Assembly (NCBI GenBank): GCA_001464625.1
Contig: LNFJ01000053.1
Location: forward strand, 1-39,739
DNA: 39,739 nt
DNA from: Bacteroidia bacterium Ga0077558
GTDB lineage: Bacteria > Bacteroidota > Bacteroidia > Chitinophagales > Chitinophagaceae
Direction of reading: 5' to 3'
The notes beneath the pieces were generated by a model that saw only the letters and a list, made by a program, of their open reading frames with translations, was not told where the DNA came from and did not search any database. Both the position numbers and the translations under genes were made by a program. Every line of letters begins with the position of its first letter. The stretch's first letter is position 1. Positions 1 through 39,739 of the stretch are shown in pieces.

Positions 1-486
1 ATCATCAGCGAAGAGGCCAAGCTCCAGGCAATGTTCAATTATTGGAGCAATAATAAAAACATACAGTTTATTTTTTGGTTTGATGATACGCTACGCCAGG
101 TTGAGTCATTCTTTGCGTCGAAAACCAGTGAGCCAATTCAGCTGCTTACTGCAAGAGAGTCATCTTCGTATCTGCTAACAGGAAAAATCGCAGTTTTCGC
201 AGAACATTATCCCATACATAGCAAGGAAGAAGCTTTGTATAAAAAATTAAATCTTGAACAGGTAGAAGTCTTTTCATCCTTAAAAGAGCCACTGTTTCAA
301 AAATTTGGAGGTGATAAGATCATCCAGCTAATGCAGCAACTCGGTATGAAAGAAGATGAAATAATTGAACACAAAATGATCAGCAATGCCATCCGGAAGG
401 CGCAAGATAAAATTGAAAAAAAGTTGCTGATGGAGCAAACAGCCCACTCCCAGGAAGACTGGTTGATTAAGAATTTACCGGAGTAA
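1..486 (+). CDS. SecA-like protein, C-terminal part (5' end outside window)
   Basis: The frame is open from base 1, so the gene begins upstream; the ATG at 31 is probably internal. The last 75 residues resemble the stretch of SecA that follows the second nucleotide-binding domain: a SSLKEPLFQKFGGDKI segment, then LGMKEDEIIEH, then MISNAIRKAQDKIE (SecA has LGM.xGE.IEH and KAI..AQ.KVE). True SecA continues with a long helical scaffold and a C-terminal domain, whereas this protein stops about 20 residues after the match. The preceding part (LLTARESSSYLLTGKIAVFAEHYP) does not show normal SecA helicase motifs. It may be a SecA-derived paralogue or a degenerate relative rather than the essential translocase. 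The fold relation is seen in sequence; the function is unknown. Confidence 0.55.
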   Translation: MISEEAKLQAMFNYWSNNKNIQFIFWFDDTLRQVESFFASKTSEPIQLLTARESSSYLLTGKIAVFAEHYPIHSKEEALYKKLNLEQVEVFSSLKEPLFQKFGGDKIIQLMQQLGMKEDEIIEHKMISNAIRKAQDKIEKKLLMEQTAHSQEDWLIKNLPE

Positions 487-554
487 AACATTTACCAGTA
501 AAGGCTTTTAGCTTATAATCAAACAATCGTTTGCATCTGTTTTTATTAATTTAA

Positions 555-587
555 TTTGGTTGCTAAGAGATGTCTGTGCTATATTTG
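555..587 (+). promoter_or_regulatory. Promoter of the met operon (TTTG / TATATTTG)
   Basis: TTTG at 555-558 and TATATTTG at 580-587, with a 21-nt spacer, match the Bacteroidota sigma-A promoter pattern. Transcription would start near 592, just before the riboswitch at 605. Confidence 0.7.
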
Positions 588-604
588 CACCAGTTCTTTA
601 TATC

Positions 605-720
605 ACTTATCAAGAAAGGCAGAGGGTAATGGCCCGATGAAGCCTTGACAACCTACTTCTCATTTTATTGAGAGGAAAGGTGCCAATTCCAACCTGACAG
701 TAATGTCGGGACAGATAAGT
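605..720 (+). promoter_or_regulatory. SAM-I (S-box) riboswitch aptamer
   Basis: Closing stem P1 is ACTTATC (605-611) with GATAAGT (714-720). The conserved core is present: AAGA after P1, AGGG..GGCCCGATGAAGCC, GACAACC, then GGTGCCAATTCC and a terminal hairpin before GACAGATAAG. It senses S-adenosylmethionine. The 3' strand of P1 can instead pair with 766-777, inside the downstream terminator, so binding of SAM should favour termination. It lies ahead of metY-metX-hom, as expected for a methionine-biosynthesis switch. Confidence 0.95.
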
Positions 721-758
721 CAGATTCACAGCTTCTATAATATCTTCTAAAAATATTC

Positions 759-790
759 AAAGCTCATCTGATTTATCGGGTGAGCTTTTT
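759..790 (+). terminator. Riboswitch-controlled intrinsic terminator
   Basis: Stem AAAGCTCATC (759-768) pairs with GGTGAGCTTT (779-788), with a 10-nt loop and a following T-run. The competing antiterminator is GATAAGTCAGAT (714-725) with ATCTGATTTATC (766-777): 12 bp with one G-U pair. It uses the P1 3' strand and destroys the terminator, which makes a standard OFF switch at high SAM. Confidence 0.88.
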
Positions 791-1019
791 TGTTTTCTAC
801 CTGTTTCGGTAGTTATTCATAAAGTTTCCCGATAGAATTTCTACTCCCCTTTATTTGATAAGTAATTCAGTAACATTTGACTCGATTCAAAATATTATTG
901 ATAGATGTAAAAGACGAACAGCCATTTGTAAAAATCAATTCATTAACATTTAATTAAAAAGAAAGAGACAAATAAATTTGGAAGGCAGGTGGAAAGTCCA
1001 CTAATTTTATGGAGTAATT

Positions 1020-1100
1020 ATGATAAGCAGAACAACACATACAAATTTTCAGCCAGCTCTAACGAGTTGTTGTATCTGTTGCTTAAGTTGTATGCCGTAA
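1020..1100 (+). CDS. Cysteine-rich leader peptide (26 aa) ahead of metY
   Basis: ATG at 1020 is preceded by GGAG at 1011-1014; the stop TAA is at 1098. The peptide ends in TSCCICCLSCMP: five cysteines (residues 17, 18, 20, 21, 24) in eight positions. The frame lies between the riboswitch terminator and metY, and a hairpin plus T-run follows the stop codon. This is the layout of a translation-coupled attenuator, in which ribosomes stalled on Cys codons would change downstream RNA folding. Cysteine-rich leader peptides are known as cysteine-responsive attenuators in mycobacteria; the role here is inferred. The 230 nt between the riboswitch terminator and this frame show no other gene. Confidence 0.65.
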   Translation: MISRTTHTNFQPALTSCCICCLSCMP

Positions 1101-1120
1101 GGTATATACTCCACTCCCGA

Positions 1121-1145
1121 TGGGCAACTTGCCCACTTCCTTTTT
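1121..1145 (+). terminator. Possible attenuator hairpin after the leader peptide
   Basis: TGGGC (1121-1125) pairs with GCCCA (1131-1135) around a 5-nt loop, followed by CTTCCTTTTT. It begins 20 nt after the leader stop codon. GGGCAA (1122-1127) could instead pair with TTGCCC at 1149-1154. In addition TGGAGTA (1010-1016), which overlaps the leader ribosome-binding region, is complementary to TACTCCA (1107-1113). The stem is short, so strength is uncertain. Confidence 0.4.
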
Positions 1146-1173
1146 AGCTTGCCCCATTAATTCAATTTTGTAA

Positions 1174-2516
<1,343 letters not shown>

Positions 2517-2517
<1 letters not shown>

Positions 2518-3575
2518 TGACAAGTACATTCAACTATAACAAAGCGTTTGTGTTAGAGTCAGGTGAAACCTTACCGGGTTTTCACCTGGCTTATACCACC
2601 CACGGTAAATTAAATGCTGCCAAGGATAATGTTGTTTGGATATTTCATGCCCTGACTGCAAATAGCAACCCGGTAGAATGGTGGCCTGGTCTGGTAGGTG
2701 AAGGAAAATATTTTGATCCTGCAAAGCATTTTATTATTTGTGTAAACAAACCGGGAAGTCCTTATGGAAGTATGTCTCCCATAACTAAAAACCCGGAAAC
2801 TGGTAAAAACTGGAATGACAGCTTTCCTGTTTTTACGATCCGTGATATAATAAGAACCTATCAGTTCCTGAAACAAGAATTAGGCATTACAAAAATATTC
2901 ACTGGTCTGGGTGGAAGCACCGGTGGCATGCAATTATTAGAATGGGCTATTGAAGAACCAGAATTATTTCAACATATCGTTCCTATTGCTACCAATGCTG
3001 TTTTATCACCTTGGGGAATTGCCTTTAATGCATCGCAACGATTAGCGATTGAAGCAGATAGCAGTTGGAAAGAAGAACATCCGGATGCCGGACAGAAAGG
3101 ATTAGCCGCTGCCCGTTCTATTGCATTACTTTCTTACAGGCATTATACAGGGTATGGCATTACACAACGAAGAGATAAAGCATTTGTTCCACTTTGCGAT
3201 ACTGCCAATTATGCTGCAGATAATTATCAACGCTACCAGGGGTTAAAATTGACGAAACGTTTTAATGCCATTTGTTATTATCGTCTTACACAAACTATGG
3301 ATAGTCATGATGTAGGACGAAACAGGAATAGTGTTGAATCTGCATTGAAAACGATCAAAGCAAGAACATTGGTCATTGGTATTACCTCCGATTTGCTATA
3401 TCCGATTTTAGAACAAGAATACTTACAACAAACTATACCATGCGCAGAATTATTAACCATTTCCAGCGATTTTGGTCATGATGGCTTTCTGCTGGAGTAT
3501 GATAAAATAGAAACTGCACTCAAAATATTTATAGACGAGAAAAAATCATATCATTTAAAAATTGTAAACGACTAA
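2517..3575 (+). CDS. metX: Homoserine O-acetyltransferase
   Basis: This alpha/beta-hydrolase-fold enzyme transfers acetyl from acetyl-CoA to homoserine, making the substrate of MetY. At 352 aa it is normal for MetX. The nucleophile is S134 in GLGGSTGGMQ (most MetX proteins have GGSMGG, so the Met-to-Thr change beside the nucleophile is a small variation). The other triad members are D292 (SDLLYP) and H321 (FGHDGF). An early FHALTANSNP segment corresponds to the oxyanion-hole region. The start overlaps the metY stop by one base, so translation is probably coupled. A succinyltransferase role cannot be excluded by sequence alone, but pairing with MetY favours acetyl. Confidence 0.95.
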
Positions 3576-3576
3576 T

Positions 3577-4833
3577 ATGGAAACACATAAACAACTAACC
3601 ATTGGTCTATTTGGATTTGGGGTCGTGGGTGAAGGCCTATACAAAGCATTAAAACAAACACCTTCATTGAAAGCGACAATTAAAAAAGTTTGCATTAAAA
3701 ATTATGGTAAAAAAAGAAATGCACCTGCCTCTCTTTTTACAACCGATAAAGATGAATTACTCAACGACCATGATATTAATGTAATAGTAGAAGTAATTGA
3801 CGATGCAGATGCAGCTTTTGAAATAGTAACCTATGCATTAAAAAATGGTAAAGATGTAGTAAGTGCCAGTAAAAAAATGATAGCTGAACATTTACCAGCA
3901 CTGTTGAAACTACAACAACAAACGGGCCGTTCATTTCTTTATGAATCTGCCGCTTGTGCTTCTATCCCCGTTATAAGAAACCTGGAAGAATATTATGACA
4001 ATGATCTGCTACATTCCATTAAGGCGATCGTAAATGGTTCTACCAATTTCATTCTGACAAAAATATTCGAAGAAGGATTGGATTTTAAACAAGCATTGTT
4101 GCAGGCACAAGCGGCTGGCTTTGCTGAAAGCAATCCCAAATTGGATGTAGAAGGTTTTGATGCGGTGAATAAATGGACCTTCTTACTAACACATGCTTAT
4201 GGAATTGTGGAAGCACCGCAAAATATTCTCTTCAATGGTATTCAAAATATACATGCGGCTGATGCAGTGGTTGCGAATGCAAGAAAGCAGACCATTAAAT
4301 TAGTAGCGCAGGCTCAAAAATTAAAGAATGGTAAAGTAGCCGCCTTTGTTTTGCCACAATTCGTTAGCAACGACGATCATCTTGCTTTTGTAAAAAATGA
4401 ATACAATGGCGTAGTGATAGAAAGTGGATTTGCTGATAAACAATTTTTCTATGGTAAAGGTGCCGGTAGTTTCCCTACTGCTTCTGCTGTATTGAGTGAT
4501 ATTTCTGCGCTGCGTTATCAATATAAATATGAATATAAGAAATTGTATCACCACACTCCGCATGAACTGAGCAACGAAATTTTCCTCCGGGTGTATGTAA
4601 GTTTTGATGATCTAAATCTTGTTCCAAAAGAACGTTTTGAATGGATCGAAGAATGGCATGCGCAGGAAGAAAGAAAGTATCTGGTAGGTGTAATTGCTTT
4701 TTCAGAATTGCTCAACAACAATTGGTGGAAAGAAAATAATACATCCTTAATACTCGCTTCAGATCCGGTAATTGAAGAAACAACTACCCGGGCATTAAAA
4801 AAGAAGAGCCTGGAGTTAGCAGGTCTTTTATAA
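3577..4833 (+). CDS. hom: Homoserine dehydrogenase
   Basis: Reduces aspartate semialdehyde to homoserine, feeding MetX directly upstream. The 418-aa protein has an N-terminal NAD(P)-binding motif, GLFGFGVVGEGLY; the conserved VVSASKKMIAEH lysine strand; the VNGSTNFILTK signature; and DVEGFDAVNKWTFL, which contains the catalytic Asp and Lys. The last about 90 residues (FLRVYVSFDD onward) sit where an ACT domain is expected but match it weakly, so feedback by threonine may be altered. It begins one base after metX ends and is followed by a terminator, closing the three-gene operon. Confidence 0.93.
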   Translation: METHKQLTIGLFGFGVVGEGLYKALKQTPSLKATIKKVCIKNYGKKRNAPASLFTTDKDELLNDHDINVIVEVIDDADAAFEIVTYALKNGKDVVSASKKMIAEHLPALLKLQQQTGRSFLYESAACASIPVIRNLEEYYDNDLLHSIKAIVNGSTNFILTKIFEEGLDFKQALLQAQAAGFAESNPKLDVEGFDAVNKWTFLLTHAYGIVEAPQNILFNGIQNIHAADAVVANARKQTIKLVAQAQKLKNGKVAAFVLPQFVSNDDHLAFVKNEYNGVVIESGFADKQFFYGKGAGSFPTASAVLSDISALRYQYKYEYKKLYHHTPHELSNEIFLRVYVSFDDLNLVPKERFEWIEEWHAQEERKYLVGVIAFSELLNNNWWKENNTSLILASDPVIEETTTRALKKKSLELAGLL

Positions 4834-4857
4834 ATTTTGTTGTTATTGTTTTTTTAG

Positions 4858-4884
4858 AGGGCTTACTTTGGTTAGCCCTTTTTT
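4858..4884 (+). terminator. Terminator of metY-metX-hom
   Basis: AGGGCT (4858-4863) pairs with AGCCCT (4874-4879) and is followed by a run of six T. It lies 25 nt after the hom stop codon. Confidence 0.85.
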
Positions 4885-4930
4885 ATTTCATTAATTGCGT
4901 TTGGTATAACTTTACCCAACAAAGAATATC

Positions 4931-5899
4931 ATGCGGGAATTATCAGTTGTTATAACAGTGATGAACGAGGAGGAAAATATCCGGCCCTTACTGGAGGCAG
5001 TTCGTTCTGCCCTGTCCGCCATAGACTATGAAATTGTACTGGTGGATGATGGTTCTACTGATAAAACAAGGCAACAAATTCTTGAACACAGTGATGAGAG
5101 AACAACATTGGTGGAACTGCGCAAAAATTATGGACAGAGTACGGCAATGACAGCGGGTATTGATTATTCCCGTGGAAAGTATGTTGCATTATTGGATGGT
5201 GATTTACAAAATGACCCCACAGATATTCCGGCGATGCTGGAATTATTAAAGAAAGAAGATTGGGATGTAGTAGCAGGAAATAGAAAAAACAGAAAAGATG
5301 GTTTTATTCTTCGAAAAATTCCTAGCAAAATAGCCAACTCACTTATTCGCCGCATGACAGGAGTTTATATTAAAGACTACGGATGTACGTTAAAGGTTTT
5401 TAAAAGAGAAATTGCAGAAGAGCTTGGATTATATGGAGAGTTGCATCGCTTTATTCCTGTGTTGGCTAAATTACAAGGAGCCAGAATTACCCAGGTACAT
5501 GTAAAACATCATGCCCGCATACATGGCAAAAGTAAATACGGACTCAACAGAACTTTTAAAGTAATGAGTGATTTGGTGCTGATGGTGTTTATGCGAAAGT
5601 ATATGCAAAAGCCAATGCACTTATTTGGCCCGATCGGTTTTGTAAGTTTGGGACTTGGTATTCTTATCAATATTTATTTACTGATATTAAAATTGATGGG
5701 AAATGATATCGGCGGCAAACCTTTGCTGATATTGGGTCTTATTCTACTACTTGGTGGAATACAATTTATAACTATTGGAATTGTAGCGGATATAAACACA
5801 AGAACTTATTTTGAATCGCAGAATAAGAAAACCTATAATGTGAGAAAAGTATTTCATGCTAAAAAAGAAATTGACCACACAGCAGAGGTGATTCCCTAA
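4931..5899 (+). CDS. Family 2 glycosyltransferase, GtrB/DPM1-like, membrane anchored
   Basis: Likely transfers a sugar from a nucleotide donor to a polyprenyl phosphate at the inner membrane face. The N-terminal GT-A domain shows VVITVMNEEENI, VLVDDGSTDKT and LLDGDLQNDP (the DxD metal/nucleotide site), followed by DYGCTLKVFKRE and HARIHGKSKYG, all typical of the polyprenyl-phosphate glycosyltransferase group. Two C-terminal hydrophobic segments (about residues 232-255 and 264-288) anchor it. The 322-aa length is usual. It is convergent with the epimerase, sharing four bases at the 3' ends. The donor sugar cannot be read from sequence. Confidence 0.87.
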   Translation: MRELSVVITVMNEEENIRPLLEAVRSALSAIDYEIVLVDDGSTDKTRQQILEHSDERTTLVELRKNYGQSTAMTAGIDYSRGKYVALLDGDLQNDPTDIPAMLELLKKEDWDVVAGNRKNRKDGFILRKIPSKIANSLIRRMTGVYIKDYGCTLKVFKREIAEELGLYGELHRFIPVLAKLQGARITQVHVKHHARIHGKSKYGLNRTFKVMSDLVLMVFMRKYMQKPMHLFGPIGFVSLGLGILINIYLLILKLMGNDIGGKPLLILGLILLLGGIQFITIGIVADINTRTYFESQNKKTYNVRKVFHAKKEIDHTAEVIP

Positions 5900-6873
5900 G
5901 CATTGTTCAATATGCTTTTATTTTCCAGGAACCAATCGTAGAATTTTTGCAAGCCATCTTTCAACTCTGTTGAAGGACGATAATTAAGTAATCGCTTTGC
6001 TTTTGAAATATCAGCAAATGTTTTTCGAACATCGCCGGTTTGTTCAGGCAGTTGTTCAATGATGGCCTTTTTATCTGTTACTTCTTCAATCGCTGCAATC
6101 AGTTCGTTTAATGAAACAGAATAGTTGTTGCCCAGGTTGATAATTTCGTAGTTTGTTTCTTTATAATCAATAGCAGCAATAATTCCCTTCACTATATCAT
6201 CCACAAATGTATAATCCCGGCTGGTGTTTCCATCGCCGTACATTGTAATAGGCTCTCCGGCAAAAATGGCTTTTATAAATTTATGAATGGCGAGATCGGG
6301 TCGCTGTGATGGCCCGTACACTGTAAAAAACCGCAGCGCTATAAAACGGATACCGTGTACTTTACTGTAAACATGCCCCAGCATTTCACCAGCTTGTTTT
6401 GTGCTGGCATAAGGACTAATGGGCATCAGTTGTTCATCTTCCTTCCAGGGAAAATGGTCATTTACTCCATACACACTGCTGCTGGAAGCAAAAACAAAAT
6501 GTTGAATATTTTTTTGCTGTGCAAAGTCGAGCAGGTTTTGGGTACCAACCACATTCACTTGCTGATAGGCCATTGGATTTAATATACTCGGCCTCACTCC
6601 TGCTTTCGCAGCTATATGAATAATGGCATCGACAGGTTCAATAATGTGCTCAGCAAGTTTCGCTGGGGAAGTAGTGGATATATCGAGTTCTAAAAAATGA
6701 AAATTCGGATTGGCTTTAAAGCCACGAATATTTAATTGCTTTATTTCTACTGAATAGAACGTATCAAAATTATCAATGCAGGTAATTTTTATACCTGTGT
6801 TGAGTTGTAATAAAGTTCTTATAAGATTGCTGCCGATAAAACCAGCTCCACCCGTTACGACATAATGCTTCAT
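5896..6873 (-). CDS. NAD-dependent sugar-nucleotide epimerase (extended SDR)
   Basis: The 325-aa protein starts at MKHYVVTGGAGFIGSN, which places the NAD-binding GxxGxxG at residues 8-14. The catalytic set is SSSSVYG plus PYASTKQAGE (YxxxK). The substrate side shows RFFTVYGPSQRPDLAIHKF and YGDGNTSRDYTFVDDIV, typical of UDP-glucuronate/UDP-glucose 4-epimerase relatives. An in-frame upstream extension of 38 residues reaches 6987, but it has no family similarity and would put the Rossmann fold too far from the N-terminus, so the start at 6873 is chosen. It probably supplies an activated sugar for surface polysaccharide, in line with the neighbouring glycosyltransferase. Confidence 0.9.
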   Translation of the reverse strand: MKHYVVTGGAGFIGSNLIRTLLQLNTGIKITCIDNFDTFYSVEIKQLNIRGFKANPNFHFLELDISTTSPAKLAEHIIEPVDAIIHIAAKAGVRPSILNPMAYQQVNVVGTQNLLDFAQQKNIQHFVFASSSSVYGVNDHFPWKEDEQLMPISPYASTKQAGEMLGHVYSKVHGIRFIALRFFTVYGPSQRPDLAIHKFIKAIFAGEPITMYGDGNTSRDYTFVDDIVKGIIAAIDYKETNYEIINLGNNYSVSLNELIAAIEEVTDKKAIIEQLPEQTGDVRKTFADISKAKRLLNYRPSTELKDGLQKFYDWFLENKSILNNA

Positions 6874-7433
6874 ATTATAATCATCGCAAGATAGCAAGAA
6901 TTGTTGTCTCAATTTTTGCTCCCCAGGCAACCCCAGCCTGTAAAAAAAATGGTAATTTAATAATGGATTCAGAATCATAAAGAACAATTATATTCTTCTC
7001 CTTTACCGCCAGAAATTTTATTCATCTCTATACGATTTAACTAACTGAGATTCTTCCTATACATTCATTGAGAAAGTAAACGACGATCATCTAATAATTA
7101 ACATTTTTATAAATAAAGGATGACTTATTCTACGTCAATCTATGGAAGAGCATTCTGATATGAATCGGGGTTCTATTTTCTATATCAATTTGAATGCTAA
7201 ATTAATTCCAAAAATACCAGCTAAGCGGTGGGCACAACGGAGTTTATCCCCCACCCATTGTATATCTCTCCTCTCCTGCATCAGATTATATGAGTGGAAT
7301 AATTATAACTGTTGATCGTGGCTGGGAGATAATTACAGTAATCTTTACAAGTTAAACCTGTTTACCTTGGTCCATTTTTTATAAATAACGGTGCAAAAAA
7401 TGAAAAAAACCGTGTAAATAGGAGATTACCCGC
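6874..7433. other. Non-coding gap between epimerase and tRNA-Pro
   Basis: About 560 bases with no gene I can support. The AT-rich sequence must contain the epimerase promoter. An open frame of 57 codons at 7142-7315 has unremarkable composition and no recognisable start context. No repeats or strong hairpins were seen. Confidence 0.5.
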
Positions 7434-7441
7434 TATATTTG
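7434..7441 (+). promoter_or_regulatory. -7 element of the tRNA-Pro promoter
   Basis: TATATTTG matches TAnnTTTG exactly and sits 16 nt before the mature tRNA 5' end. No clear -33 TTTG is visible at the usual distance. Confidence 0.6.
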
Positions 7442-7457
7442 CACTCCCAAAAGTGTT

Positions 7458-7531
7458 CGGGAAGTAGCGCAGGCCGGTAGCGCACCTGGTTTGGGACCAG
7501 GGGGTCGCAGGTTCGAATCCTGTCTTCCCGA
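7458..7531 (+). tRNA. tRNA-Pro (anticodon TGG)
   Basis: Acceptor stem CGGGAAG (7458-7464) pairs with CTTCCCG (7524-7530), with discriminator A at 7531. The anticodon stem CCTGG/CCAGG encloses the loop TTTGGGA with TGG at 7492-7494. The T arm contains GGTTCGAATCC. CCA is not encoded. Confidence 0.97.
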
Positions 7532-7533
7532 CT

Positions 7534-7565
7534 AAAAGCTGTAAGTCATTGACTTGCAGCTTTTG
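7534..7565 (+). terminator. Terminator after tRNA-Pro, possibly bidirectional
   Basis: AAAAGCTG followed by TAAGTCA pairs with TGACTTG followed by CAGCTTTT: a stem of about 15 bp with one G-T pair, then TTTTGTCTTTT. The same hairpin can end the minus-strand lipoprotein gene, which stops at 7598. Confidence 0.85.
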
Positions 7566-7597
7566 TCTTTTAATGAAATAGCGAAATTTTACTCTTT

Positions 7598-8245
7598 TTA
7601 AAACCCTTTATAAACACCTGTAGGAGCAACAGTTTGCTTTGTGAGAATTTTCTCAGCCACCATTTTCTGTATAACATTGTTGGATAACCATGTCGCCTCG
7701 TTTTGTTTCTTTAAAGAAGCTAATGGTTTTACTTGCAATACACTTTGTTGTTCAAGAGAGAGTAAGTCAAACATAATACATTCCCAAATTGCCGTACTGC
7801 CGTTTTTATTTTCTGGAACTGTTTTCAAACTCCGATAATCCCAGATATGGTTGTAGTAAAAACTAGCTGGATACTTTGTTCGGACACCTTTTTTTAAAGA
7901 AATGGCTAATGAAGGGTCTACTTTGGCGAGAGTAAGTACAGCATCAATCCCTTTTTCGCAAAGTGCAAAATAGGCAGCTTCCTGTGTAAAACGGCTCATT
8001 TCATATACACTAAACCCATTGCTGTAAGAAACTGCATCATATCCATATGATTTAAGTTCTTGTACAGTGGCTTTTTCTATTGCTGCTTGCAATGAATCAT
8101 TATTACCAGGTACAATCGCCACTACAAGTATTTTCTTATGTTGATATGGCAAAGGATATTGTGCCTTCCAAATTGTTTCTACTCGTGGTGTAACGCAACT
8201 TTGTAACAACGAAAATAAAAATATTGATAATACAAGCTTAGGCAT
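7598..8245 (-). CDS. Lipoprotein of unknown function, FNR-type box upstream
   Basis: The 215-aa protein has a short hydrophobic signal and the lipobox-like LLQSC with the lipidated Cys near residue 17, so it should be a membrane-anchored lipoprotein. The body (KKILVVAIVPGNN, then ATVQELKSYGYDAVSY and GIDAVLTLAKVD) has the alternating strand/helix look of small DUF4136-like or penicillin-binding-protein-activator-like lipoproteins, but I cannot assign a family. It follows the TauE-like gene in the same direction after an 86-bp gap that carries its own TGAT-N4-ATCA palindrome. This suggests independent, low-oxygen-linked expression together with the cbb3 genes. Confidence 0.7.
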   Translation of the reverse strand: MPKLVLSIFLFSLLQSCVTPRVETIWKAQYPLPYQHKKILVVAIVPGNNDSLQAAIEKATVQELKSYGYDAVSYSNGFSVYEMSRFTQEAAYFALCEKGIDAVLTLAKVDPSLAISLKKGVRTKYPASFYYNHIWDYRSLKTVPENKNGSTAIWECIMFDLLSLEQQSVLQVKPLASLKKQNEATWLSNNVIQKMVAEKILTKQTVAPTGVYKGF

Positions 8246-8262
8246 AGTTTAGTTATTCAATT

Positions 8263-8327
8263 GCAAAATAGAAGAAACCATGCAAGCAGGCCATGAGACC
8301 CGTTACTCGTAGAAATGATTATTATCA
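8263..8327 (-). promoter_or_regulatory. FNR/FixK-like operator and promoter for the 7598-8245 lipoprotein
   Basis: Palindrome TGAT-TATT-ATCA at 8316-8327 (centre 8321.5). On the minus strand TATTTTGC begins at 8270, exactly 51.5 bp from the centre; it matches TAnnTTTG only if one N is deleted. The predicted start near 8258 leaves a leader of about 13 nt. The same spacing is found at 14674, 17183, 25192 and 32303. Confidence 0.6.
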
Positions 8328-8331
8328 GATA

Positions 8332-9045
8332 CTAGGGGTGACAAATAAGTTGATCAACTGGCGACTGTTGTAATTCAGGACTTATAAAAGGAATTCCCAG
8401 ATTCATTCCTCGTAACACCAGTAATATACCCATAGCTGAAATAAATACCGGCACCAGCTTTTGCAGGGAGATTCCCCAACCAGGCTTTATCATTTGCCCG
8501 GCGTAGCCTGCTAACATCATAGCAGGTAATGTACCTGCACCAAACATAGCCATAAAACCTACACTTTGAAATATTTCTGTAAATGAAAGTGTAGCTGCAA
8601 GAGCAATATAAATCATACCGCAGGGTAGCAAGCCATTGGCCATTCCCATCAATAAAAAGCCAGAAGGCCGGATTGCAGATTTTAATAAAGTTGATATCTG
8701 ACGTTGAACAAAAAAATAAAATCGGTTAAGAAATTTTAAATGAATTGTTCTATGCCGTAGAAAATACAGAACTGAAAGCCCAATTATAAATGCTCCCATT
8801 ATAATTGAAAAGTATTGCTGATAACCGGCAATGTAAATTCTTCTTCCTGCCAAACCGAATAATAAACCAATACCTGAATAGGTAATAATTCTACCGAACT
8901 GGTATAACAACAGAGAAAGAATTTTTTTTGTTTTTGATAAATGATGAATCGGCAAGGCCAGGCTTAATGGGCCACACATGCCTATACAATGAAGGCTGCC
9001 TGCAGCACCCAATACAAATCCGGATATTAGTACAGGCAAGAGCAT
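8332..9045 (-). CDS. TauE/SafE-like (DsbD_2/UreH-type) membrane protein of the cbb3 cluster
   Basis: The 237-aa protein has about six hydrophobic segments. Near the N-terminus, GAAGSLHCIGMCGPLSLAL places HCxxxC in the first membrane segment, a hallmark of the sulfite-exporter-like/DsbD_2 proteins regularly found beside ccoGH. GLLPCGMIYIALAATL in the second half is the repeat of that motif. The cysteines and methionines suggest metal (copper) or thiol chemistry serving oxidase assembly, which is inferred from context. Its ATG overlaps the ccoH stop by one base, making it the last gene of the ccoS-ccoNO-Q-P-G-H unit. Confidence 0.82.
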   Translation of the reverse strand: MLLPVLISGFVLGAAGSLHCIGMCGPLSLALPIHHLSKTKKILSLLLYQFGRIITYSGIGLLFGLAGRRIYIAGYQQYFSIIMGAFIIGLSVLYFLRHRTIHLKFLNRFYFFVQRQISTLLKSAIRPSGFLLMGMANGLLPCGMIYIALAATLSFTEIFQSVGFMAMFGAGTLPAMMLAGYAGQMIKPGWGISLQKLVPVFISAMGILLVLRGMNLGIPFISPELQQSPVDQLICHP

Positions 9046-9482
9046 TACAATACAGTCAGGCTTTTTTCAGCAAAATAATTTTTTCCTCCGCTGCTCCAGT
9101 TGATTTTCACTGTGTAGCTGCCCGGTGAAATGACAGTTGGGTGAAAGACTTGTATTCCATTTGTCCCTGGCTGCAACAATAATTTTTTATCTTTTTTCTG
9201 ATCGTAAGCACAATAGAATAGAACATCACCGGAAATATCTTTCTCTTTCATTTCCTGCGGCAATTCTAACGTAATACCGGCATCAGTTTGTTCTATTTTA
9301 ACAGCGGAACTCAATTGATTAACCCGGTTAGTGCCATCAATTACCTCCTGGTAGCGGAGTTCACTTTTATAATAATCTTTCTCCACCAGTTCGTAATTGG
9401 TAGATACGGAACGATAAACCAGGTAGGTCATTCCTGCCCCAAAAGCAATAAAAGTCAGTAAGAGTTTGTTTCCCCAATTCAT
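9045..9482 (-). CDS. ccoH: CcoH/FixH family cbb3 oxidase assembly protein
   Basis: The 145-aa protein has one N-terminal membrane segment (NKLLLTFIAFGAGMTYLVY) and a periplasmic beta-rich domain ending in PGSYTVKINWSSGGKNYFAEK, matching FixH. In other bacteria CcoH associates with the cbb3 oxidase during assembly. It lies 11 bp after ccoG and overlaps the TauE-like gene by one base. The conserved YYKSELRYQE segment near residue 40 is typical of Bacteroidota members. Confidence 0.88.
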   Translation of the reverse strand: MNWGNKLLLTFIAFGAGMTYLVYRSVSTNYELVEKDYYKSELRYQEVIDGTNRVNQLSSAVKIEQTDAGITLELPQEMKEKDISGDVLFYCAYDQKKDKKLLLQPGTNGIQVFHPTVISPGSYTVKINWSSGGKNYFAEKSLTVL

Positions 9483-9493
9483 AACTAATAAGT

Positions 9494-10918
9494 TTAATAT
9501 TTACCAAACGGGCCTGCAAAATTTGTAGTTAGTGTAGTGATTTTTTTATCACCATCATACAGGCCAATCTTTATTTTAAGTTTTCGGCTGTTCACAAATT
9601 TTCGTGGCAGCACTACAAAGAAAGAGCCGGAAGCCTGGTCTTCTTGTTTTAAGTGAATATTGGTGGCGCCAATCAACTCAATTTTTCCAGCATTCTTCGC
9701 TTCACCTTCCAGCTGAAGCGTAACAGGCATATCTTTAATGGTTTTGTTGATTACTTTAATATTAAAAAGATTGCTAAGGCTATCGGCACCTCTTTCCTGG
9801 TACACCATCCCCTTGGTACGGATAATAGTGCCGTCTATATCTTTCCGGCTAATCAATAGTAAAGTAAGAATGCCGGAAAGCAATATCAGCAATACGGTAT
9901 AAAATTTCATCCTTCCGGTATAGCGAAGTTTTTTTCCTTCGGTAATGCCGTTTTCTGATGCATAACGGATTAGCCCTTTGGGGCGATGTACGGCTTCCAT
10001 CATTTTATTACAGGCATCAATACAGGCCGTGCATCCCACACACTCCATTTGTGTACCATTGCGAATGTCAATACCAGTGGGGCACACCTTTATACATTGA
10101 AAACAATCAATACAATCGCCGGTATTTATTTCAGCCACCTGATCTTTTTTGAACTTATCTCTTGGTTCTCCCCGCTTATGATCGTAGGCGACAATCATCG
10201 AGTTTCTGTCGAGCAGCACACTTTGCAAGCGGCCATATGGACATATTACAGTACAAACCTGTTCTCTGAAGTAAGCATATACACCATAGAAAATAGCAGC
10301 AAATAAAATGATAGAAAGAAAACCGACAAAATGTTCAGTAACCGGTTCGCTGATTATTTTTTTCAACTCATCTATTCCGATGATGTAAGCAAGAAAGAAG
10401 TTGGCAATAATAAAGGCCAGTAAAAAAAAGGCGACATGCTTGGTAATCTTCTTTCTTATTTTCTCTGCTGTCCACGGAGAATTACTCAGCATCTTTTGTT
10501 TGGCTGCATCACCTTCTATCAGGTACTCTACTTTGCGAAAGAGCATTTCCATAAAGATTGTTTGCGGGCATACCCATCCGCAAAACAAACGGCCAAAGGC
10601 TGCAGTAAAAAGAACGATGAAGATTATAAACGTAACCATCGTTAAGCCGAAGATGAAAAAATCCTGTGGCCAGAATATTTTTCCGAAAATGATAAACTTA
10701 GCTTCGGGAATATTAAATAGGAAAAGCGGCCTGCCATTCATTTTTATAAATGGTAAAGCAAAAAATAAAGCAAAGAAACCCCAGCTAACCCATGTGCGGA
10801 CATTAAAGAACGGCCCAACAGGTTTTTGTGCAAACACCCATTTCCGTTTTCCCTTTGCATCTATAGTGGCTATCCGGTCACGAAAGGATTCTGCCTGCTG
10901 TTTGGTTTTTGTTTCCAT
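9494..10918 (-). CDS. ccoG: CcoG/FixG, cbb3 oxidase accessory iron-sulfur membrane protein
   Basis: The 474-aa membrane protein is related to RdxA/FixG and is implicated in copper reduction for the cbb3 CuB site. The cysteine motifs are visible: CGWVCPQTIFMEM, CTVICPYGRLQSVLLD, and a ferredoxin pair CIDCFQCIKVCPTGID with CVGCTACIDACNK. There are about five hydrophobic segments (for example residues 43-60, 85-110, 160-180, 195-215 and 340-360) and a C-terminal beta-sandwich of about 110 residues (IgG-like FixG_C). It sits between ccoP and ccoH in the usual order. Length and motifs are intact. Confidence 0.95.
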   Translation of the reverse strand: METKTKQQAESFRDRIATIDAKGKRKWVFAQKPVGPFFNVRTWVSWGFFALFFALPFIKMNGRPLFLFNIPEAKFIIFGKIFWPQDFFIFGLTMVTFIIFIVLFTAAFGRLFCGWVCPQTIFMEMLFRKVEYLIEGDAAKQKMLSNSPWTAEKIRKKITKHVAFFLLAFIIANFFLAYIIGIDELKKIISEPVTEHFVGFLSIILFAAIFYGVYAYFREQVCTVICPYGRLQSVLLDRNSMIVAYDHKRGEPRDKFKKDQVAEINTGDCIDCFQCIKVCPTGIDIRNGTQMECVGCTACIDACNKMMEAVHRPKGLIRYASENGITEGKKLRYTGRMKFYTVLLILLSGILTLLLISRKDIDGTIIRTKGMVYQERGADSLSNLFNIKVINKTIKDMPVTLQLEGEAKNAGKIELIGATNIHLKQEDQASGSFFVVLPRKFVNSRKLKIKIGLYDGDKKITTLTTNFAGPFGKY

Positions 10919-10947
10919 TGTCTTGTTAATAACTAATCTGCGGCGAA

Positions 10948-12108
10948 CTAATTGATCATTACTTTTTTAGAATCAACAGCTGTAGAATCAGTAGCAGGTG
11001 CAGGCTCTTCTTTATACAATTCTCCATCAGGTGCTTTAGGTGTGGCCGGTTTTGTTCCTTTCAGCGTTTTAATATAGCTTGTCAGTTGTGCTATTTGTTT
11101 AGCTGAGAGATCGTCTTTCCAACTTCTCATCCCTTTGCTGGTGCCGTACTTGATTGTTTTAAAAATATCTTTTACACTACCACCGTACAACCAGTAATCA
11201 TCTGCAAGGTTGGGGCCCACGGCATTACCACCACCATCTGCACCATGGCAGGCAGGGCATTTGCTGGGATCCATAAAGATGGCTTTGCCGGCAGCAATAT
11301 CTTCTGCCCCTGTTAGTAGTGTTACAGTGTTTTCGTCCACAGCATCACCTTTCTTTTTGAGGTATTCCTGTACTCTTATTTCAGCCTTTGCAACAGAAGT
11401 TTCATATTCCTGCTTGCTGGAAGGGCCGGTATGAGAAACCTCAAAACGCCACAGGTATACAATTGCAAAAACAATAGTGGCATAGAAACCATACAGCCAC
11501 CATGGTGGGAGACGATTGTTCAACTCACGGATGCCATCATACTCATGCCCTAAATCAAGCTCGGCTTCCTGGCTCACAGGACGAAGTTTATTTACCCTAT
11601 CCCACCAGCTAAGTTTATTGGCTTTTTCTTCAGCAGTTATTACGGGCTGTATCCCTGAGTTTACTTTTTCTTTCTTTAGCAGCGATTTAATATTAATCAA
11701 CAGGGCGATTATAATTAACAGCTCAAGAAATAAAACAGTGACCATTAAGTAAAAGGTAGAAGCGTCCATCCCACCTATATCAGTTGCTTTTTTTACTGTA
11801 GCTTCAGTGGTTGTAGCATCCTGCGCAGTAAGTGATGTATAGCTTGCAAGCAGCAAAAGCAGCGTCATTGCAACTTTGTCACCAGCATTTTCAGTTTTTC
11901 TTTTTTTAAGTTTTATCTCGGCTGCACCAATTACTATATTGGCCAGAATACCAATAACAATTACAAGCAGAGTCATCAATGTAATTAACGTTACTGCTAG
12001 CGGGTTACTAAAGATAGAAGGCACCGGAGGACCACCGGCAAAACTGGCAGTACTAAAAAGCAGTAATGTAGCTATCAGCCCGGAGAGATGTTTTAATTTG
12101 TTTCGCAT
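10948..12108 (-). CDS. ccoP: cbb3 oxidase subunit III (CcoP), single haem c
   Basis: The 386-aa protein has a signal-like N-terminus, two membrane segments (about 34-58 and 118-140), then a further one near residue 208 (WWLYGFYATIVFAIVYLW, the CcoP anchor) and a cytochrome c domain with CPACH at 284-288. Proteobacterial CcoP carries two haem c sites; only one CxxCH is present here, with the extended N-terminal membrane region replacing the usual short one. The C-terminal tail is Pro/Ala/Lys-rich. It lies between ccoQ and ccoG. Confidence 0.92.
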   Translation of the reverse strand: MRNKLKHLSGLIATLLLFSTASFAGGPPVPSIFSNPLAVTLITLMTLLVIVIGILANIVIGAAEIKLKKRKTENAGDKVAMTLLLLLASYTSLTAQDATTTEATVKKATDIGGMDASTFYLMVTVLFLELLIIIALLINIKSLLKKEKVNSGIQPVITAEEKANKLSWWDRVNKLRPVSQEAELDLGHEYDGIRELNNRLPPWWLYGFYATIVFAIVYLWRFEVSHTGPSSKQEYETSVAKAEIRVQEYLKKKGDAVDENTVTLLTGAEDIAAGKAIFMDPSKCPACHGADGGGNAVGPNLADDYWLYGGSVKDIFKTIKYGTSKGMRSWKDDLSAKQIAQLTSYIKTLKGTKPATPKAPDGELYKEEPAPATDSTAVDSKKVMIN

Positions 12109-12131
12109 ATAAAAATTGTTGCGGTTGGTTA

Positions 12132-12299
12132 TTAATTTTTATTGTCGAGGGGAATTCGGCTCACATCATTGTAGTCTTCTTTTTTGGTTTTGAATACCCA
12201 GGTTAGCATTACTACAAAAAACAAGAAGAAGATGGTTAATGACAACAGCCCCATTATATCTACACCGCTTACTTTTTCTAAATAATTAATGAACTTCAT
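12132..12299 (-). CDS. ccoQ: CcoQ-like small cbb3 oxidase subunit (55 aa)
   Basis: A short frame in the gap between ccoNO and ccoP encodes one membrane helix (MGLLSLTIFFLFFVVMLTWVF) after a charged N-terminus, followed by KTKKEDYNDVSRIPLD. The SRIPLD end resembles other CcoQ/FixQ proteins. The start ATG at 12299 follows the ccoNO stop by six bases. CcoQ stabilises the oxidase complex in other bacteria. Confidence 0.85.
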   Translation of the reverse strand: MKFINYLEKVSGVDIMGLLSLTIFFLFFVVMLTWVFKTKKEDYNDVSRIPLDNKN

Positions 12300-12305
12300 A
12301 CACTT

Positions 12306-14468
12306 TTATTTATTTGTTTGGGTAATGGGTTTTGGTTCTGCTTGTATATCTTTTCCGAGCCGTTGCAGATAGGCTATCAATGCAATTATTTCCCTGTCTG
12401 ATGATGTTTCAATCTTATCTTTTTTCAGATTAGCTGTAATAGAATCGGCTTGCTTCATCAAATCAACATTCGCTATTTTGTCGTAATCTTTTGGATAAGG
12501 AACCCCCAATGTTCTCATGGCCCTGATTTTTGCAGGTGTAGATGAAATGTCCAGTTTATTATCCAGCAGCCATACATATCTTGGCATGATGGAACCTGGT
12601 GATGTTAAACGAGGATCATACATATGTGTGTAGTGCCAGGAGTCAGGTCGTTTGTTTTTATCAGCACCTTCCCTTGCCAGGTCTGGACCGGTTCTTTTAC
12701 TTCCCCATTGAAAAGGATGGTCATATACAAACTCACCGGCTTTTGAATACTCTCCATACCTGGCTACTTCATCGCGGAAAGGCCGTATCATTTGTGAGTG
12801 ACAGGTATAACAACCTTCTCTTACATAAATATCTCTTCCCTGCAATTCCAACGGAGTGTAAGGCTTTACACTGGTAATAGTTGGCACATTGGATTTTATC
12901 AGAAAGGTGGGAATCATTTGTACTAATCCACCAATAGCAACAAGAATTAAACTAAGTACCAGCATGGTTAATGGCTTTCTTTCAATAACACGGTGCCAGT
13001 ATTCTTTTTTCTTTGACACTGCTTTTACCAATGCAGGTGCTTCTGCTGCTTCATTTGCAATAAATTTCCCTTGTGCAATGGTTTTATAAAGATTATACAC
13101 CATGATAAATGCCCCAATCAGGTAGAGAGTGCCGCCAACGCTACGGGCAATGTACATAGGTATAATATTGGTGACAGTTTGCATAAAGTCAAACTTCAAT
13201 TGTCCTTCCAATGTAAATTGTTTCCACATCAGGCTTTGTTCAAACCCTGCCCAATACAAAGGCACCGCATAAATAATGATACCGATGGTGCCCAGCCAAA
13301 AGTGATTGGTAGCTAATTTCTTTGAATACAAAGTGGTTCCCCACATTTTAGGAATCATATAATATAGAATGGCAAATGCCATAAAACCATTCCATCCTAA
13401 TCCCCCTATGTGCACATGGCCTATCGTCCAATCGCTAAAGTGTGAGATGGCATTTACGCTTTTCAAACTGAGTAATGGTCCTTCAAATGTGGCCATACCA
13501 TAACAAGTAATCGCAACTACCATAAATTTTAAAACAGGATCTTCTCTAACTTTATCCCATGCACCACGGAGGGTAAATAAACCATTCAGCATACCGCCCC
13601 AGCTTGGTGCAATAAGCATAATGGAAAAAACAACACCAAGTGATTGTGCCCAGTCGGGTAATGCAGTGTATAACAAATGGTGAGGGCCTGCCCAGATATA
13701 AATAAAAATCAATGCCCAGAAGTGAATAATGGAAAGTTTGTAAGAGTAAACGGGGCGATTAGCTGCTTTTGGCAGAAAATAATACATTAAACCCAGTACT
13801 GGTGTGGTAAGAAAAAAGGCTACAGCATTATGTCCATACCACCATTGTACCAATGCATCTTGTACGCCTGCATACCAGCTATAGCTTCCGGTAGCAGAAT
13901 AAGGCAGTTCGATAGATCGAACGATATGTAATAACGCAACAGTAACCCAGGTAGCAATGTAAAACCAGATAGCAACATACAAATGCCTTTCCCTTCTTTT
14001 CAATATAGTGCCAAACATATTGATACCGAATATTACCCATACTAATGCAATGGCAATATCAATTGGCCAAATTAATTCTGCGTATTCAGCACCATTGTTG
14101 AGACCAAGTGGTAAGGTAATGGCCGCAGCAACAATTATCAGTTGCCAGCCCCAGAAATGAATCCAGCTTAACCTATCACTGTACATTCTTGTTTTGCACA
14201 ATCGTTGCAGTGAGTAATAAATACCTGCAAAGGAAGCGTTACCTACAAAAGCAAAAATAATAGCATTGGTATGCAACGGACGAAGACGGCCAAAAGTAGT
14301 AGGTGCCCAGTTCAAACTGATGGCCGGATAATACATTTGGATAGCAGCCCAAAGGCCCACTATCATACCTACGATGCCGAAAACAACGGTAGCATAGCCA
14401 AATGCTTTTACAATCTTGTTGTCGTAATAAAATTTTTCAATCTGCAGGTCTTGATTTGTTTCTTGCAT
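12306..14468 (-). CDS. ccoNO: Fused cbb3 oxidase subunits I and II (CcoNO)
   Basis: The 720-aa protein joins the catalytic haem-copper subunit CcoN (about residues 1-480) to the cytochrome c subunit CcoO (about 500-700). CcoN features include RLRPLHTNAIIFAF (low-spin haem ligand region), WWYGHNAVAFFLTTP (CuB histidine), WAGPHHLLYTALPDW (CuB His pair) and HFSDWTIGHVHIGGLGWNG (haem ligands). The CcoO haem site is C553-YTC-H557 in EGCYTCHSQMIRPF, with IMPRY supplying the Met ligand. The fusion is common in Bacteroidota. Together with CcoQ and CcoP it forms the high-affinity terminal oxidase that reduces oxygen at the inner membrane. Confidence 0.96.
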   Translation of the reverse strand: MQETNQDLQIEKFYYDNKIVKAFGYATVVFGIVGMIVGLWAAIQMYYPAISLNWAPTTFGRLRPLHTNAIIFAFVGNASFAGIYYSLQRLCKTRMYSDRLSWIHFWGWQLIIVAAAITLPLGLNNGAEYAELIWPIDIAIALVWVIFGINMFGTILKRRERHLYVAIWFYIATWVTVALLHIVRSIELPYSATGSYSWYAGVQDALVQWWYGHNAVAFFLTTPVLGLMYYFLPKAANRPVYSYKLSIIHFWALIFIYIWAGPHHLLYTALPDWAQSLGVVFSIMLIAPSWGGMLNGLFTLRGAWDKVREDPVLKFMVVAITCYGMATFEGPLLSLKSVNAISHFSDWTIGHVHIGGLGWNGFMAFAILYYMIPKMWGTTLYSKKLATNHFWLGTIGIIIYAVPLYWAGFEQSLMWKQFTLEGQLKFDFMQTVTNIIPMYIARSVGGTLYLIGAFIMVYNLYKTIAQGKFIANEAAEAPALVKAVSKKKEYWHRVIERKPLTMLVLSLILVAIGGLVQMIPTFLIKSNVPTITSVKPYTPLELQGRDIYVREGCYTCHSQMIRPFRDEVARYGEYSKAGEFVYDHPFQWGSKRTGPDLAREGADKNKRPDSWHYTHMYDPRLTSPGSIMPRYVWLLDNKLDISSTPAKIRAMRTLGVPYPKDYDKIANVDLMKQADSITANLKKDKIETSSDREIIALIAYLQRLGKDIQAEPKPITQTNK

Positions 14469-14495
14469 AACTGCTATTATTTAGTTTGATTTGGT

Positions 14496-14654
14496 TTATT
14501 CTTTAGATGAAGAAGGTTTGTCATCAAAAAGGATTCGGGATGGTGGCGAGTAATCATCCTCAAATTGTCCTGATTTTACTCCCCATAAAAAAGCGATCAG
14601 GAATAAAGCGGCTACAGTAATGCTGGCAATCAGGAGAATAATAATGACACTCAT
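14496..14654 (-). CDS. ccoS: cbb3 oxidase assembly protein CcoS (52 aa)
   Basis: A short frame with an N-terminal membrane helix (MSVIIILLIASITVAALFLI), then FLWGVKSGQFEDDYSPPSRIL. The W-x-V-K-S-G-Q-F-(D/E)D motif is the CcoS/FixS signature. CcoS is needed for cofactor insertion into CcoN. It is the first gene of the structural operon, 27 bp before ccoNO, with its own operator 73 bp upstream, so expression need not depend on read-through from ccoI. Confidence 0.9.
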   Translation of the reverse strand: MSVIIILLIASITVAALFLIAFLWGVKSGQFEDDYSPPSRILFDDKPSSSKE

Positions 14655-14673
14655 GTTCTTTTTTAAGATGGCG

Positions 14674-14738
14674 TAAAAGTAAAAGCTGGGCTAACGGTAA
14701 TACATAACAGGTGTCAACAGGAAAACTGATTTTTATCA
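14674..14738 (-). promoter_or_regulatory. FNR/FixK-like operator and promoter for ccoS-ccoNO-Q-P-G-H
   Basis: Palindrome TGAT-TTTT-ATCA at 14727-14738 (centre 14732.5). TACTTTTA on the minus strand starts at 14681, 51.5 bp from the centre, matching five of the six fixed positions of TAnnTTTG. The predicted start near 14669 leaves a leader of about 15 nt to ccoS. Confidence 0.68.
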
Positions 14739-14764
14739 TCTAAAAAAGATGATGCAAAACAAGA

Positions 14765-17173
14765 TTACAGGTTCATGCGGCGGGCTAGCAAGCTACTGCT
14801 GCCAAATGTGATCAATAAAATACTTAGTGAACTGGTTGGCATCAGGATAGCAGCAATAAGTGGAGACAGATTTCCCTGCACAGCAAAGAATAATCCGATT
14901 ATATTATACACAATGGATAATACAAAGCTTGCCACCACAATATTTCGGTTAGCATGGCAAAGCCGTATAAATTTCGGAAGCAGGGCCAGTTGCTTTGCTT
15001 CTATGATGCCATCGCTGGAAGGAGTAAAATTATTGGTTTGTTCTGCAACAGCTACACCAATGTTACTTTGCTTTAAAGCCCCGGCATCATTCAGGCCATC
15101 ACCGATCATCATTACTTTTTCTCCCTGGTCTTGCAGGTGTCTAATATAACGTAGCTTATCTTCTGGTTTTTGATGAAAGCGAAGGGTGGCCTTTTTTCCC
15201 AATAGATGCTGCAGGTTATTTTTCTCGGCATCATTATCGCCTGATAAGACAGAAAGCTGGTAATCCTTTTTTAATTGGTGGAGCAATCCAGAAATTTCAC
15301 CCCTGTAATGATTGCTGAACTGAAAAAAACCTTGTAATCGACTTTCAATACTAACAAAAATGGCCGTTCCGGTTTGCCGGCTTGCCAAACGGGTTACAAA
15401 ATGATAAGAGCCCAGCTTGATTAAATCATTTTGCACAAACCCTTCAATACCTTCGCCAATTGTTTCCTTAAACCCCGCTACTTGTGGTAGCTTTCCTTCT
15501 GCAAGATGTTTTGCCAATGCTTTGCTTAATGGATGAGAAGAACAGGCAGCCAATGCGGCTACCTGTTGCAGTTGATAAGCAGTAAGGCTGGTTCCTTCAT
15601 AAGTAATATGTTGATGTTGGGTGGAAGTAAGTGTTCCGGTTTTATCAAAAACAATATGGGTTACTTTGGCAACTTCTTCAATGGTTTGTGCACTGCGCAG
15701 GTAAAAATGATTACGGCCCAGTATCTGCAAGATATTTCCGTTTGTAAAAGTATTGGATAATAACAATGCGCATGGACAGGCAATAATAAATATAGCGGTT
15801 ACGGCAGGCCATAATTTGGCTGGATCATTTAGTTGCCAGTAAATAGCTGTGGAGATGGCAATAACGAAAACGATATAGGTAAAGTATCGGCTAAGTAAGT
15901 GAACAAACGAAACCTTTTTGTTTGCTTCATTCTTTTTGAATTCATCTCTGTTCCAAAGTTTGGTAAGATAACTCTGCGCCACTTCCTTTACTACCAGAAT
16001 TTCAATATTACCTTCCGTTTGTTTACCACCCGCATACACTAACTCGCCTACTTCTTTTAATACGGGTAGCGATTCGCCAGTTACAAAACTGTAGTCAATA
16101 AAAGCTTTTCCTTTTGTAAGAATACCATCCGCCGGAATCAATTCTTCATTGTGAATAAGCAGTGTATCTCCCGGTTTTATATCGGGCAACGCAGTTGGTG
16201 TTTCTACATCATCTTTAGTTATCGAAACTGCTATTGGAAAATAAGAGGTATAATCTCTTTCAAATGAAAGTTGGCGATAGGTTTTGTCTTGCAGAATTCT
16301 ACCGGCAAGCATAAAGAATACAATACCCGTCATAGAATCAAAATAGCCGCCGCCAGTACCGCTTATTACTTCATAGGCACTGCGGATAAAAGTAATAATG
16401 ATAGCGAGGGCAATTGGCGCATCAATATTCAGGAATTTATGCTTCAGGCTTTTGAATGATGAAATATAAAAAGGAAGTGCTGAGTACAACAAAACAGGAA
16501 TGGCTAAACCAAAATTCAGCCAGCGAAAAATGGTTCGCAATCCAACTTCGGTAGTATCAATACCCAGGTATTCCGGAAAACTCATCAGCATAATATTACC
16601 AAAGCAAAACCCTGCTATGCCCAACTGCAGTACCATACTTTTATTGATGGCAGGTCTTTTTTCCTTCAGGTCGTTCAGGCTGATATAAGGTTCATATCCA
16701 ATGCTGGTAAGTGTTTCGGCTACTTTTCGGAGAGTGGTTTTGTTAACCAGAAAAACAATGTCTACTTCTTTACGTGTAAAATTTACTTTGCTGGAAATGA
16801 TGCCTTCATCAATACGGTGCAGGTTTTCCAATAAATAAAGACAGGAACTGCAATGCATTTGCGGCAGATAGAGAGTTACATGCACTTGTTTGTCGTTCCT
16901 GAAACTGGTGAGTTTGTTTTGTATTTTCTCATCCTCTAAAAATGCAAATTTGTCTTTCCGCACATTAATACGTTGACTGATACCTGGATTTTTATTCAGA
17001 TCATAGTAATCGCAGAGATCACTTTGATTCAAGATCTGGTACACCATTTTGCATCCCTCACAACAAAAATTCTTTTCCTGAATATTAATTTTATCGTTGC
17101 TACATGATTCGCCGCAGTGGTAGCATAGTATTTTATTGTCGGTAAAATTTGACCCTGTCATAGTTTTATCCAA
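14765..17173 (-). CDS. ccoI: CcoI/FixI copper-exporting P-type ATPase for cbb3 assembly
   Basis: The 802-aa P1B ATPase moves copper across the inner membrane for oxidase maturation. The N-terminus has a Cys-rich segment (CYHCGESC and CCEGCKMVY), then a heavy-metal domain with MHCSSC near residue 105. The membrane core holds IIACPCALLLSN (CPC metal site), then DKTGTLTS (phosphorylated Asp), SSHPLSKAL and MIGDGLNDAGAL. All catalytic motifs are intact. The Cys-rich N-terminal cluster before the HMA domain is typical of the CcoI/FixI subgroup. It is transcribed ahead of ccoS, with its own FNR-type box. Confidence 0.94.
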   Translation of the reverse strand: MDKTMTGSNFTDNKILCYHCGESCSNDKINIQEKNFCCEGCKMVYQILNQSDLCDYYDLNKNPGISQRINVRKDKFAFLEDEKIQNKLTSFRNDKQVHVTLYLPQMHCSSCLYLLENLHRIDEGIISSKVNFTRKEVDIVFLVNKTTLRKVAETLTSIGYEPYISLNDLKEKRPAINKSMVLQLGIAGFCFGNIMLMSFPEYLGIDTTEVGLRTIFRWLNFGLAIPVLLYSALPFYISSFKSLKHKFLNIDAPIALAIIITFIRSAYEVISGTGGGYFDSMTGIVFFMLAGRILQDKTYRQLSFERDYTSYFPIAVSITKDDVETPTALPDIKPGDTLLIHNEELIPADGILTKGKAFIDYSFVTGESLPVLKEVGELVYAGGKQTEGNIEILVVKEVAQSYLTKLWNRDEFKKNEANKKVSFVHLLSRYFTYIVFVIAISTAIYWQLNDPAKLWPAVTAIFIIACPCALLLSNTFTNGNILQILGRNHFYLRSAQTIEEVAKVTHIVFDKTGTLTSTQHQHITYEGTSLTAYQLQQVAALAACSSHPLSKALAKHLAEGKLPQVAGFKETIGEGIEGFVQNDLIKLGSYHFVTRLASRQTGTAIFVSIESRLQGFFQFSNHYRGEISGLLHQLKKDYQLSVLSGDNDAEKNNLQHLLGKKATLRFHQKPEDKLRYIRHLQDQGEKVMMIGDGLNDAGALKQSNIGVAVAEQTNNFTPSSDGIIEAKQLALLPKFIRLCHANRNIVVASFVLSIVYNIIGLFFAVQGNLSPLIAAILMPTSSLSILLITFGSSSLLARRMNL

Positions 17174-17182
17174 GATAGGATG

Positions 17183-17247
17183 CTAAAATACAGAGGCTGT
17201 ATTCCAGGGGAAGTGAGCAAGTTCAAAGACGGAACTGATTTTTATCA
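17183..17247 (-). promoter_or_regulatory. FNR/FixK-like operator and promoter for ccoI
   Basis: Palindrome TGAT-TTTT-ATCA at 17236-17247 inside ACTGATTTTTATCAGG. TATTTTAG on the minus strand starts at 17190, 51.5 bp from the centre (five of six fixed positions). The predicted start near 17178 leaves only about five nt before the ATG. Confidence 0.66.
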
Positions 17248-17264
17248 GGTATGGCAGAAAATGG

Positions 17265-17302
17265 ACTGGCTGGGCTTGATTAAACATCAAAGCCCTGCCA
17301 GT
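17265..17302 (-). terminator. Terminator of the nos-ric operon
   Basis: ACTGGC and GGGCTT pair with AAGCCC and GCCAGT around one T-T mismatch, and the stem continues with TTGAT/ATCAA across a short loop. On the minus strand the hairpin is followed by a modest ATTTTCT tract. It lies between the ric stop and the ccoI operator, separating the two units. Confidence 0.65.
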
Positions 17303-17317
17303 AATGATGACAATTCT

Positions 17318-18055
17318 TTAGTTCAATGAAATCTGATTTGGTTGTTCAAACAGTTTAAGTGCTTTTGGAAAAAGCATATTATTTTCTAAATGTACATGCT
17401 GATGCAAGTCCAGTTCAAATGCCTGCAATGCTGCCAAACATAATCGGTAGGTAGTGCAGGCATCAGCTGGTGGAGTATAATCGTTGGTCAGTTTCCTTAT
17501 TTCAGCTAGCATAGTACCTGCATGGTCATGTTCTTGCTCCATCATGTTGATTGGAGAAAGCAGGAAAGTCCTGTTAATGACAAGTTCTCTTTCCTCAGTC
17601 AACTGTTTTTCTATTTCTTTAATCCGTGGGAATAATACAAGCTCTTCTTTCTGCATATGCGCTTCCATTTCTTCTTTTACGGCAGTAAATAGTTGAAGCA
17701 CTTTTATCATCTCCGGATGATGTTCGCCATGTTTAGAAGCGACTTTTTGTAAATAGCCCAGTATAGCAGGCATTTCTTTTTTTACATAAGTATGATGTGT
17801 GGTAACAATATGTGTTGCCAATTGTTCCAGCGACATATTTGCGTAGTTTATTGTAACGGGCCCGGAGGTAACTTGTTCGGTGTTTTCAAGTGCAGCCACT
17901 ACTTCTTCCAGTTTTAATTCACTTTGAGTACAGGCCTGTGCTAATGTACGTTTCCCCTTGCAGCAAAAATCGAGATGATATTTTTCGAACACCGGTGCAG
18001 CCCGATGGTTTCCGTTTACAATTTGCGCCAGGCTCATTGTTACTAATTCGCTCAT
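17318..18055 (-). CDS. ric: Iron-sulfur cluster repair di-iron protein (RIC/ScdA/YtfE), copy 1
   Basis: The 245-aa protein has the N-terminal DUF542/ScdA_N domain (residues 1-60) with the pair C31-C32 in LDFCCKGKRTLAQAC. A hemerythrin-like di-iron domain follows, with ligands in TTHHTYVKKEMP, KHGEHHPEM, HMQKEELVLFPRI, MEQEHDHAG and LHQHVHLENNMLFPK. Such proteins repair iron-sulfur centres after nitric oxide or oxidative damage. It is the last gene of the nos operon, 30 bp after nosY, tying damage repair to N2O respiration. A paralogue lies at 25835. Confidence 0.92.
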   Translation of the reverse strand: MSELVTMSLAQIVNGNHRAAPVFEKYHLDFCCKGKRTLAQACTQSELKLEEVVAALENTEQVTSGPVTINYANMSLEQLATHIVTTHHTYVKKEMPAILGYLQKVASKHGEHHPEMIKVLQLFTAVKEEMEAHMQKEELVLFPRIKEIEKQLTEERELVINRTFLLSPINMMEQEHDHAGTMLAEIRKLTNDYTPPADACTTYRLCLAALQAFELDLHQHVHLENNMLFPKALKLFEQPNQISLN

Positions 18056-18085
18056 GATAATTTATTTATTAGTCATTAAAATTGT

Positions 18086-18853
18086 TTATAAATCTTTTTT
18101 TCTAAATTTTCTTACGGCCAACCAAAGTGGAAGTATGATCCAGAGGAGCATAATACCCGTGGTGAAAAGAATACCCGTACCGCTGCCAAAAAAGTCTTTG
18201 TACAATGCGCCGGTGTATCCCATTAATGCGCTGACATCCATTTTAAGCATAATGAAAATTCGCCCAAGGTCGATGGGATTAAGGGCTGAAAGCAACAGTG
18301 TTATTTTTTCGAGCGGATAATCACTAAAAGAAAAAAGTATCAGCAATACAAGGCTGTCATAAATAAGTGTAAAATAAAACCACAACAATAAAGCAAACCC
18401 GATGCCTCTTGCTTTATCCCGGGCTACTACCGCGGCATAAAAGGCGATCGAAGTAAATACTAGTGTTAAGGAAACACCGGAAAATAGTAATGCAAAGCCA
18501 ATGTCATTTGGAGCAAATAGTAAAACGGGAATACCAACGCCAATAATAAATGCACTGAGTAGTGAAATGGCTACTCCGGCGTATTCGCTTAATAGTATTC
18601 TGGTGCGGCTCATCGGTTGCGACGACATGAGTTCGATAAACTCGTACGAATTATAATAATGAATGGTGGTGAAAACAAGGCTAACAAGAGGGAGAACGAT
18701 GAGCACAATATTCAGCAGACTCAGCATGGCTTTACTACTGTTGTCTTCCATTTGGAACATACTGAGTGAAACCACAAACAGGAAAATAGTATAGGCAATC
18801 ACTATCTTGCTTCGGAGAATATCGTAGAGCACATATCGGGATAGCTTTAGCAT
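18086..18853 (-). CDS. nosY: NosY ABC transporter permease
   Basis: The 255-aa integral membrane protein has about six hydrophobic segments, starting with IVIAYTIFLFVVSLSMFQME and ending with TGIMLLWIILPLWLAVRKFRKKD. MSSQPMSRTRILLSEYAGV is the conserved cytoplasmic loop of NosY-type permeases. It forms the transporter with NosF that works with NosD in copper-site maturation of N2O reductase. It lies nine bp after nosF. Confidence 0.9.
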   Translation of the reverse strand: MLKLSRYVLYDILRSKIVIAYTIFLFVVSLSMFQMEDNSSKAMLSLLNIVLIVLPLVSLVFTTIHYYNSYEFIELMSSQPMSRTRILLSEYAGVAISLLSAFIIGVGIPVLLFAPNDIGFALLFSGVSLTLVFTSIAFYAAVVARDKARGIGFALLLWFYFTLIYDSLVLLILFSFSDYPLEKITLLLSALNPIDLGRIFIMLKMDVSALMGYTGALYKDFFGSGTGILFTTGIMLLWIILPLWLAVRKFRKKDL

Positions 18854-18862
18854 AAAAAAAGT

Positions 18863-19630
18863 TTAATAGATTTTTTCGTCATTTTTTGGTTCAAACATTT
18901 TATCGATCCAGTTGGAGTTTATAACATCGCCTTTCATGATCCTGGCAATGGCTTTTCCTAACCGTAACTCTCCAGTTTCTTCTTGCAGGGTGCCAATGTC
19001 TTTGATGAACTGCATTTTACCTTCCTGCATATACATTACATGTGTAGTTATTTCATCGAGATCGCTGAGAATATGAGAAGTAATTAAAATCAGTTTGTCC
19101 TTTTTCTTTTCGGCAATGATTTTTTCTTTTAGTATTTCGGAGGCTAATGGATCCAGACCTGCTGTTGGCTCGTCCAAAATAAGAATGGCCGGATCGAATA
19201 GAAAAGCGATAGCGGCACTTACTTTTTGCCGGGTGCCACCGCTTAGTGTACGCATGGGTTTTTCAAATATTTTTTCGAGCTTAAATTTTTTGATCAGCTC
19301 TTCATCCGTTTGACTTGTTTCTGTTTTTCGGATTTGCTTTAGCATGCTGAATAGCTGACCAATTTTCATGTTGTCGGGGTAGCGGCCAATCTGTGGCATA
19401 TAGCCAATTATTTTTCGATAAGAGGGGTCGGTGTCAATGATCTGCTCATTCACAAATATTTTACCGCTATTGGGTTTCACCATTCCCAGGATTGATTTTA
19501 TCAGGGTTGTTTTTCCTGAACCATTCGGACCGATAAGAGAGATGACTTGCCCTTTTTCAAATTCCACCGTAATATCATCCAGTACTTGTAATTTTTTAAA
19601 TCGCTTGCTGATATGTTCAATTCGAATCAT
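18863..19630 (-). CDS. nosF: NosF ABC transporter ATPase
   Basis: The 255-aa ATPase shows Walker A GPNGSGKTTL (about residues 34-43), signature LSGGTRQKVSAA, Walker B ILILDEPTAGLDP and the H-loop ITSHIL. It supplies ATP hydrolysis for the NosDFY complex that matures the CuZ centre of NosZ. Its ATG overlaps the nosD stop (ATGA), so translation is probably coupled. Confidence 0.92.
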   Translation of the reverse strand: MIRIEHISKRFKKLQVLDDITVEFEKGQVISLIGPNGSGKTTLIKSILGMVKPNSGKIFVNEQIIDTDPSYRKIIGYMPQIGRYPDNMKIGQLFSMLKQIRKTETSQTDEELIKKFKLEKIFEKPMRTLSGGTRQKVSAAIAFLFDPAILILDEPTAGLDPLASEILKEKIIAEKKKDKLILITSHILSDLDEITTHVMYMQEGKMQFIKDIGTLQEETGELRLGKAIARIMKGDVINSNWIDKMFEPKNDEKIY

Positions 19631-20610
19631 AATTTATTAGGTTTCATCATTGGTTGATTGTCTACCAGGTTGGTTGGAGTAAGTCCCGGAATTGCTTTTT
19701 CTGCTTTATCCAGTAGGGAAATGGTAAAGCTTCTCATTAATAATAAGGAATGAGGATTTTGTTCTACGATCATGGAATACATACTTACCGGATGATAAGG
19801 TATATCGCCAGTGCCGTCTTTGTTAATGTCATATCCTTCATATTTATCCCAGTAATTGTTGGAAAAATAATTTAGCATCATGCTACCATTGGTGGCTAAG
19901 TCGAAAGAGTTGCCATAGAAATTATTAAAGCGAAAATTATTATCATCACAGCTGGACTGTACTTTAATTCCCCACCCGTTTTCTTTGAAGATATTTTTTT
20001 CGATGGCGATCCGGCTACTGCCTTCCATATGGATGGCAATCGTATTCTTAAAAAATGTATTGTGCTGGATACGGCTATCGGTAATATCTTTTAACAGAAT
20101 GCCATAGGCAGAAGAACCCCAGTTTTGCTCAAAATGATTGTTGAGCATAATTACCTTTTTTGAATACATCACTGCTACTCCGGCTCCGTTATTTCTGAAT
20201 GTATTATTCAGATAGGAGTTGTCGCTGGAAAACATAAAATGCAATCCATACCGGATATTCTTTTCGCTCCAGTTCTTTCTAATCGTTGAGTGACTGACAA
20301 ATTCAAGGTAGATGCCATCCCGGTGTCCCTTCAGCGTATTATTTTCAATCAACATCTGGCTGCATTTCCACAGGTGAATACCATTACCTGATGAATGTTC
20401 TGATTTGTTGGTACCGGTGATCGAGTTATTACGTATAGTACAACGGGTTGAATTTGCAATATGAATAGCAAATGAAGTGTTGCTAAATATATTTTTTTCA
20501 ATTAAAATATTGGTAGCATCAATGATCTTAAGTCCTGCAAAGTCGTGCATAGAAGAATAGCCGGCATTCGCAAAGTGAATACCACGGATAAAAATATTTT
20601 TACCGGTCAA
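19627..20610 (-). CDS. nosD: NosD, main C-terminal part (downstream of a frameshift)
   Basis: This frame carries most of NosD, the periplasmic right-handed beta-helix protein that works with NosFY in copper delivery to NosZ. Parallel beta-helix (PbH1) repeats are plain: ILIEKNIFSNTSFAIHIA, CTIRNNSITG, MLIENNTLKGHRDGIYLE, then NNFYGNSFDLATNG and NYWDKYEGYDINKDGTGD. The frame has no ATG before GYSSMHDF; its first possible start is a TTG inside a conserved stretch. The sequence immediately upstream in the same frame (NEILTLTGKN) joins smoothly to the preceding fragment, so this is one gene broken at the A9 run at 20624-20632. Confidence 0.85.
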   Translation of the reverse strand: MTGKNIFIRGIHFANAGYSSMHDFAGLKIIDATNILIEKNIFSNTSFAIHIANSTRCTIRNNSITGTNKSEHSSGNGIHLWKCSQMLIENNTLKGHRDGIYLEFVSHSTIRKNWSEKNIRYGLHFMFSSDNSYLNNTFRNNGAGVAVMYSKKVIMLNNHFEQNWGSSAYGILLKDITDSRIQHNTFFKNTIAIHMEGSSRIAIEKNIFKENGWGIKVQSSCDDNNFRFNNFYGNSFDLATNGSMMLNYFSNNYWDKYEGYDINKDGTGDIPYHPVSMYSMIVEQNPHSLLLMRSFTISLLDKAEKAIPGLTPTNLVDNQPMMKPNKL

Positions 20611-20858
20611 TGTGAGTATCTCGTTTTTTTTTCTCCATCCAATACAGGAGTATTGACACCAATCAGGTGAATAGATTTGTCAAGAATGATATTTCCTTCT
20701 TTATAGGTGCCTGCGTGTAGTAGAATAGTATCTCCGGTTTTTGCAATCTTAATGGCCTGCTTTAAACTTCTTATTGCCTTATCTTTACCCACTATGATGG
20801 TGCTGGCAAACGAAGTATTTATTGCAAAAAATAATAGTATTGGAATCAGCCACTTCAT
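20607..20858 (-). CDS. nosD: NosD N-terminal fragment with signal peptide
   Basis: The 83-residue frame begins with a Sec signal (MKWLIPILLFFAINTSFAS) and the conserved NosD start: IIVGKDKAIRSLKQAI, GDTILLHAGTYKEGNI and LIGVNTPVLDGE. After GEKK it runs into TRYSH and stops. Within the codons GAA AAA AAA ACG lies a run of nine A. One extra A, or a -1 ribosomal shift on this run, restores KKNEILTLTGKN and continues into the 984-bp downstream frame. A sequencing error, a real mutation, or productive slippage are all possible. The start overlaps the nosL-fusion stop (ATGA). Confidence 0.82.
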   Translation of the reverse strand: MKWLIPILLFFAINTSFASTIIVGKDKAIRSLKQAIKIAKTGDTILLHAGTYKEGNIILDKSIHLIGVNTPVLDGEKKTRYSH

Positions 20859-21895
20859 TTTATAAGTATATTATAAAGAGTTGCCCAATTGGTAATTCTG
20901 CTGCCTTCGATTTCATCAGCCTTCTTTTGGGCTTCGGCCTTGTTTTTGAACGCTGCGGCATTGCCACCCATGGGACTTTTTAGCTGACTGCTGACAACAA
21001 ACTCAGCCTTTTTCACTTCAATGAATTCGCCATTGTTATAATCAACAAATAAGGTTTTGGAAATGCTGCTTAGCTCTACACCCCGGCGTTTAAAAAAGGT
21101 TGCCACACAATGGGAGTCGTCGAACTTATAGATCTTACCTTTTTTAGTTACGATCTCAGCACCAAATTTGGCATCCATGATCGTCATTTTGCATTCTGCA
21201 CAGTTGTCTTTCCCAAAATTTATTTTTTCTGGCTTTGGGTTACAGCTTCCGAGGAAAAGACCAATTGCTAACAGTGAAACGATAGTGTGCATTTTGTTAA
21301 TCGATGTCATTTTGTTTTGTTTTTTATATTTCCGCCATTCAAAAAACCATATTATGAAAAAGATGAAGGTTACAGCTACTATTACCCATCCACCTGTATC
21401 AGGATAAGAATAGGAATCAAAATTCAATAATTTTTTATGCCCGATCAAAGGCGGTTGATAGGACAACCCGGGAACCTGTATAGCAGCAGTAGGATCAAGA
21501 TTATGTCCATAATCATAACCCCACAGGTAAAAATCTACCATTGCGGCAATGCCACCCAATACTGAAAGTATAAGATAGATAAATAATAGCCTGCGGCTTC
21601 CTATGATAGCAATCGCCAATCCGAATAATACAAAAAAGCCCAAAATATAGATAAGGAAATCAAATTCAGGAAACATACTGGCTTCAATGTGCTTCATGCC
21701 TATATAATGATTAAGGCCATTAATGATCTCTACCTGCCCTGTTATTTTATATAGCCAGATTTGCATCGAAAGTCCTTCGGGGTATTGCGGTGCGATCAGG
21801 TAAATAGACCATGCTGGTACAAAGAACATGATACACATGGCCAACGACCCGATAAAAATTATGATTCTTGATGTATTGCTTAGTTTCCTTTTCAT
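20855..21895 (-). CDS. nosL: Membrane domain fused to NosL copper-chaperone lipoprotein
   Basis: The 346-aa product has two parts. Residues 1-190 have about five hydrophobic segments (RIIIFIGSLAMCIMFFVPAW, then others up to VIVAVTFIFFIIWFFEW) and a DFYLWGYDYGHNLDP loop. From M196 a complete NosL begins: its own lipoprotein-type signal (IVSLLAIGLFLGSC, Cys 218) and the metal motif CAECKM at 232-237, then GKIYKFDDSHCVATF. NosL carries Cu(I) to NosZ. With no stop between the parts, either the NosL signal acts as an extra membrane helix, or translation also begins at the ATG at 21310, which has A-rich sequence before it. Confidence 0.87.
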   Translation of the reverse strand: MKRKLSNTSRIIIFIGSLAMCIMFFVPAWSIYLIAPQYPEGLSMQIWLYKITGQVEIINGLNHYIGMKHIEASMFPEFDFLIYILGFFVLFGLAIAIIGSRRLLFIYLILSVLGGIAAMVDFYLWGYDYGHNLDPTAAIQVPGLSYQPPLIGHKKLLNFDSYSYPDTGGWVIVAVTFIFFIIWFFEWRKYKKQNKMTSINKMHTIVSLLAIGLFLGSCNPKPEKINFGKDNCAECKMTIMDAKFGAEIVTKKGKIYKFDDSHCVATFFKRRGVELSSISKTLFVDYNNGEFIEVKKAEFVVSSQLKSPMGGNAAAFKNKAEAQKKADEIEGSRITNWATLYNILIK

Positions 21896-21946
21896 GAGAA
21901 AGCTGATTCGTTTAAGAAAAATCCGGGTAACCTAAAAGGATAACTT

Positions 21947-22516
21947 TTATTTGTTTGCAGGAGGTAATAACACTCCGTCGATTACATGGATAATCCCATT
22001 TGAAGCGGGTATGGAAGCGACAACAGTCGCTGAATTATTTACCATAACCTTGCCATCTTTTTTAGAGATAGTTATATTTCCTCCATTTACCTGATTGAAT
22101 GTTTGTCCATCTTCCATCATTTCTATTTTCAAGCTTCCTACATATACATGATATTGTAAGATGTCTTGCAACTGCGCTTTGTTTTCATCTTTCATCAGAT
22201 TGTCCAATGTTTCTTTTGGAACTTTATCAAATGCAGCATTGGTTGGTGCAAAAACTGTAAAAGGGCCAGCATTCGACAGCGAGTTAACAAGGTCGGCTTG
22301 TTTTAATGCAGCTACCAGTGTAGTGTGATCTGCAGAACCCACAGCGATTTTTACTACATCTTTTGCAGACTCATCATCTTTCACAGCAGATTGTCCCCCT
22401 CCGGGTACAGTTTCTGTTTCCGTAGTAGTTGTATCGCTGGTTTCCTTTGGCGTTTCATTGCAGGAAAAGAAGAGAAAAGCGGATAGTACAAGTGCAGTAC
22501 CAAGAATCTTTTTCAT
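21947..22516 (-). CDS. Fasciclin-domain lipoprotein inside the nos operon
   Basis: The 189-aa protein has a lipoprotein signal with Cys 19 in FLFFSCNETP, a Thr/Glu-rich linker (DTTTTETETVPGGG) and one fasciclin (FAS1) domain at about residues 50-187: TLVAALKQADLV, GPFTVFAPTNAAFDKVP, LQYHVYVG and SNGIIHVIDGVLLP. FAS1 domains mediate adhesion or protein contact; the role in N2O reduction is unknown. It lies 60 bp after nosZ and 51 bp before the nosL fusion, same strand, so it should be co-transcribed. Confidence 0.88.
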   Translation of the reverse strand: MKKILGTALVLSAFLFFSCNETPKETSDTTTTETETVPGGGQSAVKDDESAKDVVKIAVGSADHTTLVAALKQADLVNSLSNAGPFTVFAPTNAAFDKVPKETLDNLMKDENKAQLQDILQYHVYVGSLKIEMMEDGQTFNQVNGGNITISKKDGKVMVNNSATVVASIPASNGIIHVIDGVLLPPANK

Positions 22517-22536
22517 AAAAAATATTTTTATAGTTT

Positions 22537-22571
22537 AAAGTGAGCAGGCTTTCGTCAGGCCTGCTCACTTT
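22537..22571 (-). other. Perfect 13-bp inverted repeat between nosZ and fasciclin gene
   Basis: AAAGTGAGCAGGC (22537-22549) and GCCTGCTCACTTT (22559-22571) flank a nine-base loop. It begins six bases after the nosZ stop codon. No T-run follows on the minus strand, so it looks like an RNA processing or stability element, or a leaky terminator, that would set nosZ apart from the downstream genes. Confidence 0.75.
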
Positions 22572-22576
22572 GATAA

Positions 22577-24580
22577 TTATTTTTTTGTAGTATCTGTAGT
22601 AGTTACAGCTGGCTTATTAGTACCAGTACTAAAAAGAAGCGGAACACTGGATCCTGCTGGTGAAACTCTCAGGTAACCTTGCATTTCCTGGTGTAGCGCT
22701 GAACAAAAGTCTGTACAATAAAATGGTACAATACCTGGTTTATCTGCCACCCATTTTAATGTTTGGGTTTCACCAGGCATGATGAGTATTTCAGCAGTAT
22801 TAGCACCTTTAATTGCAAAGCCGTGCGGCACATCCCAATCCTGTTCAAGATTCGTAACGTGGAAATACACTTCATCTCCTACTTTTATTCCTTCAATATT
22901 ATCGGGAGTAAGGTGAGAACGGATTGCTGTCATCCAAATATGCACCTGATTTCCTTTGCGTTCTACTTTTGATTGTCCTTCGCCTTTTGCAACATATGGA
23001 TGTGTATTCTCTTCAATTTTATAGATCTTTCGTTGCTTATTCATTAGCAAGCTGGCAGGTATTGCTTCTGCATAGTGCGGCTCGCCAGTGGTAGGAAAGT
23101 CAAGTATTAATTTCATCTTATCTCCACTAATATCATAAAGCTGGGCACTTTGTGTTAACTCCGGTCCGGTAGGTAGATAACGGTCTTTGGTAATTTTATT
23201 ATAAGCGATCAAATATTTGCCATGTGGTTTCGATGTTGGCCCACCAGGAATTGATAAGTGACCGATTGAATAATAAGTAGGAACTCTGTCTAATACTTTC
23301 AAATCGCTGATGCTCCATTTAACTACTTCAGAAGAAACGAACATAGAAGTGTACGCATTCCCTTTTCCATCAAACTCTGTATGCAAAGGCCCAAGACCTG
23401 GCTTGGCAACTTCGCCATGCAATGCAGCTTCGTATTTAATAACCGGAATGCCATCGTATTCGCCATCGAATGCCTTATCAGCAATTGCTTTTTGCAATTT
23501 TGTAAAAGAGAAAACAGGAATGCTGGCGGCTAATTTTCCAGATGCAACAATATATTCTCCGGTAGGATCAACATCTGTTCCGTGTGGAGATTTAGGACAA
23601 GGAATCAGGTATAACATACCCGGACAATCTGCAGGATCAAGCACCAGCACTTCATTTTTCATAGTAGAAGTAGCGGTATGTGTATTCTCATCATACACAT
23701 TGTGTGCATATTTAACGGTTTGCTTTTTTGCTTTGCCGGCCTTCAGATATTCTTCTGCTTTCTTCCAGTTTACGGCCATTACAAAGTCTTTATCTTTCTG
23801 AGAAGCATTTACTTCAAGTAGCGTATTTGCTTTCTCTGAATTATAACAGCTAAAGAAAAACCATCCATGAGATTTGCCTTTGCCGGCACGGGAAAGATCA
23901 AAGTTTACACCGGGAGTACGTATCTGGAATGAAATACTCATTTCGCCAGAAGTAGGATTTACCGAAACAAAACTGATGGAACCTTTGAAATTTTGTTTGT
24001 AGGTATTGATAGGTACGTCGCCATTCTGGTCATCCAGGGGCACACTAAAACGGGTAGCTGCTACCACATATTCAGAGTTTTCTGTAATAAATGGAGATGC
24101 ATGGTTGCCAGCACTGTTGGGAATTTCTAAAATTTCCGCTGTCCGGAAAGTAGTAAGATCAATTCTTGCCAGACGAGGAGTGTTGTTACCATTTGCAAAA
24201 GCCCAGCGACCATCATGTTCGCCTTTGGTTTGCGATAACGCAATGTGGTGCTGATCATCCCATGGTACAAAACCATGCGAAGTGTTTAGCATTGGTTTAG
24301 TTTCTTCACTAAAACCATAGCCGCTTTCGGCTGCTTGTGAGAATACGGGGATGATGCGAAATAAACGGCCCGATGGAATACCATAAACAGCCACCTGGCC
24401 ATTAAACCCGCCGGATACAATGTTATAAAATTCATCGTATTTACCGGGAGCAACATACGATTTGGAAGCATCACCACTGGCAGCGGATTGTGCCGTCTTT
24501 GGCTTGCAACTTTGTAAAAATAAAAGGCAAGCAGAGGTCAGTATCAAAACCGCAAGGGTTTTGAAGGAATTGCGTTTCAT
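22577..24580 (-). CDS. nosZ: Nitrous oxide reductase, Sec/lipoprotein type (clade II NosZ)
   Basis: The 667-aa periplasmic multicopper enzyme reduces N2O to N2. The N-terminus is a Sec/SPII signal (LILTSACLLFLQSC) rather than the twin-arginine signal of clade I. The beta-propeller has CuZ histidines in DDQHHIALSQTKGEHDGRW, CPKSPHGTDVD, LGPLHTEFDG and SKPHGKY. The C-terminal cupredoxin carries CuA ligands C622, C626, H630 and M633 in CTDFCSALHQEM, with the further His in WDVPHGFAIKG. All copper ligands are present. The haem c lipoprotein directly upstream (24620-25105) is a plausible electron donor. Confidence 0.97.
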   Translation of the reverse strand: MKRNSFKTLAVLILTSACLLFLQSCKPKTAQSAASGDASKSYVAPGKYDEFYNIVSGGFNGQVAVYGIPSGRLFRIIPVFSQAAESGYGFSEETKPMLNTSHGFVPWDDQHHIALSQTKGEHDGRWAFANGNNTPRLARIDLTTFRTAEILEIPNSAGNHASPFITENSEYVVAATRFSVPLDDQNGDVPINTYKQNFKGSISFVSVNPTSGEMSISFQIRTPGVNFDLSRAGKGKSHGWFFFSCYNSEKANTLLEVNASQKDKDFVMAVNWKKAEEYLKAGKAKKQTVKYAHNVYDENTHTATSTMKNEVLVLDPADCPGMLYLIPCPKSPHGTDVDPTGEYIVASGKLAASIPVFSFTKLQKAIADKAFDGEYDGIPVIKYEAALHGEVAKPGLGPLHTEFDGKGNAYTSMFVSSEVVKWSISDLKVLDRVPTYYSIGHLSIPGGPTSKPHGKYLIAYNKITKDRYLPTGPELTQSAQLYDISGDKMKLILDFPTTGEPHYAEAIPASLLMNKQRKIYKIEENTHPYVAKGEGQSKVERKGNQVHIWMTAIRSHLTPDNIEGIKVGDEVYFHVTNLEQDWDVPHGFAIKGANTAEILIMPGETQTLKWVADKPGIVPFYCTDFCSALHQEMQGYLRVSPAGSSVPLLFSTGTNKPAVTTTDTTKK

Positions 24581-24619
24581 ATTTGTGTTTATTAAATGAA
24601 GAGAATAATTGCTGATTTT

Positions 24620-25105
24620 TTATTTAACCCCATCGTTTGAACGCATAAATTCTAATAGCTGGCGGGATTCATCTTTTGTAATATTCTGGTTTGGCATGCG
24701 TACCAAACATTGCTCTAACAATTTTTGTGCTTCAGGGTCTGTCTCCAGCATCATATCCACATTAGTTATCATATTCATTACCCAATGTGGCTCCCTTTTT
24801 TGCGTTACACCTTTCCATCCAGGTCCTACTAACCTTTCATCAGTTAATTTGTGACAAGACTGACATTTTAATTCATAAATACCTTTTCCTGCAGTTACCC
24901 AGTTGGCATTGAGTGGAGTGGTAAGAGTAACTTCTTCAGGCTTAACTTCTGTTCCGTGTGCTTCAGCTTGCTCTTTGGGTTGTGCTTCTATTACCGGGGA
25001 GTTATCTTTTTTTTCTTCACTACCACCACAGGAACTGATAATTAAGGCAGATGAAAAAAAAGCAAGGACAATAATACTTGAAAGAAAAAGGTTAATACGT
25101 TTCAT
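24620..25105 (-). CDS. Mono-haem cytochrome c lipoprotein, first gene of the nos operon
   Basis: The 161-aa protein has a lipoprotein signal with the ISSCGG lipobox near residue 26, an acidic linker, then a cytochrome c domain with CQSCH at 81-85 and the probable axial Met 137 in CLVRMPNQN. GPGWKGV between them is typical of class I cytochromes. It lies 39 bp before nosZ, so it likely carries electrons from the quinol side to NosZ CuA; NosR is absent from this cluster. Confidence 0.9.
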   Translation of the reverse strand: MKRINLFLSSIIVLAFFSSALIISSCGGSEEKKDNSPVIEAQPKEQAEAHGTEVKPEEVTLTTPLNANWVTAGKGIYELKCQSCHKLTDERLVGPGWKGVTQKREPHWVMNMITNVDMMLETDPEAQKLLEQCLVRMPNQNITKDESRQLLEFMRSNDGVK

Positions 25106-25160
25106 GTTGATTTTATTTTGTGAGGAATCAATGGAATAATTGACATCCTAAATTTACTTC

Positions 25161-25184
25161 AAAAAAGATATTCATGTCTTTTTT
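25161..25184. promoter_or_regulatory. Likely Rrf2/NsrR operator over the nos start site
   Basis: A 24-bp inverted repeat: six A, GATATT, CATGTC, six T; 10 of 12 base pairs are symmetric. Its AAGAT...TCTT halves resemble NsrR sites. It lies just downstream of the TACATTTG box at 25199-25192, covering the predicted start near 25187 and the first transcribed bases. A repressor bound here would block the nos promoter. The gene at 25307 encodes a suitable Fe-S regulator. Confidence 0.55.
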
Positions 25185-25191
25185 AGTTATA

Positions 25192-25286
25192 CAAATGTAT
25201 TCGTGTAAATTTCTTCCCAAAATGAGGTTTGTCAACTTGTTTTGTGATATTGATCAGTTAATCTTAACGTCTGAATCGTAACTTCA
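25192..25286. promoter_or_regulatory. Shared FNR/FixK-like operator between nos operon and Rrf2 gene
   Basis: Palindrome TGAT-ATTG-ATCA at 25245-25256 (centre 25250.5). Leftward, TACATTTG starts at 25199, 51.5 bp away, a perfect TAnnTTTG with TTTG at 25221-25218 upstream. Rightward, TAACTTCA starts at 25279, 28.5 bp away (four of six fixed positions). One bound regulator could therefore activate nos from a class I position and the Rrf2 gene from a class II position. Confidence 0.65.
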
Positions 25287-25306
25287 CCACTTTAATCCAA
25301 AACGAG

Positions 25307-25747
25307 ATGTTTCTTTCAAAATCATTTGGTTATGCCCTAAGAGGAGTTTTGTACGTGGCACTGTTGGAACCTAAAGGTAATAAGATCAAAATAGAGCAGA
25401 TGGCGGATAAACTTGCTGTTCCCCGTCATTTTCTGGCCAAGATCATGAAAAAAATGGTGCAAGAAGATATTCTTACTTCTACAAAAGGTCCATATGGCGG
25501 GTTTTCATTATCTCCGGTAACATTACAAACTAAACTCCTTCACCTGGTAAAAATTACAGATGGAATGGAACAGTTTAATACCTGTGTGTTAAGCTTGCGA
25601 AAATGCAACAGTAAAAACCCCTGCCCACTCCATTTTCAAATGCTCCAGATTAGGGATGGCATGCTGGCCGAATTTTCTAAAACTTCCATTGGAGATTTAC
25701 TGGACAAAAAAAATCCCGACTTTATTAAAAGTATCTCTGTTATTTAA
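25307..25747 (+). CDS. Rrf2-family Fe-S transcription regulator, NsrR-like
   Basis: The 146-aa winged-helix protein contains SKSFGYALRGVLYVAL, a recognition helix region PRHFLAKIMKKMVQ and the wing KGPYGGFSL. Three cysteines in TCVLSLRKCNSKNPCPLH (spacing C-x6-C-x5-C) match the cluster ligands of NsrR/IscR proteins, so it probably senses nitric oxide or cluster status. It is divergent from the nos operon and likely acts on the inverted repeat at 25161. A repressor of nos and of its own gene is the simplest model; IscR-type function is less likely because no isc/suf genes are adjacent. Confidence 0.88.
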   Translation: MFLSKSFGYALRGVLYVALLEPKGNKIKIEQMADKLAVPRHFLAKIMKKMVQEDILTSTKGPYGGFSLSPVTLQTKLLHLVKITDGMEQFNTCVLSLRKCNSKNPCPLHFQMLQIRDGMLAEFSKTSIGDLLDKKNPDFIKSISVI

Positions 25748-25774
25748 ATTATTTACCCTTCATTTCCGGCTAAC

Positions 25775-25816
25775 TGACGTAAATCATATTTATAGATAAA
25801 TCATCCATTTAATTTG
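25775..25816 (+). promoter_or_regulatory. FNR/FixK-like operator and promoter for ric copy 2
   Basis: TGAC-GTAA-ATCA at 25775-25786, one base off the core. TAATTTGC starts at 25810, 29.5 bp from the centre, and matches TAnnTTTG if one N is missing. The predicted start near 25822 leaves about 13 nt before the ATG at 25835. Confidence 0.5.
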
Positions 25817-25834
25817 CCGGCTGGATTTATCATT

Positions 25835-26584
25835 ATGTATTTACAACCTTTTGAAATCGATCGCCAATCATCGGCTGCAGATATTGTTGCAAAAGATTAC
25901 CGTACTGCTGTTGTTTTCAGGAAACATGGTATAGGATATTGTTGCGGTGGTAAATGGCCAATGGAAATGACTTGTGAGTTACAGGGCATTAATCTGGAAA
26001 AACTTCAGCAGGAACTGGAAGCAGCAATACGAACCATACCTGTTTCGAACCAGCTTGATTTTTCCAACTGGAGTATTGATTTTATTATTGATTACATTGT
26101 TAATATACATCACCAATACTTACGGCAATCGCTTCCGGAAACAATGCAAATTTTGAATGATTTTGTAGAGGAGCATCTCAAGAAATTTCCCTGGCTGGCA
26201 GAGCTTTTAATTAAATATGATTTATTAATGAAGCAACTGGAACCAGCTATGAAACGGGAAGAGGAAGTGTTATTTCCCTATATCCGTCAGATTGCTCATG
26301 CACACAAAGACAAAGAACCCTATGCAGTGCTGCTGATCAAAACACTCCGTAAGCCAGTTGAGGAAAGCATGTTCAACGGGCATGAAATGGTGACGAAGAT
26401 CATCAGCTCAATCCGGACAATTACAAATCAATACAATACTCCTGCTAATGTATGTGCCAACCACAGGGTAGTAATGGCAAAATTGAAAGAACTGGATAAT
26501 GATCTTATGCATCATTTATACCTGGAGCAAATGGTGCTTTTCCCCAAGGCAATAACGATCGAAAAAGAAGTTTTATCTATGTGA
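25835..26584 (+). CDS. ric: Iron-sulfur cluster repair di-iron protein (RIC/ScdA/YtfE), copy 2
   Basis: The 249-aa protein starts at MYLQPFEIDRQ; a TTG seven codons earlier is possible but would overlap the predicted -7 box. The DUF542 domain holds C36-C37 in GIGYCCGGKWPM, more usual for the family than the FCCKGK of copy 1. The hemerythrin domain shows NIHHQYLRQSLPE, MKREEEVLFPYI, MFNGHEMVTK and MHHLYLEQMVLFPKA. It is divergent in sequence from copy 1 and has its own promoter, so the two are not a recent duplication. It repairs NO- or oxygen-damaged clusters. Confidence 0.92.
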   Translation: MYLQPFEIDRQSSAADIVAKDYRTAVVFRKHGIGYCCGGKWPMEMTCELQGINLEKLQQELEAAIRTIPVSNQLDFSNWSIDFIIDYIVNIHHQYLRQSLPETMQILNDFVEEHLKKFPWLAELLIKYDLLMKQLEPAMKREEEVLFPYIRQIAHAHKDKEPYAVLLIKTLRKPVEESMFNGHEMVTKIISSIRTITNQYNTPANVCANHRVVMAKLKELDNDLMHHLYLEQMVLFPKAITIEKEVLSM

Positions 26585-26585
26585 G

Positions 26586-26602
26586 TACTTTTTTTAAAAG
26601 TA
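26586..26602. terminator. Weak bidirectional terminator between ric2 and usp
   Basis: TACTTTT (26586-26592) pairs with AAAAGTA (26596-26602) around three T, between two converging genes. The stem is AT-rich and marginal. Confidence 0.35.
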
Positions 26603-26612
26603 ATGCCCCCTT

Positions 26613-27440
26613 TTATTGGTGCAGGCACATTACCGGAATATGAGACTGAAAAATCAACTGCTTTGTACTGCTTGGCTTAAATATTCCGTCTAATAGTCTA
26701 TGTTTTTGGGGTATTGCAATTATCAAGTCAAGGTGATTAGCTTCTGCAAATTCATGAATTCCATCTTCCACATCCGGATTGTTGATAAAGTGATAGTCCG
26801 GATTAATGTCATTGAATAATTCGTTGAGTAAATACATTTGCGAAGGTGTTTCCGTATCAAAATGCTTATTATCATAGTCTACATTTAGTATGTGCAAAGT
26901 AGCGGAGAGCTCACCTACTATATCTTTTATTTTCTGAACAGGAGTTGTTTTTTTAATTTGCCTGAAATCACAAGCAAAGCCTATTTTTTTAATTCCTGTT
27001 CCATACTCTTTTCCGGCCGGTACGCAAATCACTGGCCACTCAAGATGTCTTATAGCAGTAAGTGCAACACTTCCAAACACTATATTCTCAATATTAGATT
27101 TCCCTTTCGCCCCAATAACTACAGCAAACGGCTTGATTTCCTTACAAATACTTTCCATCTCATCTACCGTGTTACCTAATCTGGCTTCTGCTTCTATTGT
27201 TATGACGTCAGGTATGATTTGCCGCAAACTGTCCCTCAAGTCTGCAAGCTTCTTTTCACTTTCTAGCTTTAATTCTTCGACAGAAACTAATGCAAGCGGA
27301 ACATCTGTATAGGTTACCGGAATGCTATACACATGGAATAATAATAAATTGGCTTTAATGGCACCAGCCATATCCGCTGCAAATTTTACAGCATTGAGTG
27401 ATACTGGTGAAAAATCTGTTGAAGCTATTATTGTTTTCAT
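26613..27440 (-). CDS. Universal stress protein with two UspA domains
   Basis: The 275-aa protein is a tandem UspA. The first domain begins IIASTDFSPVSLNAVKFA and ends with the ATP-binding pattern GAKGKSNIENIVFGSVA. The second (from about residue 150, KKIGFACDF) lacks a clear ATP motif and ends FQSHIPVMCLHQ. Such proteins accumulate during growth arrest or oxygen limitation. An FNR-type box lies 58 bp upstream, which links it to the microaerobic set. It is divergent from the DUF2892-type operon. Confidence 0.92.
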   Translation of the reverse strand: MKTIIASTDFSPVSLNAVKFAADMAGAIKANLLLFHVYSIPVTYTDVPLALVSVEELKLESEKKLADLRDSLRQIIPDVITIEAEARLGNTVDEMESICKEIKPFAVVIGAKGKSNIENIVFGSVALTAIRHLEWPVICVPAGKEYGTGIKKIGFACDFRQIKKTTPVQKIKDIVGELSATLHILNVDYDNKHFDTETPSQMYLLNELFNDINPDYHFINNPDVEDGIHEFAEANHLDLIIAIPQKHRLLDGIFKPSSTKQLIFQSHIPVMCLHQ

Positions 27441-27455
27441 TTTTTTAGTTTTAAT

Positions 27456-27498
27456 TAAAGTTAAAAGTGATTACTACGTATTTAACTGATTTTAGTCA
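27456..27498 (-). promoter_or_regulatory. FNR/FixK-like operator and promoter for usp
   Basis: TGAT-TTTA-GTCA at 27487-27498 inside AACTGATTTTAGTCAGA. TAACTTTA on the minus strand starts at 27463, 29.5 bp from the centre (five of six fixed positions), a class II layout. The predicted start near 27451 leaves about 11 nt to the ATG. Confidence 0.65.
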
Positions 27499-27555
27499 GA
27501 TAGTCGCTTGATTTCTAAAACCTCCAAAAATTATTTTGTAAATCATTCCAGGGAC

Positions 27556-27598
27556 TGATTCCAGTCAGGTAAACCCGGATGTTTACCATTTAAATTTG
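27556..27598 (+). promoter_or_regulatory. FNR/FixK-like operator and promoter for the 27619-28892 operon
   Basis: TGAT-TCCA-GTCA at 27556-27567 inside ACTGATTCCAGTCAGG. A perfect TAAATTTG starts at 27591, 29.5 bp from the centre, placing the box at about -41.5. The predicted start near 27603 leaves about 16 nt to the ATG. Confidence 0.7.
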
Positions 27599-27618
27599 AA
27601 TTACAAAACTTTAAACGT

Positions 27619-27831
27619 ATGAAACAGAATATGGGAAACACAGATCGCATTGTCAGAATCCTGGCTGCCATTGCAATAGCAGTTCTTTACTTTACATATA
27701 CCATTACTGGTACGTTTGGTTATCTGCTACTGGGTGTTGCAAGTATTTTCTTACTTACAAGTCTTATAAGTTTCTGTCCTTTATATTCTTTGTTCGGAAT
27801 AAACACCTGTCAGGTAAAGAAAAAAGCATAG
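27619..27831 (+). CDS. DUF2892-like (YgaP transmembrane type) small membrane protein
   Basis: The 70-aa protein begins with the conserved MGNTDRIVRILAAIAIA and has two hydrophobic segments (about 13-29 and 33-52), ending with SFCPLYSLFGINTC. This NxGxxDRxxR start and CPLYxxxGxxTC end define the small DUF2892 membrane family, often found near sulfur- or redox-linked genes. The molecular role is unknown. It is first in a three-gene unit behind a strong FNR-type promoter. If the ATG four codons in (MGNTDR) is used, it is slightly shorter. Confidence 0.85.
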   Translation: MKQNMGNTDRIVRILAAIAIAVLYFTYTITGTFGYLLLGVASIFLLTSLISFCPLYSLFGINTCQVKKKA

Positions 27832-27872
27832 CTTTTTGATTAAGTTGAATATCAATTTCAAATGCTAAAGCA

Positions 27873-28376
27873 ATGAAAGGGTTAGAAAATTCATCTTACC
27901 TGTTTATGTTGATTGCTTTTAATGTGCTTGCATTGATTTTTCTACTGGCTGCAGTTAAATGGCCACGCATAAGCAGGCTTTTATTTTTTTTATTATTTAG
28001 CTGGGCATGTTGGATGAATTGGACCACATCGCAACGTTCTCCTGCTGATTACCTGCTATATGCTGATTTGAGTTTAAGCAGCTTGTACAGCAATTTTATT
28101 AATGGTTGGTTTAGTAAACATATACCGTTGGTTGTCGGTTTTATTGCTACCTGTCAGGGATTGATAGCACTATCCATGTTGTTAAAAGGCTGGATCTATA
28201 AAATTGGATGTTTCGGTGGAATTGTTTTCCTGTTGGCAATAGCACCATTGGGTGTGGGTTCCGGCTTCCCTTGCACCGTCACATTTGCAATTGCACTTGT
28301 CGTATTATTTAAAAAAGGAAAATCCTATTGGTGGGCAACAGTACCGCCAACCGGTATTCATCAATACAAACAATAG
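27873..28376 (+). CDS. Integral membrane protein of unknown function
   Basis: The 167-aa protein has four or five hydrophobic segments (SYLFMLIAFNVLALIFLLAAV, LLFFLLFSWACW, LVVGFIATCQGLIALSMLL, CFGGIVFLLAIAPLGVGSGF, CTVTFAIALVVLF). The layout of four helices with a Trp/Tyr-rich periplasmic loop is reminiscent of DoxX-type proteins, but I cannot assign it. It is co-directional with the preceding gene (41-bp gap) and four bases before the flavodoxin gene, so it belongs to the same unit. Confidence 0.72.
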   Translation: MKGLENSSYLFMLIAFNVLALIFLLAAVKWPRISRLLFFLLFSWACWMNWTTSQRSPADYLLYADLSLSSLYSNFINGWFSKHIPLVVGFIATCQGLIALSMLLKGWIYKIGCFGGIVFLLAIAPLGVGSGFPCTVTFAIALVVLFKKGKSYWWATVPPTGIHQYKQ

Positions 28377-28379
28377 TAT

Positions 28380-28892
28380 ATGCAAGGAATAATTATATAT
28401 AAAGGAAAATACGGCGCTACTCAACAATATGCAGAATGGCTAGGCGAGGAATTGAAATTATCTGTAACTCCTGCATCGAACATCAAAGGGGAAGCATTAA
28501 AAAAATATGACTTCCTGGTTATTGGCACCAGTGTATACATAGGAAAGCTGCAAATAGAAAGCTGGCTCAGGATAAATTTATCTTTACTCGAGCATAAAAA
28601 AATATTCTTTTTTCAGGTAGCCGCAACTCCGGTAGAGCAACTGGAGAAACGACAAGCATATAATACAGCAGGAATTCCCAACGAATTACAACACAACTGC
28701 GAGTACTATTATTTTCCCGGGAAAATGATAAGGAAAAACCTTTCCTGGAAGGATAAGTTTATGCTGAAAATGGGTGCTATACTGGCCAAAAGCTCCGCAG
28801 AAAAAAAGACCATGTTAACTGACTATGATAATGTTGCCATAAGCCACATTAAAGATATTGCTGCAGCGATAGAGAATTATATGCATAAATAA
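28380..28892 (+). CDS. Flavodoxin-domain protein (HemG/flavodoxin_5-like)
   Basis: The 170-aa protein starts with the FMN-binding loop IIIYKGKYGATQQYAEWLG (compare the T/S-x-T/Y-G-x-T of flavodoxins). The next phosphate/isoalloxazine loops lie at VIGTSVYIGKLQIESWL and FFFQVAATP. This spacing matches the flavodoxin_5 group that includes menaquinone-dependent protoporphyrinogen oxidase HemG. A haem-biosynthesis role under low oxygen would fit the oxidase and cytochrome genes nearby, but another electron-transfer role is equally possible. The catalytic context for HemG cannot be confirmed from sequence. Confidence 0.75.
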   Translation: MQGIIIYKGKYGATQQYAEWLGEELKLSVTPASNIKGEALKKYDFLVIGTSVYIGKLQIESWLRINLSLLEHKKIFFFQVAATPVEQLEKRQAYNTAGIPNELQHNCEYYYFPGKMIRKNLSWKDKFMLKMGAILAKSSAEKKTMLTDYDNVAISHIKDIAAAIENYMHK

Positions 28893-29012
28893 TTCGTCGC
28901 CGTTTAATAATGGGATTAGGCTATTTAACTATAGCATACCAGCATTCAGAGAATATCTTTTCAGTTTACCCTACTATTTGTTATTTTGGATATAAATAAA
29001 CACAACACCCGT

Positions 29013-30239
29013 ATGCTGGATCAGGTACACATGACCTCTTTGTTTGAAAATGCAACAGAAGGTATCATTCTCACAAACGGGAAAGGAAATATTGTTATGA
29101 CCAACCCTGCAATAGAAAGAATGTTTGGTTATAATAGCGAAGAGCTGATAAGCAAGCCAATAGAAATATTAATACCAGATAAATTTCGGCCTCACCATCA
29201 CCAATTGAGAGAAGGGTTTTATAACAAACCATCCAACAGGTCAATGGGTCATGGCCGGGATTTACATGGAAGGAAAAAAGATGGTTCTGAGTTGCCGGTT
29301 GAGGTTAGTTTGAGCCATTACAAGCGGGACGATGAATTGTTTGTGATTGCCTTTATCGTAGATATCACCCAGCGAAAAGAAATTGAAATAAGTATGCTTA
29401 AACAGAAAGCAGAGTTAGAAAAGATCACCGATAAAATCCGCCAGCTGAATGCAGACCTCGAAATAAAAGTAGAAGAACGTACCTTGATTTTACGGGAGGC
29501 GCTGCAAAAACTAGAGCAGTCACAACAAGAACTTAGCGAAGCGTTAGATAAAGAAAGACAGTTGAATGAGATCAAAAGCAGGTTTGTATCAATGGCATCA
29601 CATGAATTTCGTACTCCTCTTACCACAGTGCTTTCCTCGGCAAGCCTCCTGTCAAAATATACCGCTACCGAAGAACAGGAAAAAAGAGATAAGCATATAC
29701 AGCGGATAAAGAATTCGGTCAACAACTTGAATGATATACTGGAAGATTTTCTTTCACTAGGAAAACTAAATGAAGGAAGGGTGGACAAGAAATTGGAAGA
29801 GGTAAATGTGAAAGATCTATTGACAGAAACAGTTGACGAAATGAAGACGCAATTAAAAAAAGATCAATCCTTTATAGTTAACTGTAATGAAAATTGCTAT
29901 GCTTTTACGGATAAAAAGCTCCTTAGAAACATATTGATCAACCTTGTAAGCAATGCTATTAAATTTTCGGAGGAAGGAAAAAATATTGCGATTGATGCTA
30001 AAACTTCAAATAACAAAGTTGTAATGGCAGTAAGTGATGAAGGAATTGGAATCGGTAAGGATGATCAGGAACACCTTTTTACCAGTTTTTTCAGAGCCGC
30101 CAATGCAGTTAATATTCAGGGAACTGGTTTAGGTTTGCACATTGTAAAGCGGTATATAGATTTGTTGGGCGGAGAAGTAAAATTGGAAAGTGAACTTAAT
30201 AAAGGAACAACCATTACTTTTAGCATTCCGATAAAATAA
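29013..30239 (+). CDS. PAS-domain sensor histidine kinase, FixL/DosP-like
   Basis: With the ATG at 29013 the protein is 408 aa; an in-frame TTG at 28986 would add nine residues. One PAS domain (about 5-125) contains LIPDKFRPHHH and MGHGRDLHGRKKDGSELPVEV. H62 aligns by eye with the haem ligand of DosP (RPAH) and FixL, and R82 with the FixL regulatory Arg in GI(G/D)R. No membrane segment is visible, so it is cytoplasmic. A coiled coil (about 125-185) leads to the HisKA site H197 in MASHEFRTPLTT. The ATPase has NLVSNAIKFS, DEGIGIG and GTGLGLHIV. It lies seven bases before the receiver-CRP gene, its obvious partner. Haem binding is inference. Confidence 0.88.
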   Translation: MLDQVHMTSLFENATEGIILTNGKGNIVMTNPAIERMFGYNSEELISKPIEILIPDKFRPHHHQLREGFYNKPSNRSMGHGRDLHGRKKDGSELPVEVSLSHYKRDDELFVIAFIVDITQRKEIEISMLKQKAELEKITDKIRQLNADLEIKVEERTLILREALQKLEQSQQELSEALDKERQLNEIKSRFVSMASHEFRTPLTTVLSSASLLSKYTATEEQEKRDKHIQRIKNSVNNLNDILEDFLSLGKLNEGRVDKKLEEVNVKDLLTETVDEMKTQLKKDQSFIVNCNENCYAFTDKKLLRNILINLVSNAIKFSEEGKNIAIDAKTSNNKVVMAVSDEGIGIGKDDQEHLFTSFFRAANAVNIQGTGLGLHIVKRYIDLLGGEVKLESELNKGTTITFSIPIK

Positions 30240-30246
30240 CAACATT

Positions 30247-31302
30247 ATGAAATCAGTTCTAGTTATTGATGACAACCAGGATATCAGGGAAAACACTGCA
30301 GAAATTTTAGAGCTGGCAGGCTACAAAACTTTCACTGCAGAAAATGGAAAAAAAGGAGTGGAAACTGCTCAACGGGAAAAACCAGATGTAATAGTATGTG
30401 ATATTATGATGCCTGAACTGGACGGCTACGGGGTGCTTCATCTTTTGCGCAAAAATTCAGAAACACAGCATATTCCTTTTGTTTTTCTTACAGCTAAAAC
30501 TGAACGAAGTGATTTTCGGAAAGGAATGGAAATGGGCGCCGACGATTATATTACTAAACCCTTTGAAGATATTGAACTTTTGAATGCCATTGAGATCCGG
30601 CTTAAGAAGGCTGAAGTGTTGAATAATAAATATGCATCTTCTAAGCAAGGCATCAACGAGTTTATAAAAGATGTAAAGAATGCAGGCCTTGTAAATCACC
30701 TATCCGAACAATATAATACAGACAATTATGCGAAAAAACAAGTGCTTTACCAGGAAGGCAAGCGACCAAGGGTACTTTTTTATTTAGTAAAAGGAAAAGT
30801 AAAAGCGGTTAAGTCGCATGAAGATGGAAAAGAATATATTACCGACCTATTCACTGATGGAGATTTTATTGGATACACTGCTTTGATTGAAGATAAAAAC
30901 TATGACGATTCTGCTATAATTCTGGAAGAAGCAGAAATCTTACAGTTGCCGAGGGAAGATTTTATGCAAATGATTTATGGTAATATGGATGTGGCAGCTA
31001 AGTTTATTCAGATCATTACCCAAAACGTAAAAGAGAAAGAAGACAGATTACTAAGTCTTGCCTATAGTTCGCTTCGCAAAAGGGTGGCTAAAGCACTTGT
31101 TGATATACAATCAAAGTTTAATGCAGAAAGCCCAACTAAGCCTATAGAAATTTCGAGGGAAGATTTTGCACATTATGTTGGCACAGCTACCGAATCCTTA
31201 ATACGTACACTCAGTGATTTTAAAGCTGAGAAATTAATAGAAATTAAGGAGGGGAAGATTTCCATTGTTAACCTGGAAAAATTAAAAAATCTTCTTTACT
31301 AA
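30247..31302 (+). CDS. Response regulator with receiver fused to CRP/FNR DNA-binding module
   Basis: The 351-aa protein has three parts: a receiver (1-122) with acidic pair in VIDDNQD, phosphoacceptor D52 in VCDIMMPELDGYG, FLTAKT and the Lys in ITKPF; a cNMP-binding-like beta barrel (about 160-270) with VLYQEGKRPRVLFYLVKGKVKAV and FTDGDFIGYTAL; and a CRP-type winged helix (about 285-351) with SREDFAHYVGTATESLIRTLSDF. E316 and R320 have the spacing of the E and R that read TGA/TCA half-sites in CRP and FNR. FNR cysteines are absent, so activity should follow phosphorylation. It is the best candidate to bind the eight TGAY-N4-RTCA sites in this window. Confidence 0.9.
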   Translation: MKSVLVIDDNQDIRENTAEILELAGYKTFTAENGKKGVETAQREKPDVIVCDIMMPELDGYGVLHLLRKNSETQHIPFVFLTAKTERSDFRKGMEMGADDYITKPFEDIELLNAIEIRLKKAEVLNNKYASSKQGINEFIKDVKNAGLVNHLSEQYNTDNYAKKQVLYQEGKRPRVLFYLVKGKVKAVKSHEDGKEYITDLFTDGDFIGYTALIEDKNYDDSAIILEEAEILQLPREDFMQMIYGNMDVAAKFIQIITQNVKEKEDRLLSLAYSSLRKRVAKALVDIQSKFNAESPTKPIEISREDFAHYVGTATESLIRTLSDFKAEKLIEIKEGKISIVNLEKLKNLLY

Positions 31303-31422
31303 AAAGCGATCTATCTTTTTTATTTCAAATAGAAAGCACACACATTCTTAGTGCTTCTTATAGCACCCCTGTTTGCTAAAATTTCAGTTCATTCCTCCAT
31401 AGTCTCCATACTTATCGAAATA

Positions 31423-31863
31423 CTAGTGGTCAGCATCCCGATTTAAATCATAGTCATCAACAACATCGTTACCCCTTTTGTCAGTAGATAATTCTCTGCC
31501 ATGGTTGTTTTGCTGCAGCAAAGTCCAGTTGTCTGTCATTGTTGTTTCTAACCAAAGATTACCCGATTTACGGAATACCTGCACGGCTAGTTTGAAATTA
31601 TCCTTAAACAATTTTTCGAGGTCACTAACTTTCATGTCCTCAGAAATTTCTACATCTTCATCCGGTATTGACAATTTACTATCACCTATTTTTCTATTAG
31701 CTGGAATAAGTTGGTTCACAGAAAAATCAGACCGGGAAAAAGAACGGTTATTAAAAAACTCCAATTTGAGAAAAGGAAATGCACTATTGAATTCCTTTTG
31801 AATATCACTGATAAGGCGATTTGACGAAATATGTAAGAGCATAGAATTAATGTTAATAGACAT
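31423..31863 (-). CDS. Conserved-looking protein of unknown function, paired with small heat-shock gene
   Basis: The start is placed at MSININSMLLHISS (146 aa); upstream in-frame ATGs lie well inside the heat-shock gene. The frame overlaps that gene by 11 bases, so translation is probably coupled. It is soluble and has no signal peptide. Visible segments are LISDIQKEFNSAFPFLKLEFF, PDEDVEISEDMKVSDLEKLFKDNF and VQVFRKSGNLWLETTMTDNWTLLQQNN, the last with a regular beta-strand pattern. An acidic tail ends in DDYDLNRDADH. I do not recognise the family. Operon position suggests a stress role. Confidence 0.7.
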   Translation of the reverse strand: MSININSMLLHISSNRLISDIQKEFNSAFPFLKLEFFNNRSFSRSDFSVNQLIPANRKIGDSKLSIPDEDVEISEDMKVSDLEKLFKDNFKLAVQVFRKSGNLWLETTMTDNWTLLQQNNHGRELSTDKRGNDVVDDYDLNRDADH

Positions 31864-32284
31864 ATACAGTTGTCTTTTCTTTGTTTTCATTTGTATTACC
31901 ACGGGGAATACGAATAATTAATTCTCCGTTGCAGTATTTCGCATGTGCAAGTACCACATCGGCGTCTTCCGGCAAAGCAAATGCCCTCGTCCACTCCGTA
32001 TAATTATATTCACAACGGTCGCTTACACTACTGACTTCCGAGTTTTTTTCGGATTTTGCCGAAATAGAAATTACAGATTGCTCTATCCCAATATTAAAAT
32101 CTTCCCGGTGCATTCCCGGAGAAGCAATTTCTAAAAGATATTCCGTTGCAGTTTCTATAATATTAACAGCAGGAATGCAAAGTGCTTCTGATGCACTAGT
32201 ACTGCCATCGTTAACCTGTTTAAAGGGTAAAACTGCAGATATACCCTTTTTAATTTCCTTGTTTGTTGCTGATCCCGGATACAT
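31853..32284 (-). CDS. Small heat-shock protein (Hsp20/alpha-crystallin)
   Basis: The 143-aa protein has an alpha-crystallin domain from about residue 40: ETATEYLLEIASPGMHREDFNIGI (strands 2-3), VISISAKSE, EWTRAFALPEDADV and the terminal NGELIIRIPRG, in which the usual GVL motif is GEL. It works as a holdase chaperone in the cytoplasm. An FNR-type palindrome with a -7 box at the common spacing lies upstream, so expression under low oxygen is predicted. It is divergent from the hemerythrin gene at 32450. Confidence 0.9.
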   Translation of the reverse strand: MYPGSATNKEIKKGISAVLPFKQVNDGSTSASEALCIPAVNIIETATEYLLEIASPGMHREDFNIGIEQSVISISAKSEKNSEVSSVSDRCEYNYTEWTRAFALPEDADVVLAHAKYCNGELIIRIPRGNTNENKEKTTVYVY

Positions 32285-32302
32285 AATAATAATTTTATTT
32301 TA

Positions 32303-32367
32303 CGAAAATAAAGCTGTGCATACGCCTTAGGAATGATGTGCCACATAAGTTATCATGATTAAAATCA
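32303..32367 (-). promoter_or_regulatory. FNR/FixK-like operator and promoter for the Hsp20 gene
   Basis: TGAT-TAAA-ATCA at 32356-32367 (centre 32361.5). TATTTTCG on the minus strand starts at 32310, 51.5 bp from the centre (five of six fixed positions). The predicted start near 32298 leaves about 14 nt to the ATG. No box at either spacing was found for the plus-strand hemerythrin gene. Confidence 0.65.
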
Positions 32368-32449
32368 GTTGGGGGGAAGTGAGGAAAATCAGCTGTGAGA
32401 ATGCTGGTTGTCATAAACACGGGGTCGTTAACGGGTGTATTTTTAGTAT

Positions 32450-32944
32450 ATGGATGAAATAAAACCTCTAAAAAGAAGCTTGCAATTGCAACCTTTAAGC
32501 CGGGAGCATCATGACGGTTTATTATTTGTATGGAAAATAAGACAGGGACTTAATAACAAGACTGATTCTTATAAGCTCCGTCAATTTGTGGGCTGGTTTT
32601 GGGAAAACCATATGAGACCGCATTTTTTCCAGGAAGAAAAAATTTTAATGCCCTATTTACCTGATTTGCATCCTCTGTCCAGTAAGCTAAAATCCGATCA
32701 TAATGAAATAAGAGAGCTAGTTATTTCAATAGACAGAGAAGTAGACCGATATGACTTAAAGGATCTGGCTAACTTGATAGAAGTACATATCAGGTGGGAA
32801 GAAAGAGAATTTTTTCAACTGCTGGAGTCCACTCTTTCTTTAAAGGATTTGGAGGAAATTTCCGAGCAGATAAATAATCACCCCGTTATTTGCCAGGTTG
32901 ATTGGACGGATGAGTTTTGGGTACAATCAGACGCTGTTAAATAA
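32450..32944 (+). CDS. Hemerythrin HHE-domain protein
   Basis: The 164-aa single-domain protein has candidate di-iron ligands in LSREHHDGLLFVWK, RPHFFQEEKILMPYL, LKSDHNEIREL and IEVHIRWEEREFFQLLE, the H...H-xxxE...H...H-xxxE order of the family. It lacks the DUF542 domain of the two RIC proteins. It may bind oxygen or nitric oxide, or sense iron; the specific job is unknown. It is divergent from the heat-shock gene and alone on the plus strand, ended by the hairpin near 33050. Confidence 0.82.
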   Translation: MDEIKPLKRSLQLQPLSREHHDGLLFVWKIRQGLNNKTDSYKLRQFVGWFWENHMRPHFFQEEKILMPYLPDLHPLSSKLKSDHNEIRELVISIDREVDRYDLKDLANLIEVHIRWEEREFFQLLESTLSLKDLEEISEQINNHPVICQVDWTDEFWVQSDAVK

Positions 32945-33049
32945 GTTATTAGCTTCAATAAAATTTACTTTTTAACACCCGCAGTTTTAAATAAAATATT
33001 ACTCCCCATTGTTAGGTAATACCGGACGGCTCCTGACTTCCGACCTCAA

Positions 33050-33085
33050 AAAAGAAAAGCTCTGAATAATCAGAGCTTTTCTTTT
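33050..33085. terminator. Strong bidirectional terminator
   Basis: AGAAAAGCTCTGA (33053-33065) pairs perfectly with TCAGAGCTTTTCT (33070-33082) around ATAA, with A-runs and T-runs on either side. It serves the hemerythrin gene from the left and the protease gene from the right. Confidence 0.88.
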
Positions 33086-33101
33086 AATAACAACAATGAG
33101 T

Positions 33102-34403
33102 TTAATGTATAATGCTTAGCGGGTTAGTAGTTGAAAAATACATCAACTTATCCATTTGCTTATTCGCAACATCATCCAGGTACACAGCAAAAACTACCAT
33201 TACTTTCTTTCCATTTACATCAGGAATCTGATCAAAAGGAATAAAAATTTCAAGATTTTTCTTTGTTCCTTTATTATAGCTCACCTTTGAGTTTGGCAAT
33301 AAATTCATTTTAAGATATCCAGCCGCTGTCCCCCCCCAGTTGTAATAGGTATTAGTTGTTCTGATATAATACCCATCTTCATCAGCCAACCGGGCTACAA
33401 AATATACTTCTCCAAGTTTAGAATTTGTCTTCAGATCAAAAGTTGGTTGAATGACTATACCGTTGCGTGTTGTGCTCGTAACAACATTTAACTTACCAAA
33501 GTTTGAAATATCTACTTTAGGTACTACATGCACAGAGGTCTTTAAATTTTTAGGATATAATGCTGCAATAATTGCTCTATCCCCTGCAGAAAGTTCAAAG
33601 TTATTATTTACTGAATATCCATCCGTTGTTTCCCATGGTTGAATTGAATAATGCATAATTGACTTTGGATCGTAGCTGGTGCCATTGGTATAAAACTGAT
33701 TAGATACTTCGAACACATTAAAATCAACTTTTGCCTTGTCCCAGCCTTGGGTTTCTTTATAATATTTATAAACAGAATCCGTTTTTTTCCAGTTTACAGC
33801 TCCGGGATAACTCTGCTCATGTAACAAACCTAATGCATGCCCCACCTCATGCATAACTACCCTGCGCAGTTCAGCATTGTTCCATCTGTTTGGATCAGCT
33901 TTCATTTCAGCAATTAGCTGATTAAGATTGTAAGGAGGTTGAATTCCCTTTCTTTTAAGACTTGCAATATAATAATCTGCATCAGCAAAATACAATGTAT
34001 CAAAATTCATTGTTTGTGTGGTTTGCGATCTGAATTTAGCTTCAGTTCCCACTGCTGAGTTGTGGCCTAAGCCTTTTCCAAGCTTAATTCGAATATCTGT
34101 GTTCTTGGTAGTATCCGGCACAAACTTCAATGTAATGTTTGCATATTTCTGCCATTCCTTTGCGTTCTGCATTACCTTATCCCGAAGAATTTTACTTCCA
34201 CCGGGCATAAATTTAACCAAGAGCACTTTCCCATTCTCCCAGGTATGATAATTATCCGAAACGCCTCTTGGCTTTGTTGTATCTACTTCTGCAAACATGG
34301 CTTCTCCAAGCATAGTAGTACAGTTAGGCTTTGGAAAATGCTGCGCCTGCACATTACTGCCTACATAAAACAAACCGATTGCTAAAATCATTAACTTTTT
34401 CAT
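33102..34403 (-). CDS. Secreted astacin-like (M12A) zinc metalloprotease
   Basis: The 433-aa protein has a Sec signal (MKKLMILAIGLFYVGSNVQA). The zinc motif is H185-E186-VG-H189-ALGLL-H195-E196, and the Met-turn is at M250 in SIMHYS, both diagnostic of astacins/metzincins. The catalytic domain ends near residue 275 (DRAIIAALYPK); a further 150-residue beta-rich domain (from VVPKVDISNFGKL) has no recognised family. It is likely exported and digests extracellular or periplasmic protein. The gene stands alone. Confidence 0.9.
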   Translation of the reverse strand: MKKLMILAIGLFYVGSNVQAQHFPKPNCTTMLGEAMFAEVDTTKPRGVSDNYHTWENGKVLLVKFMPGGSKILRDKVMQNAKEWQKYANITLKFVPDTTKNTDIRIKLGKGLGHNSAVGTEAKFRSQTTQTMNFDTLYFADADYYIASLKRKGIQPPYNLNQLIAEMKADPNRWNNAELRRVVMHEVGHALGLLHEQSYPGAVNWKKTDSVYKYYKETQGWDKAKVDFNVFEVSNQFYTNGTSYDPKSIMHYSIQPWETTDGYSVNNNFELSAGDRAIIAALYPKNLKTSVHVVPKVDISNFGKLNVVTSTTRNGIVIQPTFDLKTNSKLGEVYFVARLADEDGYYIRTTNTYYNWGGTAAGYLKMNLLPNSKVSYNKGTKKNLEIFIPFDQIPDVNGKKVMVVFAVYLDDVANKQMDKLMYFSTTNPLSIIH

Positions 34404-34574
34404 ATTGTTCCTTTTAAATTATGCCCGAATATAATGCGCTTTCTTTACTTGGTTAATACCCGGCATACGGTATATGTAATTTTTTTGTAATTATTCCTGC
34501 CAACAGAGGGATAATGCAGGCTAAGCGTTGCAATTATCATGAAGAGATTTTTAATTGCCTGATAAAAATTGCTT

Positions 34575-35621
34575 TTAGCGAGTAAAGTCATTCCAGAATG
34601 GTTCTTTTTCAACAAAGCGGGATAATAATGTGGTCTGATTAGCCGCCCTTACCAGGTTATGCCCGGGGTAATCTGCCCTGTAATATTCATCATTATTGAA
34701 ATAATCTGTCAAAAAGCGAATAGCCTGCATATAAATCATAAACTTGCCTGCATAAAAGAAATATTTTTTTTCGCGGGGGGTTAACTCATCCTTCATTTCA
34801 TCAAAATATCCCTGTACAATTGATTTATAAAAATCTGCTCTCACTTCTATCTTGCAATAATCTTTTTCTTCTTCTGATACCGGGCATAAAAAAGTACGCA
34901 TCATATCCCCTACATCACTAATAAAATAACCAGGCATTACTGTATCAAGGTCAATAACACATAACCCTTTTTCTTCCTCACTAAATAATACGTTGCTGAT
35001 TTTAGTATCATGATGCGTTACTCTTAGCTTAAATTCAGGATTTGCTTTTATTTTTTCAAACTCTGTTACAATACCAGCATGCTTTGCAAGGACTTTTAGC
35101 AGGCTTTCGGCTTCTTCAATTCGTTCACTGTTTCCATTACTCTGTGCAACCAAAAAATTTTGGTGACGCAGTGTCAAATCATGAAAAGAAGGAATGGTGG
35201 TTCTTAAACGACTCACGTCAAAATCTCCAAGCAGCCGTGTAAATCTTCCAAATTGCATAGCTGCTTCATATGCTTGTTCCGGAGATTTCACAACATTTTT
35301 GGAGTGTGATAATGCTACAAAAGGGAAAAGGCGAAAATATCCTTCTCCTTCCCTATACACCATTTCATCACCTTTAATTGATAAAACCGGAGCTACAAAT
35401 TTATATTCCGGATGAAATTGGCGCAGGTGTTTTGAAATTAAGTTAATATTAGTAGCTATATCAACCGGCTGTTTAAATACAGTATTATTAATCCGTTGAA
35501 GAATATACTCCCTTTCGGGTGTTATTACCTTCCATGTATTATTGATAAGCCCACTCCCAAATGCTTCAACCTGGAAAGAATTATCGGCTAAACCATATTC
35601 AATTAAAACAGAAGACAGCAT
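34575..35621 (-). CDS. Aminoglycoside-phosphotransferase-fold sugar kinase, NahK-like
   Basis: The 348-aa protein begins with a kinase N-lobe (FGSGLINNTWKV and EYILQRINNTVFK). Its catalytic loop RVTHHDTKISNVLF carries Asp and Asn, and CVIDLDTVMPGYFISDVGDMMRTF holds the metal-binding Asp. The DTK-x-x-NVLF plus VIDLDTVMPG combination resembles N-acetylhexosamine 1-kinases. It begins five bases after the GH109 gene ends. A kinase for GalNAc released by that enzyme is the natural proposal, though substrate is inferred. Confidence 0.82.
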   Translation of the reverse strand: MLSSVLIEYGLADNSFQVEAFGSGLINNTWKVITPEREYILQRINNTVFKQPVDIATNINLISKHLRQFHPEYKFVAPVLSIKGDEMVYREGEGYFRLFPFVALSHSKNVVKSPEQAYEAAMQFGRFTRLLGDFDVSRLRTTIPSFHDLTLRHQNFLVAQSNGNSERIEEAESLLKVLAKHAGIVTEFEKIKANPEFKLRVTHHDTKISNVLFSEEEKGLCVIDLDTVMPGYFISDVGDMMRTFLCPVSEEEKDYCKIEVRADFYKSIVQGYFDEMKDELTPREKKYFFYAGKFMIYMQAIRFLTDYFNNDEYYRADYPGHNLVRAANQTTLLSRFVEKEPFWNDFTR

Positions 35622-35626
35622 ACCTA

Positions 35627-36982
35627 TTAATAATCGTCGTTAAGTGCAAAAACTGGTTTACGATACATCCATTGCCCGCCTGTAAAATCAGGAAACTCTA
35701 TTGTTTCATTTCCTTTTTCAACAGATAGTTCGCTCAGGGGTGTTACAGCACTCCAAGCCGCAGCATCATATACATCCATTGGAGTTGGCAATTTGCGTTT
35801 TACTGATTCGATAAAAGAATGAATAACAAAAAAGTCCATTCCCCCATGTCCGGCACCTTGGGCATCTGCTCCATATTTTTTCCAAAGCGGATGGTCATAT
35901 TGTTCCAGCCATTCTTTTGCACTGTCCCATTGATGTGGTTTAGGAGATTTACCTTCTATGTAAATGCTTTTATTTACGTCCATCCACAAACCATCAGTAC
36001 CCTGCACTCTAAAACCTAGCGAGTAGGGCCTTGGAAGATTTGTATCATGTTGTAATAAAATAGTTTCTCCATTGGCACATCCAATTGAAGTAGTTACTAC
36101 ATCACCGAGCTTAAAATTAATTTTTGCATTGGGATGATCGGGCCCGCATTTCTTTACAATATGATTATGTAAGCCTCTTGCTTTGGATGAAAAAGAAGAA
36201 ATATTGACAAAGCGGTTACCCCTATTGATATTTATATAGTGGGCAATGGGTCCGATACCATGAGTAGGATAAAGATCGCCGTTGCGATGAACGGAATGAT
36301 GTGTTCTCCAACGGGCTTCTGTCCATGCTTTGTCTCCGAACTCACAGCCATTTCCATAAGCGTCAATACCATTGTTAAATTTCACATCCCGCAGGTCATG
36401 CTGATAACCTCCTTGTAAGTGTACTAACTCTCCAAATATTCCCTGGCGAGCCATGTTTAATACCGCCATTACATCACGACGATAGCAAACATTCTCCAGC
36501 ATCATAACATGTGCTTTGTATTTTTCTGCTGCTTTAACCACATCCCAATGATCTTGCAATGTAATTCCCAACATCACTTCCGTTCCAATATATTTAATTC
36601 CTGCCTCCAGTGAAACAATAATCATTTCCTTATGCCATTCCCACGGAGTAGAAATTATTACGGTATCTATTCCTTTGGCTTCCAGCATTTTTTTCCAGCT
36701 GTATAAATCACCAGTAAATATTGGTGGCATTTTTTTTCCGCTCTTGCTAATCATTTCTTTCGATCTGGTTAACATTCTGTCATCGATATCACAAATAGCC
36801 ACCACCTCTACATCTTCTCTTCTAAGCAGAAGGTTAAGATGATTTTGCCCACGCAGCCCTACGCCAATTAAAGCTACTTTTACTTTAGCATCAACCCCAT
36901 TGGCAAAGAGCTTTGAAGTTGGCAATACAGCTAATGATGCTACTGCCATACCTGTTGTTTTTACAAAATCTTTCCGGTTCAT
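35627..36982 (-). CDS. GH109-type Gfo/Idh/MocA protein (alpha-N-acetylgalactosaminidase-like)
   Basis: The 451-aa protein has a twin-arginine-like export start (NRKDFVKTTGMAVASLAVLP), so it is probably periplasmic with bound NAD. The Rossmann motif is ALIGVGLRGQNHLNLLLRR. STPWEWHKEMI, GTEVMLGITLQDHWDVV, MMLENVCYRRDVMAVLNM and LQGGYQHDLRDVKF closely match GH109 glycosidases, which cleave terminal alpha-GalNAc by an NAD-dependent elimination mechanism. Length is right for the family. With the kinase gene it forms a two-gene unit. Confidence 0.9.
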   Translation of the reverse strand: MNRKDFVKTTGMAVASLAVLPTSKLFANGVDAKVKVALIGVGLRGQNHLNLLLRREDVEVVAICDIDDRMLTRSKEMISKSGKKMPPIFTGDLYSWKKMLEAKGIDTVIISTPWEWHKEMIIVSLEAGIKYIGTEVMLGITLQDHWDVVKAAEKYKAHVMMLENVCYRRDVMAVLNMARQGIFGELVHLQGGYQHDLRDVKFNNGIDAYGNGCEFGDKAWTEARWRTHHSVHRNGDLYPTHGIGPIAHYININRGNRFVNISSFSSKARGLHNHIVKKCGPDHPNAKINFKLGDVVTTSIGCANGETILLQHDTNLPRPYSLGFRVQGTDGLWMDVNKSIYIEGKSPKPHQWDSAKEWLEQYDHPLWKKYGADAQGAGHGGMDFFVIHSFIESVKRKLPTPMDVYDAAAWSAVTPLSELSVEKGNETIEFPDFTGGQWMYRKPVFALNDDY

Positions 36983-37126
36983 ACTGGCTTTTTAAAATTG
37001 TATTATTATTGAATGTACAATAATGAAAGTAACTGAATATAAATTATATTATCAATGCAAACGAGTGCATAAGATTAAATAGCCGGCAACAATGGAGTTT
37101 TGCTAGCTAAATATTGGATTTAAACA

Positions 37127-38254
37127 CTACTTAGGCGTAGCGTTATCACTATCCTTAACACAACGAAAACCGGTATTTTCCAACCCGGTATCGGGGCTAC
37201 TTTTCATTCTGCGAGCCACTCTATAACCACTGCAATAGCTATCATTACATAAAAAACTACCACCTCGCAGTACTCTTTTAATTGTGTACGGTTCTGCAGG
37301 GTCATTACTTTTTACGGGGCCTTGTGGATTTACTGCTTTTGTATTTTTAAAAGTTTCATAATACGCAGCATCATAGAAATCAGCACACCACTCCCAAACA
37401 TTTCCTGCCATATCATATAAGCCGTAACCGTTAGGTGCATATTGTTTAGCCGGTGCAGCTGTAGTAAAACCATCTTTCTTTTCATTGCTGTAAGGAAACT
37501 GTCCTTCCCAACTATTGGTTTTTGCTTTTCCTTCATTTACATGTTCATTTCCCCAGGGATAAATATTATTGATTAGCCCACCTCTTGCTGCCAGCTCCCA
37601 CTCTGCTTCAGTTGGTAATCGCTTGCCAGCCCACTTGCAATAAGCCATAGCATCGAACCAGCTTATATGCACAACAGGGTAGTTTTCTCTTCCTTTAATA
37701 TTACTTGATTTTCCTTGCGGATGTTTCCAGTCCGCTCCGGCTTTCCACACCCACCATTGGCTTACATCAGCAAGACTAACAGGACCGCCTGTTTGTTTAA
37801 ATACTAATGACGCAGCCACCAATACACTATCCGGCGGCTTTGGAGTTCCCGGTTCCACTTGCTTTTTTAATTCTTCCCAATCCGGATTTTTTTCGGCAGT
37901 AGTAATATAACCTGTAGCTTCTACAAATTTTTGAAACTGGGCATTGGTTACTTCTGTTACATCCATCCAAAAAGATTTTATTTGCACAGAATGCTTAGGT
38001 AATTCGTCGGCGTATGCCTGGCTATTATCTCCCCCCATCATAAAAGTGTTGCCGAGTATATATACCATCCCTGTTGTTGATGTATCTCCTGAAGGAATAA
38101 TAACCGAACTATCTGCAATTACCAGTCTTGAAGGAACATCCATGCAAGCATGAGCCGTATCTGTATCAGCAATATTTTCCTTATCATTCTTTTTGCTAAC
38201 ACAGGAAACATAAAGACAACAAATTATAAGACTGTATAGAGAGAATAAATGCAT
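37127..38254 (-). CDS. Exported formylglycine-generating enzyme (FGE/SUMF1) lipoprotein
   Basis: The 375-aa protein has a lipoprotein signal (LIICCLYVSC). The FGE-sulfatase domain covers about residues 65-370: MVYILGNTFMMGGD, FWMDVTEVTNAQFQKF, PVVHISWFDAMAYCKWAGKRLPTEAEWE, NGYGLYDMAGNVWEW and VLRGGSFLCNDSYCSGYRVARR. C336 and C341 (CNDSYC) match the copper-binding cysteine pair of genuine FGE (CHRSYC in human SUMF1), which many family members lack. It may oxidise a sulfatase cysteine in the periplasm, although no sulfatase gene is in the window. Confidence 0.9.
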   Translation of the reverse strand: MHLFSLYSLIICCLYVSCVSKKNDKENIADTDTAHACMDVPSRLVIADSSVIIPSGDTSTTGMVYILGNTFMMGGDNSQAYADELPKHSVQIKSFWMDVTEVTNAQFQKFVEATGYITTAEKNPDWEELKKQVEPGTPKPPDSVLVAASLVFKQTGGPVSLADVSQWWVWKAGADWKHPQGKSSNIKGRENYPVVHISWFDAMAYCKWAGKRLPTEAEWELAARGGLINNIYPWGNEHVNEGKAKTNSWEGQFPYSNEKKDGFTTAAPAKQYAPNGYGLYDMAGNVWEWCADFYDAAYYETFKNTKAVNPQGPVKSNDPAEPYTIKRVLRGGSFLCNDSYCSGYRVARRMKSSPDTGLENTGFRCVKDSDNATPK

Positions 38255-38276
38255 TGCGTAAAGTTAACCGTTTACA

Positions 38277-38933
38277 CTATTTAGATAGACCCGCACCGGC
38301 ACTAAAAGTCAATCGGCCAAAAAATTGAGGTTGATGAAAATCCGGTTCTGAGGTAACGATTGGCGACCATACTATATAATGTGGTTGCGTAAGTTCATCG
38401 CCACATTTATAAAAATTAACCCTGTACTCCTGAGTTCTTAAATCTTTAATTTTATGATGTATAAAAGTTTCAACGGGTATTACAACAACTAATTCCCATA
38501 TGTAAGAATCATCCTTAACATACTTAATAACTGTTTCTGTCATTATTTTTTCAATCGCAGACAAAGGAAGAAACTTCCTGAGCTTTCTTGTCTTTCCGAA
38601 TTCTGCCAGTGTGGTACCAATACAGTTAAATTCAAAATTATAATAGCCGTTATCATCAAAGGCGACAAAGAATTCTACGCAGCTATCTTCATATACAGGA
38701 GAATTAATAGTTGTATGGACGGCTCTAAAATTCCGTTCTTTGACACGGAATTTTAATAAAACATGGCTTTCTGAAGCTGCAATGGAAAAGTTGACAGATG
38801 TATCACTTTTATATTCGGGCCATGGAAAACAATTGAGTAAATAGGCCGGTTGTTGATCTAACAGTAATGAAATGTTTGATATATCTGCAGAAGGTGTAGC
38901 TGTTTCAATATATCTGCCTATTAAGGATTTCAT
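38277..38933 (-). CDS. CBM9-like (DOMON-type) carbohydrate-binding protein
   Basis: The start is placed at MKSLIGRYIETATP (218 aa). A longer in-frame extension runs into tRNA-Ser and is rejected. The body fits carbohydrate-binding family 9 relatives: FSIAASESHVLLKFRVKE, VYEDSCVEFFVAFDDNGYYNFEFNCIGT, WELVVVIP and RVNFYKCGDELTQPHYIVWSPI. The (E)DSCVEFFV and NFYKC.D segments are characteristic of this single-domain Bacteroidota group. There is no signal peptide, so it may be cytoplasmic or use a non-classical route. It lies 22 bp upstream of the FGE gene, in the same direction. Confidence 0.8.
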   Translation of the reverse strand: MKSLIGRYIETATPSADISNISLLLDQQPAYLLNCFPWPEYKSDTSVNFSIAASESHVLLKFRVKERNFRAVHTTINSPVYEDSCVEFFVAFDDNGYYNFEFNCIGTTLAEFGKTRKLRKFLPLSAIEKIMTETVIKYVKDDSYIWELVVVIPVETFIHHKIKDLRTQEYRVNFYKCGDELTQPHYIVWSPIVTSEPDFHQPQFFGRLTFSAGAGLSK

Positions 38934-39020
38934 AGTTAAACTAAACTTAGGATATTTATGTTTAGCCCTGCCACAGAATTGAATAAAATGTATGTAATAA
39001 TTAGTTGAAAATACTTCTAT

Positions 39021-39055
39021 AAAAGAACCCGCAATGGCGGGTGCTAATGCGGGTT
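39021..39055 (-). terminator. Terminator after tRNA-Ser
   Basis: AACCCGCA (39026-39033) pairs with TGCGGGTT (39048-39055). On the minus strand the hairpin is followed by CTTTTAT. Confidence 0.75.
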
Positions 39056-39057
39056 TT

Positions 39058-39147
<90 letters not shown>

Positions 39148-39275
39148 GACCTTTAAAAGTTTAGTCCGTGCTAGTAGAACTAAACCCTATTTCTCAACAG
39201 GGGAGCAAAAATAAAGATTACGGGCAAGAAATCCCAAAAAACAATGTGCTAATTCAACATTAACCAATAAAACAA

Positions 39276-39305
39276 ATCCCAAATTCTGGTAAAAGAATTT
39301 GGGAT
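39276..39305 (-). terminator. Terminator of dnaA
   Basis: ATCCCAAATTCT (39276-39287) pairs with AGAATTTGGGAT (39294-39305), a perfect 12-bp stem. On the minus strand it is followed by TTGTTTTATTGG. It lies 27 bases after the dnaA stop. Confidence 0.88.
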
Positions 39306-39331
39306 ATAATATTTTACGGAATTTAATATTC

Positions 39332-39739
39332 CTACATAGCGGCAAGCTGTACTTTCTGTTGAAGCTCCAACACATTCTCTCTAAAAACGCCATCCGTATC
39401 CATCAGATCCTTTACGGTTTGACAAGAGTGTATCACTGTGGTATGGTCTCTTCCTCCAAAATGCTCCCCGATAGTTTTTAATGAGTTTTTTGTAAAGGCT
39501 TTAGCCAGGTACATAGTAATCTGTCTTGCCTGTACAATCTCTCTCTTGCGGGTTTTTTGCAGGAGTTTGTCATACGACACATCAAAGTACTCACAAACCA
39601 TTTTTTGAATGGTGTCAATAGTGATCTCTTTGCTGGATGATTTTACAAAATTTCGTAACACTTTCTTTGCTAAGTCTAAATCGATTTCTCTTCTATTAAG
39701 CGAAGATTGTGCCAACAGCGATATTAAAGCTCCCTCTAG
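39332..39739 (-). CDS. dnaA: Chromosomal replication initiator DnaA, C-terminal part (5' end outside window)
   Basis: The frame is open to the window edge and begins LEGALISLLAQSSLNRREIDL, the end of the AAA+ lid; the apparent start at 39715 is only an internal TTG. Domain IV follows: ITIDTIQKMVCEYFDVSYDKLLQKTRKREIVQARQ (basic loop) and TIGEHFGGRDHTTVIHSCQTV, the DnaA-box-binding signature GGRDHTTV. It initiates replication at oriC. No cluster of DnaA boxes was noticed in the downstream 180 bases, so the origin is probably elsewhere or beyond the window. Confidence 0.96.
   Translation of the reverse strand, partial: LEGALISLLAQSSLNRREIDLDLAKKVLRNFVKSSSKEITIDTIQKMVCEYFDVSYDKLLQKTRKREIVQARQITMYLAKAFTKNSLKTIGEHFGGRDHTTVIHSCQTVKDLMDTDGVFRENVLELQQKVQLAAM

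Follow-up and report, generated by a model that had tools for sequence, protein, structure and literature searches.

The window, a stretch of 39,739 nucleotides from Bacteroidia bacterium Ga0077558, carries two putative target blocks on its minus strand: a cbb3 oxidase block identified through Pfam (8332..17173; DsbD-like, ccoH, ccoG, ccoP, fused ccoNO, ccoS, and ccoI) and a clade II nos block identified through Pfam and NCBIfam (17318..25105), in which a cytochrome c gene comes first and ric1 last. On the plus strand, Pfam matches place a soluble PAS-HisKA-HATPase kinase, whose PAS domain is FixL-like and bears a haem histidine (H71), at 28986..30239, and a receiver-cNMP_binding-HTH_Crp fusion with recognition helix GTATESLIRTLSDF at 30247..31302. 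The fusion is our candidate regulator; a preliminary description of this DNA named none, and the candidate sits within the window it covered.

That description reported eight TGAY-N4-RTCA palindromes amid respiratory genes. Every coordinate was verified (8316, 14727, 17236, 25245, 25775, 27487, 27556, and 32356), and the surrounding gene set is indeed respiratory. Matches to TGAYNNNNRTCA number 10 in the window, whereas 100 shuffles averaged 2.77 and never attained that count; the two beyond the noted eight, at 20654 and 26391, both fall inside open reading frames. A word scan of 80 loci, conducted without prior bias, returned TGAT-N4-ATCA as the top inverted repeat (97 occurrences versus a median of 6 at other gaps), and TGAC-N4-GTCA occurred 36 times versus 1 over other gaps.

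Spacing between the palindromes and the -7 box

Recomputing the distance from palindrome centre to the first T of the TAnnTTTG-like box reproduced the values originally given: 51.5 bp at boxes 8270, 14681, 17190, 25199, and 32310, 29.5 bp at 25810, 27463, and 27591, and 28.5 bp at 25279. The two spacings are separated by two helical turns, as had been proposed. The preliminary description called for an unbiased scan and a comparison with shuffled intergenic DNA. Among the 243 intergenic palindromes of the window and 79 loci (327 site-orientations), only 51.5 and 29.5 stood out: exact TANNTTTG occurred 44 times at the former and 33 times at the latter, with 3 at the next offset and a mean of 1.1 over 98 offsets. 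Neither distance offered a box with one mismatch or fewer at 136 of these 327 site-orientations. Across 747 intergenic segments from the window and 79 related loci, TGAY-N4-RTCA accompanied by TAnnTTTG had 47 occurrences at 51.5 bp and 33 at 29.5 bp, compared with a mean of 0.01 each over 100 dinucleotide shuffles.

Within the genome's own sequence, exact TGATN4ATCA with exact TANNTTTG at a gap of 20–50 yielded 2+2 matches versus 1+1 for the reversed-pattern control, a weak test because most boxes there are imperfect; as a detector in this genome, the single strict palindrome with an exact box gave no clear signal and was dropped. This near-control result, and the fact that many window boxes are imperfect, as the preliminary description had itself remarked, and were sought at expected places, might suggest an artefact of composition or of where boxes were looked for, but the bias-free scans and shuffles put sites and spacings above background and refute that reading for both, leaving it a negligible probability.

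A composite tandem promoter

Aligning promoters revealed a partner for most palindromes. In 108 aligned promoters of the 51.5-bp kind, a second TGA-N6-TCA lies exactly 22 bp closer to the box, and in 81 of the 29.5-bp kind the inner half of such a dyad is seen 22 bp farther out; at 29.5, most of the former show a further dyad, and at 51.5 most of the latter have an upstream dyad, complete or half. For exact dyads, a separation of 22 bp was counted 98 times and the next most frequent separation 4 times. When promoters were chosen on the remaining 15 letters, allowing at most one mismatch there, the half-sites, each tested without selection on itself, were fully intact in 129/145, 129/143, 123/168, and 122/144 cases. 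This conservation, together with the aligned columns, shows that 51.5 and 29.5 mark the two dyads of a single tandem pair; two distances are seen because requiring TGAY-N4-RTCA picks the better-preserved member.

The established unit is thus TGA-N6-TCA, N10, TGA-N6-TCA, N23, TAnnTTTG, with dyad centres at about -63.5 and -41.5. Of 160 intergenic tandem pairs, 131 are flanked at N23, on one side or both (19 on both), by a box matching at least 5 of 6 letters, against an off-phase rate of 0.7%. In 149 genomes, a linker of N12 gave 119 matches versus 846 for N10. At up to 3 mismatches in 18 letters, the composite unit occurs 8+14 times in the genome's own sequence versus 1+4 for the control. The palindromes belong to one rigid promoter design that is widespread in the class Bacteroidia.

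We predicted transcription starts as the first T of the box plus 12; the accessible text of a Flavobacterium study (PMC9723704) puts the -7 box at -12 to -5. By this measure, the dyad 29.5 bp from the first T is centred at -41.5, the class II activator position (about -41.5). The preliminary description had likened the two distances to alternative class I and class II promoters, with a single dimer at either about -63.5 or -41.5, depending on the promoter. Class I CRP/FNR promoters have a lone upstream dimer, usually near -61.5; here, an inner dyad accompanies the upstream one in most cases. The alternative accords with the two sharp peaks obtained when one strict palindrome is required, with a ric2 promoter in the window that has the -41.5 dyad only, and with usp and YgaP-like promoters that retain only an outer half-site. 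It is contradicted by column profiles in which the partner dyad shows up at the alternative position, by the exact 22-bp pairs and intact half-sites, and by the phased box at most tandem pairs, and we consider it highly improbable.

In the window, the second dyad, missed in the preliminary description, accompanies seven of the eight palindromes at a distance of 22 bp, matching 6/6 letters at two sites, 5/6 at three, and 4/6 at two, and is absent at 25775. Predicted leaders are mostly 5–17 nt, in keeping with the short leaders first proposed, with 82 nt before the nos operon. On the minus strand, the unit at 8263..8327 (3/18 mismatches; leader 13 nt) precedes gene 7598-8245 and consists of a 6/6 dyad at 8316-8327, a 5/6 inner dyad, TAACGGGTCTCA, and box TATTTTGC; the one orthologue of this gene found in the loci lacks the unit. 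Upstream of ccoS (FixS Pfam match, ATG 14654), the minus-strand unit at 14674..14738 has 2 mismatches, an outer dyad of 6/6, an inner dyad of 5/6, box TACTTTTA, and a predicted leader of 15 nt. The ccoI unit (17183..17247, minus strand) has a single mismatch, two 6/6 dyads, and box TATTTTAG, with a predicted leader of 5 nt (TTG 17173) or 17 nt (ATG 17161).

The cytochrome c/nosZ operon is preceded by a minus-strand unit without mismatches (25192..25256; predicted leader 82 nt), composed of two 6/6 dyads and the perfect box TACATTTG. Read toward rrf2 on the plus strand (25223..25286), the same dyads have 4 mismatches at N23, the box TAACTTCA at 25279 being 1 bp short, and a predicted leader of 16 nt; one dyad pair probably serves the divergent nos and rrf2 promoters. 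Before ric2, a single dyad, TGACGTAAATCA, and box TAATTTGC at 29.5 occupy 25775..25817 of the plus strand (predicted leader 13 nt; ATG 25835), with no recognizable upstream dyad at this promoter. The usp unit (27456..27520, minus strand; 3 mismatches; predicted leader 11 nt) joins a 6/6 inner dyad to an outer dyad of only 4/6 (TTTTAGAAATCA) and box TAACTTTA. The unit at 27534..27598 on the plus strand (2 mismatches; predicted leader 16 nt), with a 6/6 inner dyad, a 4/6 outer dyad (TTTTGTAAATCA), and box TAAATTTG, precedes a DUF2892 gene with a YgaP-like_TM Pfam match (ATG 27619). Flavodoxin, kinase, and regulator genes follow on the same strand, and the YgaP-like gene may be co-transcribed with the kinase. 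The hsp20 unit (32303..32367, minus strand; 2 mismatches; predicted leader 14 nt) has an outer dyad of 6/6, an inner dyad of 5/6, and box TATTTTCG.

A weak plus-strand unit at 32380..32445, before the hemerythrin gene at 32450, was absent from the preliminary list; with 4 mismatches and its box 1 bp off, it is not significant alone, since 10 block-shuffled windows together gave 10 matches at 4 mismatches.

Conservation across Bacteroidia

Conservation at orthologous promoters, proposed at the outset as a check, is established for several targets: the unit is present at 25/31 ccoI, 12/15 usp, 7/9 rrf2, and 12/21 hsp20 loci, as well as at 5/9 cytochrome c/nosZ operons and, in full, at 10/22 ric2 loci. 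None of 171 operon-internal cco and nos genes has it. It precedes 9 of 57 kinase genes and 6 of 79 fusion genes, which means that autoregulation is not a general feature.

With up to 2 mismatches allowed, 221 of the 295 Bacteroidia genomes contain the unit, for a total of 1504 matches compared with 47 for reversed-pattern controls; genome G220 alone contributes 86. Genomes with a full receiver-CRP protein average 8.5 matches (142 genomes) versus 0.96 where the match is weak or absent (89 genomes), presence being called at an E-value cut-off of 1e-60 and the genomes not being independent. Exceptions are few in both directions: 8 of the 142 fusion-bearing genomes lack any match within 2 mismatches, and 8 of the 89 others have at least four. 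Among the latter that we probed, two, G051 and G122, yielded no CRP homologue at 1e-5. A separate set of 89 genomes outside Bacteroidia contains 33 matches versus 12 controls, spread over 22 genomes, which indicates little or nothing there.

Candidate regulator and proposed mechanism

The domain make-up of the fusion is clear. Matches to PF00027 (1.5e-19), PF13545 (2.1e-14), and PF00325 (7.6e-6) assign it to the CRP/FNR superfamily, and its receiver (PF00072, 2e-30) has the phospho-acceptor set of response regulators; D9, D52, T82, K104, and the recognition helix show conservation of 95% or more across 81 rows. The CRP/FNR family that tracks unit abundance has the recognition helix TATExxIR. 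FNR reads DNA through ExxSR; the fusion instead has E316, I319, and R320 (ExxIR), and the flanking base is mostly A or C. The receiver occupies the place of FNR's N-terminal cysteine cluster, and no CxxC lies between residues 120 and 200 in any of the 81 rows. The output domain is Crp-type, unlike the GerE/LuxR-type HTH that FixJ joins to its receiver. Where the cAMP pocket of CRP has Arg82-Ser83, the fusion rows have D/E221-S/T/N222 in an alignment made by eye only. For the fusion, no NCBIfam family passed its threshold in the best 25 of 110 matches, no PDB chain among the best 60 of 286 covered receiver and CRP parts together, and a single-sequence structure prediction (mean pLDDT 37) was not usable.

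Among 18 chosen genomes lacking the fusion, 15 yielded a REC-less protein that bears the TATE helix, and 14 of these 15 relatives carry CxxC; the unit co-occurs with this helix family. FNR itself was rejected as this genome's regulator, inspection by eye having found no N-terminal cysteine cluster in its four HTH_Crp_2 genes.

Might different regulators bind the two dyads, or the true reader be a protein that merely co-occurs? The link between unit counts and the family is correlative, with a few exceptional genomes, and this genome encodes three further HTH_Crp_2 proteins. Those three, however, have other recognition helices and lie elsewhere in the tree, one consensus is common to both dyads, and the TATE helix and the unit are shared by unrelated sensor types, all of which makes such an arrangement improbable. 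The activator in this genome is probably the receiver-CRP fusion, switched by a FixL-like oxygen sensor.

The best PDB matches of the kinase PAS domain are the FixL haem-PAS 1d06 (1.8e-14) and DosP, and H71 is present in 61/61 ungapped rows; as judged by sequence, the protein resembles FixL in combining a haem-PAS with proximal histidine and HisKA/HATPase domains. The microaerobic regulon of the preliminary description accordingly stands in part, in its gene content and in this FixL-like kinase, with oxygen as the presumptive signal. The same promoter and regulator could instead respond to nitric oxide or redox state. Haem-PAS domains can bind NO, and two RIC iron-centre repair proteins and hemerythrin are among the targets, as is an Rrf2 regulator somewhat similar to NsrR. 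That the best solved PAS matches are the oxygen sensors FixL and DosP, and that cbb3 oxidase is the most consistent target, renders this signal unlikely.

We favour, with a probability of about three in four, a single composite promoter bound by two dimers of one activator, here the fusion phosphorylated by the FixL-like kinase at low oxygen. At low oxygen, haem in the neighbouring kinase would signal phosphotransfer to the fusion. Two of its dimers would then bind side by side on the same DNA face, at identical CRP/FNR-type dyads 22 bp apart, the inner exactly 23 bp before the Bacteroidota -7 box. The inner dimer, at the class II activator position, would activate transcription by substituting for a -33 element, and the outer dimer would stabilize it cooperatively. 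This control would extend to the cbb3 oxidase and N2O reductase genes, to those for iron-centre repair, and to the Usp and Hsp20 genes. Elsewhere in Bacteroidia, the tandem unit may be read by a REC-less FNR-like protein that carries cysteines and shares this recognition helix. We lean somewhat toward the broader proposal that this is a distinct Bacteroidia class of two-dimer low-oxygen promoter, with the -33 element replaced and Fe-S FNR-type or FixL-driven receiver heads exchangeable.

With its operator, spacing, -7 box, and candidate regulator, such a promoter would give oxygen control in Bacteroidia a countable grammar, from which regulons could be predicted, including those with clade II N2O reductase, an enzyme relevant to greenhouse gas consumption. 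It also poses the questions of why there are two dimers, why exactly 22 bp separate them, and how a single promoter design came to be read by two dissimilar sensor heads.

We found no literature describing such a tandem operator or receiver-CRP oxygen regulator in Bacteroidota, and a subscription paper could describe either. In the accessible text of PMC8510549, the CRP/FNR homologues of Flavobacteriales and Saprospiraceae are classed as MalR-like, and neither receivers nor tandem sites are mentioned. HcpR and HcpR2 of Bacteroides and others also belong to the CRP/FNR family, but their operators, TTGACnnnnGTCAA or GTAACnnnnGTTAC in the portion of PMC1274295 available, differ from the tandem unit. 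As at FNR and other class II promoters, a TGA..TCA inverted repeat is centred at about -41.5 and the activator probably contacts RNA polymerase; unlike them, the unit includes a second dyad 22 bp upstream, TGA is flanked by A or C where TTGAT has a T, and the fusion has no Cys motif. Class III CRP promoters likewise employ more than one activator dimer, at tandem sites of varied spacing, whereas here the distance is fixed at 22 bp and common to many genes and genera.

The closest parallel is rhizobial FixL-FixJ-FixK, which shares a haem-PAS kinase relative, a receiver protein, a CRP/FNR-family DNA reader, and cbb3 oxidase (fixNOQP-type) and fixI-type targets. It differs in phylum and promoter type, and here receiver and CRP reader are fused, with a LuxR/GerE-type FixJ absent. 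The available text of PMC6710368 gives the cascade order as FixLJ-FixK; phosphorylation of the receiver head by a FixL-like kinase would shorten this cascade to two proteins, compressing FixL to FixJ to FixK into one step.

An operator of two dyads at a fixed distance from the -7 box

The preliminary description of this contig had placed eight TGAY-N4-RTCA palindromes at two fixed distances from -7 boxes; all eight positions are correct and the arithmetic of the distances holds. The window contains 10 palindromes versus 2.77 expected by chance, a number reached in 0 of 100 shuffles, and the genome it comes from (G000, 4.08 Mb) carries 116 copies of TGATN4ATCA versus 46 of the reversed pattern. 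The strict combination of palindrome and box is unremarkable across this genome, because most boxes there depart from TAnnTTTG.

We fetched 80 loci, extending at most 10 kb per side and centred on relatives of a window regulator gene, and called genes and intergenic DNA by a simple ORF rule. Among all 4-letter inverted repeats with gaps of 0–12 in the intergenic DNA of these loci, TGAT-N4-ATCA ranked first (97 versus a median of 6), followed by TGAC-N4-GTCA (36 versus 1). Dyads (TGA-N6-TCA) are flanked as ATGA-N6-TCAT (69) and CTGA-N6-TCAG (32) more often than as TTGA-N6-TCAA (13), and their flank therefore differs from that of the classical FNR box. An unbiased scan of the window and 79 loci (near-identical L009 excluded) recovered the two proposed spacings: measured from dyad centre to first T, the exact Bacteroidota -7 element, TAnnTTTG, occurred 44 times at 51.5 bp and 33 times at 29.5 bp, the next most frequent offset having 3 occurrences. 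In a comparison using the identical 747 segments, 47 and 33 occurrences at these distances were observed versus 0.01 in dinucleotide shuffles.

Alignment of the 108 promoters whose box lies at 51.5 bp revealed a second dyad conserved exactly 22 bp downstream (column frequencies TGA.86/.81/.87, TCA.97/.86/.97), and in 81 promoters with a box at 29.5 bp, C and A are conserved 22 bp upstream, at the expected inner half of another dyad. No -33 TTG signal was seen between inner dyad and box in the aligned promoters. We refer to the full arrangement (dyad, N10, dyad, N23, TAnnTTTG; 18 scored letters) as the unit. When exact intergenic dyads were paired regardless of any box, 98 pairs lay 22 bp apart, followed by 23 bp with 4; a further 9 pairs at 22 bp fell outside the intergenic mask. 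When selection is on the other 15 letters only, each of the four half-sites is intact in 73–90% of cases. Across 160 intergenic dyad pairs, a box matching 5/6 letters or more stands at N23 on one side of 112, on both sides of 19 and on neither side of 29, the off-phase rate being 0.7%. The two-sided arrangement recurs in the window, where one pair (25192–25286) appears to serve both divergent promoters, nos and rrf2. A third dyad (at least 5/6 letters) lies another 22 bp away in 12 of the 160 pairs; G270:C4:65227-65282 has three consecutive dyads in 22-bp steps. PMC9723704 places the -7 box of Flavobacterium at -12 to -5, and the dyad centres would therefore fall at -63.5 and -41.5.

Units in the window and at orthologous promoters

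With no more than 3 mismatches in the 18 letters, seven window promoters match the unit. Block shuffling of the window ten times yielded 0 units at this threshold, 10 at 4 mismatches and 62 at 5. An eighth match, at 17214 (+), reads the ccoI pair in the opposite direction, towards a poor box, and was left uncounted. Two promoters carry a second dyad with 6/6 letters, three have one with 5/6 and two one with 4/6; at the ric2 promoter none is recognisable. Predicted leaders are mostly 11–17 nt, the exceptions being ccoI (5 or 17) and nos (82). Beyond the window, a few more units lie upstream of genes in the same genome, two of them (contig C85) before putative Usp-like proteins, as judged by eye.

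Orthologues were examined for a unit at ≤3 mismatches within 260 bp upstream in the 80 loci, L009 included; these were selected for the regulator, and the test thus covers near neighbours only. The promoter pattern proposed for the window is conserved before ccoI (25/31), usp (12/15), rrf2 (7/9) and hsp20 (12/21). Units also precede ric1 (10/21), ric2 (10/22), the nos head gene (5/9), g31423 (12/39), the kinase gene (9/57), ccoNO (6/32), the regulator gene itself (6/79) and hemerythrin (1/2). For eleven cco and nos genes in operon-internal or following positions, 0 of 171 orthologues have a unit, and the single orthologue in the loci of the gene at 7598–8245 is without one.

The window also bears a SAM riboswitch (604–721 (+), Rfam RF00162, 82.1 bits) upstream of an ORF at 1192–2517, two tRNA genes (7458–7531 (+) and 39059–39147 (-), Rfam RF00005), and a single 720-aa ORF (12306–14468) that fuses ccoN and ccoO (COX1 plus FixO domains).

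A kinase and a receiver–CRP fusion

The candidate regulator (30247–31302) joins receiver, cNMP_binding and HTH_Crp domains; its phospho-acceptor set and its helix GTATE-IRTLSDF are ≥95% conserved in 81 rows. E316 and R320 occupy the places of FNR E209 and R213, and I319 that of S212. FNR S212 reads the outer T of TTGAT, and its replacement by isoleucine would fit the absence of an outer T from the operator here. The adjacent gene (28986–30239) encodes a soluble PAS kinase, whose best solved PAS matches are FixL (1d06, 1.8e-14) and DosP; H71 corresponds in the alignment to the haem histidine of FixL and is kept in 61 of 61 ungapped rows.

The most likely mechanism is an activation route of which we infer every step from haem binding on. 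Low oxygen would free the haem-PAS of the kinase, which would then phosphorylate the receiver of the fusion. Two fusion dimers would bind adjacently, two turns apart, with the inner dimer at the class II position; they would bring RNA polymerase to a promoter that lacks a -33 element. The two dimers may touch, and the receiver may mediate such a contact; a single-sequence structure model of the fusion was uninformative. FixL, receivers, CRP/FNR readers, and class II and tandem CRP promoters are already known in kind. In searches of the open-access literature we found neither a fixed two-dimer promoter used with two sensor types across Bacteroidia nor the shortened FixL-FixJ-FixK route proposed here.

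Spread of the unit with its candidate regulator family

Units with ≤2 mismatches occur in 221 of 295 Bacteroidia genomes (1504 matches versus 47 reversed controls). By far the most, 86, are in G220 (family f22, genus g28), an unusually large predicted regulon. We searched the identical 295 genomes for the fusion, taking E <1e-60 as full-length. The 142 genomes with a full-length fusion average 8.5 units (134 have one or more, 102 four or more), the 64 with a best match of 1e-28 to 1e-60 average 3.3, and the 89 with a weaker or no match average 0.96 (33 have one or more, 8 four or more); unit count follows fusion presence (Mann-Whitney 2e-26, kinship among genomes being ignored).

From the genomes with units but no full-length fusion we chose 18, and 15 of these encode a protein of 218–275 aa that lacks the receiver and carries a TATExxIR recognition helix, with an N-terminal CxxC in 14 of the 15. 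Of the others, G212 has a different helix, and G051 and G122 gave no match to a CRP-type protein at 1e-5. A free-gap search of 26 genomes with units but no full-length fusion found the 10-bp linker in 36 of 130 among the places listed (next, 11), and changing the linker from 10 to 12 bp reduced matches in 149 genomes from 846 to 119 (reversed control, 23). In a tree of 44 proteins, its bootstrap not yet settled, the fusions group in a single clade (98/96) next to the TATE proteins, and the three other CRPs of the window's genome branch elsewhere. On contigs C39, C41 and C42 of genome G033, a TTCCAAAAAACAG-like core recurs between dyads that lie 44 bp apart near CRP genes; the arrangement may be a different operator or a site of recombination.
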